Shown here: positions 1-64,000 of the stretch, one piece after another
Layout: every line of letters begins with the position of its first letter
How positions within the stretch are numbered: position 1 is the stretch's first letter
Assembly: GCA_017506865.1 (NCBI GenBank)
Contig: JAFCMP010000032.1
Location: forward strand, 384,266 to 448,265
Length of the DNA stretch: 64,000 bases
Origin: Tribonema minus
Taxonomy: Eukaryota; Sar; Xanthophyceae; Tribonematales; Tribonemataceae
Direction: 5' to 3'
Made by a program: the position numbers and the translations under genes
The notes under the pieces: generated by a model
Told to the model about the DNA's origin: nothing
Database searches by the model: none
Seen by the model: only the letters and a program-made list of their open reading frames with translations

Positions 1-173
1 GTCGTATGACAGTCTGAAAGTGTCGCAACGACAATGTACATGCAGCGGTAATCCTGACTGTCACACGCCTGCTATCTTCATCGGGCCATTGTATGGCCCC
101 CTGTCGCTGCGAATGCCATGGACTGCTTCCGTTGATTCCATTTCGTGTGATTGCCTTGTTTCCTGCATCTCAG

Positions 174-674
174 ACATGTACGTCGAACGCGAGTTCAGCG
201 AGGAGCTGGCACAGCTCATGCCAGATTGCAAGGTCAGAGTGCGCGCACGGCTGCATGTGTGCACCCATCTGTCACGGCCTACATGCTTCTGTTGTATCAG
301 AGTGCATGCATGCACGCGCACTGTCAGGGCCTGCATGCTCCTGCATTCACGCATTTGTGTCAGAGCTTTGCAACAAGACTGCTCACAGAGTTGAACTTTG
401 GCGCAGCCAGCAATCGTGCACCAGCCGCCTGCATCCCTCCCACCAGCCGCCTGCATCCCTCCGCCTTTGTGAGTGATGCCATGTCGAGCCGCACTGCGAA
501 TGCGCGGCCCATACCTCACGCTGCCCTCATGATATCACGCCGTACGCACGCCACGCCGCGCTGCAGATCTGGGTGACGAACGAGTACCAGCACTCGGGCC
601 TGCGCGACGATGGCGCGATCATCTTTGAGAAGCTGCTCGGCATGACGCGCAACGAGGTCATGGTGCCATCGTGA
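174..674 (+). CDS. 3' end of an unrecognised protein (last two exons)
   Basis: Two exons can be followed. Exon 174..232 starts after a CAG acceptor and ends AAG before GTCAGA. Exon 567..674 starts after CTGCAG and ends with TGA at 672-674. The first exon ends on a whole codon and the second opens on one, so the frame runs through. The joined end contains FSEELAQLMPDCK followed by IWVTNEYQHSGLRDDGA and finishes VMVPS. Its mix of charged, aromatic and hydrophobic residues looks like real protein and unlike the low-complexity frames around it. I do not recognise the family. Earlier exons lie before the window. The 334-base intron holds CATGC-rich simple sequence and a 22-base tandem repeat. Confidence 0.5.
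421..464. repeat. 22-bp tandem repeat, two units
   Basis: Two adjacent near-identical units beginning CCAGCCGCCTGCATCCCTCC lie in the intron of the gene that ends at 674. Confidence 0.7.
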
Positions 675-2379
675 TTTGCACCGCACGGCAACGACACACA
701 GGGGGGGTCGCGCTGCTGTGGCGTTGAGCGCTGCTGCGGATGCCACAGGTCACACAGTGCTCAGTGCTCTCCTGCCTGAAGTTTTGGGGTCCTTCAAGTT
801 GATCACGGCGGCACCAGCTGCGCACGGGGGGCCCACCTCTTGTGACTTTGACACCACCGCCAGCAGACTGCTTCCGCGATGTGCCGGCTGCAGCAGCATT
901 CAAGGCATCGTGGGTGTTGCTTTGTGCTGTTCGATGGTGGGTTGAAATTTGCAACAGAGTGCAGCGCGCCCTCAACTGCCATTTGCAAGATGTGGCTCAA
1001 GTTGTCTCCGCCGGTCAGCCAAGTCTTGGGGGCACGCAAGAGCACCATCATGATGTCACACCGAGCAAGCGAACAGGTCCAATAAGCAAGCATCCGCATC
1101 CGCCATGATGTGCTTTGTCGGCTTTTGGCGCCAACGTCTGTTGTTGCCCGCATGCATTTGTACCGTACGATTAGGTTGTCAAGATATCCTGCTGCATCAG
1201 CGTCGCGTGTCAACAGCGGGCTCGTCTCATGAGCCGACGCACCGTTGCTGCGGTGCTGCTGTTACTTTTGCCCACTGCACAGGTGCCGCACGCGGGCACT
1301 GCTATGCAACTGATGGCCAAAATGCGGTACTTGTTGCCCAGCTGACACAGAATCCGTGTACTGCAGCAGTCTTAATCAGTCGGCAGTGACCTGAACACAG
1401 GATGTTCCAGTGAATGTACATGATCTCTTGGGATGCTTTCCATGGATGCTCGAACGGCCATGCATGCAGAGCTTGGCAAGGAGCAGCACTGGCACACAAG
1501 ACGAAACCATCTTGTCGCGGGGCTGGATCACTCACTGCCATTGGTGCCGCATTGTGTAGCGTGACTCTCTAATGGCACAAGTAGTAAGTTTGTCGTAGCG
1601 AACCTTGTCAGCCGCAATTGAGACACATGAGCATCAAACCCTGTAGAAACACATGGATACCCGGCCTCACTTGCTCCGCCTCACTTGGGTCCTTTATGAA
1701 TGTCAGATCCATCAGTTCTTGTAAGCAATGGGGATTAACCGCGAAACATTGCAGCAGCAGCCTGTGCCCGTGCTATACATTCAACGTCTGTTGTCAACCA
1801 AAACTCACCCAGACCTGAGCAAGGCACACAAAGTGCGGCGCTACGGATAGCAATGCAGATCAGAGTGCCGGCAACATACACCAGAAGGTTCGACTCTTGT
1901 TGAAGTAGGATGCCTCTGTACTGCACCAGGTTACCCGAATTGACCACCAAATAATGATGCTCTGACAAGGGGGGCGCTACAGTAGTATTTAGATTTTTGC
2001 TTCAATGACTGCATTGGCCCCCTTCCCACTTTCACTTCTGCTCGCAAACGCGCCGCCGGCGCGCATGGACACAGTGCTCGGCGCGCCGCGCGCACCCAGA
2101 GATGTCAGATCAGTGCCTGGTGCCCAGTGATCCAAGACCAGTGTCCAGCAATTGCATTGGTCTCCACAAGCTCTCGATCTGTCATGATATCGCAGCTGGA
2201 AGAAGCAGGCCGCACTTGATGGTATGCTAAGGTCATGCAACAAGGAATATGCTTTATTTACTAAACTTCAACTTGCAGAGTCGTGGGACAGATTCATCGA
2301 CTTTGAATGAAAGCAGCGAACAGCGAACAACAGGAAATGGGCGGCTAGCACTAAACAGCAAGGAGTGCGCAGGTGCAAC
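675..2379. other. No gene supported
   Basis: The open frames here are short, lack recognisable motifs and do not join through good splice sites. The stretch holds the 3' flank of the upstream gene and the 5' flank of the C2orf69-like gene. Confidence 0.5.
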
Positions 2380-3762
2380 ATGCAATTGCTCCGACTCTTC
2401 CTTTCCACCGTGGCCAACGAGAGGCTAGCCCAGGCAGCAACGCACTTCCTCCCGTACAAAACAGCAGTCGCTGCAAGTTCATCGGGGCATAGCCAAGACG
2501 GCACACAGAGAATAACAGCAACTGGGCTTCACGGCGCGGCTAACACCGTCGTATACTGCCCTCCCACTGGCGCAGCTGCTCCATGCGGTCATGTGTGCGT
2601 ATTCGCCGGCGACTTGCAGGCAGAGAGGAACATCATGAGCGCCTCCCGCAAGGCGAGCGAATGGGGGGCCTACTGCCTGGAAGCAACCGCCACAAACCTG
2701 GCCAGACACAAGTTTCCTGGCCACCATGTCTGGGTGATCAAACCCTCCAGACATGCCCACGGTGCCTTCGCCTGCTACGAGAACTTCAGCAGTCACACAT
2801 GTCGGCACAGTGGAGCATTCACCTGGTACGACCCACATGGCTTCGCAAGCCTGCACCTAGAGCTGCTCCTGCAGTCGGCCTTTAGCCATGTGGGCCTAGA
2901 CTCCGGCCGCCTCCCCGACCCCACCCTTCCCATCACACTCGTAGGCTTCAGCAAAGGCGGTGGAGCTCTCAATCAGCTCGTCACAGAGCTGGGCGCTGAC
3001 AGTACACCGCTCGACTTGCGTCACGAACCCAGAGCCAAATGCCCGGGCTCTGTCTCGGACGCGTTCGTGAACGCCTGGGAGCAGCGCGCTCGCAAGCGCA
3101 GGAAGGGGGCATCGCGCCCCTGGCCCGAACCCCTGCCCCTCTCAACATCGCACAAGCGCGCCTTCGACGCAATGAGCCCCGCCTCTACCCCCCCCAGCTC
3201 CACAGTTACATCCGACATAGACATTACATCGTCCGACTCCGACTCCGACTCTGCCGAGTCTTCTCAACCGCCATCGGACAGCCCGGCAGCGGCGGCGGCA
3301 GCAGCGGCGGCAGCGGCGGCGCGCCGCCTCTTCTCCCGCGTTGCCGCTGTGCACTGGGTCGACGCAGGCAACGGCATGCACCGCGGCTCGCTGCCCGCCG
3401 ACGCCGCCGCGCTGGCGGCGCTGGCGGCAGAGCACCCCTCCGTGCGGCTGCGCGTGCACGGTTCGCCGTACCAGTGGCGCAACGCCGACCGCCCGTGGCT
3501 CGCGCTGGAGCGCGACGCGTTCGTCCGTGCCGTTGGTGCAGCGCGAGCGCACGCTGGCAGCAGCGGCGGCAGCGCGGCAACAGGCGCAGGCGGCGGCGGC
3601 GGCGCTGCTGGCGAGAGCGGGGACGGCGGCACCGGCAGCAGCGGCGGCGGCGAGCAGGGGAGCGGCGCTCCTGTGCGCTGCACGGAGTACTTTGGCGATA
3701 TGCCGGGCTCGCTGGCGCTGCACTTCCGCATGCTGGAGGTCTTTGACCCCAACGGCGCGTAG
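2380..3762 (+). CDS. C2orf69-like (UPF0565) alpha/beta-hydrolase-fold protein
   Basis: A single-exon frame of 460 residues if it starts at the ATG at 2380; the frame is open five codons further but only with GTG. Landmarks of the C2orf69 family appear in order: a hydrophobic CGHVCVFAGDLQAE strand, then HHVWVIKPSRHAHGAFACYE, then TWYDPHGF, then a nucleophile-elbow-like GFSKGGGALNQL near residue 190. Near the C-terminus are VHWVDAGNG, GSPYQWRNADRPW and LHFRMLEVFDP. In animals the protein is mitochondrial and its loss causes mitochondrial disease; the exact reaction is not established. Residues from about 200 to 310 form a low-complexity insertion with Ser/Asp and a long Ala run, and a Gly/Ser run lies before the last block. 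Both are typical of this genome and absent from the animal protein. The N-terminus (LLRLFLSTVANERLAQ) could be a mitochondrial presequence, but this is inferred from composition. Confidence 0.85.
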   Translation: MQLLRLFLSTVANERLAQAATHFLPYKTAVAASSSGHSQDGTQRITATGLHGAANTVVYCPPTGAAAPCGHVCVFAGDLQAERNIMSASRKASEWGAYCLEATATNLARHKFPGHHVWVIKPSRHAHGAFACYENFSSHTCRHSGAFTWYDPHGFASLHLELLLQSAFSHVGLDSGRLPDPTLPITLVGFSKGGGALNQLVTELGADSTPLDLRHEPRAKCPGSVSDAFVNAWEQRARKRRKGASRPWPEPLPLSTSHKRAFDAMSPASTPPSSTVTSDIDITSSDSDSDSAESSQPPSDSPAAAAAAAAAAAARRLFSRVAAVHWVDAGNGMHRGSLPADAAALAALAAEHPSVRLRVHGSPYQWRNADRPWLALERDAFVRAVGAARAHAGSSGGSAATGAGGGGGAAGESGDGGTGSSGGGEQGSGAPVRCTEYFGDMPGSLALHFRMLEVFDPNGA

Positions 3763-5126
3763 CAGTTGCCGCGCGAGCCCCTGAGTGGGTGGGTAGGTAG
3801 GGGTATACAGTGTTGTGTGCATAGCTGCATACATACCCTGGTGTCGCGCAAAGGGGGCCTTGACCCCCCTGCGCCAGTGCGTGGTGAGGTCGCGTGCGCG
3901 TTAGAGGCGATTGCGGCGTTAGCGGCTTGTGTGTGTGAGGGCAGCGCGATAGTGCGTTGTTGTGCGTGCGGTGCGCTCCGCGGTGCGTGCGCTGCTCGCA
4001 GGCGCGGCAGCCCCGTGGCGCCTCCTGCGTGTACATAGTGTTGTGCATACATTTGCGAGTGGAGGAAATAGGGGTGCATACCGCGCAGTCGAGCTAAGAT
4101 CAGACAATATACACCTCTACTGCTGTTCTCAAACAAGCTATAAAGTGGTGGTTCTCCACAACTGGTTTTGTGCTTTTGCAGCGTCCTGGCAGAGTGATCT
4201 GCTGCGCGTTTTTGCGGGTCATTCTTTGTGCGGAATGCATTTCAAGTGTCATGCATGGCATTGCATGCACGCATGGCATTGCATGCACATGTGCGCGTTG
4301 ACGAGTGGCTTCTGTCTAGAGCCAAAGTGCACTCTCTCAACAGCATTTGCTGATAATTGTGATCCAGTTCATTTGCATCTCATTGACATGCTTACGTTGT
4401 GACGTCAAGAAAGCATCCTGAGGGCAGCAAACTTTAGGAACATGGCTAGCACACGATGGCGCGAAACAAAAAGAAGACTTTATCAAGCCACTTGTGGCTG
4501 CCACAACCGAGTTCAAGTTTTGATGATCACATACTTGAACTTGGGTCACCATCCCTTGCTGCCAGGGTGTTGTGGTGTTTGCTATTGTCCGCTGCTTGTG
4601 AGCTGCTGCGGGGGTCATCAGTCAACTGAGCTGGACGGCTACTCTTGGAGCAGCCGTATCAGAAATTGAGGTGAGCTCGGCAACGCAACGATGCTTTAGA
4701 TTCGCCGTGCACTGGCCACCAATTTGACAAATTAAGATCAAATCAGCAAAAGCAGGGATATGCAAGCGTAACAGAGCTGGCAGATTGGGAGTGTGTGTCG
4801 ATTATTCAACGCTGGGTCATAACCATGACGCTCGTTCCGCGAGACTTAACAGTGCACGTGCAAGTTGTGCCCAAACGCAGTTGAAGCAGCTGAAGCACAG
4901 TGACTGCCGCTGTCTGCTTGCTGGTTGCACATCTCACTGGCAACCTGATGATGACCTGATGTACCCTCCGCCATACGTGAAGTGCGAAGTTATGCACCAT
5001 CGACGGAGCATTCAGTGAAGTCCTCTCCATTGCATATGCACAGATCTCACTGGACTGAGTGCCCATGCCCTGCTGCACTGTGCACAGGCTAGCTTCACAG
5101 CGCTGCGAAGCCGCCGCCAGGCACCA
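3763..5126. other. Intergenic region with a short tandem repeat
   Basis: No gene is supported. Around 4243-4288 there is a short repeat built on GCATGGCATTGCATGCAC. The rest is the 3' flank of the C2orf69-like gene and the probable promoter of the next gene. Confidence 0.5.
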
Positions 5127-5617
5127 ATGGAGGCACTCCGCAGCGCGTGGCTGCTGCCGCTACTGCTGCTGGCGCTGCTGCCGGCCGTGTGCCTGTGGAG
5201 CGTCACGGGCGCCGACGCCGTAGAGTTCGACATCGGCGCCGCCGCCGCGCAGCGCGGGCAGCCGGCGCCGCAGCCGCCGTGCCCCTTTGTCCGCAGCAAC
5301 TACATGTGCAGCGCAGAGGCGGTGGCGGCGAACTGGCGCAGCTGCTGCGCGGACGCGTCGTGCGGCGCGCCGTGCAGCAGCGGCGGCGGCGGCGGCGGCG
5401 CGGCGGCGCTGCGCGCGCGCACGCGCGTCCTCTTCTTTGGCAACTCGCACATCCGCGAGCTCGCGGAGGCGCTCGTGTGCGACAACCTCGCGCTCCTCAC
5501 GGGCGTCACCTTCATGCCCAACGTGACGGCCGACGCGCGCACGCTCATGATGCGCGGCCACACGGTGCCGCCGCTCCACTGGCCGTACTTGCTCGCGGCG
5601 GGGCTGACGGACCCGGA

Positions 5618-5653
<36 letters not shown>

Positions 5654-6529
5654 TGCCGCGGAGCCGCCGGAGGCGCCGCAGGACGACTACGCGACGTATC
5701 ACTTCTCGAACGGCGCGCTCATCCACATGGCCATCAACGTGCCGCCGACGCTGATCGCGGAGGGCGAGGCGGCGCCCGCATCGTCGCCGTTCCAGCTGAG
5801 CGCCGTGGCGGACTACCTCAACTTCAAGTTTGAAGATCTGACGGCCGTGGTCGCGAATGTCGGCAACTTCCGCGGCTGGGCCATCAAGGCGTTCTGCGGC
5901 GGCGACGCGGCGGCGCTGCCGCCGCCGCTGCCGGCGTTCGAGCGCACGTGCGATGACCTTGCGACGTACACCCCCGGCACCCCCCTGGGCAGGACCCCGC
6001 TGATACACCTGCCGACGCTCGCGCTGCGCCTCGCCGCGGCGCGCTTCGCCGGCAGTCTCGTCGTAACCGACCAGGTGGGGGTTTGCGTTGTGCTGACGTG
6101 TCACGGCTGTGTTGTATTGGTATAGAAGCTGTGTGTATGCTGTACGCGGCCTTGCTTGGCAGCAGCAGAAACTACGAGCTGCACCTATGCATCTCATTCT
6201 TGAGGCAGACCCTGCAAATGTCAGTGGCTCCATTCATGGGCCCAGAAAATCGCACTCATCGAAACACACTACGTTTCGTCGCCGTTGACCAGGTGATGGA
6301 GCCGGTGACGCACGAGCCGCCGCTGGATCTGGCGGCGACAACAGCAGCGGCGGCGGCGGCGGGCGGGCGCTTCAAGCTGAGCTACGTGGACATGGGGTCG
6401 TTCATCATCGGGCATCAGTGCTCAGCGGAGGGCGGCGGCGCGTGCACTACGCGCCCGGGGCACCAGTGCCTGCCGGGCCCGCCGAACGACGGCGCGCGCA
6501 TCGTGCTGCGGCAGATCTATGGGGCGTGA
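5127..6529 (+). CDS. Secreted SGNH / PC-esterase-like protein
   Basis: Two exons, 5127..6074 and 6293..6529, join on a codon boundary to give about 394 residues. The start ATG is followed by a clear signal peptide or anchor (WLLPLLLLALLPAVCLW). After a Cys-rich stretch comes VLFFGNSHIRELAEAL, which resembles block I of SGNH/PMR5-type acyl-esterases with GNS in place of the usual GDS. The C-terminal exon has VDMGSFIIGHQC and GHQCLPGPPND, which could supply the late His of the fold. Such proteins usually act on secreted or cell-surface polysaccharides, so an extracellular or Golgi role is likely; the substrate is unknown. A Gly run and an Ala run interrupt the protein. The 218-base intron has a direct repeat across its two splice sites. 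Family assignment is moderate because only the short motifs support it. Confidence 0.6.
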
Positions 6530-8312
6530 GAGGGGGGTTGGGGGGGGGGGGGGGGGGGGGGGGACACCCAGCGGGGTGTAGATCTACAGGGGGCGTAAGC
6601 GCCAGGGAGGGGGCGGCAGGCGCTAGAGCGGCGCTCGGTGAGAAGTGCTCAGCGGCGGCGTTGCGGTGCTTGGACGGAGGCGGCGGCTCTTGCCCGAAGC
6701 TCGCGAGGAAGTACCCCTCGGGCCGTGTCAGGATGGCGATCAGACTGGTGCGCTGCGTGTTGAGCACTGCCGATGCGGCTGTGCTGAGCGATGCTTCAAG
6801 CGGTACTGCGCCGCGCGCGGCAGCTGCCGAGAGCACCCTCCCGTGCTGCCAACGTCAAGTCCCCCCCCTTACCTGCTTCAGCATTGCTTCGAGCACTGCT
6901 TCGCTCGCAAGCACGGCGCCGTGCGGACGCACTGTACACAGACCCAGCCCCAACTCTCAGAACACGCTCTCGGCACAGAGTCAGAGTCACCGCTAGCAGC
7001 CAGACAGTGGGACCTAGCCTGGTTCGCACAGACCAGCGCTGCGCCTCTCACCTTCAACTGCAATGTCATCGGGAGGGGAGCGGGGGGGAGCAGCGGCGTC
7101 AGGTGATGCTTGGGCGATCAAATCAGATAGCCTCGCGCTGAGCCATGTGGGCAGCCAGTTGCTGAGCGCTGCCGCCTCTGGAAAAGAGGTAACACGGGCA
7201 GGCGCCACACATGCTGGCTGGCTTGGCACCCTACGCATGCGAGGCTGCACTTGCCTGCCGAGCTCCAGACGTGGCGCAGAGAGCAGAGTCAACAGTCTTG
7301 GCCGCCTGGAAGCGACCTGCTGCCGAAACTGGCGGGCGCACAAAGGTGCGCAGGAGGGTGCGAGCATAGGTCAAGACGTGTCGGAGGGAGGTGACGCGCC
7401 TCGCTCGTAGCCCTAGCCCTAGCACTAGCAGCAGCAGATTCGGGGAAGTGAGCGCAAGAGGGCCAGCGTATGGCAAAGATGCGCAACCTTGACGAGAGCT
7501 CCTAGAGTCGGCTTGGCGCTTGCGGCGTCACCGGAAAGATGATACGACAGACGAGAGCAGAAAGGTGAAGTGAGGTCTGCATGAGCATACCTGCAGCTAG
7601 TATTGCTTCGGCGATTTGTTTCTTCAACCCTGTAGAGCATGTCAGCGTGCATCCAGCAGATGCGATTGCCTCAGCAACACTGGGATGCACGCCAAACTTT
7701 GGTGCGCTCTGCGGCGCCGCACGCGCAATGAGCACTGCTTCCTATTTGGTGTGTGACTGTATATGCTGTTAGTAGTCAAAGTCAACGTCTGCCCACGCAG
7801 CAGCTTGCCTGGGTGGCATGCAAGGGTGAATCTATGTCAAAGCTTCCAGAGGCACAAGCGCCTCCATGACTTTCAGCTCATTGCAGGGTGTCTCTGTTGA
7901 TGCTCTGTTGCCACGTACTGGCTCTGCAATGTGGCTTAAGTTGCCAATGTAAGCATGGGCAAACAGCACATGTGGATGCGCTGCGTCATTTTGTTGCGTG
8001 GTGCTTGCATGTTTTTATGATGCCAAGCGCATGCGTACATCTGGGCTGTGATGCATGTTTTTGCAGGGATGACTTGACCATGGTGCACGCGCTTGTATTG
8101 GAATGTTCATGGGAACTACAGTAATACTACACAAATTTATTGGCTGCATGCGACCGCGCCGCCGCGGCGGTGGTCTGGGCATGCGAGTGCACAATTTCTA
8201 ACGTAGAATTGAGTTTCTGCTTTTGAAAGACCCCTCAATGATACCGCAGGTGTTGTGTCTCTGTCACAAGCTGATTTGTAACGGCTGGATGTGTAACTGA
8301 CATTTCTGGGCG
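6530..8312. other. Mostly unassigned; poly-G tract and one weak exon candidate
   Basis: A G tract of more than 20 bases (about 6538-6562) follows the SGNH-like stop codon, and a GC-rich repeat-poor stretch follows. Apart from the weak exon candidate at 7063 no gene is supported. Confidence 0.4.
7063..7188 (+). CDS. Possible first exon, unrecognised
   Basis: An ATG opens a 42-codon frame (MSSGGERGGAAASGDAWAIK, then an amphipathic LALSHVGSQLLSAA segment) that ends GAG before a plausible GTAACA donor on a codon boundary. No convincing partner exon was found before 8.3 kb, so it may be a chance frame. Confidence 0.2.
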
Positions 8313-8330
8313 AAAAAAAACAACAAAAAA
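8313..8330 (-). terminator. Pol III oligo-T terminator of the tRNA-like gene
   Basis: On the minus strand the tRNA-like 3' end at 8331 is followed at once by six T and, after GTTG, by eight more. That is the normal RNA polymerase III stop signal in the right place. Confidence 0.65.
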
Positions 8331-8422
8331 GACAAGTACGGGGTTCGAACCCGCCCGCACACACACAGGCAACACCTGCTTTTTAGCAGACGCGGGTTAG
8401 TCACTCAGCCGTGACACCTGTC
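8331..8422 (-). tRNA. Type II tRNA-like gene, atypical, identity unclear
   Basis: Reading the minus strand, the 7-base ends GACAGGT and ACTTGTC pair as an acceptor stem with one G-U. A perfect B box (GGTTCGAACCC) forms a 5-bp T arm directly before the 3' acceptor strand. A D-loop-like GGCTGAGTGACTAA resembles the A-box region of type II tRNAs. The 92-base length and a CAGG/CCTG hairpin suggest a long variable arm as in Ser, Leu or Sec tRNAs. The anticodon arm is odd. CTGCTAA, as in a Ser-GCT loop, is present but its flanks do not pair; the alternative stem CTGC/GCAG leaves a TAAAAA loop without a normal anticodon position. The D arm can form a 5-bp GTCAC/GTGAC stem. An oligo-T terminator follows. 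It could be an unusual working tRNA, a tRNA pseudogene or the head of a tRNA-derived SINE. Confidence 0.6.
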
Positions 8423-9107
8423 TACGCCTTCAGCCAGACTAACAAATTTAGCCGGGTGTAAATGTACCATCAGCGGCGGGCGGCAAAAGCCGGAGGTGCC
8501 CGACGGTCACCGTGCGTGTAGTGCGAGGTAGCAGTTTCTCTGAGGTGAGGTCTGAGAGCAGCACACGGCAAGTTCATTGAGAAAGACGGCATGCCAGATC
8601 CGCAGCTTCGACGGAATCGCAAACAACAAGCGATAACAGCGACAGAAATCCGATGGTCCCAGAGGAGCGCAGCGCGTCGAGAATCTTACAGGCGCTGCTG
8701 TATTGCTGCATCAGGACGGGTCGGCATGTGCTTGACGTAGACTAAAGCATGGGGAAGGTTGCACAAGTCAGCCCATGCTCCGCCCGTGAACACCCCTTTC
8801 AACAGCAAGTTGATGTGATTGGCAGTAGTACGGAGTACGAGCTTGGAACCTCAAGCCAACATCGCCAGCTATCCTCTGCCCAGCACCTGGAGCTAATGTG
8901 CAATGTGAACGACACAACTCACAATACATCAGCTGAAACAGCTCAAAGAAGTGTATCAATGCCTGCATGCAATCCGCTCAGGTTGTTGCATTGAAGACAA
9001 CGTTGAAAAACAGGCCCAATAGCATGTCAATTGCGCTTGTTGCAGTATGCAGCCGAAGGCAGCAGCTTGAACCATGTAATGGTAGTTGGTGTTGATGCAT
9101 GCCGCCC
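8423..9107. other. No gene supported
   Basis: This lies between the tRNA-like gene and the stop codon of FAN1. It should contain the FAN1 3' untranslated region; no other structure was seen. Confidence 0.4.
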
Positions 9108-12100
9108 TCAGTCACTCCCGGCATCGTCGTCGTCATCATCGCAGCGATGCTCGACGACGTTGAAGACACCCGCGTCGATGCCGCTCGCGCGCAGTATGCC
9201 CAGCCACGCGACTTGCGTGTGCGACAGGCGGTCGTTGGGGCCCTTGACCTGCAATAAAGTGGCATTGATAGAGCATGAAGCAGCAACAAACTCATCAATG
9301 GATCACGAAACAATGAGTGTGAAGCTACCTGCTGGAGCTGGCCTACCAAACACGTGAGACCTTTCCATACTGAACACCAATACCCGAACGCTAAAAAGCT
9401 TGCACACAGAAGTCTTTTGACTACTGTGGATATGATGGCACTGTTTGACTCGTGGCCAATGACTGCAACAGCGGCGACCACGGTTACTGGTGGAAGGCAC
9501 TTGCGGCTAACCATTCCTTGTCACCTAGAGCTCTACGATCTTTTGATTCGTTTCCATTAGTGTGTGTAGATGACTATGACTGTGCTTTTGCTTCCAAGCA
9601 GTTGCATGGTGCAGCGCGGTGCGATGAATACGGCCATCGAAGAATGACATGTATGTACAAGCTTCGAAAAAGCAACGGTGCCTTGATCATAGGAGGCGTG
9701 TCATTGTGAGTGTTGATGTAATGCAGCTAAGCGAAACCGCCGTTGCCTCCGCATCTCAGAAGGTGTGTTGACCAGTTGTTCAACTTGCCCAAGAACTTTG
9801 GTGCGCAGCGCATGCAACGTCATTTGGCCCGCAAATGACAATCGCGCCCCCCCCGCACGCGCGAGACAAAAAGCTACACGAAGCATCTGCACAGACATGT
9901 TGGGCGTTGAGTGGACACTTGTGCACGCAAAGACGGGGAGGCTCACCTCCACAAACTTGACTGTCACTCGCACGTCGTCCAGAGCCGCGGCAAAGCTAGT
10001 GGCAACCTCGCTGCCGCTGTCGTTGGCACTGCTGCTGCCGCTGCTGCCGCCGCCGCTGCTGCTGCTGCTATTGCTGCCGCAGTCGCTGCTGCTGCGGCTG
10101 CCACTGCCAGCATCTTTCTGGGTGTTACCGACGTCATTCCCAATACAGTCGATGTTGCTGCCATCATCGGCCTTTCCGGCGTTGAAGTCATCGTTGCCGC
10201 CTGAGCAGCAACAGTCGCCGTCAACAGCGCTGCTGGAAGCGTCAACAGCAGCTGCAGTGCCAACACTAATTGTACGGACCGCCGCCGCAGCGGCGCCACG
10301 GGTAGCACTTTGCGCTGCAGCAGCGGCTGCGGCAGCAGCGGAAGGGGGCGTGTCATCGGCAGTGGCACCGGCGGCAGCGACACCAGCAGCAGCAGCAGCA
10401 GCAGCAGGAGCAGCGGCGGCGGTGGCAGGGCTTGCCGTAGCAGCAGCGGCAGCAGCCTCGGTGCTCGTGGAGCGCGCAATGCTGGGCGTCTCAGCGTCGT
10501 ACTCATCATAGTCGATCAGGCCGCTGTCGCCGAGCCACTGCCCGAGGTCGACCGCGTTGCCCTGCGGGGGGGATTGCGGTGTTGAGGGGGGGGCGAGGCG
10601 TTGTGAGGTTTAGGGTTTAGCCAACCCCACCCTAAGGCGCACGAGTCCTTGGAAAATGCTGTGGCGTAATTCCGGTGTACGGGCGGGGTGTCACGCTGCG
10701 GGCAACTACGCGGGGTGCACGCTAACCCTAACCCTAAGTGAGTGGTGTTGGGATGAGGATGAGAGGTCAGGCTCAGGCCTTACCAGAATGAGCCGTGCCC
10801 CTGAAACAGCTGCTCAATGCATTTGGAGTTGGTGACGGAGGCTATTGTGATGCCGCAATACGACCGTGTGTTCAACTAAGCAAAGGCAGAAATATATCAA
10901 TACACTTCAACTGTGCCAAAGCGCCGCCGAGCGCCGGCTGTTGCCGTAGAGTGAAGCAGCACTTGCAACCTGATTACTTCATCTGCTCATCAGCAGTCGC
11001 TCACAAACCCACGCAGGTGCCTGACAATGTTAGTCAGTCTTTGCCACATTGTTCAAGTCATCCAGATGCAGTCAGCGTGAAGTGAGATTTGTAGTTGTTG
11101 CAAGCGTACCGCAGCTGGCAGGGCTTAAGAAATGCGGCATGCAGTTAAGGAAGCTGATGCACGCCTCATGTGTCAACGTACGAGGTCAGGTGAATTCAGG
11201 TCGTATGTACTGAGGTCAGGTCAATTCAGGTCATCGATGCGGTGCACGGCAAGGGAGCTGTAGTTGAATAGAAGCGTGATACATAATCCAAGTCCTTACA
11301 AGTTCTCTGTGCACCCCTCCTGATCTATACAAAAAGTGCAAGCACCTTGTATGCGCCTTCACCACCATGCATGCGTCATGACAAGAGAAGCGACAATATA
11401 GAATTGGCATCATAGTGATATACAAAAAGTCGAGGTCATTGTGGAAATCTCGACTCACAGAGCAGGTTGCGCGGCTTTATCAAAACCCCGACTCAGCTGC
11501 TTGCAGTTGCACGCGAATCGATTATGGCACGCCCCTGTGCCATGCGAGCTACCGCTTCAACTCCAACACAACTTCAACTATGGACGCACCTGCTTGTCCT
11601 GAAAAAACAAACCGGCAAGTCCGCCGCCTGGATGCCTGCTGTCCAGTCACTTCCATTCCAACACAACTGCAAGGACAGACGCACCTGCTTGTCCTGTGCC
11701 CTCAGGAGCAACAGATCCGGCAGTCCACCGCCCAAGTGCCTGCTGTCCAGGCACAGCGCCGTGAGCAGCGAAGCCAGGCCGGCGCCGCCGATGCCCGCGG
11801 CGATGGCCATGAGCTGAGGCAGGGAGAGTCGCCCCCACCGCAGCCACCGCGCTGCCTGCAGGATTTTGTTGAAGTTGTTGCGTTGTGAGATGAGTGAAGA
11901 AATCGAGTACGTGGCGGTTTGCAGTTTGCGACACTGGCTGTTTGAACAGACGTTGAAATTTGAATGATAGCTTTCTGATGCTTTTGCCGTTCGCTCATCT
12001 CTCAGACCTTACTATTGTTATAAATTCGCTGCACGTGGCACAGGCACAGGGGCCAGGAGAAACAATGCTCTAAGCACACCTCGCTGTAATGCGCGTCCCA

Positions 12101-15100
12101 CACCACAGTGGCTGCAGTGACGTCTTGCATGAGCTTTGGCAGATTGTAACCATCGCAAAATGGCATATCAGGCATGCGGCTGCAGGCGCCTAACCCTAAC
12201 CTTAGATTTGCGGCCAAGACAAACTGCCCACAAGTACCTCCCCGTTGCACGCATCCCACGCGCAGCGCGGGGGGCGTCGCTGCCTAAGCCCTAACCCTAG
12301 CCCTAGCCCTAACTCACCCAACTAGAGGCACGGCTGCGCACCGCTCATCTCTCAGACCTCACAGTCGCCACCAAATCGCTGCGTGCGGCACACGCACAGG
12401 GGTCAGGAGAAGCGTTGCTCGACACGCACCTCTCCATAGTGCGCATTCCACGCCGCAGCCACCTCCCCTGCGAGCGCAGTGGGTGATGCTGCATGGATCC
12501 AGTCCAGGCGCGCGGACACCGCGGCGCGGCGGTTGGCGTAGAACAGCGGCGGGCAGTCGAGGTCGAGCGGGGCGTCTTGGAAGGGGGCCTGGAATACGTC
12601 TGCGAGCGCAGAACAAACGGCAAGCAGAGCGGATCGGTCAAGGCGCGTTGGCAGGAAGCCTGGGGATGCTATGACGGGAATGGCGTAGCGGCAACAGCGG
12701 CGGGCAGTCGAGGTCGAGGGGGCGTCTTGGAAGGGGTCCTCCTGGAACACGTCTACAAGGGCAGAAAGGGCACGGAACGCATAGTCATTCAGATGAGTTG
12801 ATCATGCGGGCGGGAGATGTGGTGGGAGGAATGGCATCGCAGCAGCAGCGGAGGTGATGGGCGTTCCGATGACGGGCTTCACTGACAGCGCAGCCATGGT
12901 GGAAAGTCATCCTCAAGTTGCAGCTGAAGTGCACCACGTGAATGATCAGAATTGCTCTCTCGGCACAAGGCCTCGCGAAGCATGCTGAGGGGCTTGGACC
13001 TGCTTCAGGATGCAGCGCAGAAGTGTGGTGTCAACGCAGGACGGCTGTCTGGCACACATACAGATCGAGCATACTTCTTGATGTAGAAGGCGGCATTGGC
13101 ATATGCAGCCAGCGTAATCGCATGCTAGATATCACTGACGCAGAGATATGCTTTCTATGACAAGCAGTACACAGGCCTCATGACAAGCTGAGCATTGCTG
13201 CCTGCAAAAAAAAAAAAAAAACTGGCCCCTCACCCGGCACGTCCATGTAGAGTACGTCCCACATGTGGACGGCGAACAGCGCGCGCAGCTAGCATAGTCA
13301 CGCGCTAAAGCATATCGCCGATGCGGTGATACGCTACATGCATATCAGTGTCGAGCGTTTGCAGCATTGAGTGTGCAGGCCTGCTGAAATTCCTGAGCAA
13401 TGCTGCCTGCAACCTGCCGCTCACCCGGCACGTCCATGTAGAGTACGTCCCACATGAGGAGGGGGAACAGCGCGCGCAGCGGGCCCCCCTCGCAGTGCCA
13501 GCTGCGCCACGCCCCTTGCTCTTCCTGCGAGAAGTACTGCGGTGCACCACAGTATATCGGCTCAGAGACTGGATGTGCTTGCTTGTTGTCCGCAGGAGAC
13601 GCGCTTGCGTCCCAAGCGGCGTGCGAGGAACCCTGAGGAAACCAAACGCGCTGGTGCTTACCAATGATGCAGGTTGATACAATGACAATCACATCAAAAC
13701 CGTAGACTCGGAGACACCGTTGACTCAGAGACCAAATGCGTTTTTCTGTCTGCAGCTGCGGAGCACAGGGGATACTCCAACGCCCGGCATGCAGGGAGAA
13801 CCTATGCTGGTGCCTGACGCTGGTGATGCAGGTGACATCATGAGTGATCACAGTGACGGTGGCAGGTTCTGTCTGTTCAATTCTAGGCCACATGTTGTTG
13901 ACCATGCTTGCAAATTACGGCTTGCACATGGTCTACACCCGAGGTGTCTGCACATTGAGGCTTACATGCACATGATCTTTAGCTGCGGGGCCACATGACT
14001 TCTTTATTTAAAACAAAGGGGCTGTTGATGAATATATGCAGCGTGCATTGTTGTGTTGCATATGTCCAAGTGCATACTTCCATGCCATACTATGCCACCC
14101 ATGCAGGCCAAAGCTACAGATATGCCATCCCTTAACCACACGCACACCAAACACGCCTCTGCTGAGGCCTGCTCGTGCTGACGGCGTGCACTCTCAGGTG
14201 GGGTAGGCAGGCATGGTACTGCTAGGGTAAGGTGGTGGTGTCACTGCTCTCCATCAAAACCTTGAAGAGTGGCCCCTGGCGTGCCCCAGTGCCACAAGCA
14301 CCACGTGTGTGGGTATTCAATACAGCCTGTGTTCATTCACATGCTGCGAGGAACTTGAGCACTTGCGTTCACACAGGCCCCGGGAAAGGCCGCGTTGTTT
14401 GACACACACTAGCAACACGGCCTGCGCTGCTGCGGATACGCTGCCCGAAGTGAGGTGCAGCAAGCCTCACAGCAATGTAAATCCGTGGCTCACTTCAATG
14501 ACTCACTTCAATGACTCACTCTCTCACCTGCATCACGAGTCCCTCCACCCCGCATGCGTCCCCCCTCCCGAACCCGATGAAGCGGCTCTTCACGCCCACG
14601 CTGCAGTTCAGCCGCCGCCCGAACAACTCCAGCCGTGTCGTCACCTGAGCATGGCTGCCGCCCCCTCCCTTCGTGCCACTTCCGCCGCCGCCGCCGCCGC
14701 CCCTGCCGCTGCTACCACGCGCACCTTTGACGCTGCTGGCAGCAGCGCCGCCGCTGCCGCCGTGGCTGCCGCCACTGCCGCCGCTGCTGCGGCGCCGCTT
14801 GGCGCCGCTGCCGCTGCTGCCGTGCCCGCCGTCATCGCTGTGCGCTGCCGCACAAGCGCTCACGATGCGCGCCACGTGTCTATCAGCGGCGAGCGCGCCG
14901 AGATCCAGGTCCCCAAAAGGTGACGTGCCGCTCGCTTCCGCCGTCGAGGCAGCAGCCTCTGCGGCGCTGCTGGCGGCGCCGCTGCTGCTCCTGCGGCGGC
15001 GCCGCTGCGCTGTGGCGGCGGCGGCGGCGCGCTTCTTGCTGCGCTGCTCTCGCGGGCTCTCAAAGGCGCTGCTGTCGCTGTCGCTGTCGCCGCCGCCGCT

Positions 15101-16304
15101 GCTGCTGCTGCGCCGGCGCTTCGGCGGCGTCGCGCCGCGGCCGCTGCTCGCTGCCGCGGCGGCAGCAGCGCTGCTCGGCGCCGCTGAGCCCTGGCCATTG
15201 CCGGCGATACATACGGTATCTTTGTGTCCGCATTCATGTGCTGCGTGCTCGATCGTGGCGAATGCCCTGGGGGTGTGCCCCCTGGGGCCGAGCTCACCGC
15301 CGCCGTTACTGCCTGAGCACTGTGGTGGGGGGAGCAGGGGGGGGATGTGGCTCGGCAGGGGGCCCCCCAGGCGCGTCAGGCGCTTGTCGAGCGCGAGTCG
15401 GAAGCCGGAGCGCACGTGGCCGTCGCGCAGCGCGAGCGTCAGGGCCAGCCGCGCGTCTGCCTGCGGCGCACGTGCAACATGAGATATCACGCGTGCTCAA
15501 TGCGTAATGTCAAAAGCGGAGCACATGTGCCCATCGCGCAGCGCGAGCGTCAGGGCCAGCCGCGCGTCTGCCTGCGCGGCGCGCGCGCAACACAAGATGT
15601 CACCTAGAGCTCTCTACAGGTTTTTGATTCGTTTCCATGTCACGGACCCGGTGAGCACTTATTCCATACTCGTGAAATGCGGCGCGCATGATGAACGGTT
15701 GTCTGATGGCGTTGAGCGCAGTGGTGCCCCCCTGCGTGGAGTTGCACTGCAAGGAGATTTTGGACTGATGAGAGGTACATGCATGAAGTGTCACTTCATC
15801 AAATGGATGCTGAGAAGCACGTCCCACATGCAGTGTTGCGGTGACGACGATCGGCAGCATTCGGTGAAGGCGAGAGCATCGCGGCGTTCTCTGCGATGCA
15901 GCCTGCAGCTCGCGCACCACGGCTACGGGGCTATGGGGATCTGCAATGATGGCAATTAGACACGAAAGGCGAAGACCAGCGCACCATGGCAGTCTCAGCG
16001 AAGTGCACATGGCAGGTTATGAGCCCAGTCCATGGGTGTCTATCGGTTTCGATCAACTGAAGCACGTGGATCATCAGCATGCCACCGCAAGGCGGTCGCA
16101 GCAACAGTGAGCCCGGCTGCCACTGCTGACGGCGAGTACACATGTTGAAGTACACTCATACTTCAAGCGCACTCTTACTGAGCGCTGCACCCCACCTTGC
16201 AGCCCATGTGGACCAGGTCGACAGTGAGCCTGTCCCAGTACCGGCCGCGGCGCTGCAGAGTGCTCCTTCCGCGCAGCAGCTGCATGCCGCGAGGCAGGAA
16301 CGGT

Positions 16305-16339
<35 letters not shown>

Positions 16340-19300
16340 GGCAGAAGCTGTACAGTGTCAACACGAATGCGGATACCACGACGCATGTATGTACGGTGCA
16401 GTTTAGACAGCGTTAACAAATACTCTCGATATACTTCGCGTTCGTGTGATTGACCTTACACAGCATATGTGTGATGTTGAAGTGGGCATTGAAGGTGCTG
16501 ATCACACTGTGTAAACCTCTCATCGGCCGATACACAACATGCATCTTGGGGTAGGGCTAGGGTTTAAGCGTGCCACGCTCTCACAACGTCATTAGAGCGT
16601 CGTCTGTACGTCTGACATATTTGGGACGTCTTGAGTACTTGCAGATGGTGCTTATGCAGGTACAGTCGTGCGATGGTGCTGCAAGATGCAAGGACAAACG
16701 CATCTGCATACGGCATTTGCTTAGGGTTAGGGTTAGGGTTATGCTCCCAAGTACTCTATTAGGGTTATGCTCCCAAGTACTCTGGAGTGCTGCAGAATTG
16801 AGGTGATTGGACTTTTAAGCAACGCCGCCTTGATGTACCGCCGAGCGTTTCCGCACATGTGCATACTTGCAGGTGACGCTCCTCGACTGTGTCACGAGCG
16901 TCATGTCAGAAGCGCCACTGCGCCTGCTCTGTCACGACCAGCAGCAGTGCCCGCATGACAGGCGAGTGGACAGACCACCACCTCTCCATCCCTGCTGTCA
17001 ATTTTTGCAGACACCAACGACCGTTTTCACTCATAGGTGTTACGAAAGCGCAAATATGAGTAGTTGTAGAGGGCGTTGTTCGAGTCAAGGTGAACTTTGA
17101 AGTTTCTTGGAAAAGAATACTTCATACAGTGCGGCCGCTTCTGTGTTGGATGGCGGCCATGATAACCTCTCGATCCGCTACTGATGTGCAATACGAGCCA
17201 CAGCTGCAGCGTTAACTTCAACTCACCTGTGTGAGGAGCGTCACCGCCTCACGGCACCGCCGCGCGTAGCGTGACCAGCACCCGTGCTCATTCAACGCGC
17301 ATCAGCAGATCACCACTCTACTTCTGCTGTCACTCCCTGCAAACCATCATGATGATGATGATGATGCAAACCATCACACCCGCGTCATTTGTACGCGGAC
17401 CTAGCTACATGCCTTGTTGCCAAAACTACACTTCAACTACACTTCAACTTACCTGTGTGAAAAGCGGCACTGCTCGCCGCGCCTGCTCCAGCCTTGCTGT
17501 GACCAGCAGCCGCGCTCATTCGACGTGTCAGCAGATCACAACTCTACTTCTGTGCTTCTGCCGCCGCTTCTCGCAAACCTCCACCACATCCACGTCGTGT
17601 TTAAGTGGATGAAGCCACATGCCTTGTTGCCAGAACTATACTTCAACTAACACTTCAACTCACATGGGTGAGGAGCGTCACTGCCTTGCCGTAACCGCCG
17701 CTGCTCCAGCTTCGCTGTGACCAGACTCAACGAGCGTCAGCAGATCACCACTCTACGCGTGCCGTCACCTTCGCAAACCACCACATTCACGACTTAAGCG
17801 TGGTGCCAAAACTTCAACTTATCTGTGTGAGCAACTTACCTGTGTGAGCGTTCCGCCTCGCCGTACCGCCGCGCCTAACCTAACCCTAACCCTAGCTGCA
17901 ACCCCTTGTTGCCAAAACTACACTTTAACTGCACTTCCACTCACCTGTGTGAGGAGCGTCTCCGCCTTGCCGTACCGCCGCGCCTAACCCTGACCCTAAC
18001 CCTAGCTGCAACCCCTTGTTGCCAAAACTACACTTCAACTACACTTCCACTCACCTGTGTGAGGAGCGTCACCGCCTCGCCCTACCACCGCGCCTGCTCC
18101 AGCCTCGATGTGACCAGGCTCAACGAGCGTCAGCAGATCACCACTCTACTTCTGCCGCCACCTTGGCAAACCACCACATCTACAACTTCGCTTCTTGCCG
18201 GACCTTCAACTTACTTGTGTGAGGAGCGTCACCGCCTCGCCGTAACGCCGCGCCTGCTCCAGCGGCGCAACCCCCTCCCACACCCCTCCCGCCAGCACCC
18301 ACCCCGCATCGAGCTGCAGCAGAAACTCCGGGGGCACTCCAGTGCCGTGTGCCGCTGTTGCTGCTGCTGCCGCTGCTGCTGCTGCTGCTGCCGCAGCGCA
18401 CTGCTGCTCGTGCGCCGCGACCAGCGCCGCCACCGCGGCGGCGGCGAGCGCTGCCGTATCGCCGGCGCCGGCGTCCTGAGCGTAGCGACATGGGTGATGT
18501 CTATGACCCTGATGTATAGCAATGTTGCTTTCAGAAACGCTGTGGCAATGCTGCGGCGAACTACGTACTTGATTATGTGAAGATTTTTCAGCATACTACC
18601 AACTAACCTACTTCATTGTTGTGCAGATTGTTCAGAACAGATGCTGCACGCTTGGTGATGAAAATCACAATCCAAATAATAGTGGTCATGCAGCGACACC
18701 GCAATGACGTGGTGTGACGACATCAGCTGGCCGCTGCTGCGCCGCCTGCAGCCTGCGCGCTGTGACACGCGCCGCCGCTGCTGCGGCCACGCACTACGTC
18801 AGCGCTCCGCTGGCAGCTGCCTAAGCTCTGCGGCGAACGCAGCAATGTCCGACAGCGCAGGGACACCTGCCCGCATGCATTACATGCCGCCGGCATGCTG
18901 CGCGCTTCCACGACGATCTTAACCCTAACCCTAACTATAACCCTAAGGGGCGAGGAATACCCATGTGCGCGCAGGTGGCAGGAACACGCGCTGGTTGCGG
19001 CCGAGAGCTGCGGCAACAGAGCAGCAGCGCTCCACAGCTGCACATTCCACGCAGCACAAAGTGGGCGCGCTCACCAGACAGCAGCTGCCTTCGTGCCGCG
19101 CCAGGCAGCGCGACGCGACGCGCGCTAGCGCCACGACCGCCGCCGCCGCTGCTTCCACTTCGTTTGCACCCTCGCCTTTGTCATCCTTGGCGTCAACTGA
19201 AGAGCACGTGCCCTCAGGCGCTGCCTTGCTTATGCCAAATACGGTTTCCGCTTCTGTAACTGCCAGGTCCGCGACTGGCGCTGCAGCCAGGGCAGCGCTC

Positions 19301-22300
19301 GCAGAGGAGTTCCCGCTGTAAAGTAGACGCATTTTGAGGTGGGCGGTAAGGTCGCGCACGCCGAATGCAGTTTCGGCTTCTGTATTTGCGAAGTCAGCGA
19401 CTGGAGCAGCCAAGGCAGCGCTCGCAGTGGAGTGTCCGCTAGAGAGCAGGCGCATTTGAGGTGGGCATCAAGGTCGCGCACGCCAAATACAGTTGCGGCT
19501 TCTGTAACTGCCAAATCAGCGACTGGAGCAGCAGTTGAGGCAGCGCTCGCAGAGGTGTTACCGCTGCAGAGCAGGCGCGATTTGAGGTGCGCAACAAGGC
19601 CGGGGAAGTGGGGCCAGGACGATTCACAGCAGCTGCAGCTGCGCACTGACATCACACCATGCCAACAGGCGGTGCCCGTCCCCACCTGCATTGTGTGACG
19701 ATATGTGTCTTGCTTGAGGGTTGATGTGCCTGAGTAATATACACTGCATGTACGCTCTACAAGCCGTCGAACAACTGCACTTCCTGGATCTGCCACAAGC
19801 ACTGCGCTGGTGTGCAAAGTACAAACTTGGAGCTGCCCGTCTTGAGAAACCTTCTTCATATAGTTGAACTTGCAGATGGTGACCACAACAGTTACAGTTG
19901 CTTGCTGGCATTTCTGTGTGGCTGTACTCCTGCAGTGCAACGCAGTAGCCTGGTTATACCTCTGAGCACCCTGCTGCGTCCGGTACGAAGCAGATGTAAT
20001 AGGTTTCAGCCGAAGTGTGACAAGCTGCTGTATCAGTAGAAAGCGCAGTCCTAGCCCCCCACCGCTAACCCTAACCCTAAAGTACTCACCGCTGAGCTGC
20101 TGCACACACTGCTGCCGCTCCAGTGGCACTGCCCAGCTCTACTGCCGCCTCCCAGCGCAAAAATTGATCGCGGTGCGCAAAGGCCGGCCACTGTACATTG
20201 ACCCTGCAGCAGTGCACAACACGAGAAGCGATCACATCAAGTACGGTCTAGTGTATTGGGATCACATAGCTGATGTGACTGCGTCTATGTGTACGCGCGT
20301 CGATCACATCAAGTACGGCTGTTTGCAGCATTGGCCTAGTGTATTGGGATCATAGCTGATGTGACTGCGTCCACATGTATGCGCATCGACAGTGCCTCAA
20401 AGCTACGCACATGCTCAAGCATGCATGACAAGCTGGCAGCGCTGGCGGCCACGATGAGTATGGTGGCAGGCAATGCGCTGCGATGATGCACATGCACGGC
20501 GAGCGCCTATACATTGAGAACACAGACAGCTGATGTGTTGTCAGTGCTGCGAGTTGAAGTGTACTTGTTGTGGAGTCCAGGTTCAAATGTTGAAGGCGCG
20601 GCGTCAGCACAGTATGAGTGACGACCTGCAGACGGTTGCAGCAGTCACTCGTAGAGGCAACACGAGGTTGTGGCAGCGCTTGAAAGGGGGCACAAAACAA
20701 CGACTCTCTGCCAATTACGCAGATGCTCATCTGGATGAGTGTGGCAATGTTGAAGTGATGCCAGAGTGTAACTTAAATGTGACAATCTAATAAATGAATG
20801 GGGAACAGGCCTTGGGTTGTGTACTTTTTGCAAAGAGTCGGGGGGGGGAAGCGGCACATGCATCACTTCTTGACTGGTACCGTCCAGCAATCAAGTGTCG
20901 GCACATGTAGGTAACTCAGTTGTGAGTTCATGATGAATACCTGTACTGGGGGTACTTGGCAGATGAGTGTGGCACTGTTGAGGTGGCGCCAAAGTGTCAC
21001 CCCAGTCATAATGTCGTTGATGAAACAATGGCCTTCTGCCAGGTACTTCAAAGTTTGCAGAAGCTCATCTGAATAAGTACGGCAATGTTGAGGTAGGTGA
21101 CGCCAAAAGCGTAACCCCAATCATAACGTTATTGATGTGAATTGCCTGTACTAGGGGTACTTGGCCAGCGTTGTGTGACGACCTGCTGACCGATGCAGCA
21201 GTCTCTTACAGAGGTAACACAAGGTTGTGGCAGTGCTCGAAAGGGCGGCTGTCTGCCAGATTTGCAGTTATATGGCATGTTGAAGTGACGCCAAAGCGAA
21301 ACCCCAGTCATAATGGTGTTAATTACCTGTATTGGGGGTACTTGGCCTTGCCAAATGCCACCAGGAGGCCGGGGCACCAGCTCCACGGCGCGTGTATACT
21401 GGCGGAGAGAGCGCCTCTATTTAGCGCACCAGTGCTGCGAGCAGAGTTGAAACGAGGCGGCACAGCTGTTCAGGTCGCGTTGCAAACCGGTAAATGTCGA
21501 GATGTCACGCATGTATGCACGTCATGAGAGAAGGAAGACAACTACTTCTAGTAGGTTTTCGATGCCCATGACGCCGTTACGACATCATGCATGCGTGCCT
21601 GCGCTAGACTCCTGAGCATATATACCACCGCACCGACAGAAGTGTATACCCTCGCCCCCCCCCCCTCCCCCCCCCCCCCCCTTCTGCACACGTTGCAGCC
21701 AGCAGCAGCAGCAGCAGCAGCAGCGAGCAACGCACCTGCACGTCATGTAGTGCAGCCGCAAGGCGCGGCGGAACAGCCTGCTAGGGCCCTCAGCTCTCAG
21801 CACCATCCAGCGCAGCCCCCCCCCGGCCACGCTTGCCAAGCCCCCGTCGCCGCGTCGAGCATCGCCACAGGCTGAGCCGCTGCCGCTGTTGCTGCAGCGG
21901 CGGACGTTGTGCTGAGCGCTGGTGCTTTGAGCGCTGCCGCTGCTGCTGCTGCGGAGCGCTGCCGCCGCATCGCGCGCCGCGTCGCGCGAGACGCCCAGCT
22001 GTGAGCGAGGGAACAGGGGGGGCGCAGTCGATGGCACCGTTGTGAGATGGTGCGCTCGCGTCAACATGCGCGCATGTCAATGTGCCCGTGCGCGCTTGTT
22101 GCCGATTCACATGACAGTGCGGGAGCTGGCGACCGATGGGGGGGCTTGCATTGAAATAATGGGTGATACGCCAGATGCCATTCCACACACAATGTGCGGA
22201 ATCTGGCGAAGAGTGGGCGGCTGGTGCTACCATGATGGGAGCTACACTTACCTCGACCATGTACGCATGACAAGAAAAACTGACCCCAGCAGCGGACGGA

Positions 22301-25300
22301 CGGGGCGTTTACTTTTGTTGTGAAGACTTGACCACAGCAATGTTGCAGCTGCAAAAGAAAGGCATTAAGACGGCAGTTGTCTGAGCAATGCTCACACACC
22401 AGGCTCACAATCGCTTCTGCAGTAGATATGTGACTGCTTGTGCGTATCATGTGCTGACGATGTATGTCCATGACGAGCAGGGGGGGCGCAGAAAAGGCCC
22501 CAACAGCACCCAGAGCGCGTTGCGGAGCGCTGAGCACTGTGACAGGCATAACACGCTGGCGATCGCGCCTGCTGCAATGTCATTGCAAGCGCCGCCATGA
22601 TAATTCATTAGGTACCCCCACACAGCAGCGGCTTCTTAGGAAACATGGCGCACTGCAGACCGGTCTCTGAGCAGTTACTCGTGTGCCGGAGCTGCGTCAA
22701 ATGTGTAAGGCATGCATTCTGATCACACATCCATAAGAGCCTCATCCATGGCCCCCTAAAATCAATCAAGGTTGCGCAGAAGGGGGGGGGGGGGGGGGGG
22801 GGGGATGTGTGGTGATCACAAGCTCAGGGTGATCGCAGCTGTTCTGCACAAAGTGCTTATTGCTGAGCACTCTGTCGACTTGCAGGTGCAGGCATGTACG
22901 CGCCTCTTTTGCAGCCCCGCCTGTGACCTCATTGAGGTCGTACAGGAGGGGTGGTGGGGGGGGCTTTGTGTCGCTGAGCACTATTTCGAACTGCAGGGGT
23001 GAGTATGTCTGTACGTACTCACCTCCTTGAGAGCCGCGCCCAGGACCTCATCTAGGTCGCGCAGGAGGGGGGGGAGGCTGCACTTACGGTAACCAAATGC
23101 AGGATGTACTTCAAGATGTATGTTACTGAGCACTGCAGTGTATGCTGCCGCAGAGGTAGACTTGAAGTACCATGTACCCATGTACTCACCTCCTTGAAAG
23201 CCCCGCCCATGACCTCATCTATATCGCGCAGCAGGGGGAGGGTGGTAATATGATGCTGAGCACTGTGTCAAACTGCAGAGGTAGGTGTTTTTACTCACCT
23301 CTTTCAGGGCCCCACCCATGACGTCATCGAGATCGCGCAGGAGGGGGGAGGCGGCATGTTCAGTAATTAAATGCAGCACGTACTTCAAGAAGTGTGCTGT
23401 CGAGCACTGCAGTGAGACGGCAGGGGCAGGTGTGTACTCACTTCTTTCAGAGCGCCGCCCATGACCTCATCTAGATCACGCAGTAGGGGGAGGGGGGCGC
23501 CCCACAGCGTGCGCTGCCCGACCACGCGGCGCCGCAGCTCGCTTAGCATGCCCGCACACGACGTGTCCTTCACGGCTCTCAACCCCTGAGCAGAGCCAAT
23601 CACAGGCAATGCAGGAGCGAGAGGTGTGATGTGTCATGCTCGCCTCGTGATGAATGCGATACGTGGGCGGATCGCTGGAGACAAACACGTAGTTGTGTTC
23701 ATTACGGCACTGACTGCAGATAGGTGAAGAATATATCGGACAGCATGCCCGCGCGCGACGTGTCCTTCACGGCTCTCAACCCCTGCGCAAGCAACACGCA
23801 ATGCAGAGAGTGTTTCTACACGGTACAGTCACCTCCACACGCGGCACAATGACAGTTGTATGTCCATCACGGCGGTGAGCGAAGATGGGTAAAGAACGCA
23901 TGTCACAGCGGAGAGGTGCTGCGGAAAATGGCATTGATCCAGATTCGCCTGCCTTGCTTTGCAAAGATGCAGCCCCTGCTGAATGCGCCAAGAGTGACTG
24001 TTCATATGAGGCGGGGAGAGGCGCCCACGAATCACGTGATCCTTGCGCAAAGGCGGGCGATGCTGCCATGTCGCTCACGTGTCATGCCATGCGCTTATGA
24101 ACGACCGACATTTGCCAAGCGTCAGATTCTAACCCCACTTGCATACATAGTCCAAAGAAGTACTTCACACAATCATTGAATGATCTGAACAGCATGCGTA
24201 TGCCGAACATGAAGGTGTTACCTTAGACCCTGTCTTGGTCAATAGCAGCTTCAGCTCCTTGGACCTCAGACATTCGCCGAGAGCGGACAACACTTGCTCC
24301 AACTCCAATCCTTGACCTGTCACTCCCTGCACAGCGATGCAACATTCGTTGAGGTGCAGAGAGTGTCAATGTGATGTCAGGGCGGTGCTGGAAAGCTCAA
24401 TGATTGCAATGTTTGTGACACACTAAAGTCACGCGAACTGCAATGTTTGTGGAGTACTCAAGTAGACTCTCCGATAGCTGACAACACCTGCTCCAACCCC
24501 AATCCCTGGCCGGTCACGCCCTGCACAGCAGTGAGAAGTTCACTGAGGTGCAGTGACTATCCGTGCAATGGCAGGGTGGCGCTGTGACGCACGCGAACTG
24601 CAATGCTTGTGGAATACTCAAGTCTACTCTGATGTACGACGTTATGTCTGGGGGGTGATGGTGCCTGTCAGCAACAGCATAGTACAAGAAAGAGAGAACA
24701 TGGCGGACAAGTGACCTCTGCAACAAAGGCCATACCATACCATACCATACCATACTATGGAACTTTCCATGTGCCACTAGGCCAAGGCTGACTCTAAATG
24801 TAGAGCGGGGCATGCAGTTGGAAACCACAAGTCTTTACCAGTAAGTGGTGTCCTCTACAGCATAAACGTCACACGTTCCAGCGTGGACGTCATATGTTCC
24901 AGCATTGCGCACGCACATGGGTGCACGCAACGATCAACCAATGCCTGGGGATTCCCGCCGCGTTGGTGGCCTCATACAATATGAGGGTGCAGCATAGGAG
25001 CGTGGACACAACATCGCACAGCTACATGCAGCAACACACACTGTCTGATGTTGTTGCTTGCTGTGGTACGCTGAAATACGCTGAAATAACCTCACAACTT
25101 CAAGACGTACCTACATGGGCAAACACACCTGTGGGTACGTTGAACCTTATAACTTCCAGATATACCTACGTTGCTGCTTGCCTTGGGTTCGTTGAACCTC
25201 ACAACTTCAACACGCACCCACACGGGCAAACACAACAAGCAGTGACCTGTGGCAACGGCGACACAAACCCAGCGGCCGCCAGCTCATGCACCTGAAACCA

Positions 25301-28300
25301 CACAATGAGTACTGGAACGTTGCCATGTGCAGCAAACTGCAATAGTTGAAGTCCGCAATGGTTAAAGCACATGTAAGCACAGCGAAAGGGAAGAGAACTT
25401 GCCTGTGGCAACGGCGCCACGAACCCAGCACCCGCCAGCTCGTGCAATGCCTCCAGTACTTCCCCGTAGCGCTTGCAGGGGTCCTCAATAGTGCTGCGCC
25501 CGCGCCCCCCCTGTAATCCCCCCTGTAACCCCCCCTCTTGAGCACTGATGGCATCAGTACTCGCGCCCGTTTCAGAGGCGCCTGATAAGGCTGGAGCGCG
25601 TTCCGCGTCGTCCTGCGTGCGGCGCGCAATTTTCGTGGAAGATGTGCCACAATTCATGTGTACATACGGGGATCAGGTGTAGGATGGGTGCTTTTGCAGG
25701 CCTCTGGGGGAAGCCGGCAGCGTGCCCAACCGCGTGTCGTGCTGATAGCCCATGAGGGATATGGCACAGTTGCAGCAAATGTGATAGCTGGTAGGCAGAT
25801 TCGGATACATACCTACAGTGTTTGCGGCACAAAGTATACATCTTGCAAGGCCATGATTGTCTGACATATCTCGTATGTCATGCATGTGGGCAGGACAATA
25901 CTGATTCCATGGTGTGAACGCAGTCATAGTGCTGCACAAGTCACAACACAAATCTTGTACACAGAGTCCATGAGCCACGCGGTTTAGCCCTAACCCTAAC
26001 CCTAATTCGCACTTCCCCAGCTGAAGCTAGATCATGAGGCTTGCTCATCAGGTTGCCATAAAGGCTGGACCCAGCGAAGCCCGACAAGTGTGTGCGTCGC
26101 AGCTGCGCATGCAGGCATTCGACAGACCCACAGCCTTCGTGCTCATTGCTCAGCAGCAGCGGACAGACGCGCGTGCCGTCGGCAGCTTGAAAAGCACAGA
26201 GGCTGGCGCCAGTCGTAGGGATGCAAACATTGCTGCACATGGCGTACTGACATCAGATGTCCAAGCCTCCCTGAGGCCCTGCTTTGCACATCAGGATCTT
26301 TCAGTCATGACCGTGAATAGGAATTAGGAGTTCGGGCAAAACTTGACTGCAACAGTGGACTTGAAGTTCATATGTACGCACCACATCAGGGTCGCAGTCT
26401 TGCTCTTGTCGCTGGCGCTGCCTCAGAAGCCAGCCTGGTATGTCATTGCTGACCTGTGATGTCACGCACGGGAGGGGGGGGGTGTAGGCATGCATTAAGA
26501 GTACAGGGGTCTATATGAATTTGTTGAGACAAAAAAAAAAATCATTCCTATGGCAGCAATGTCTGAGAAATAGAGCACCGTTGCAAGAGGAGGTACCCAA
26601 GCAGATCAGCTGATGCATGTCTGATTCAAAGTCGCCGCACTCGAATGCTAAAGAAGCAGTACTGTCATGTCCTGTGTACTCCTGTTGAAACACGCATAGT
26701 AGAGACGACGGGCTAACGCAAGCAGGGCCGTGTGTGCATGTTTCAGCTGCTAATAGCAGCGAACATCGTGACAGTCCTCATGGAACGCGGAACCTCTGCT
26801 CCAGTTCCTTCTCATTGACACCGGCGGTTGGTCCTTCCGTTGCAGCGCAAAATATAGGGTCACATGCAGGCTGAGTGTTCGCATATAGCTGGCAACAGAG
26901 TCGCCTACGTATACGACAGAGTAACCCAATACGAATCCGCTCGCCAGACTCATTGACGGGCTGCACGAGCGATGAGTCATGAGTCAAGTGATGAGTCGCT
27001 TTCTGCCCCTAGCATCAGATCCACAGTGATGCAGCCTCCCTTCCTGAGGTGCTGGAAGTATGCGCTGTCATCACCGGTTGTATGTGCATACATGTATACT
27101 TCAAAGTATAACTATATCCCTACAGGTTGACCATAATAAGATGTATACATACCCTACAGCTTTGACCATTACCCCATGATGGCTGGGCCCCCTGATGCGA
27201 GTGAGTATGTTGTGGTCGCTGTGATAGGGAGTTTAATGTTGTCGAGGGCAGCGTGCACTTGAAACACTTCAGAATTTTCGAGTGCTGCAGTCATTGCGCA
27301 ATCCGAGGAAAAACAGATGGGCTTTCCCGCGCCCCATGCTGAAGGACTTTGAACAAGTACATGGCAGCACATGCAGAGTTCATGACTGTACGACATTGTG
27401 TATATAGCCTCTGCTAGCAAGTTTAACATCATCACCTCAGCATGTCTGCGCCCTATTCAAAATAGATTCCAGTCACCTCCTCATAGCCCAGCATCGAGTC
27501 CACCCTGAACCAGGGCCCCCTCCGGTGCTGTTGTAACAGGGGGGAGCCCGTTTGCAACTCCACATCTCTTAGTTGAGTGCTGCTACAACCGCACAATTCA
27601 AGAGACATCTTTCCGGCACTCCAAGCTTCAGAACTCAGATCAAGTACATCATAGTCACCTCCTCGTAGCCCAGCATCGAGTCCACCCTAAACCAGGGCCC
27701 CCTCCGGAGCTGCAGGCGCGCGTACAGCCCTCTCGCCGCGCGTGACAGTCCCGCAAACGCGCCCGCCAGCGCCCTTTCCCGCAGCGTAAAGAGGGCCGCG
27801 TAGTCGCGGCGGTCGCGCAGGACGCCGGCGAGCACGCCTGCGCGGAGGAACGTCACATGTTGAAGTATTTCATAGCTCGATGCAAGAGGGCGGCGAGGTC
27901 ACCGCGGTCGTGCAGGACGCCGGCGAGCACGCCTGTGCGCAGGGGTGTCACATGTTGAAGTGTTTTATGGCTCGATGCAAGAGGGCGGCGAGGTTACCGC
28001 GGACGGCCGGCGAGCACGCCTGCGCGCAGGAGTGTCACATGTTGAAGTAGTTCAGGGACCGATGCCAGCGCTTGCATTGGCGCAAAGTCGCTACGGCTCA
28101 GTGGCGGCGCCATTCCAGTGTGTGCCGCGCGCTCCGTTGAGTCAGCAGATTGCGTACAGCAGCAACGCACGATGCACGCCGACTTCTTGGGAGCGCAATG
28201 AGCATGGGTTGCGTCGCGACCATTACGAGTGCCAAGTCGTTTAAAGCGATGCTTTGGCGCTGCTGCTCTCAAGCGACGCCCTCATGTCAGCTCAGCGTTG

Positions 28301-29945
28301 ATGAGGGTCAGCTGCCTATTCCATGGTGAATACTTCTATGTCACCGCAACTCACAGTTTGACAGCTGGCGCTCAGCCAGTTTGAGGTCGTCACAACTGCT
28401 GGGCTGCTGCTGAGCTATGCCCCATGGCGTCGGAAACGATGCCATAGCCTTCTAGTCGATTCACACCGCAGTGTGGGGTACCATGCCGCGACTGCAGCTT
28501 AAGGCGTACATTAGAGGCCGTGCCCTCTGGTGATGACCACTGCGTATTCTCAGATGTGGGCTTCACGACATCACACAACACGTGTGCCGCTAGCATTGCA
28601 AGCGCTTCGCCCTTGGGTACATGTGTAGCTTTGGCACCTCGGAGACATTCCACGAGAATAGACGACAGCGTTGCCTGCATGATTTGCACCGCACCAGCAC
28701 GCAAAAAGGTGCACTTGTGATGTGGCTGAGGCACAGACACGGCGAAGAGCTTCGGTGAGTCTCCCGACCACAGCCCTAACAAGTTGCAGAGGTACGTATC
28801 TGCCATTCACAATCGAGTACGCTGCAAACGCCACATGCAACTGAAACTCACCTTCAAAGTGTCTGAGGTATGCGGAGCGAACATCCTCCACGCCCTGCCA
28901 CGGTACCGGCGCATTCAGCTGCTCCAACGCGGCATCCACGCTCGCCTCCGTGATCTCTCCTGCGCCATCAACTTCCTCTGCGCACAAGCCTCCGGCAAGA
29001 GCAGCTGCTGCTGCCATCGCCTGCGCAGCCTGCGCGTGCTCCTTGATGTCATGACATGCGTCACCGCCTGCAGATGGTGACAACGCAGTTGGCGCTGCTG
29101 CCTTGCGAGAGCCCTGGCCTCCTCCTGCGTCACCCGAGCAGCTGTGCTCGTGGCTCTGCTGCGCCTGCGCCGAGCGGTACGACTGCAGCGACTCCTGGAG
29201 CGCAGCCCTCAGATCCGCTTCCTCCTGGCCGTCCAAGCTCTCCTCGCGCTCCGCGCTGTCGCGCAATCGCGACGGGGGGCTTCGGCACAATGGTGTTTGG
29301 CTGTCGCCCACTGCGTCGTTGGCGCGCAGTGTTTGGGGACGTTGTGACATGGAGGTTGTTGCTGAGGCTGCTGCTGCGGCTCCCGACTCCTCGTCTGAAT
29401 CTAGTATCTCTATGCTCTCTATTGGTGTAGCCGGCTGGCCTGAGAATGCTGTCATCCGCGAGCCAGGGGTAACTGGTGGGGAGGGGCAGCAGGGCATTCT
29501 TTCTCCGGGCGCTCCGATGCGAGCGTTGCAGGAGGATGAGGTCTGAGGCAAAGGCCGCTTCCTGCTGACCGCCGTTGCTGCAGAAGCCTGCGACAAAACA
29601 AACAACAGAGTGCATGGGTGAGCGTTTTTGACAGCAATCGTTTTCATCACGATGCTAGACATGCAGTTTGTCACTGTGGTCAACATATATGAGACGTACT
29701 TGAACTGAGCAGGACCAGGGGCGCCTGTCGACGGCAGATGCATTGCGGCTTTGGCTTGAACCACATGATGTTACTGATGAGGTCTCGCTGCACTCAGCCA
29801 GTCTGCTTACCTCGCCAGCAGCTGTAGCAGCGGCTGCCGATCCTTGGAGCTTGTCGGCATCGCCTCGCGTGCAGTGATCCGTGGCGTCTGGATTTTGCAG
29901 AGGTGGCCTGTTACGCTTCAGTTTGAGCTTGTCCCTGTTGCCCAT
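9108..29945 (-). CDS. FAN1: FAN1-like structure-specific nuclease (VRR-NUC)
   Basis: Seventeen exons (29811..29945, 28852..29587, 27659..27837, 25403..25612, 24222..24326, 23442..23585, 21736..21998, 20090..20203, 19075..19315, 18215..18475, 16196..16279, 14528..15460, 13425..13536, 12430..12599, 11685..11855, 9947..10561, 9108..9248) join in frame throughout to about 1537 residues, against 1017 in human FAN1. FAN1 repairs DNA crosslinks and flaps in the nucleus. Family blocks appear in order: LRRGPWFRVDSMLGYEE, HELAGAGFVAPLP, SRLFRRALRLHYMT, WPAFAHRDQFLRWE, FLLQLDAGWVL, RRGRYWDRLTVDL, GRRLNCSVGVKSRF, SWHCEGGPLRALFPLLMWD, APFQDAPLDLD. The nuclease core is GGGLPDLLLL plus FVEVKGPNDRLSH. The N-terminus has a SUMO- and a ubiquitin-interacting motif. 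Many exons carry Ala/Ser/Gly insertions. About 25 residues of the normal region between exons 7 and 8 are missing; a further exon near 20.63 kb is possible. Confidence 0.9.
9484..9558 (-). repeat. Introner-like element, copy in FAN1 intron 16
   Basis: On the minus (gene) strand it reads GGAAACGAATCAAAAGATCG, then TAGAGCTCTAGGTGACAAGG, then TGGTTAGCCGCAAGTGCCTT. It is sense-oriented in its host intron and matches the copies near 31.4, 41.8 and 45.1 kb. Confidence 0.85.
11550..11750. repeat. Tandem copy of FAN1 exon 15 3' end
   Basis: The exon end plus donor (11685-11750) and adjoining intron are copied about 103 bases away at 11582-11645. The copy keeps the CTGGACAGCAGGCA, GGCGGCGGACT and GACAAGCAG|GTGCGTC blocks but is frame-disrupted. 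Confidence 0.8.
11995..12480. repeat. Copy of FAN1 exon 14 3' end
   Basis: About 135 bases around the donor of exon 14 (12350-12480) recur in diverged form at 11995-12130. They share GCTCATCTCTCAGACC and, on the minus strand, GACGCGCATTACAGCGAG|GT against AATGCGCACTATGGAGAG|GT. Confidence 0.8.
12540..12770. repeat. Copy of FAN1 exon 14 5' end
   Basis: The acceptor and first codons of exon 14 (12540-12610) recur upstream in the intron at about 12690-12765. The minus-strand copy reads AG|ACGTGTTCCAG followed by a disrupted version of the PFQDAP codons. Confidence 0.8.
13199..13480. repeat. Copy of FAN1 exon 13 3' end
   Basis: The exon end with donor at 13401-13480 recurs at 13199-13291, including TCACCCGGCACGTCCATGTA and CGCGCGCAGC. 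A 15-base A run has been gained in the copy. Confidence 0.85.
15395..15595. repeat. Copy of FAN1 exon 12 5' end
   Basis: The first 70 bases of exon 12 and its acceptor (15395-15470) are repeated at 15512-15590. GAGCGTCAGGGCCAGCCGCG is unchanged, and the copy decays further into the exon. Confidence 0.85.
15598..15640 (-). repeat. Introner-like element, short copy in FAN1 intron 11
   Basis: The minus strand reads ATGGAAACGAATCAAAAACC and GAGAGCTCTAGGTGACA. It is a truncated sense-oriented relative of the copy at 9484-9558, abutting the duplicated exon 12 edge. Confidence 0.75.
16306..16338. repeat. (CAG)11 trinucleotide tract in FAN1 intron 10
   Basis: Eleven uninterrupted CAG units on the plus strand (CTG on the gene strand), starting 27 bases upstream of the exon 11 acceptor. 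Confidence 0.9.
16721..16741. repeat. Interstitial telomere-like tract
   Basis: TTAGGG in three and a half tandem units inside a FAN1 intron. Confidence 0.85.
17218..18265. repeat. Array of six degenerate copies of FAN1 exon 10 3' end
   Basis: The true exon end (18215-18265; LEQARRYGEAVTLLTQ then GT) recurs in the downstream intron at about 18045-18105, 17935-17985, 17840-17875, 17655-17715, 17445-17495 and 17220-17275. Each copy keeps a version of ACTTCAACTCACCTGTGTGA plus GGAGCGTC. Two copies contain telomere-like CCCTAACCCTAA tracts (17875-17894 and 17983-18005). Confidence 0.85.
18919..18947. repeat. Interstitial telomere-like tract
   Basis: Imperfect CCCTAA units (TTAACCCTAACCCTAACTAT and CCCTAA) in a FAN1 intron, about 130 bases from the exon 9 donor. 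Confidence 0.8.
19205..19610. repeat. Copies of FAN1 exon 9 5' end
   Basis: The acceptor and about 80 bases of exon 9 recur in the upstream intron, around 19330-19445 and 19455-19570. The copies share GCGAGCGCTGCC and GCTGA(C/T)TT(C/G)GC, and the region between units resembles CACCTCAAATGCGCCTGCTC. Confidence 0.8.
20064..20080. repeat. Interstitial telomere-like tract beside a donor site
   Basis: CTAACCCTAACCCTAAAG lies nine bases inside the intron after the exon 8 donor of FAN1. Confidence 0.8.
22905..23470. repeat. Copies of FAN1 exon 6 3' end
   Basis: The exon end (LLRDLDEVMGGALKE then GTGAGT) recurs downstream at about 23290-23345, 23180-23240, 23020-23075 and 22910-22950. Copies keep CTCATCTAGATCGCGCAGGAGGGG-like sequence and a TACTCACCTC donor on the plus strand. 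Confidence 0.85.
23560..23785. repeat. Copy of FAN1 exon 6 5' end
   Basis: The first codons of exon 6 with the acceptor (about 23545-23590) recur at 23742-23786, sharing ACGTGTCCTTCACGGCTCTC and AACCCCTG. Confidence 0.85.
24280..24535. repeat. Copy of FAN1 exon 5 5' end
   Basis: Acceptor and first 45 bases of exon 5 (24282-24335) recur at 24475-24530, sharing CACTTGCTCCAACTCCAATC-like and CCCTGCACAGC sequence. Confidence 0.85.
24730..24756. repeat. (CCATA)n microsatellite
   Basis: Five tandem CCATA units in FAN1 intron 4.. 3 region (gene orientation minus). Confidence 0.9.
25240..25440. repeat. Copy of FAN1 exon 4 3' end
   Basis: The end of exon 4 (25403-25440; LAGAGFVAPLPQ) is repeated at 25243-25290 as a readable LAAAGFVSPLPQ. 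The real exon has a GC donor; the copy has GT. Confidence 0.85.
25986..26006. repeat. Interstitial telomere-like tract
   Basis: GCCCTAACCCTAACCCTAAT in FAN1 intron 3. Confidence 0.85.
27465..27740. repeat. Copy of FAN1 exon 3 3' end
   Basis: About 60 bases of the exon end and donor (27650-27715) recur at 27470-27528, with CCCAGCATCGAGTCCACCCT and CAGGGCCCCCTCCGG conserved. Confidence 0.9.
27800..28055. repeat. Two copies of FAN1 exon 3 5' end
   Basis: The acceptor region and first 50 bases of exon 3 recur at about 27885-27955 and 27980-28045, each carrying GCGAGCACGCCTG, GTGTCACATGTTGAAG and CTCGATGCAAGAGGGCGGCG. Confidence 0.9.
28852..29587 (-). other. FAN1: FAN1 exon 2: SIM and UIM region
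   Basis: This exon carries SIEILDSDEES (about residues 103-113), a classic SUMO-interacting core followed by acidic residues. It also carries QEEADLRAALQESLQSY (about 166-182), which fits the ubiquitin-interacting motif pattern acidic-x-hydrophobic-xx-A-xxx-S. The exon ends in PVPWQGVEDVRSAYLRHFE, the start of the conserved FAN1 body, completed by exon 3. Animal FAN1 uses a UBZ4 zinc finger for ubiquitin; none is seen here. Confidence 0.7.
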
Positions 29946-30193
29946 TGCACAGTGCTGAAGTCAGTCTCTCCTCGCCTCCTTCCTCGACTCATCTATTCGC
30001 GCGCTTTAGGGCTGAAGTTGGTAATGCAGGATCTAGGGTTCCTTCCGATGCTGAAGAAGAGAGAGAGTCAGCGCCTGAGCAGGAGCTGGAGATAAGTCCA
30101 GGCTGGAGAGGGGTGTCGCAAGCGAGGAGCGGCGATAGCATCTCGCACAGACCCAAAAGCGAGCTCGCTCACGCTAGCGTTTAAGCTGCAGCC
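29946..30193. promoter_or_regulatory. Shared 248-bp divergent promoter of FAN1 and CWC25
   Basis: The FAN1 ATG (minus, 29945) and the CWC25 ATG (plus, 30194) are 248 bases apart, so both promoters and 5' untranslated regions must lie here. No TATA box is obvious; the stretch is rich in CTC/CCT and GAG. Confidence 0.6.
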
Positions 30194-33100
30194 ATGTCTT
30201 TGGCCTTCCTGTTCAAGAAAGGATGGCACACCGCCACCATACGTAACCAGGAGAAGGTTTGGATAGCGGAGCAGAAGCATGAGGAGGAGGAGCAGAGGAT
30301 CAGGGACCTGCAAAAGCAAGTGGAAGAGGAGAGACAGGTACGCAACAGAGGCAATATGGAGCAACACAGCCTGCTGCAAACAAGTATGGACCACTTCATC
30401 CTCCTCATGTGGGAGTCTGTGCAGCCTGTTGCGGTGAAGAACTTGAGCAATGCAGCTGATCGCTTGGATATTATCCTGGTTTCGACAGTGACAGCACATG
30501 TCTGCAGATAGTGATGTGTCACTCTGCACTACCTAGTGCTCTGCCCCCTTTCTTGTTGGGATAATTTCTATCATGTCTGACCTGGGATGAGCTGCGATTT
30601 ACTGCAGGAATAACAACATATTAGACCAGGAATTTCCCTTGCAAGAATGCCTTGTCCTAGGCCCAGTAGAGAGCCCAGCAGGACACAACGTTGCTGGTTA
30701 ATATGTCCACTGCTGGCTTGCAGGGCTCCTTCCATAACCAGAGGCGGCATGAATGCTGTGTGCGGCAAATCACAGCACCACATCGTTTATCTTGCCAGCA
30801 GACTTGCATGTGTCCCGTGCTGGCATCGCGGAACGGAAGGCATGATCAGCACTCGCCTTGCTGCGCGAACCTGTTGCAGTTGCTGCAGCCCGCTTGCTGC
30901 TGTATATGCCGGCAAATCTCGGTCACGCATATGCAGCACCCATTTGCCATTGGTTCCCATTGTGCTGTCAAACTATTTTTGCTCACATTCTTGTTTGGTG
31001 GCTTGGCTTCAACATGCTCCAATGGGCACCGGTCCCTGTCACCCATCAAACTGTTGTCTTTAGCGACGAGAACGGTGGACCCTGCATGGAATCACGGTAG
31101 CGCGTCATTATGGCATTGACCAGATGCACAAGGGAGGCCATGGATGTGCTTGCGCTGACTCTGACACGCCTACGGACCGCTTTCCTGAACCCATCGCACC
31201 TCTCGCTCGCGTCTCAGATACGGGAGCTGCAGGAGCTGCAGGGGGTGACCACGAAGCGCGAGGACCGCGTGGACTGGATGTATGAGGGCGCGATGCAAGT
31301 GCGCGCGGAGACGGACGCAAAGGAGGCGGACGAGTACCTTCTGGGCAAGACGTTCAAGGGCAAGCAGGTGCGCGCCGCAACTGCCTTGTTAGGGGGTCTC
31401 AGCGAAATGCATGGAAACGAATCAAAAGATCGTAGAGCTCTAGGTGACAAGGTGTGATTGCTGCAAGTGCTTTCCATCAATGACCGGGCAGCTTTAGATT
31501 ACAAGGTGTGGTTAGCCGCAAGTGCGTTTCACCAATAACATACGCTCAGAAGCAGTGGGTGTGCTGCAAAGTGCCGCGCTGCCCGCGAAGGTGCTGGGAC
31601 GCAGTACGACAGGCTCGTGTCAGTATGCATGACGCGGCAGTTGAAGACTCCCTGTTGTCTCCGATCTGTGCACACCATGTACTGTAGCACGCATCGGCAG
31701 GCAAACCTGCGCATGGGTGCTTTTGCGACTAGGGTGTTGCTGTCACATTCGCATCTGCAGCTGTCTTCATATGATGTGGTCCTCAATAAGTACCCTTTGC
31801 TTGTGCTGCTGGCTGCTGCTGCACACGATGAGCTCAATGCTGCAGCACCTGAAGCTGCAGCAGCGTCGCGCCATTTCAGGCGTGCGTGATGCTTTTTGCT
31901 GGAACGAATGCCCGTTACATGCTCATTGCCGTTTGCGCGCTTGACGGTTACGGCAGTTACACTTTGCCGGTACGCATACCACAATACATTCACTTCTGCC
32001 AGCACACTGCATCGGTCGCCTTGATGCCTACCCTCTGCCGGTGCGGAGCAACCGGCCATTGGGCAGCAGGTCTCTACGTTGCAATACAGTACTCTTGTAA
32101 TAGTGCAACCCCCCTCAATGACCCCTGCACGCGCCGCCGCTGCCGCCGCAGGCCGGCGTGGACGAGCTCAAGGCCGCAGAAGCCAAATACGGCGGCGGCG
32201 GCCAAGCGGCGGCGGCAGCAGCGGCAGCGCCAGGTGCGCCCCCCGCGCCCAGCGCCAACGAGCTGTTCCGGCGCCTGCACGAGGACCCGATGCTGCGCAT
32301 GCGGCAGGCAGAGAAGGACGCGCGCGACAGGGTGATCGCGAACCCCCTCAAGATGACGCGCATACACGCGGAGGCGGAGCGCGCGGAGCGCGAGCGGCGC
32401 GAGGCGAAGCGTGCGCGCAGGGAGGCGCGGCGCGCCAAGAAGGCGGCGAAGAAGGCCGCGAAGAAGGCCGGCAAGAAGCGCAAGCGCGCGCGCAGCAGCA
32501 GCAGCAGCGGCAGCAGTAGCGGCGGCGGCGGCAGCTCGGGCGACGAGGGGGGCGGCAGCCAGAAGAAGAAGGCCAGGACGTCGTCCGCCGCCGCCGCTGC
32601 TGCCGCGGGCGCCACCGTTGACGATGCGGCCGGGCGCGAGCGCGGCCACTCGCGCGAAGGCGGGCGGCAGGGCAGTCGCGAACGCGGCGGCGAACGCGCG
32701 CACGCACACAGGGCTGCGCATAATGGCGACCAGCCGCGTGTTGAAGCTCGGCACCGCGACGGCGGCGGCGGCGGCCAGCGCAGGAGCCCTGAGCGCGAGC
32801 GCGGCAGGAGTGGCTATGATGATGGCCGCCACCGCAGCGCGGAGCGCAGGCATCACAGCAGCAACGACGGCAACGGCGGCGGCGGCGGCGGTGACGAGGA
32901 TGCTAACGGGCATGAGCGCCGGCGGCACGACGGTGGCGGCGACCGCAGCGAGCACAGGCAGCAGCGCTCGCGCAGCCCCAAGGCGGATGCCAAGCGCCAC
33001 CACGATGGTCATGGCGATGAGCGTCACCACCGCCGGTCGGAGCCCGCGGCGGGCGACGCGAAGGCGGAGCGTGACTCGCGATACGGCCTGATACGGCGGG

Positions 33101-34071
33101 GCGGGGAGGGGGGGGGCGCGGGGGGGGGGGAGAGCGGGCGGGTACGACGCGGCGGACATCGCGCCGCGGCAGGACCTGGTGGCGGCGCGGCGCGCGGAGG
33201 AGGCGGCGCGGCGCGAGGCGCAGGAGCAAGCGCGCAAGCGGCGCAGCCACGGCATGACGCAGGTGCGTGCGCTTGTGGAGCGTGCAGTAGCCGCGTAGTT
33301 GCAGCTTATTACATGCCCCGCAAGGGGGCATGCGAGCGGCATGACGCAGGTGCGTGCGTGCGCTTCGGAAGCGTGCAGGTGGCCACGTATAGTAGTTGCA
33401 GGCTTTTTGCATGCCTGACAAGGGAGCATGCGAGCAGCCGAGCCCTGACACTAACCCTAGCCACATGAGTTGCCCTGCACTGCAGCCAGGCAGGCTCTGC
33501 TTGCCGCTGCATACACCAGCGTGCAACCTCCCTGCGTGTACAATGTGAGCTGATATTCATTGATGAGCTTTTAGCCGTGAACCTGCGCCATATTCCTCAG
33601 AGGCAGAATCGCAGTGTTGCGACAGTCTGACGCAACGGCTGGAGCGATGCGCACAGCCTACGCCTGTGCCGTAAAGCGCCCAGGTGACATCAGGGCGCGT
33701 CGCCAGCGCTCGTTACATGCTGACACGCTCACGCGCATTGCGACAACGCGCCACGCTCCCTCCACCAGGAAGAGAAGCTGCGCCGCGCGCGCGAGATGGA
33801 GGCGGACGCGGACGCCTACGCGGAGCGCCAGCGGCAGCGCTTGCGCGAGAGCTCCGGCGCGGCGCGCGGGGAGGAGGGCGGGGACGAGGGGGGCGGCGAG
33901 GGGGAGGAGGGGGGGGGGCGCAAGGCGTCGGCGGCGGCGGCACCGCGCGCGGACTTCTTGCGCGACATGGAGCGCACGGTCGTGGGCGGCATGTCCGTGG
34001 AGGACAGGATCTCGCGCGGGCGCCACTACCAACAGCGCGGCGCGGACGTGGACAACTTCATGGAGCGCTGA
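30194..34071 (+). CDS. CWC25: Pre-mRNA splicing factor CWC25 (Cir_N protein)
   Basis: Four exons: 30194..30337, 31218..31367, 32152..33262 and 33769..34071. CWC25 is a spliceosome factor needed for the first transesterification step. Exon 1 is the CBF1-interacting (Cir_N) N-terminus: FLFKKGWHTATIRNQEKVW then AEQKHEEEEQRIRDL. Exon 2 has REDRVDWMYEG and DEYLLGKTFKGK, family hallmarks. Exon 3 has NELFRRLHEDPMLRMRQAEK and NPLKM, then a long basic RS/RH-rich tail. Exon 4 ends SVEDRISRGRHYQQRG and DNFMER before TGA. Exon 3 is 1111 bases, one more than a multiple of three. The N-terminal frame fails after a G tract near 33105-33132, and the continuing AARREAQEQARKRRSHGMTQ is in another frame. This points to a one-base indel in the G tract (assembly error or real) or an unseen micro-intron. 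An introner-like repeat sits in intron 2. Confidence 0.85.
31413..31540 (+). repeat. Introner-like element in CWC25 intron 2, with a partial second unit
   Basis: GGAAACGAATCAAAAGATCG, TAGAGCTCTAGGTGACAAGG and a GCAAGTGCTTTCCATCAATG end form one unit starting 46 bases after the donor. A second partial unit (TACAAGGTGTGGTTAGCCGC, then AAGTGCGTTTCACCAATAAC) follows at about 31500. Sense orientation. Confidence 0.85.
33240..33380. repeat. Copy of CWC25 exon 3 3' end
   Basis: GGCATGACGCAG|GTGCGTGCG at the exon 3 donor (33251-33270) recurs at 33338-33358, and the following GGAAGCGTGCAGGTGGCCACGTATAGTAGTTGCAG resembles the sequence after the true donor. Confidence 0.75.
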
Positions 34072-35552
34072 CGCGCGCGCGCCGCCGCCGCCGCTGCGTG
34101 GTGAGGGTCAGGCTGAGCGCTGCTGCTGCTGCTGCTGCGCGGCGCTGATGCTGCGCAGCGCTGTTGCCGTCGCGGCGCGACGGCGCTTTGCTGAGCAGCG
34201 TTGCGATGCTTTGCCGCGAGCGAGTCACCAGGTAGCGAAACGCCATCAGCCGTGCTGCGCTGTTTTTGCGGCAGCTATGTCGCTGGGGAGGCGATGGCGT
34301 CGCGCTCAGCAGTGATGCAGCTTCGAGCTGTGGCAGGTCGCCGTCGGGTCACGGCGTGCTTTGCGTTGCACCGCGGCCGGGAACAGCAAGCAGTCGGTGT
34401 TGCGGCGCCCCGACTGAGCCTGCAGGACACCGCCGCTGCGCCATGCATGACGGAGCGCTAGCACATGATGCCGCAGCGCCCGCGACGCTGACCGTAATAC
34501 GCTGCGCCCAGTGGCACCACACTTCGTGGAGGATGCGTAGCTGCGATGCTGCTGCAGCACTGGCTGACATTGCCTGGGGTGCTGTGCGAGGCTGCCAGCA
34601 GCAGCAGCATGTTAAAAAAGCGGCGGCAGCAACTGCGGCAGTGGCAGCAACAGCGGCAGCAGCGGCGGCGGCAGCATTTAACGACGGCAGCACCAGCTTC
34701 CCTGAGCGGTGCCATTGCCAGCAGCTGCCGCTGAGTTGTCGTTCCGCCAGCACAGGGCCATGCATGTATGCATGACTTGACAGCGTCAATGTTCACCTCG
34801 TGGGGCGTCGCACTTGACATGCTCTACGGCCCCACGCAAGTGTCACCTCATGTGTGTCAGCTTAAAAGCATGAGGGCAGTGTCACCTTGCATCCAATGGC
34901 CAGCAGTAGTGGCACTATGGCAATATCATGCGCCAAGACGGCAAGTGCAGGACCTGCCATGTTAAACACAGGTGCAGGGCATGGCCACTGTACTTGCCGG
35001 CAAATGGCGACCCTCCAGGGACACATTTGGTGTGCGGCCGAACCGCTTGCATGACATGACTGTTGTGGCTGCTGCGTCTTGCTTGTGGTCAGCAGTGGTG
35101 CAGCATCGGTGTCCATGCAGGTGTTTCAGACGCACAGCATCTATGTAATGCCCACCACATTTGGACTCAGACGCTTTGTCGTGTCCGCAGCATCTATTGG
35201 ATGTTTGACCAAGGCTTCACTGTGCCAGCGTTTGCACTGCAATATGCCACGTAGCCCTGACCCGTGCCTTCACTGCAAAACATGCCATGTGCCCACTTCT
35301 AGCCCAGGGTACACATACATACACGCTTCCGCGCCGCACGCACAAGTCATCACATCGAGTTCTTGCACTGCAGGCCATGGCCTAGATACGGCGAGCCCAT
35401 TGGCATATGCAAACAAATACAAGTGATGCGGTTGCTCACACGTTGGTTGAAACACAGCAGAAGGCCCAGAAATATGCAGCAGAGAAAAGACGGGTGTAGG
35501 GTTGTATTCACATGTATGTACAGTGCAAGAGGCACCAGACAACCTGCCAACG
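34072..35552. other. Convergent intergenic region, no gene supported
   Basis: The ends of CWC25 and of the Cys-rich gene face each other here. It holds GCTGCTG-type runs near 34120 and 34120-34700 and otherwise only short motif-free frames. Confidence 0.5.
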
Positions 35553-38500
35553 TCATTTACACACCCCGTTGACGTTGATCAGCTCGGACGGATCGCTGCA
35601 GCACAGCGCGCATGGCTGCACTTCATTGGAGCCGGGCCTGACCCAGCAGTAGGGGCCTTCGCCTTCCCTGAAGCGGCAGTTGCCAGCGTTTGAGCTGCCG
35701 CAGCGCCGGCAGCGCGGCGCATCTAGCCCGGCCAGCGCCCATTGCTGTCATGCGTCGCAGCCAGCGTAGAACACGAAATGCAGCCAAACCAAAGGGTGGT
35801 CAGATGTGCGGTATATCACATGGCATTATGTATGGCGCTTGGCACACGGCGTTGTGCCCCTCAAAAGGGGTTTGATGACACTGCTGCTGCAGCGCCGCGG
35901 TTCACAAGCAGTTGCCAGTGCCACTGATGTCACAGCACACAACAACACTGACAACAGCGTGCAGCGTATGCAATGACATTTGCATACGGTACACACGGTG
36001 CCACCCTTAGAAGCACTGGTTCTGTGTGAGCTGTGGCAGCACTAGCAGCTGTGGCAGCACTGGCAGCACGGCTCATCCAATCCAGTACACGTCGAATCGC
36101 TGTAGCCACAAGTGTCATGATAAGCAAGCTCTGGCACAAGCGCTCCTCAAACGACAGTCACAAGGCACATTGAAATGCCTCCATCACGACGTGCATTGCA
36201 TGCAGAAATGAAGGGAGGGGGGGGGGGGGGCACACAACTGTGTCCACTGTGAATTTTGCGACAGCAATGCACCAGAAGCGGGCTGTCCAAGAGGGTAGAA
36301 CTCGCTGCAGGCTCGCTCAGCGAATGCAATACGCCGCAGTATTACCGTCGGTACGACTGCTGGTACGACAACGTGCATTTGAATGACATCACCTTCTTGT
36401 GAGCACATCACACAAGGGGGCGGCTGCCGCCGTGACACACACGCCACCGCCCGCCGCACGCACCTGCAGCTTCGACGTCTCGCACGGCAGGCACGGCGAC
36501 GACAACACGCTCGTGCCAGCACATCACACGAGGCGGCGACTCACGATCAGAAGAGAACTGCCGCATCGACACACGCGCGCCACCGCCGCCGCCCCCCACA
36601 CGCACCTGCAGCTTCGACGGCTCGCACGGCAGGCACGGCGATCTCTGCGAGCAGACGCGCCCCTGCCCTGCGCTGCAGTCCCTCTCTGCGGACAGCAGCC
36701 TGTTGATTTTGACGCCCGACTTATCGCGGCACCGCACGGTGCCGTCCGTGCGGCACGCCGCCGCTGCCCCTGTCTCGAGGCTGTGGCACCTGCGGGACCA
36801 CGTAGTGCAGGGTGTGGCACTTAGTGCAGGTTACGCCACGCGGTGTCGGTTACACCTCGTGGTATGTTAAAGCAGGTTCATGTGGTGTGGGTTACACCAT
36901 GTGGTGTAGGATACGCCACCTCATGTGAACGCCATGTGAGGCATCGGCAGCACATACACGTGATAACGTCACCTCAAGAACCATGGCAAAGATCCGCTTC
37001 ATGTCACAGAAGAGAATACGCAGCTGGTGGTGCCACAGTTGTTGTTGAATACAGCGACAGGATCCTACGGCCCAGAAGATAGCGGCGCACGTAGTTCGAT
37101 GGTGCATCAACAGTAACGGGCAGATGCAAGAGTCTTTTACGCGCGCTGGCCAGACTCATGGCCGTGCACAGTTGGCTGCAATTGACATTGAACTTGAAGT
37201 AAGCAGAGACTCAGGCCTTCAGCCTGCATGTACGCCGTTGAATTAGAGCTGAACTGCTTTACAGAGTGTACAGTTGTACTGTGAGCACGAACACTAACAA
37301 GGCCTTCAACTGCAACGCGCACAGGCGAAGTGAGTAGAACCGCTCAAGCCGCTCGACTGGCAGCCCACATACATGTACACCGTTGAAATACAACTGAACT
37401 GTTTCACAGAGATCACTGGGCGCTGCGAGTACTCGCGAGGCCTTGAGCTACGGCGCACATGGGTCAAGTAAAGAGGGCTCTTGACGCCTCTACACTGACA
37501 GCCTGCATGAACATCATTGCAGTACAAATGAACTCTCTCACAGAATTCACAGCGGAACTGCGAGCACGTGCATGTACTCACGCGGCCTTAAAGTGCGGCG
37601 CGCACAGGTAAGGTAAGTAGAACTTCTCAAGCCTAAAGAGCCCACGTACAAAACATGAACACTGTTGAATTACAACTCGAATGTCACACAGAGCTCACAG
37701 GTGGTGCTGCGAGTACGCGCATGTACTCACGCGGCCTTGAAGTGCGGCGCGCACAGGCACGGGTTGACCTCGTCCCTGGCGTCGTCGCCCGCCCACTGCT
37801 TGCCGCCCTTGGGCGACTGCAGGCAGTCCCAGCGGAACACTTCGCGCTGCGGCAGCGCTCAGACGCGAAGCGCAGAGCACAGGCGCAAATGAACAGCGGC
37901 GGGGTGAGAGTAGGGCGCACGGAGGCATGCTTATGAGAAAAACCGCACTGTATCACATGTGGTTCGCGATGTGGTGCAGAGCGCGTGTGATGGATACGTC
38001 AGCACAACAGCGGGGTGCCAGCGCAGCATGTTGCAGAAGCCTCAGTATGGAGCGTATAGAGTCGCGGTGATGATCGGCGGATGCGCGCGCGCTGCGCAGC
38101 GGATGTAGCGCGTGGCACAGCGCGTGCAGCGCGGGCACTGTGCAGCACCAGAGGGAGCGCGCTCAGCGACAGACGACCTTCCAGTGCAAGAGTGCGGCAG
38201 CACTTCACTGTGAAGTTAAGTTGTCCACTTTGGACTAACTAACATGACAAGTGAGGTTTGTACTTGAAGGGAGCTCAATTTGTCACATGCGGCACGGATA
38301 CGTTAATAGCAGGCGTAGTCTGGCAGGAGATGCTAAGCAATGGTGATCTGTGGTGCAGAGGCATCTCTCATTGCAGGAGCCTGTGGATCAGGGCACGCAG
38401 CACGTTCACACTATGACAGCGGAATGCACTGGATCACACTGAATCATGCTGACGGTAAAGCCATGACTTGAGGTACAAATGAATCTGGCAATGATCATGT

Positions 38501-39177
38501 GCGGCAACACGTGGAAGCACTGCACAAGTCGATTGAGATTGTGAATGCAGAGGTCGCCTCCTGTCAACTTCAAATCTCTGAAAACATGCCCGAGTGCATG
38601 GACCACACCACCAGCCATCCAGATTAATTGTCTGCCAGCATGAAAGTGCACATACCTCCCAAGTTGGTGGCGGTTTCATGGCTGCTTGCCAGACAAAGTT
38701 GAACTGCAGCAACAAGGACACAGGCAGCAGCCAAGTGAGAGACATCAATAATGTAAGTGGGGGCATCATGGGGCATCGCCCTTTCGCTCAATACACAAGG
38801 TACATCGTAGCCGGGCGCACAGCGCATGACGAGCGACACGCATGCCACCAGTGCCAGACGCACAGCAGCCGGCATCACAGGCAGACGAGCGTTCAGCCAA
38901 CATGAAAATGCCGAGACCCACCTCGTACAGTATCATGACGATCAGAGTCAGCTGCACAAACACGTAACCCCACTTCACGCTTCCGCCAGTCCAGCAGTGC
39001 GATATCACCGCAAGGGACAGCAGCGTCACAGCCTGGTACAACAAGCAGCAAGCAGGCAGTTGGTCAAATCAGATTTCACGAAGATATGAAGACAGTGTGC
39101 ATCTGTTGCAAAGTGGGGCTCACCGACATGAAGACGAAATGCAAGAAGTCTGCGCCCGCCCACGCGGCTTCCGACAT
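35553..39177 (-). CDS. Cysteine-rich two-helix membrane protein, unrecognised
   Basis: Six exons join in frame: 39124..39177, 38922..39032, 38656..38703, 37731..37846, 36606..36789 and 35553..35744, giving 234 residues from an ATG start to TGA. Residues 1-70 hold two likely membrane helices (FVFMSAVTLLSLAVISHCW and WGYVFVQLTLIVMILYEFNF). The rest carries 18 cysteines in about 165 residues, with pairs such as NPCLC, SPCLPCEPSK, PRCRRCGSSNAGNC and PCALCCSDPSE, and it ends NVNGVCK. Such density suggests a disulfide-rich lumenal or extracellular domain, or a metal-binding one. I do not recognise the family. The model is supported by phase agreement at all five junctions and by sharp composition contrast with introns. 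An extra in-phase exon in the 809-base intron 3 cannot be excluded. The gene is divergent from the RING gene. Confidence 0.6.
36425..36660. repeat. Copy of Cys-rich gene exon 5 3' end
   Basis: CACGCACCTGCAGCTTCGAC and CTCGCACGGCAGGCACGGCG at the real donor (36598-36641) recur at 36457-36501, and flanking GCACATCACAC sequence is also shared. Confidence 0.85.
37200..37770. repeat. Copies of Cys-rich gene exon 4 3' end
   Basis: The exon end with donor (37715-37762: TACTCACGCGGCCTTGAAGT then GCGGCGCGCACAGG) recurs in weaker form near 37575-37610, 37425-37470 and 37285-37330. Each copy is followed by a tract of the kind ATGTACACCGTTGAATTACAACT. Confidence 0.8.
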
Positions 39178-39474
39178 CCCCGCTGGTCTCCCATACACAC
39201 ACAAAACACAGACTCTCACACTTCGCCTTCGTCGCAACGCTCAGTCGGGGCTCAACTCCTGCGAAAGTTGGCGAGCAGAAACCTCGTGCGAGGCGCGTGG
39301 TGCCGAGTTGCAGGGCCGCCGCGCACCTCGCTCTGCGTGCTTCCCGGGAGAGCACCTCAGGCTTCGGCTGGCCTCCGGCAGTGCGGCGTCGGTGCATCAC
39401 ACGCTGCCCTGTCGCGCCGGCCTGCCCTGTTCCCCAGGGCTCTCGAGTAGGAGCTCTCGCACCAACCTCTGCTC
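39178..39474. promoter_or_regulatory. Shared 297-bp divergent promoter
   Basis: It separates the ATG of the Cys-rich gene (39177, minus) from the ATG of the RING gene (39475, plus). No core element is clear. Confidence 0.55.
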
Positions 39475-42400
39475 ATGTCCTACACGAAGCTGTCCGATGG
39501 CTCCGTCATCGTCAGAGGGGACAGGGTGCACTGCCCGAAGCGAGGCAGCGGCGTGGTCTCGCTGATTCAAAGCAGAGGGTCGGCTGCCTCGGACACTATC
39601 CACATTACTCTCGATTCAGCGATTGCTGCCACGGAGAAAGCCTATGTGTGCAATGGCGCCAACTTGGGGGGGCTGGTGCGAGCCCCAAAGCTGTCGCAAA
39701 TAGCTGCTAGACAGCAGGGGGCCATGTTCGTGTGCGCTGTGTGCGACTGCATTGTGGCGGCAGGGGACGCGGTGAGCTGCAAGCGGGAGTCAGGCGATGC
39801 CCATGTTTTCTGCTCGAAGCATCTGGATCATGCTGCGCCGGAGGTGGTGGTGAGTGCGCTCGCGTGATACCGAGATGTTGGTTTCAATCAGTTTTCAATG
39901 GGTCATTGCAAACGCTCGTGAATGCTGCGCTAGGACATGTACTCGGCATGTGATCCTTCACGATGCATCAAGCTCTTCTGGTATAGAGTCATGGCTCGTA
40001 CCTCTACCTACTACAGGAGAAGCATATTTTTGAAGTCAGATGCCACCAATTTCAGAGTTGGCGTGGATGCGCATCGGGGACAGCCCTTGGTAAGCGAGAA
40101 CTGCCGCAGATGCGAGGCGGTGTGGCCTGCGATGACCTGCCTGTTGCTCTTGCGATGAGAAGACAACACCATGAAAACTGCATCGATTGGAAGCGGCTGT
40201 CGCCGTCCACTGAGCATGCTGTGTGGGCACTGTGTGTGTGATGCTGCAGCCGCAGGAGATTGTGTCATGCACTTGCGCGAGTGATGCATTGCTTGTTACA
40301 GGGAGCAACGCTGTGCTGACGCACCGCTGGCTTGCATGCGCAGCTATCCACAATTACCCATATGTAACGCCCGCTTGATCAGAGCCAGGTCTTCCTTATT
40401 GAGCTCCGCAGCTGCAGGCGCTGCACAAATATTTCAATGAGAATGCGTCAAGGCTCTTGTAGCACAGCAGCACAGGAGTTGGCAAGGGCGCCAACATGAT
40501 TTACGATACGGCTGCGCGGATCCTGGATGCGGTGACAACTCAATCCTCATCACCTGCAGCTGTGCAATATGCACGGCGGCTGTTGCAAAAGCGCAGGCTC
40601 ACAGCCCAGACCCACTGATGATGCTGCATGACATGTACATACTTCAAGCAGTTGGCTTTGTAGCATCAGCGCCAACGTCTGGGACAGTGAATTTCACGCC
40701 ACGCTCACGATCCGAGTGCTTGCGATTTGCATGCATGTTGGCGGCTGTGCAAGCGCACAGCCAGCACTGCTAGACGGGAACACTCACTGACGCTGCTCGG
40801 CCGAAGCGGTGGAGCTCTGAGTGAGGCGCGTGCTGGCGCGTCCGTGGTGAACTCGCATACATACATACCCCTCACAACTTCATTCATGCAGAGTCACTCT
40901 GGTCGGGGGGCCAGCTCACGGCACATCATTTCACATCAGTCTGATGATGTCTTTCAGCGGACAATTCACGAGCGGGTCGCCGCACAGAGGTAGCGTCGCA
41001 CCACAGAGCCCGCTGTGTGTGCCGTTCCGACCTGTGAAGGCCGCGGCGCGCGCCGCCCCCGCCACTGTCGCCGCACGAAAGCTCATGTGGACCACCCGTG
41101 TCACTGGACCCTGGCCGCTGTCCAGCTGGCATCAGGCCATGCCCTGCGTGATGTTCTCGCGCCGCGTGCCGCGCCAGCCCCCGGCGGCCCCCGGCGGCTG
41201 CGTGGCACGCACCGCTGTCGCCGCCGCAAGCGACCCCACGCGGCACGCACGCATTTAAGCGCCTCCTGCGCCCCCCCCTCGCGCGACTCATGCGCCACCC
41301 TCCACCGCCCCCCCTCTCGCGTGATTGCCGCTGGTCACGCCGTACGCGACGCGCACGCAGAGCGCGCCAGTGCCTGCTGCGCGGCGTCCGTGCATACGCG
41401 CACTCACAGGAGCACTCACCCCCCCCCCCCCCCCTCTTGCCTTATGCCTTACCGCCGCAGGTCACGCCGTACGCGACGTTCACGCAGAGCGCGGCGCGCC
41501 AGTGCCCGCTGTGCGGCGCGCCCGTGCCGGAGGTCGCTGCCTCCAAGCTCGCGACCATCAACGAGCTCGGCGGCAGCGGCGCGAACCCCGCGGAGGAGGA
41601 GGAGGACGAGATGACGACGGACGACGACATGGACTTCATGGCGGTGACGCTCCGCATGGGGGAGGGGGAGGGGGCGGTGACCGCGGAGGTGACGGTGTCG
41701 TGCGTCGCGGAGTGGGAGGACTTCAAGCGCACGTGCGGCGCGGCGCTCGGGCTCGGCGAGGACGCGAGGATCGAGCTGCACAAGGTATGCATGTTTGAGA
41801 ACGAATCAAAAGATCGTAGAGCCATAGGCGACAAGGAGTGGTATGTTTGCTGTAGCGGACCGTAGCGGCAGCATCCGGTGTTGTGCTTACTCTGGGTCGT
41901 ATTGGATTCTGCACAGCCAGTGGACTTCAAGCGCACATGTGGCGCGGCGCTCGGGCTCGGCGAGGACGCAAGGACCGAGTTGCACAAGGTGGGCATGTAT
42001 GCATGCTGTCGTGGACGTCGGTGATGACACCTACTGCCGTCCTGGGCCGCGCGTATAGCTTCACTGGGCTACTCGCCATGGCTGGCCGCAGGGGTTAGAC
42101 TGGTCAAACGCAAGCGTGCACAATGATCGGTGCCGTGATGGCACCGTGATGTGGTGTGTCACTGTCTTGGATGATCCCAGGTATGCCCGTGACCTCAGGC
42201 GCTGAGAGCTCCGTTTCTGGCCCACGTGCCCTCAGGAGCTGGTACCAAGTATATGTGCTTCAAGTCCAAGCCCCAACTTTGAATTGGCACCAACTGCGCT
42301 GGCAATCTCTGAAGTCCTCCAAGAATGAGTGTGATACAGGTCCATTGAGCGATGTTGACGCGGAAGAACTTTGTCAGCTGTTGTCGTGGTGCACACGCTG

Positions 42401-43912
42401 TGCTTCCTTGCGGCTGCAGTGAGGGCATGCTTGACATTGATTGTTGTTGCCACGAACTGATGTAGTGTGTCGTTGTGCTCACTCACCTCACGACTTTTGG
42501 TAGAGTCGCTTGCATCCTGTACCAGTTCCCGATGACTCCACAGTGAGCTTCTGCACAGCAAGTGTCGCTGGTTGCGAGGAACTTGACAATGTCATGAACT
42601 TGATTCCACGATTTGACAATCAATTGGGCAGGGTCAAACTTCATGTGACTCGAGGCTCTTGGGCTGCTCCAGACCAATCATGCGCCTATCAAGAGCTATG
42701 CATGAAGCCCATTGTACCAGTCATCATCACACATCTTGACCAATCAGGGTGAGGATCAGAACCCTACATACACACGCCCTGCTTACGTGCGCCGCTGTGC
42801 AGGTCTCGTGTGCGCCAGCAGCCGGCGGTGCAGATGTTGAAGTTGCATGGGTGGGTGACGCTCCGCTGATGCTCAGCAGCAAGAAGCCGCAGCAGGTGTG
42901 TGCTCACGCATAGTCAAGCAGCGGCGCAGCCCGTGCATCTAATGCGTATGCCAGTGCTCGCTCTGAAGCCGCATAGTCTGGCGGTGCGCGTGCGTGCGTG
43001 CGTGCATCGGCGCGAGCATCCAGGGTCAGCTCAATGTTGAACTTTGAGTGTCCAAAGGGGGTCTCAATGTGGTGGCTGGCCTTGACAACAAGGTTCGCGA
43101 GGCTGTTGCCGCAGGTCTGCCGCTGATTGTGGCCTGCGCAAGGTGTTGAACATGCTACGCCGCTGCCATGCTGTGCACATGCCGTCGTTCACGCGGTCCA
43201 CGGGCACATGGCAGATCACAACTTTCACTTCAGACACGTGTTGCAGGGGTGAAATACAGTGGTGTGGACGCGCGCACAATGCTGATCGGCGACTCCATCA
43301 ACACTTCAACTATACAACTTCAACCTCACTCATCCGCACTTCCCTCGAGGTGCAACATGCATGCATGCGTTGCGTCGCCGATACGAGTCGGAAGTAGTAT
43401 GGCTTCAGGCCGTCCCTGTGCGCGACAGCGGCGCTGCTCGCGGGGGTCGCGCTCTATCAAAACTTCAACTTCAACTTCAGCTCTCATCACACGCTCACCA
43501 CTTCCGTGCGCCATCGTGGGCTGGGGTCGCAGGTCAAGTCGGAAGTGGTGTGGCTCGCGGACATACCGCACGGCGATGTGCTGGAGGCCGTACATGTGCG
43601 CGGCGGCGGCGCCGCGCACGGGGCTCGCACTCCATCAAAATTTCAACATCAAAACTTCAACTTTCGTTTTGCCAAGTGCAACTTCGGTCACACGCATCAC
43701 CATCTCCGTGTGTCGCCGTGCAGGTCAAGTCGGAGGTGGTGTGGCTCGCGGACATATCGCACGGCGACGTGCTGGAGGTCGTACATGTGCGCGACGGCGG
43801 CGCCGCGGCGCAGCGCGCGGGCCCGAACCTCGGCCCCACGCAGCCGCTGGCGGAGCTGCTGCGAGAGGCAGGGCTGGAGGGCAAGGCGGCGGAGACGCTC
43901 AGCTCCAGGTGA
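39475..43912 (+). CDS. RING-type zinc-binding protein, probable E3 ligase
   Basis: Four exons, 39475..39849, 41461..41784, 42803..42895 and 43724..43912, give about 326 residues; every junction is on a codon boundary. Exon 1 opens with a small beta-rich region (KLSDGSVIVRGDRVHCPKRG). It continues with FVCAVCDCIVAAGDAVSC and DAHVFCSKHLDH. Exon 2 starts VTPYATFTQSAARQCPLCGA. The Cx2C, C, H, C, H and Cx2C ligands are spaced as in a RING finger. Then come an acidic stretch (AEEEEDEMTTDDDMDF), TLRMGEGEGAVTAEVTVSC and a C-terminal domain rich in beta strands and LAELLREAGLEGKAAETL. A ubiquitin ligase role is inferred from the RING pattern only. The intron 1 gap of 1.6 kb could hide an in-phase exon. 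Exon 2 and exon 4 edges are copied into the introns and past the stop. Confidence 0.6.
41336..41540. repeat. Copy of RING gene exon 2 5' end
   Basis: The exon start (41461-41535) is preceded by a copy at 41336-41400, sharing GTCACGCCGTACGCGACG and CACGCAGAGCGCG. Confidence 0.9.
41700..42000. repeat. Copy of RING gene exon 2 3' end
   Basis: About 65 bases before the donor (41722-41790) recur at 41923-41993 with few changes (GACTTCAAGCGCAC, GGCGCGGCGCTCGGGCTCGG, CACAAG|GT). Exon-like and donor both survive, so this copy could be a decoy or alternative exon. Confidence 0.9.
41798..41850 (+). repeat. Introner-like element in RING gene intron 2
   Basis: GAGAACGAATCAAAAGATCG and TAGAGCCATAGGCGACAAGG begin 14 bases after the donor. 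Sense orientation. Confidence 0.85.
43380..43820. repeat. Two copies of RING gene exon 4 5' end
   Basis: The acceptor and first 90 bases (43718-43815) recur closely at 43533-43625 and more weakly at 43380-43455. Shared blocks are CAGGTCAAGTCGGA, GTGGTGTGGCTCGCGGACAT and GTACATGTGCGCG. Confidence 0.9.
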
Positions 43913-44150
43913 GCGCTGCTGCGCTGGCCATCTGAGATGCTAATGAGGGTTAGACTTAGGGTAAGGGGGGGTTAGACTTAGGACTAGGGATGTGCAGGGC
44001 TGGAGGGCAAAGCGGCCGAGGCAGCGTTCAGCTCCAGGTGAGCGCTGCTGCGCTGGCGATATGAGATGCTAAGTAGGATGAGACGTAGGGTTGGATGCGG
44101 CGGAGGCAGCGCTCAGCTCTAGGTGAGCGCTGCTGCACAGGCCATTGATG
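43865..44150. repeat. Copies of RING gene stop-codon region
   Basis: GGGCTGGAGGGCAA and GCTCAGCTCCAGGTGAGCGC at the stop (43871-43920) recur at 43996-44050 and 44094-44140, so the 3' end is duplicated twice past the gene. Confidence 0.85.
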
Positions 44151-44499
44151 CTGATTAGAGGTTTTACTTAAGGTGAGGGATTCGCGGGGCGGGATGGTGA
44201 AGCGGCGGTACATGTCAGACTTTGGACGAGCCCCTTCTCACAGGCGGCTTATTGAGTGTGGAAAAAAAAAACAGTACAAGGAACAGGCACCTGCACTACT
44301 AAAGAAGCGGCTCACAGGAAACGATTCCACATATACATCCCACACGCATACTTCTACATTTTATTACTTTGCAGTGCATACATGCGCCGCAGGTCCGTAC
44401 TGCACGATTCATCATCACCTGACCCTAACCCTAAGTCTGGGCCCGTTGGCGCTGTACGACGCGTCGATCGCTGCTACGATACGTCAGGTTCACAGTGAG

Positions 44500-44850
44500 G
44501 TGATGCTCAGCGACCCCCTATCCCCCCCCACCCCCCAGCACACCCCCTCCACTGCGCGGCCGCAGACGGCAATGACAGCAAGAACTCCCGCACTTGATCC
44601 CACAGATCACAAGTATTAGGTCTCAGGCAGTGGCAAGTATCAGGTCCCAGGTGGTGGCCATGCTCAGCAATCGCCGCCTCCCCGCACGCCCACACTTCCG
44701 CTGCGCAGCAGCAGACGGGGCGAATGACAGCCAGAACTGCATCCCAACAGCACAAGTATCAGGTCTCGTGATGGCAGTGCTCAGCAACCTCTGCCTCCCC
44801 GCATGCGTGCCCCACTCTTCCGCTGCGCAGCTACGCCGCGGCGCGACGCG
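44500..44850. repeat. Copies of otubain exon 5' edge
   Basis: A unit of roughly 120-130 bases containing GTGATGGCAGTGCTCAGCAA, CCCCGCA and CTTCCGCTGCGCAGC precedes the first recognisable otubain exon (44831) and recurs near 44650-44720 and 44500-44580. Confidence 0.8.
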
Positions 44851-47673
44851 TGCGCGGCGACGGCAACTGCTACTACCGCGCGCTCGCGTTCGCCGCGCTG
44901 GAGGCGTTCCTCGCGGAACGGCGCTGGACGGAACTCTCCGCCCTGCGCGCCAGGCTCGCGGCGCTGACGTTCTATCGCGCGGAGCACGGCGACGCACACG
45001 CGCGGCTCATGGCGACGCTCCAATCCGTGCAGGTGCGTCACAGTTGAAGATGGCCACGCTGCCGGAGCGCGCTTGCTGGGGGTGCGGGTATGCATTGTTC
45101 CAATAGAAACGAATCAAAAGATCGTAGAGCTCCAGGTGACAAGGGATGGTCAGCCGCAAGTGCCTTCTACCAACAGTATGAGATGGTCCGATGCTCAGTG
45201 CATACGCTAGGGGTAGGGCACGGCCCCCAGTTCTAGGGGTTCGTCCAGCAAGTTCTGGAGAATTCTGGAAGGTTCTGCATGCTGTGCACGGAGGCGACGT
45301 AACCGCTGAGCGTCACCGCTTCGACCGCATGACGCCGTAGCATGCAGCGGGAACGATGGTTCAGGGGCAGCGCGCTCGCGTCAGTTGGTGTGCCAACTGG
45401 GGTACAGAGCATGTCATCGGCGCGCATTGCTCCCGCTCGACAGCTGCCGCAGGTTCACAACTTCCTTTTTTTTTGTTCGTGCGGGTTTGCAGGAATGTAG
45501 CGGCGGCGCCGCCGGCAGCGACAGTGCGGCCGCGCAAGCCCTCGAGGACGCGCTGTGTGACAAGGAGGGGGGGGTAGACACCCCCCTGATCCGCGCGTGC
45601 CGCGCGGTGGTGGCCGGGCACCTGGAGGCACTGCCTGAGGCGCCCACGCCGGGCGGCCTCACGTACCGCGAGATCATCGAGGCGCAGGAGGGACACACCA
45701 TTGAACAGGTATGTTGAAGTACTCCCTGAAAGAAAGGCTTTTCACCACTAAAATGACAACATCAATTAAGGGGGGGGGGGGGGGAGGGGGGGCTCACGTA
45801 CCGCGAGATCATCGAGGCGCAGGGGGGACGCACCGTTGAACAGGTATGTTGAAGTACTCTTTTGCAGAGTGGCACGTCAATCACTGAAATGGTTACGGGG
45901 CGGGAGGGTGTGTGTGTGCCGGGACTGATGTACTGCAGATTTCATCGAGGCGCAACTGACACGCCTGCCTAGCTCGCTCCACGCCCTGTCACCCCGCACT
46001 CGCTGCGGCACACGCCCTGTTGCTCGCGCCACGCTTCGCACCACAGCCTCCTCCTCACCGGCGTCAGCCACGGGCATCGCCTCGTGCATTCGACGCTGTC
46101 ACTCACGCCCGATATCCTACTTGCTGGTTGGATCGTCGGCGTCAAGCTGCTTCAACGTGCATGACGCATACTTCAACCCCCCCCCCCCCCCCCCAAACCC
46201 ACGCCCACACGGCACACTTTCCGACTCGCTCGTTCCTCTGACGCTGCCTCACGCCCGCTGCCCCCCCCCCCCCCCCCCCCTCGCGCACACGCACATCAAC
46301 CTCTTCGCCCCGCGCAGTACTGCAAGGACGTGGTGCTCGCGATGGGCGCCGACGCGCGCGACTTCTGGATTGAGCTCGGCGTGCTGCCGCGCCTCCTGGG
46401 CGTGCGCTGCACCATCATGTGCGTCGTGGAGGACGGCGCGCCCGGCGCCGCGCACGTGCACGCGCGCGAGTGCCCGGACGCCGCGCCGAACGGCAGCAGC
46501 AGCGGCGGCGGCAGCGGCAGCGGCGGCGGCGGCGGCGCGGCAGCGCAGGTCCACGTGCACCTGCTGCTGCGGCGCGGCCACTACGACCTGCTGTACCCGC
46601 TGCCGGCGGCAGCGGCAGCGGCAGCGCAGGGGCACGAGGCGTCCTGCGCCGCTGCATCTGCGCCAGCGGCAGCGGCGCCCTCCGCAGCGGCCGCAGCAGC
46701 GCCACGCGCAGCTTCTGCGACTGCGCCTGTGCCGGCTGCGGAACCGGCGGCGGCGGCGGCGGCAACGCCTGCGCCTTCGTCGCTGGTCGCGTCTCTGCGG
46801 CAGCGCTTCGAGCGGCAGAGCTCGCTGTCGAGTGCAAGCTCTTCCAGTGGCGCGTCTGCAGGCGGCGCTGCTGCTGCGGTCGCCATCGCCGCCGCAGCAG
46901 CCGCTGCCGCCGCCAGCGCCGCTAGCGAGGCGGCTGCCGCACCGGTTGCTGTCACCGAGCCCGAACCCTCTGGCTACTTCACGTCTGCTGGGCCTGCTGC
47001 AGTCACAGTCAAGGCAGCCAAGGCTGAAAGAAGCAGCGGTGGCTACTTTGCCGCCACGGATCCCAAGCCCGCCGCGAGCAAGGCGAAGTTTGCTGCGAGC
47101 AAAACGGTGGTCGTGCAGCCGCAGCCCCAGCCCGCTGCGCATCGGGCCGCGAGCGCCGTGAGCTACTTTGCGCCCGCCGAGCCCGCAGCGGCGCGCGCTG
47201 CCGCGACGGCGGCTACAGCGAAGGCCGAGCCGGCGGCGTACTTTGCACCTGCTAGCGGCGACGGCGACCTGATCAACCAGGACCCGACAGGCCGCGGCAG
47301 CGGCAGCAGCAGCCGCGGCAGCGGCGGCAGCGGCAGCGGCGTTGGCGCGAGCATCACCAGCCTCGTGGACGGCGGCAGCACCGCAGCAGCGGCGGCGCCG
47401 GCGTACTTTGGCTACTTTGACCCGATGCTGCCCGAGAAGCGGCAGAACGGCCGGCAGCCGCGGTCGCGGTCGCGCAGCGATCACAAAGGCGGCGGCGGCA
47501 GCGGCGTGGGGGACGCGTCGGCGGCGGCGGCGGGCTACTTCCGGTCGCTGAGCGCGAGCTCCACGGACTTCAAGTCGGGCTCGTCGACGTCGCCCGCCGC
47601 GCGACCGCTCGGCGACTACTTTGTGGCGCCGGCGTCGCGCAGCTCCAAGGGCGGCTGGGCGGCCAACAGGTAG
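44831..47673 (+). CDS. Otubain-like deubiquitinase (peptidase C65) with long YF-repeat tail; 5' end unresolved
   Basis: Three exons are clear: 44831..45032 (one base then 67 codons), 45493..45708 and 46318..47673, with a TAG stop. Exon 1 has RRVRGDGNCYYRALAFAALE, holding the catalytic Asp and Cys of otubains. Exon 2 has LTYREIIEAQEGHTIEQ. Exon 3 opens YCKDVVLAMGADARDFWIEL, and the catalytic His lies in HLLLRRGHYDLLYP. Otubains cut ubiquitin chains (OTUB1 prefers Lys48). After the catalytic domain comes a tail of about 330 residues, rich in Ala and Ser. It has seven spaced YF motifs (GYFTSA, GYFAAT, SYFAPA, AYFAPA, AYFGYF, GYFRSL, DYFVAP). The N-terminal exon or exons were not identified; the region before 44831 is full of duplicated edges. 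Poly-C tracts lie just before exon 3. Confidence 0.8.
45103..45180 (+). repeat. Introner-like element in otubain intron
   Basis: TAGAAACGAATCAAAAGATC, GTAGAGCTCCAGGTGACAAG and GGTCAGCCGCAAGTGCCTTC lie 70 bases after the exon donor. Sense orientation. GTATGCAT just before it is also seen before the copy at 41.8 kb. Confidence 0.85.
45655..45865. repeat. Copy of otubain exon 2 3' end
   Basis: The last 55 bases of the exon and its donor (45659-45725) recur almost exactly at 45793-45860 (CTCACGTACCGCGAGATCAT, GAACAG|GTATGTTGAAGTAC). A G tract lies between them. Confidence 0.95.
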
Positions 47674-49930
47674 CGCGGCGGCGGCAGGTGCGCGCGCCGC
47701 GCCGCTGCTGCTGCTGCTGCGCCGCCGAATGCGCGCCGCGTCGCCGCCGCTGCTGCTGCGCCGCCGCATGCGCGCCGCGCTGCCGCTGCTGCGCCGCTGC
47801 TGCGCGCGCGGCTGCCGCGGCGCCGTGCGGCGGCGGAGCGCCGAGCGAGCGCGGTCAGTCCGCACTGCGGCGGTGCTGATGCGCTGCGCTGACTGTAGCA
47901 GCTCTCAAAGTAGATGATTTGGGTGCGAGGCCAGAGCTGCAGCGGCACCTGCCGTGCCGCGCGGGGCGCCGGTGCTTAGAAGGGGGGGGGGGGGGCGTAG
48001 GGGTAGGCAAACATACTCTTGTTTGTTTGTGGTTCAAGTGGGGCGGGAGTGAGGCGTAGCCCGGAGCCGATTTACGGCTCATCGTGAGCCATTCGCAGAG
48101 TGTATAGGATGGCGCCGTTTCCTCGCGCGCGCGTACTGTTTACAGCAGAGTCGTGTCCTCCACGCGGTGTGCCACACAGTGGTCCAGCACACATCAGTTC
48201 TGCCCTTTTCACTTTCCATTTTCATCCGCTGTAGGTAATTCACAAGCACCTCATTGCCGCGCTTTTGCGCCTGTGCGGTTGATCGGACGATTCTTGCTGA
48301 AGCATGTAATCACCTTGTGAAGGATGCTTCCGCTGCAGCTCTTGTCCGTGTGCCAATGGCCCCCGGGACATTTCCAGATTTCCTTGGAAGGGTGTTCAGG
48401 AGCATTGACAGCATTTCCTCGGTTACATGCTCCCACAGCACGGGATGTAAAAGTGTGCGGGTGCTTTGTGATTTGCCTAAGTGACAATTGATAATGTGGA
48501 GTACCATTATGGCAGGTAATGATCTACATGTCTGAGTCAACGGGGGTTAGCAGGGGAGGGGGGGGGGGGGGTCAGGTGGAGGTGGACAACACAGTGTGGA
48601 AGGCTTTACACATGGTGAAACTTGAGTGGCATTGAACTGGTATTGATGACTGATCAGACAACGAACCACAATGAGGGTTCAGTGGGCAGCGGGCACTGCC
48701 GGGCAGCGTACCTACATGCCCAGGGCCTGCATTCCAATGTGGCGCGGAAGCTGGCGGAGCGCATAATGGCGCACACACGCGGAGCGCAATTGCTGGGCTG
48801 TGTTGCGGCGCTTGTGTCTAAACTCTTGCGGGGGCGCGGCGCAGACTGGGCTGCTGCATAGGAGTAAACCCCAGTCATGTATAGGACACTTGGCCTTGCT
48901 TGGGGCCTCTATGCACCTAAGTCCAAAAGCCCAAGTCCAGTGTCTCCCTAGAGATCACATTCTGTGCGGCTGGACCATCAGCTTTTCTTATCAAGAAGAG
49001 ACAGGCATCTAGTCTGCATCAACATACTGCAAACCCTAACCCTAACCCTCAGACCAGACACTGGGTACCCAGTTTCTTACGCCATGCCATGGGATCACCA
49101 CACATGCGCAATCTTCAAATGCACCTGGTAACAGCGGCCCCAGTGTGTAATCTATGAGAGAGGACACCATCATCAGCAGGTCTTCTCAAGGGAACAGCAT
49201 CCAGTCAACATATTTACATGTCCTCCAAATCCGAACCCCTGACCCTAACCCTCACCACAACCCTAACTACAGACAAGACCCGCCAGGTGCACAGCTTTAT
49301 GCGCCATGCATACCACGGGATCACCACGCATGCGCAAGTCTTTGAAACGCCTAATAACAGCAGCGCCAGTGTGCACAATCTGTGAGTGGACACACAATCA
49401 AACAAGGGGGGGGCAACTGCAGTGACTGCAGACGCAGAGGACTAACAAAGGGGGGGGAGGGGGGCATCGCGCAGCGGACATGTTCACAGATTGGTATTGT
49501 GGGGGGTGGCTCGCAGTGCTGCCAAACCAGCTGAGCCATTCATGAGTAGTAATCCACATTTTCTGTTGATGCAAGCTGAAAAGCAGGGTTACACTCCCTT
49601 AAAATGACAAGGCCCCCCCGCACGAGGGTGGGGGGGTGGGGGGGGCGGCAGCTAAGGCTGCCGGCGTGGCGGGAAAAACAGACTAATTTTGCACACGTTA
49701 AGTACTGGCTCGCAGCACTGAGCCCGCGCGCGGTGTACAACCATTTGTTCACTTGGGTGGCAAGACAACACTGTGTAGAGGACTCAAAACTGTGGAACGG
49801 ACACAGAACGCTACAGTAAAAGGAAAATGACAGGCACGCCCTCCCTACCCATTCCTCCCCGTCTCCCCCCCCCTGCCCCCCTGTGCTGTATCCTCCGATC
49901 CGCGCGTTTCCGGTGCGGAAGTCTACATAG
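47674..49930. other. Convergent intergenic region, no gene supported
   Basis: It holds CGC/GCTGCTG-rich 3' flank, several G tracts (about 47980-47996, 48560-48573, 49450) and two telomere-like tracts. A 76-codon plus-strand frame at 48254 has no recognisable features. Confidence 0.45.
49032..49050. repeat. Interstitial telomere-like tract
   Basis: AAACCCTAACCCTAACCCTC; a degraded relative (CTGACCCTAACCCTCACCAC, CCCTAAC) lies at 49239-49267 beside a shared CATACCACGGGATCACCACG-like sequence, so the two form a diverged direct repeat. Confidence 0.8.
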
Positions 49931-51475
49931 CTAGTAGTAACATTGTGAGTATTCGTCAGAGTCAGAGTCGGCTTGCCAGTAGTCACTGTCGTCGGCGTAC
50001 GCCACCGCCGCGCCGCCGCCGCCGCCGCCGCCGCTGCCGCCGCTGCGGCCTCCGTGCCACGTGTGGGAGGGGTGATGATGCTGCGCATGCACCGCCGCCG
50101 CCGCCGCTGCCGCTGCGGAGGGCACGTGGTACGTCGCCGATGTCACAAAGTAACTGTCGTCCGCGTCGTACGCAGCCGGCGACTCGCGCGTCGACCCGCC
50201 CGCGGAGCTCGTGCACTTGAAGTACCCCCCCGCGTACTCGTCAAAGTACGCCGCGCCGCCGCCGCCGCCGCTACAGCTGCGGTCGCCCCGCGCGCCCGCG
50301 CCAAAGTAGTTGAAGTACGCGGCGCGCGCGGCGTTCTCCGCGTCGAGCGCCGCGCGGCTGCCGCCCTTGCCCGGCCGCTCCGGCCGCCGACTGAGCTCGC
50401 GCTTCAGCTCGCTGAGGTCCGCGCCGCACGCCGGCGCAAAGTAGCCGCCGCCGCTGGCAGTGGCGGCAGCGGCGGAGGCGGCAGCGGCGGCGGCGATCGG
50501 CGGCGGCGGCGCTGCGCCGCGGCGGCGCGCCTCCACGACGACCGTGCGGTCGTCCGACTCGTCGTCCGAGTCGCGCGCGAAAGCGCGGCGGCGCGGCGCG
50601 TACCCCGCGTACGGCGACGCCTCCGTGGCCGACGGCAGCGCGACTGAGCGGTAGTCGTCGTCGGTGACGGCGGACGACGCGACGGACGCGGCGTCGGGCG
50701 CCTGCGGCTGCAGCTGCTGCGCCGGCAGCGCGCCCCTTGCTGCTGCCGCTGCTGTCCCCCCCTTGTAGGGGGACGCGGACCCGTCGTACGGCGAACCGTA
50801 CAGCCCTTTGTACGCGTGCTGCTGGCGATATGGCTGCTCCTGATGTTGCTCAGCGCCGCCGTCGTCATCGCCGCCTGCGCTGTCGCCGCCGCCGCCGCCG
50901 CTGTCGCCGCCGCCGCTGCCGCTACTGCTGCCGCCGCGGCCGTCGCCACTGCGCTCCGCCTTGCCGTCGCCCCCTCCGTCATCGCCGCCAGTATCGTCGT
51001 CCGTCGCGTCCCCCTCCGCCCCCACCACCGTGGTCGCGTTGGAGTCGAAGGTGGACAGCGGCGGCAGCTGCTGCGGCAGCGGCAGCGGCGCCGCTGCCTG
51101 CTGCTGCTCCGCCTTGGCGGCGGATGACGGCTGCACAGGCGGCGACACCACGTCAATATGCACCTCGTCTCTGCTGCTTGGCGTGCTCGCGGCGCACGCG
51201 TCCGCTGCTGCGGCGTGCCGCGCGTCCAGCGGCGGCACCGGCGCGCGCGCTGCCGCTGCCGCCGCCGCCGTCGCCGCGGCGCCTGCCGCCTCTGCGGGAG
51301 CGTCCGCAAATGAGCTGGTCGGCTCGGGCGTGCTGGCGGCGGTGCTGGACGTTGCGTACGGGGAGTGGTAGTGGTGACGCGCCGCGATGCCGGTGACAGC
51401 GGGCTCCGCGAAGTCATCGTCGGAAGTCGGAGCTTGGACGCGGGAGAGGATGCGAGCGCGCGATGCCCGTGGCGG
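49931..51475 (-). CDS. Low-complexity acidic protein with YF motifs; 5' end incomplete
   Basis: One long exon of 515 codons, beginning after a CTTCAACGCAG acceptor at 51476 and ending SQCYY before TAG; the first exon was not found. It is rich in Ala, Gly, Ser and Asp and is probably disordered. It contains acidic blocks (DDDTGGDDGGGDG, DSDDESDD). Toward the C-terminus are spaced aromatic motifs: GGYFAPACG, AAYFNYFGAG, AAYFDEYAGGYFK, DSYFVTS and DYWQADSDSDEY. The only ordered-looking segment is LSELKRELSRRPERPGKGG. No family is recognised. The YF motifs closely resemble those in the tail of the otubain-like protein whose gene ends 2.3 kb away on the other strand, so a common binding partner or an old duplication is possible. 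A frame this long with few stops in GC-rich DNA could partly be chance, but the recurring motif argues for coding. Confidence 0.55.
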   Translation of the reverse strand, partial: PPRASRARILSRVQAPTSDDDFAEPAVTGIAARHHYHSPYATSSTAASTPEPTSSFADAPAEAAGAAATAAAAAAARAPVPPLDARHAAAADACAASTPSSRDEVHIDVVSPPVQPSSAAKAEQQQAAAPLPLPQQLPPLSTFDSNATTVVGAEGDATDDDTGGDDGGGDGKAERSGDGRGGSSSGSGGGDSGGGGGDSAGGDDDGGAEQHQEQPYRQQHAYKGLYGSPYDGSASPYKGGTAAAAARGALPAQQLQPQAPDAASVASSAVTDDDYRSVALPSATEASPYAGYAPRRRAFARDSDDESDDRTVVVEARRRGAAPPPPIAAAAAASAAAATASGGGYFAPACGADLSELKRELSRRPERPGKGGSRAALDAENAARAAYFNYFGAGARGDRSCSGGGGGAAYFDEYAGGYFKCTSSAGGSTRESPAAYDADDSYFVTSATYHVPSAAAAAAAAVHAQHHHPSHTWHGGRSGGSGGGGGGGAAVAYADDSDYWQADSDSDEYSQCYY

Positions 51476-51622
51476 CTGCGTTGAAGGGAGTTCAGAAAAA
51501 GCGCGTGACGGAAATTGGGGTGTTCAGTCTGCAGGAATCCATAGACATTTACGTGAGCAAAGCCTGAGCCTACAACAGTGCTGAATAAACATTTAATCGT
51601 TTGTTTACAGTAATACCCCGGA

Positions 51623-52457
51623 CTACATGGAGTTTTGAACGTTGCAGTGACACCAGCTGCTCATCGGAAGATGCCAGGATTGCTGGCGCATGCATTGCTT
51701 TGATGAACGCAGTCCCTCACTAGTGGAAGCGACCAGTGTTACGAAAACCTCTGATTTGACAGCACTGTTGAAGATGGAAAAGTGCCGACGAGGTGTGTGC
51801 CTCGCACTGGCAGCGCCATGCGTGATAAGGAACCCAGCAATAGCGGCATATTCCGTGTGACGCGACGCCAGATTCCATGCGACCTGGATTTCAAGACAAG
51901 AGGCTGTGATTGAAGTCCGCGTCCAGGCCCGTCAAACAAGTTTTGACACGCACCTTCTTTGGCTGCACGATCTTTCGCACGCACATCACGTGCTCTCCGG
52001 TTGCGCAGAGGGTTGCAGCAGCAGGCCCCACAATGCACCCCGTTGACCCGCATCGGTAGCGAATGGGTCGGCCGCTGGCAGCCGCCTCCGAGGGCGGGAC
52101 CATCGCCAGCCGCTCCAATTGCAGATTCTCGGCGCCATTTGTGAAGTACAGCGACTCCAGCGGCACCCCCAGCGAGAGCACCACGGCGTGAGATTCGCTC
52201 TTGAGCTTCTGCCACAGCCAGTGCTTCCTGCACTTCGCCGACTCCGGGCTGGGGGAATCCAGAGCTACGCACAAATGCAGGTCGCCCAGGCGAGATTGCT
52301 CGTTCCAGCACAATGCCAGGACTCCCTCGCCCGCCGGCGTTGCGACACGCTCGCCCTCCTTGAGAATGCTGCCGTCTGTCAGCATGTAGCCCGCAGGCCG
52401 CTTCCTAGACAGCGGCGACAAGAACGCAAGCCACACATCCTCTTGTTGCTCCAGCAT
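51623..52457 (-). CDS. Unrecognised protein with N-terminus like the RING gene product
   Basis: Exons 51954..52457 and 51623..51883 join on a codon boundary (AAG|GTGCGT donor, ATCCAG|GTCGCA acceptor) to about 254 residues. The start is set at the first ATG (MLEQQEDVWLAFL); the frame is open further, so an upstream exon may exist. Residues 30-70 contain LTDGSILKEGERVATPAGEG and LHLCVALDSP. They line up with LSDGSVIVRGDRVHCPKRGS and IHITLDSA of the RING protein at 39.5 kb. Later YRCGSTGCIVGPAAATLC and EHVMCVRKI place Cys and His much as in that protein's zinc region, but the set is incomplete. The second exon (VAWNLASRHTEYAAIAGFL) is open for 86 codons and is less certain. Function unknown; a shared beta-barrel-like domain is inferred. 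Confidence 0.45.
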
Positions 52458-53338
52458 CTCGGCTTCCAAAAAGTGCCTCGGCACAGGGAGTAAGGCTGTA
52501 GTGCCTCGGCACAGGGAGCGAGGCCGGATTCCCGGTGTGTCACAAGAAAGCCGCGCGCAGCTGCTATTGCATGTCTCGTGCTGCTGTCGGTGTCAGGTGT
52601 GTTCATCACCGAAGAAGAACAAGCCGGTGTCGGCGTCCCCCCCGGCATATTTGTCGTCCCTTGACAAATTTATTAGACAGCGGCGCATTGCATCAATGGT
52701 AGACAGCTTCGCGTGTAGTAGCACGGTGAGATTCATCGATGGCGCGGTACATACACACACTGTGATTGTGCTGTGCAAATCATGAGAGCGTCGCAAGCAG
52801 CTTCGGATCGGCGCAAAGCATGCGCTGAAGTGAAGATTGGGGGAGGCGACCAGCCAGCCTGCGTGCTCTCGCTGGTGTGCGCCCGGTAACGCGATGATGA
52901 TGCAGGCAACCAACTCAGCGAAAACAGCGTGGTGCTGCATTGTACGTTGGCGGCGAGGCGGGACCGCGAGAGGCCGGTCATCGTCTCCAGCGCAAAGAGT
53001 CCAGCAAACAGGCACGAAGTGGTTGCATCGCAATGCATTCAGTAGTTCGCTGTCAGGTCAAGCAGCGTCAGAGGATCATGGTGATGCCGATAGTCTGGTG
53101 CGCAGTGCAAGACATAATTTAAGTGCACTACCGCCTCAAGCAAGCTTCACAAAACCAGCTTGAAGTGTTGGGGTCCTGCCCTCGTGCTCTCTAAACCTTG
53201 TCAAAAAAAATACACATGCTGGTGGCAATAATAGCAACGACAGCAGTGTTTTGACATGTTTTCATGCTATGCTGGCAACAATAGCAAAGCATGTGCTTTG
53301 ACAAGGAGGTTCAGAAGCCCGAACGTTGTAACAGCTGG
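52458..53338. other. No gene supported
   Basis: Includes a short tandem repeat (GTGCCTCGGCACAGGGAG, twice at 52472-52520). Otherwise only short frames. Confidence 0.45.
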
Positions 53339-53339
53339 C

Positions 53340-54086
53340 ATGTTTGACAACGTTCAAAAGCACGAACCTTGTCAATTGCAATCCACATTATTCAACTGTG
53401 TTTTCATTTCTCGTGGGTTTCGAATGTGCTGCCCATGCGCCTTTGCAGGTGTGCTTCTGAGTTCCCACGCCCCTGGAGTTGGTTTGGTGCAACACATCAG
53501 CCAGGAGATCGCAAACGCTCACATTAAGTTGAAGTTTGTGTTTAAAAGCCCCATGCATGCCATAGAGTACGCGGTACTGTGGGAATGTCTCGTGCGTGCT
53601 GGGACACTTGGAGCATAGTGTGGGCTTGCCTCATATGAAGCAGCGGACAGCAGTCACATTTGTTAACGGAAGCAGCGATTGCCCCAGCTCTGATGCAGTG
53701 CCTGAGCGTCTTCATCCAGGCATGGCATTGATGTGTGTCACTTGAAGCTTGAAAATAGTCGGCATGCTGAGAATCTGGCAGGTGTTGCATGAGTTTACTT
53801 GGAACAGCTGAGATGCGCCGCAGCAGACGTGTGTTGCGTTCTTCAATGAAATGCGTGATGAATACATCAACTACAACCTAAGGCATGGTGTCTTCTTACT
53901 GCATTCTTGCTTATATGTCCGTTGCGTCCGCCTGTCAGCCTCTGCCAGGTTGTCTGCACGATCAACAGTCAATTGCACATGTTTTTACAGTTTCCCCAGT
54001 GATGGTGCGGAGGTACGGGAGACCGCTGCCACCTCAAGGGTGCAGAGCTCCTAGACCTACTTGTTATGGCAGACAAAAACACGTTT
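53340..54086. repeat. Left arm of a long imperfect palindrome
   Basis: This stretch recurs in inverse orientation at 54302 to about 54900-55040. Matches include TGCATTCTTGCTTATATGTCCG against CGGACATGTAAGCAAGAATGCA, TAGACCTACTTGTTATGGCAGAC against its complement, and CAGGCATGGCATTGATG against CAATGTCATGGCTGGATG. Similarity is highest near the centre and falls outward. Confidence 0.85.
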
Positions 54087-54301
54087 AGGGACTTTTCAAC
54101 ACAAACTTCAATTTAATGTGAGCGTTTGCGATCTCCTGGCTGATGTGTTGCACCAAACCAACTCCAGGGGCGTGGGAACTCAGAAGCACACCTGCAAAGG
54201 CGCATGGGCAGCACATTCGAAACCCACGAGAAATGAAAACACAGTTGGATAATGTGGATTGCAATTGACAAGGTTCGTGCTTTTGAACGTTGTCAAACAT
54301 T
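54087..54301. repeat. Palindrome spacer, inverted copy of 53340-53555
   Basis: The 215-base spacer between the arms is itself a near-exact inverted copy of the outer end of the left arm (GACAACGTTCAAAAGCACGAA, CCACGCCCCTGGAGTTGGTT and GATCTCCTGGCTGATGTGTT are shared). The boundaries are marked by CACGTTTA and TAAACGTG. Confidence 0.9.
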
Positions 54302-55040
54302 AAACGTGTTCTCGTCTGCCATAACAAGTAGGTCTAGGAGCTCTGCACCCTTGAGGTGGCAGCGGTCATCCGTACCTCCGCGCCATCACAGGGGAAAGAA
54401 CCCCAACAACTGCAAAATCATGTGCTTTCAACAGGTGATCGTGCAGACAACCCGGCAGTGGGCGCAACGGACATGTAAGCAAGAATGCAGTAGCAAAAAT
54501 GATGCCTTACATAGTACTTGATGTATTCATCACGTATTTCATTATGGTACACAGCAGACATCTACCGCGGCGCATGTCAGCTGTTTCAAGGAAACTCATG
54601 CAACCCCTGCCAGACGCCTCAGCATGCAGACTACTAAGTAAGGGATTATCAATGTCATGGCTGGATGAAGACGTTCCCGCACTGCATCAGAGCTGGGGCA
54701 ATTTGCTGCTTCCGTTATGAATGATGTCCCCCGCTTCAAAGCAGCCACTCACCAACTCGAGTGTCCCAGCATGCAGGATACGTTCCCGCAGTGCTTGATA
54801 CTCTGTGGCATGCCTGGTGCGGAAAGCTTCCAACGTGACCTCCATGTGAGCAAGCGTCTTTATGCTCTGTCGATGCTGCTGCTGGTGCTGTGGTCATCTC
54901 TGAATGGTTTTCAAGCCACATGAGATCGGGCGATGCCATCGGGCACACTGTGACCTGTTCCATCTGACTGTGTGCAAGGTGTGCATGGTCACTTGGAGAA
55001 AAGTCCAGGGCACCTACAGCTTTCAGTGTGCCGGCTTGCT
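54302..55040. repeat. Right arm of a long imperfect palindrome
   Basis: Inverse partner of 53340-54086. The outer 200 bases match weakly (TGTGAGC, AAGCG and AGCTT blocks), so the end is approximate. No transposase-like frame is seen inside. Confidence 0.75.
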
Positions 55041-55605
55041 CCAGCCTGAGCCCATTGCAAGGAACAATATCTCCTGGGAGATAGCCGAGTTGGTGCAGCC
55101 CTGAGGTGCCAATCACAAATGCAGCCCTTCATGCCTGCGCAGGCAAGGAGGGCAAAAGTCAAATGGTCACCGTATCTTCAGAGTCTGATTCGGCCACCAG
55201 ATAAATGAAAGTATATACTTCGAAGTACATGCATTTCACAACGCACAGATGTGCTCGTACAGAAGCCGATGGCAGATTTGCCCTTCCATCTTTTGAGATA
55301 GCACCGCATGGTTTAACAAGCATGGAATAGCTTGGCGTTAACCTCAGCAGCATCAGTTGGCTCAGGTACCTACATCAGCTACTTGACAAAACAGTACTAA
55401 ACCCGGCCATAGCGATGTACCTCGCTGTGTTTGATTCAAAAGGCGCAGGCAGGCTAGTAAGCGCAAGCATGCAGAGCCTGTTGGCTTTGTCACATGCATC
55501 TTCTCATGTCAGGCGATGCAGCTTCAGTGGCTGGTTGCACCGTTCACGCTTTCAACTTCAGCGCGCATAACCAGGGCTGATATTCCAGCATACCACCTCT
55601 GTCCA
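55041..55605. other. No gene supported
   Basis: Only short frames without motifs between the palindrome and the tandem copies of the next gene's 3' end. Confidence 0.4.
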
Positions 55606-55609
55606 CAAA

Positions 55610-56175
55610 CGCGTGTTAGCATTCCTGCGCACCTCAAACGTCATCGCCGCTGCAGCGCCCAGGCGGCGCCGAACGTGAACACGGGCCCGAAACACGCTGC
55701 GAACGCGTTTTTGCGCGCAGTGGCCACGCTGAGCAGTTGCTGCACAACTTCAAGTTGACGCACTAGGCCAGAAGCACCGACAACCCGCCCCTGTCTGCAC
55801 ACTTTGAACGCGTTTGGGCATCCTCACGTACCTGAAAACGTCACTCAAACATCACCCCGCCGCTGCAGCGCCCAGGCGGCGCCAAACGTGAACACAGGCC
55901 TGAAACACGCTGCTAACGCGTTGCTGCGCGCGGTGGCGGCGCTGAGCAGCGCTGCCGCACTACTGCAAGTTGACGCACCAGTGCAGAAGCACCGACGGCC
56001 CACCCCTGTCTGCAAACTTCAAAAAAGCGTTTGAGCATCCTCATGTACCTCAAACACCACTCAAACGTCGCCCCGCCGCTGCAGCGCCCAGGCGGCGCCG
56101 AATGTGAACACGGGCCCGAAGCACGCTGCGAACGCGTTGTTTCGCGCGATGGCCGCGCTGAGCAGCGCTGCCGCA
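55610..56175. repeat. Three tandem units from the 3' end of the coiled-coil gene
   Basis: The true coding end (56055-56170) is followed, going down the minus strand, by copies at about 55845-55965 and 55620-55745, period about 220 bases. Each has CGCTGCAGCGCCCAGGCGGC, GAACGTGAACAC and CACGCTGCGAACGCG-like sequence. Confidence 0.9.
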
Positions 56176-57450
56176 CACCACCCTATCGCCGACGCGAACC
56201 CCAGGCGGCGGAGGTGAGACAGCAGCCTCTCCCGCGAGGACGGTTCGGATGACTGAGGCAGAGGGAGTGCATCGATCGGCGGAGCAGTGATGTGTGGAGC
56301 GCTGCTGTCAACACTTGCCTTTGAATTGCTGTACTGAGAGAGCAGTTGGATGCGGGCGAGCGACGCACGAATGGGTGAAGCGGCGCGTGCGGCGAAGTGC
56401 CCCAGCACAACAAAATCATAAGCTGCATGTACATGAAACATGGTGTTCCCTTGCAATCGATTAGCAAAATAATTCGAATCATCGACATTGTGCATCGGTT
56501 ACTTGTGTACCCATTGTTAAACAAAGTTTGCCTCAACTTCGAGCATAGTGCCGAAACTTCAATTGCAATGTCAAGCATGTGATGGCAAGGAGCTAGCGTT
56601 ACCTGGTGTGCAACCAGCGCCGACAGCCGCTCTTCTGCCTCAGTGCGGAGCTGCTGCGCAGTCTGCAGCCTCCCCATCAGAGTGGCCCTCCGATTGACAG
56701 CCTCCAGCTGCACCTGGAAAGCAACGACCAGACGATGCGGTGGCATGGACTGTGGGTCATTCGTTGAGCACCTTAGCTGACAATCTATTGACCTGGGGGC
56801 TCCTGCTTCCATCATGGTGGTCATCAACAACACGGTTGATTCTCGCTTGAAGCGTAAAAAGTCCAAATGGTAGAGGTCAAGCTTGCTACAAGATGTACCT
56901 TGTGCCTAAGTGGCTCAGTGAGCGTTTACAAACACTTCTCAATGCCCTTGCGAAATGGATTACTCCCCCCTAACACTGTACCAGCCCGGATTCATGGCAA
57001 GTAATGTGTGGATCATTCATTGGATCGCACAATGGGCAACGCGGTCCGCATAACCAGCTAGCAAAGCTCATTTTACCACCATAACTTATGTGCGCACACA
57101 GTATGCGATCATCGCACAGACGAGTCCCTGTACACTGTTCAGCCTGGTACTGCAGCCAAGTCGAAGACAAAGGACGCAGTTGCGAGTCGTCCACCACAGC
57201 TGTACAGAAGCCCTACGTTTTGAAAGGTGTGGAACGATGACTTCAACACCAGCTCCAGCGACGCAGACACAGCGCGCCTCTGAAGGTACTGTGATGAGTA
57301 GAGCGAAAATTGCGATCCGACCAAGAAGGCTAGGCTGACGATACGCACCTGCTTGCACAAGGCCAGGGCCGCGTCTCGTTGCATTCGCAACTCTTCAAGC
57401 CATTCACCAGTACCACCACCAGCACCAGCGCCAGCCATGTCCATCTCCAT
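56061..57450 (-). CDS. Small coiled-coil and membrane protein, unrecognised
   Basis: Four exons in frame: 57349..57450, 57217..57288, 56603..56713 and 56061..56333, giving about 185 residues. Exon 1 starts MEMDMAGAGAGGGTGEWLEE and RDAALALCKQ. Exon 3 is a clear amphipathic helix (RATLMGRLQTAQQLRTEAEE, RLSALVAHQ), likely a coiled coil. Exon 4 has a polar linker, then LLSHLRRLGFASAIGWCAAA and a hydrophobic stretch NAFAACFGPVFTFGAAWAL that probably spans a membrane, and it ends QRRGDV. All junctions fall between codons. The family is not recognised; a tail-anchored or organelle membrane protein is a reasonable guess. The 24-codon exon 2 (YLQRRAVSASLELVLKSSF) is the least certain part. Confidence 0.5.
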
Positions 57451-57474
57451 AGAACTCTGGTCTTCAACTTCAGT

Positions 57475-57771
57475 CTAGTCTTCAACTTGAACTTGAGGTT
57501 CGACTTGAACTTGAGGTTCTAAAGCCTCCGAAAGCGAACATGGACCTCCGCTGCAAGTGGAGCGCTCGTTGACCTGGCCTGCCTCCCAGAGCAAGTAACA
57601 AGGTCGCAGGGCAAATTCGACGCTATGTGCGAACGAGCAGGACTGCTGCCGGTCACAGTGCAGCCGGCTGCGATCAGTGCTCAGCCTTTTCCCACTGAAA
57701 GTGTCTCCCAGAGGGGTGCTGTCAATATATTCCACTCTGCTGTTGGCCGCCAGGATCTTGTGCATGGCCAT
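57475..57771 (-). CDS. Possible small open reading frame upstream of the coiled-coil gene
   Basis: A 98-codon frame from ATG (MAMHKILAANSRVEYIDSTP) to TAG, in the same frame as the downstream ATG at 57450 and separated from it by only that stop and eight codons. Its end (QVQVEPQVQVED) is made of the ACTTCAAC-type repeat that is common in introns here, so it may be an exon and intron start rather than a full gene. No homology is recognised. Confidence 0.25.
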   Translation of the reverse strand: MAMHKILAANSRVEYIDSTPLGDTFSGKRLSTDRSRLHCDRQQSCSFAHSVEFALRPCYLLWEAGQVNERSTCSGGPCSLSEALEPQVQVEPQVQVED

Positions 57772-57850
57772 TTGTCACTTCTTCAGGTGCTGCATGCACT
57801 GCAATACCCCACTAGCCCATACCCGCCGCACGGCTGCTGCACAGTACCGG

Positions 57851-57883
<33 letters not shown>

Positions 57884-58685
57884 AGGCGCGCCGGCGCTGC
57901 TGATTGTCACCGCCGCCGCACATGCATGGGGCCCACGCACCGCAGTGAACACGCGGCCCGGGGGCGGCAGCAGCGAGCAGCTGTGTCACGCCTACATGTC
58001 AGTGCTCCACGCCTACATGTCAGTGCTCTGCGCCTGTCTGATGGGGACCTACCGACAGCCATCTGGATGAGTAGGCCATAGTAACGACAGCTGTAATTTC
58101 TGGGGGCCGCAGAACTGCAACGGACAGCATAAACACTTCACAACTATGATAGCGAGCATACGCAGTACTAGCAGGCTCCCTCATCGCTTCATGTGTTGCG
58201 CTAGGGCCAGTGAGCCATTGTTGTAACGCAGGGCGCCGTGAAACAGACACAACTGCACGCCTCGAGCTCTGGTGTCAGGCAGCAAACAGCGGGAGCTGCA
58301 CTAGCAGATGCGTGCAGATACCACGTCAAAGCCAGCAGCAGCGGGGCAGCAAGCACGTCTAGCAGTGCCAGCAGCGGCAGGAGCGCGCATGCACAATAAA
58401 ACCACATGTGCCGAGGGCCCACTGTGCATTCACTTTGATCAACTGCAAGCCGGGGCGTACATGCAGCAGCGCTCATCAGTACTGATCGCTGTGCAGTAGC
58501 GCACCCACTCACTCGACAAGGGAGGCTGAGGCTCATGCAGTTTTACTCGCTGTGCAGTGGCTCGCGTACGCGCTCACTCAACAAGGGACGCGAGGCCTGA
58601 CTCACCGATGTAAGAGCAGTTGGGCTGATCAGCACCAAGTCCTGACACACTGGATACCATACTCTGAAATACACGATACGCTGCT
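57772..58685. other. No gene supported; (CTG)n tract
   Basis: Contains a CTG/CAG tract of ten units at about 57853-57882 and otherwise short motif-free frames. Confidence 0.45.
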
Positions 58686-58689
58686 TTGA

Positions 58690-59440
58690 GCACAGGCTTG
58701 CCGTCAAGCTCCCGCTCCTGCGCCAGCGGCTGCGGCTGCAAGCGGCCAATTGGTTAACTCCACGTTTGTTCTACAAGGGAACTGCAATCTTGTTTGATTA
58801 TCTACGTCGGACAGACGCTCACCCTCCGACACCATGGGCGCGCTGCCCCCCTCAAATGGTACCCGCCTTTGCTCCCCCCGCTCCCCCCCCTAGTATCCCG
58901 CTCGTGCGCCAGCGGCGGCGGCTGCGCACCGCCCCCCCTGCACACTTGGCCAAGTCTCCCTAAAGGTGCCCTTTGTTCTGGAAAGCGCACCGCGTGTTTG
59001 ATTCTCCATGTCGGACTGACGCTCATCAGCCGACGACATGTTCGCTCCCCCCCCTAGTAGTACCCGCCTTCGCTCTCCGACGCTCCCCCCCTAGTATTCC
59101 GCTCCTGCGCCAGCGGCGGCGGCTGCGCGCTGCGCCCCCTGGGAAGCGTACCGCGTGTTTGATTCTCCATGTCGGACTGACGTGCATCAGCCGACGACAT
59201 GCGCCCCCCCCCCCCCCCCGAATAGTACCCGCCTTTGCTCCCCAACGCTCCCCCCTACAGTAGTATCCCGCTCCTGCGCCAGCGGCGGCGGCTGCGCGCC
59301 GCGCCCCCTGCGCACGTGGCCAAGTCGCCCTTTGTTCTGCAAACTGCACTGCACTCTTGTTTGACTCTCTACGTCGGACGGACGCTCATCAGCCGACGAT
59401 ATGCGCGCGCTCTCCCCCCTAGTAGTACCCGCCTTCGCTC
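58690..59440. repeat. Tandem units of the ankyrin gene 3' flank
   Basis: Three to four diverged units of about 180-200 bases share CCCCCTAGTAGTACCCGCCT, CTCCTGCGCCAGCGGCGGCG, GTGGCCAAGTC and CATCAGCCGACGACATGCGC. The unit nearest the gene includes its stop codon (59419). Confidence 0.85.
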
Positions 59441-61055
59441 CCCGACGAACCCGCCTCGGGGGGCTCGGGGCAGCCATTGGCGTGCGCCCACTCGACCACG
59501 TGCTGGTGGCGTTTGTAGTCCGCGTTCGCAATGACGTAGCCGTTCCAGGGGCACCCGTATGCGCGTGCCCACTGCAGCACGTGCAGGTGCCCCTTGCCCG
59601 CAGCGCTGATGCACACGTGCTCATTCCAGGGGCACCCATGCTCCCGCGCCCACTGCAGCATGCGCAGATCGCCGTTTTGGCGGCGTGGCTGCACGTCCGC
59701 TCGTCCCAGGGGCACCCGTGCTCCCGCGCCCACTGCAGCATGTGCAGGTAGCGGTTTTTGGCAGCGCGGCTGCACGTCCGTTCGTCCCAGGGGCAGCCGT
59801 TAGCGTGCGCCCACTCCAGAATCGGAAAGAGGCAGTTTTGCGCAGCGGCTTCGCAGACCTTTGCGTCCCAGGGACAGCCGACGGAGCGCGCCCACTGCAG
59901 CATGCGCAGATCACCCTGCTCAACTGCGAGGAAGCAGGCGTCGGCGGGCATGGGGCAGCCACGGCGCTGCGCCCATTGCAGCATGTCAAGGTGCCCCCCC
60001 ACCGCAAGGTGTTTGCTCGTGTGTGCGTCCCAGGGGCAGCCGTTGGCGTGCGCCCACTGCAGCACTTCAAAGTGCCCCTTCTCCGCAGCGTTGCTGCACG
60101 TGCGCGCGTCCCAGGGGCAGCCGTTGGCGCGCGCCCACTGCAGCAGCGCGAGGTGATTGTGCAGCGCCGCGTAGCTGCATGTCCTCTCGTCCCACGGCTG
60201 CCCGTCCGCGTGCGCGAACTGCAGCACGTCGAGGCGCCCGAGAGCCGCGGCGTTGGAGCATGCGGTCCAATCGTCCCAGGGGCAGCCGTTCGCGCGCGCC
60301 CACCGCAGCACCTCGATGTGCCCCTGGTCCGCCGCGTTCGTACACACCCAGCGGTCCCAGTTGCAGCCGGCGGCGCGCGCGACCTGCAGCACCTCGAGGT
60401 CTCCGCGCTTCGCCGCAGCCGTGCAAGTGTCCGTGCCCCAGGGGCAGCCGTTGGCGTGCCACTGCAGGACGTCGAGGTGTCCACCCCTTGCGGCGGCGAT
60501 GCACGTGGCCTCGCTCCAGCTGCAGTTGATGTGGCGCAGCCAATGCAGCACCTCGAGGTGCCCGCCCGCCGCGGCGGACTTGCATGCACGCTCGCCAATT
60601 GGACCACCGTTCTGTACCAGCCACTGCAGTAGCTGCAGGTGCCCGTGCCTGGCAGCACGGTTCACGTGCACTGCTTGAAGAGGCAGAGGGTGCACGCTAC
60701 AAAGGCACAGCAGTCCATCGAGGTCGCCGCGGCGAATGCACGAAAGGTGTGCCACAGAAGGGCGCATGCCGTTGTGCACGGCCCAACCGACAAGGCTGGC
60801 GCTTGCCACTGCGTCTGCCGCCACGGTTCTGTACTTCCTTGGGGCTGTGAGCTTCTCGATCTCAGCATTGAAAGCGCTGCAGGTGCTTCTGATCATCAGA
60901 GACGGGGGGAGGAAGGCGAGAATGAACGGCACAGCGGCCAAGATCGCGTGCTCTTGCTCAGCAGCCGCGAGCCTAATCCTGGATGCTTTTCTGGTCTCTG
61001 CTGCTGCCATGGCTCCGATTCGCCTTTGCTCTCCGTCGCTGCAAGGTTCAGACAT
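59419..61055 (-). CDS. Ankyrin-repeat protein with one frameshift
   Basis: About 545 residues from the ATG at 61055 to TAG at 59419, single exon. The N-terminus has AAVPFILAFLPPSLMIRSTC, which resembles a degenerate F-box-like helix pair. Then come roughly twelve repeats of 26-28 residues with the pattern CSNAAEKGHFEVLQWAHANG, CPWDARTC. This is the WARANGCPWD-type ankyrin repeat, abundant in algal and large-virus genomes; such proteins bind partner proteins. At the T4 run 59675-59678 the frame breaks: the neighbouring repeat at the same site has five (AAKNRYLHML), here one is missing and the repeats continue in the next frame (LRMLQWAREHGCPWNEHVC) to the end. This is either a one-base sequencing or assembly error or a recent disabling mutation. 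Confidence 0.75.
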
Positions 61056-61215
61056 CGGAGTCACGTGGCGACTCACTAAAACGCACGGATCGCTAAAGAG
61101 TTCCCGCCACCCGCTGCCTAGCGCTGCTGCACTTTACTGTCGTATCGTTTTTTTGGTCTCACGATGGAGAGACTCGTCAATGACTCGTCACTTACGAATT
61201 GAATTGTGGATCATT

Positions 61216-61985
61216 CGAATGATCCACGCGGCACTGCAAAACGCATGGGCCTCATGCCCCGATTTTATTGTCGCACTTTCTCATTCTCGATTCATCTCTT
61301 CCTTGTTCAGCTCATTTCTCCCCTTCAGCTCAATTTCTCGATCTTCATGCGAGCCCGAACGGCGGCGATGCAGATCACAACACCTCGCCAGATCGTACGC
61401 GAACATGGACATCAGCTACTGGTGGACCGCGCTCGCCGCGGAGGCGTCCCGGCATGCTGAGCTTGCGAAGCATCATGGCGTCGCGCATCGAAGCGCTGGA
61501 GCAGCAAAACCGCTCGCTGGCCGAAGACGAGCACCGGAGCAAAGTGCGGCAGCACATGAGCTACATCATCAGCGGGGGATGCTCATGTGGCGTGGCAGAT
61601 CGCTTGTCCGTGACGATCCACGCGGCAAACTGCATGGAGTCTTCCTGCCCCGATTCTGATTTGCATTTCTCGTTTCTCGGTTCATCTCATTTCTCCCTTC
61701 AGCTCAATTCTCGATCTCATTTTCAAGCGGCGGCGATGCTGTTCACAACACCTCGCCACTTCCGTACGCGAGCATGGACCTCGGCTACAAGTGGACCGCG
61801 CTCGCCGCGGAGGCGTTCCGGCATGCTGAGCTTACAAAGCATATGGCGTCGCGCATCGAAGAGCTGGAGCAGCAAAGCCGCTCGCTGGCCGAAGACGAGC
61901 CCGGAGCAAAGTGCGGCAGCGCAGCACATGAGCTACATCATCAGCAGGATGCCGATGTGGCGTGGCAGATCGCTTGTCCCCGAAA
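61216..61985. repeat. Direct tandem duplication of about 380 bp
   Basis: 61216-61610 and 61617-61985 are clear copies: GACCGCGCTCGCCGCGGAGG, AGCCGCTCGCTGGCCGAAGA-like, GTGGCGTGGCAGATCGCTTG and the CTCATTTCTC pyrimidine tract. Confidence 0.9.
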
Positions 61986-62314
61986 TGACCCCTCCGCTTT
62001 GGGCGGAGTGGAATGACCTGGTGCGTCGCATTGAGCGGCGCGCCACCGCCCGGCGCGGCGCTGCTGCGGATCCAACGGGCACCGGAAAGAGGACGAGGGA
62101 GAATGACAACACGAATGCGCCGGCGCGCGTCGCCAGGGAACGCCTGCGTCCGCAAGTGGCGACACCGGCCGTCTGTCGCTGCCGGGGCGGTTTCCGGTGC
62201 CGCCGGAAAGAGGGCGAGGGGTGGAGAAGCTGTACAGCTGTGAGCAGTCGTCGGCTGTCACAGACCAAACACTCGAGGAACGCCTGTGTTGGCGACGCAT
62301 CCGCTCACCGCTAA
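61774..62314 (+). pseudogene. Broken, duplicated gene fragment of unknown family
   Basis: The second unit starts with an ATG (MDLGYKWTALAAEAFRHAEL, ASRIEELEQQSRSLAEDE), then shifts frame after GACGAG relative to the first unit and stops. The alternative frame continues through MSYIISRMPMWRGRSLVPEM and WNDLVRRIERRATARRGAAA into a basic tail ending near 62314. The first unit (from 61405) has a different one-base shift (KHHG against KHMA). So neither copy is intact by itself, although each retains what the other lost. A spliced gene using parts of both cannot be excluded. Confidence 0.4.
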
Positions 62315-63589
62315 CAATGTGGATCGGCAGGACAAATAGAGGGCAGTCGGGCATAAAGCGTTGGAGAAAAATGGGGGGTCAACAGCTAACCCCAGATCCC
62401 GGTTGTTGCTGCCCCCGCATTCTCAAATGAACATTTCAATGTATTCAGAGTTTCATCATAGGATGTACCGGCGCCTGAGCGCTGTTGTCTTGGTGTCGAT
62501 TTCTTTCTCACTGCACCTGCCGGTGCTGTGGCATTGATGCATGATGCAGCAACACAGGATGAAAGCAGCATGCGTGAATGCATCATAGCAGCACTTTTGA
62601 GGCAGCAACAGCAGACAGTGTGACACATCTGACACATGCTGGGTGCTGGAGAGGAAAAGGTGCCAAATTACAGGTGATACTCCTCATGTGGACGAACGCT
62701 TTTCTCGGAGTTCCAAAAAAAGGAACGAGGCTCGAATGTGCGCCTGACGCGCATTAAAGCATTGCTCAGCGCCCCCTGCCCCCTCTCCCCTCCCCCCCTT
62801 GCACTCTGGGTAATTGCACACCAAATTTGGTGGTGCGTGAACGGAACACTCCTTCAATTGCTGTATACAGGCCCTCCCCGCTAATGCCCGCATGCGCCCA
62901 TTACTATTCCCCGTTCTGCCCCCCCCCCCATCCCCATTCTGCCCCCCCCCCCATCCCCACTTTTGGGGTTATCCCTCAACTGACTAGAAAATAATAAGCC
63001 CCTCCCCACCCACCCACCCACCCACCCCCCCACTGCGCCCCCTGCACATTAATCATAAGTTGTTGCGGTACCAATCGCTCACGGCGCGGGACAAATGACA
63101 TCAGCGGCGTGCGCACTGCAAACCGTACCGGGCAGGCTGAACGCGCGCTGCCACACGCGCGGCGCTTCTGTTGGAAGGAAGAGGGAAAGGGGAGGGCGCT
63201 TTCAGTGGGGGAAACACTAAACCCCCGGCGCAGCCTCCGCTGCCACCGCCGCTGCTGCAGCGGCGGCGGCGGAAGGGGCCCTGCTGCTGCTGTGTGTCTT
63301 TCTCACAGACTTGTATGTGTGGTGCGGAGCACCAGAGAGAGTGTCCCTCCCTCTGCTCGCCCCGGGGGGCGGTGATGACAGCTACTGTTACATGCCAGCC
63401 TGCCCGAGAGCGAGCGCCGCCGCGCGCGCAAGCGCTTGCGCGAGTCAAGACTCTGACTTGCCGTCGCCTCCACGCCTCCACGAGCACTCATCGCTGCGAG
63501 TCTCCGCAGCGCGCCGGGTCCACAGCAGCCCCAGCTCTCTCGCTGGCGCACCCCACACTCAATGACTCAGACTTGTGCCGTAAAGCACT
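62315..63589. other. No gene supported; pyrimidine-rich simple repeats
   Basis: Contains two CTGCCCCCCCCCCATCCCCA-type units (62913-62965), a (CCCA)n tract near 63008-63027 and a C-rich promoter-like stretch. Short frames only. Confidence 0.45.
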
Positions 63590-63745
63590 CACTCGCGAGT
63601 CTCACTCCAAGTCGAGCGGGGTGGCACACCGAGCGGCGCTGCAGCCAGCTCAACGACTCAGGCCCGCGCTGCTGACCACTGACTCGCGAGTCTCACTCCA
63701 GGTCGAGCGGGAGCGGCTCGCCGAGCGGCGGTGCTGCGGCGTCCG
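63590..63745. repeat. Copy of the terminal gene's stop region
   Basis: ACTCGCGAGTCTCACTCCAG and GTCGAGCGGG around the stop codon (63681-63712) recur at 63589-63620, followed in both by ACCGAGCGGCG- or GCCGAGCGGCG-like sequence. Confidence 0.85.
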
Positions 63746-63929
63746 TTGCCCCGTAGAGCATGTGGAGCACTGCCTCGTTGATGAGCGTGCGCTTGGTGGT
63801 GCCGTCGTCCACAATGTGGTCCTCCGCGGGGGTCGTGCTCGACTGGAAGGAGAACGTGACGCGCGCGGGCTCCGTCAGGATGAGGTGCGCCGTCTCCACC
63901 GTGAACCAGTGCTTCTCCGACACGACGGC
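63693..63929 (-). CDS. Last exon of an unrecognised protein
   Basis: After a GTTCCTCAG acceptor at 63930 an exon of 78 codons runs to TGA at 63693. It contains VSEKHWFTVETAHLILTEPA, VTFSFQSSTTPAEDHIVDDG and TLINEAVLHMLYGATDA, which look like alternating strands and a helix of a real globular domain. I cannot name the family. The rest of the gene lies beyond the terminal G tract. Confidence 0.55.
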   Translation of the reverse strand, partial: AVVSEKHWFTVETAHLILTEPARVTFSFQSSTTPAEDHIVDDGTTKRTLINEAVLHMLYGATDAAAPPLGEPLPLDLE

Positions 63930-63937
63930 CTGAGGAA

Positions 63938-63941
<4 letters not shown>

Positions 63942-64000
<59 letters not shown>
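63942..64000. other. Terminal poly-G tract of 59 bases
   Basis: The window ends in an uninterrupted run of G. This is most likely a sequencing artefact or a collapsed homopolymer at a contig edge, and it truncates the gene on the minus strand. Confidence 0.7.

Follow-up and report, generated by a model that had tools for sequence, protein, structure and literature searches.

Intron-side copies of exon edges and short-range direct duplication in the genome of Tribonema minus

In tandem exon duplication and in mutually exclusive exons, neighbouring copies of exon sequence lie within one gene. For potato RdRp, a tandem duplication across an intron-exon boundary has been described that created one intron (PMC4974935), and the introner elements of Amoebophrya are presented as dispersed elements of introns that carry inverted repeats together with direct repeats of 3-5 nt (PMC7789003). 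A search of the open-licence literature, which gives weak evidence of absence, found no paper on genome-wide exon-edge copies.

The sequence considered here is a 64-kb window (the whole stretch of DNA that was analysed, with positions counted from its first letter) that closes a 448-kb contig of Tribonema minus, whose assembled genome amounts to 158 Mb in 554 contigs. A sequence-only reading of this window had proposed that the edges of exons, splice sites included, are tandemly copied into the flanking introns of nearly every gene by a process centred on exon-intron borders. We compared the window with further parts of the genome, with exons located by protein evidence, and with the systems named above.

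Local same-strand duplication in the window and the genome

Self-comparison of the window resulted in 71 same-strand repeat pairs less than 1 kb apart versus 2 inverted pairs, after a low-complexity filter (pairs with a trinucleotide entropy below 3.8-4.3 were dropped, the cut-off varying by analysis), and local direct repeats made up 16% of the window. Elsewhere in the genome, ten 20-kb stretches, four of them near earlier search matches (C68, C235, C457 and C507) and six at round coordinates, contained 182 direct versus 2 inverted pairs less than 1 kb apart, and the share of a stretch lying in local direct repeats ranged from 1.5% to 46%. The counts and cover in the window and these ten stretches establish that local direct copying is widespread and uneven across the genome, and the direct and inverted counts, here as well as in the CCT genes described below, show more copying than chance would give.

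The distribution of offsets to the nearest copy (n=246) peaked broadly at 115-205 bp. Among hand-picked arrays, 31 of 57 within-array spacer pairs scored higher than the 99th percentile of pairs drawn from different arrays (n=723); this homology of spacers within an array points to the duplication of whole units. Only 3 of 112 pairs (of at least 90% identity and at least 40 bp) had homology along 80% or more of the offset, which would not be expected of recent tandem duplication of whole units and would reflect either patchy decay, the copying of short segments, or cores refreshed by conversion. Insertion of dispersed elements was rejected as the general cause of the spacers, since a search of the window and of the fetched sequence found similar sequence elsewhere for only 5 of 79.

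Dispersed and repetitive sequence of other kinds was also recorded. An element of ~80 bp lies at 31411-31486, 45102-45172 and 41800-41842 on the forward strand and at 9481-9557 and 15598-15639 on the reverse strand, with 84-93% identity among the window copies and 1217 candidate places genome-wide, 40 of which were scored. Another of ~105 bp, at 20797-20905, had 39 further scored matches genome-wide (78-89%, both orientations) and 101 candidates. The heptamer ACTTCAA/TTGAAGT occurs at 271 places in 264 kb of window and ten stretches combined, or ~1 per kb, and 8-mers containing or overlapping it reach up to ~28 times the dinucleotide expectation. Interstitial telomere-like TTAGGG repeats occupy 16733-18263 and also some spacers between edge copies in the stretches L020 and L021; TAACCCTA, which belongs to these telomere-like repeats, is 64-fold over expectation. 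Within the same region, 17215-18263 forms an array of repeats in which GTGAG motifs resembling donors can be read on either strand. A large inverted repeat at 53340-54820 has partners ~750 bp apart (98% identity over 213 bp, 76% over 554 bp), a long open frame with ankyrin repeats runs along the reverse strand at 59190-61133 with an 81-bp tandem period at 59541-60323, and the contig ends in 59 G (63942-64000), possibly an assembly stop.

Exon edges and their copies in flanking introns

Exon evidence independent of the repeats was obtained for part of the window. FAN1, on the reverse strand, was matched by PDB chains at about 13515-13432 (a weak domain), 12612-12427, 11852-11676 and 9260-9153, the last of these (9153-9260) being the last conserved exon, with the VRR_NUC C-terminus, also identified by PF08774 in the genome search and read-through frame. 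The tail and donor of the exon at about 11852-11676 (11650-11754) pair with a degenerate intron-side copy at 11555-11650 (74% over 106 bp, offset 95), and the tail and donor side of the exon at about 12612-12427 (12342-12458) pair with a copy of exon tail, donor and intron head at 11992-12108 (75% over 117 bp, offset 350). At the other end of that exon, where the PDB alignment begins at 12612, the acceptor and exon start (12534-12613) recur in the upstream intron at 12681-12766 (85% over 87 bp). Furthermore, the exon of the weak domain, aligned to 13432, ends at 13425 with its first intron base at 13424, and its tail and donor GTGAGC (13416-13480) recur 191 bp inside the intron, there with GTGAGG (13225-13289, 94% over 65 bp, flanks dissimilar). 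Four FAN1 edges with PDB or Pfam exon evidence were aligned to copies in this way, compared with the at least ten that had been put forward. A search for FAN1 homologues found nothing.

The otubain gene on the forward strand was confirmed by PF10275 (E 2.6e-10), with a Pfam match from 44829, and alignment of 44510-44870 showed degenerate upstream repeats of the exon start and the stretch just before it (pairs of 72% and 80%). CWC25 was matched by PF12542 below the family cut-off (E 7.7e-5), and the copy reported for its exon 3 was not recovered, as the low-complexity-filtered self-comparison contained no pair between 28.1 and 36.4 kb. Four copied stop-codon ends had likewise been listed; the only candidate in the window lies at 63.6 kb, where 63558-63645 and 63649-63737 on the reverse strand (80% over 89 bp) represent a candidate stop-codon end or donor, and one copied stop-codon end was seen elsewhere, in L024 at 6939-6999/7046-7106.

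Other donor-bearing local repeats of the window, adjoining putative exons, were aligned at 23.0-23.5, 37.4-37.8, 41.7/41.9, 43.9-44.2, 45.65/45.79 and 63.6/63.7 kb. On the reverse strand these comprise five copies of an exon-like tail at 22870-23510, four of which end in GTGAGT (at about 23441, 23298, 23189 and 23022), three copies of a putative exon tail at 37400-37790, two ending in GTGAGTACATG, and the pair 45651-45724/45786-45859, which ends in GTGAG (93% over 74 bp). On the forward strand they comprise the pair 41718-41797/41922-42001, a putative exon tail followed by GT (90% over 80 bp), and an exon-like tail with GTGAGCGCTGCT that occurs three times within 43860-44190. A further forward-strand pair, at a putative exon, is 36442-36499/36584-36641 (93% over 58 bp, offset 142), with no Pfam match in the region. 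Two reverse-strand pairs, 24274-24430/24468-24624 (74% over 157 bp, offset 194) and 27471-27530/27653-27712 (95% over 60 bp, offset 182), are repeats with no exon assignment.

Beyond the window, a CBP/p300-type acetyltransferase gene in L020 and L021, which among the ten stretches is the one richest in repeats, was chosen after the fact for that richness. Its arrays hold two to five copies of an exon tail with donor or of an acceptor with exon start, and tblastn with seven CBP proteins, including those of Chrysoparadoxa and Ectocarpus, matched whole exons and, separately, exon-terminal pieces. For example, residues 764-850 of the Ectocarpus protein align at 10738-11004 and residues 829-850 again at 11461-11526. 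In a genome-wide survey of four protein families, made from profile matches with no DNA comparison, 20 pairs among 345 matches lay within 1 kb and overlapped in the profile. Eight of these pairs share an exon end, with the shorter match downstream, and eight share a start, with the shorter match upstream, so that exon-terminal fragments are seen in 16 of the 20; the remaining four consist of one copy-versus-copy pair (scripted class 'wrong side'), one whole-hit duplicate, and two pairs classed as interior/other, which may be donor copies whose matches run past the exon end.

A more systematic count was obtained from chaperonin CCT genes, which were found by Pfam and of which five were taken for their many exon matches. 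The set is partly non-blind, since C5 and C135 had each displayed a single edge copy in the hit table beforehand. C51, for which the table listed two edge copies but which has no verified intron, is in no CCT count. Splice sites were placed by profile continuity. The CCT-alpha model agrees at 96% with a EukProt transcript, from which it differs by eye in its first two modelled residues and in a 17-residue piece missing from the model, and by this match its junctions are RNA-supported; the next closest proteins are EukProt g16900.t1 and those of Ectocarpus, Vaucheria, Ascophyllum and Chrysoparadoxa (80-83%), matches that point to a probable position among the stramenopiles, close to the brown and yellow-green algae.

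Using 60-bp windows across the five genes, a local copy was found for 10 of 26 donors, 6 of 26 acceptors, 15 of 94 exon-interior windows and 87 of 273 intron windows, and the inverted controls gave 0, 0, 1 and 3, respectively. By gene, the copied edges numbered 4/10, 8/12, 1/14, 1/10 and 2/6 (16/52 in total), and two further modelled CCT genes had 0/4 and 0/2. Edge copying is thus present in this gene family, with several genes showing none or one, which falls short of the 'nearly every gene' first suggested. Recounting the five-gene set without C5 and C135 left 4/30 edges, 2/55 interior and 19/130 intron windows. The best copy lay on the intron side for all 16 edges, downstream of 10/10 donors and upstream of 6/6 acceptors (sign test 3e-5), and the splice site was inside the alignment for 15 of the 16. 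Taken together, the exon evidence in FAN1, otubain, CBP/p300 and the CCT genes, independent of the repeats themselves, shows that exon-end copies in flanking introns are real.

Copying had been suggested to lengthen introns, and introns with edge copies had a median length of 635 bp (n=13) versus 481 bp for those without (n=16; P=0.03), a comparison in which the genes are pooled. In Ectocarpus the median intron length is 524 bp on autosomes, and introns account for ~46% of the genome (PMC12477816).

Duplication, selection and competing explanations

Three things are observed: the copying is local and direct, it has an intron-side polarity, and the copies are without coding constraint. The last is apparent from codon positions. 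Copies differed from one another at 64, 51 and 55 of 472, 480 and 484 sites at positions 1, 2 and 3, which is about flat, and exons differed from their copies at 37, 31 and 63 of 503, 509 and 513 sites (the pairs are non-independent and the counts come from well-matching stretches only); with differences flat between copies and not from exon to copy, the copies look unconstrained and the exon constrained. A position-3 divergence far below spacer divergence was dropped as a basis, its figure having come from stretches chosen by similarity.

The best reading of these observations, with a probability that we put at about 0.6, is pervasive short-range direct duplication filtered by selection. DNA segments would be copied beside themselves on the same strand, mostly 115-205 bp away, presumably by ordinary errors of replication or repair. 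A copy falling inside coding sequence or doubling a whole exon would be purged; one falling across a single exon edge would be tolerated provided that splicing keeps to the outer, original site and so removes the extra edge. The survivors would then be exon-terminal segments with their splice site, lying beyond the true edge in the intron, and would decay as neutral sequence as the true exon stays constrained. We infer that such purging, and not targeting, accounts for most of the association of copies with edges.

A tentative alternative, compatible with duplication plus selection and not excluding it, holds that the tandem copies are old and that recurrent gene conversion from the constrained functional edge, or re-copying of short patches from it, keeps young the part that derives from the exon. 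Such upkeep would suit the cores of ~60 bp at offsets of ~190 bp, the 94% identical FAN1 copy at 13225-13289 with its dissimilar flanks, and the finding that distant copies are sometimes the closest to the true edge (11527, CBP E1 array). It would also suit the fall in true-to-copy identity from ~0.92 over the last 20 exon bases to ~0.84 at +1 to +5, ~0.64 at +6 to +10 and ~0.45 at +11 to +20; however, these copies were found through the last 27 exon bases, so that the exon side is pre-selected, and the sharp exon/intron step was set aside as a sign of conversion because much of it stems from how the copies were found. In windows unused for finding, identity to the true edge was 0.73 on the exon side versus 0.65 on the intron side (P=0.11, 15 clusters), and the difference between copies was small (0.72 versus 0.69). 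A bolder and rather unlikely form of these ideas would have an active process in the lineage re-copy functional borders into their own introns, or conversion refresh old copies there, such that introns grow as arrays of decoy edges whose youngest part is the constrained stretch of exon end and first donor bases.

Targeting of the copying to exon-intron borders, or its initiation there through features of transcription, R-loops or chromatin, is in our judgement unlikely, and the evidence bearing upon it is divided. In the five CCT genes, edges were copied as often as plain intron (16/52 and 87/273) and at about double the rate of exon interiors (15/94; P=0.056), which is suggestive of exon interiors being copied less often; the intron count includes some of the edge copies themselves, and family-level tests were used for this reason. 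There, 13 of 22 repeat families held a true edge versus 5.6 expected under random placement with exons intact (P=1.5e-4), an excess over all CCT genes that would favour targeting but that rests on C5 and C135 (11/15 versus 4.4 expected; 2/7 versus 1.2 in the other CCT genes). Outside the 22 stood 12 families beyond verified structure and four classed as 'exonic', three of which abut an edge and, when counted in, give 16/25. If exon-interior duplications are purged by selection, surviving copies will look edge-bound, and random placement with purging alone returned 22-44% edge families: simulations with random duplication, purging, exon constraint and the detection threshold gave shares of 0.22-0.41, or 0.23-0.44 with edge-abutting families, against which the observed counts had P values, depending upon duplication length, of 0.0003-0.067 (13/22) and <0.0001-0.035 (16/25). 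The simulation thereby removed much of the family-level excess that had looked strong, and on a recount the remainder came from C5 and C135.

At finer scale, a drop in copying just inside the intron after donors speaks for targeting, with donor edge versus intron +20 to +60 at 9/29 versus 3/29 in the CCT genes (P=0.10) and 8/9 versus 1/9 in CBP (P=0.003), a gene picked as repeat-rich, and so do the ends of readable donor families in CCT and CBP, 9 of 11 of which fall within -3 to +16 relative to the splice site. Against it, CCT acceptors showed no such dip beside the edge, and edge and intron rates at the window level are equal. An excess at edges is thus possible, carried by repeat-rich genes, and is not established. 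Of the original description of a tandem duplication centred on borders, the intron-side position of the copies (16/16) and the inclusion of borders are supported; the centring itself is not established, given edge rates equal to those of introns and a two-gene excess.

That the copies function as alternative exons or splice sites is very improbable: 28 of 36 copies still have the donor GT, but there is no codon-position signal between copies, some contain indels and broken splice sites, and they are exon-terminal fragments. Assembly artefact or chance similarity, the former a possibility admitted by the sequence-only reading, is very unlikely, as in 15 of the 16 CCT cases the edge copy has diverged from its original by 2-16% and the inverted controls are near zero.

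Comparison with known systems

Duplication filtered by selection, if general in the lineage, would supply a dense natural record of intron lengthening and of the origin of decoy splice sites, since a single genome would hold numerous neutral copies whose parental edges are known. Such a record would permit direct tests of how the spliceosome recognizes the true site when near-identical ones lie close by, and of whether introns are gained through duplication at borders. Additionally, exon annotation and protein-to-genome alignment in this genome can yield false partial exons.

The feature common to our data is a same-strand local duplicate carrying an exon end and its splice site, present in 15 of 16 CCT edge copies, in the window alignments and among the profile matches. 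Mutually exclusive exons differ from this in being whole, constrained exons, whereas here terminal fragments prevail (16/20, with one whole-hit pair) and codon positions are flat. In the model of Rogers, duplication of an exonic AGGT provides both splice sites of a new intron; AGGT has no visible role here. The potato RdRp case is alike in being a boundary-crossing tandem duplication that carries splice signals, and differs in being one event that made a new intron, whereas the copies in T. minus are many, often in arrays, and are added to existing introns as far as tested. No new intron was seen among the 16 CCT copies, each of which adjoins an existing edge within an existing intron. Introner elements of Amoebophrya resemble the present repeats in being tied to intron borders; they form a dispersed family, whereas the copies described here are local, each array having a sequence of its own and only the 5 of 79 spacers resembling sequence elsewhere.
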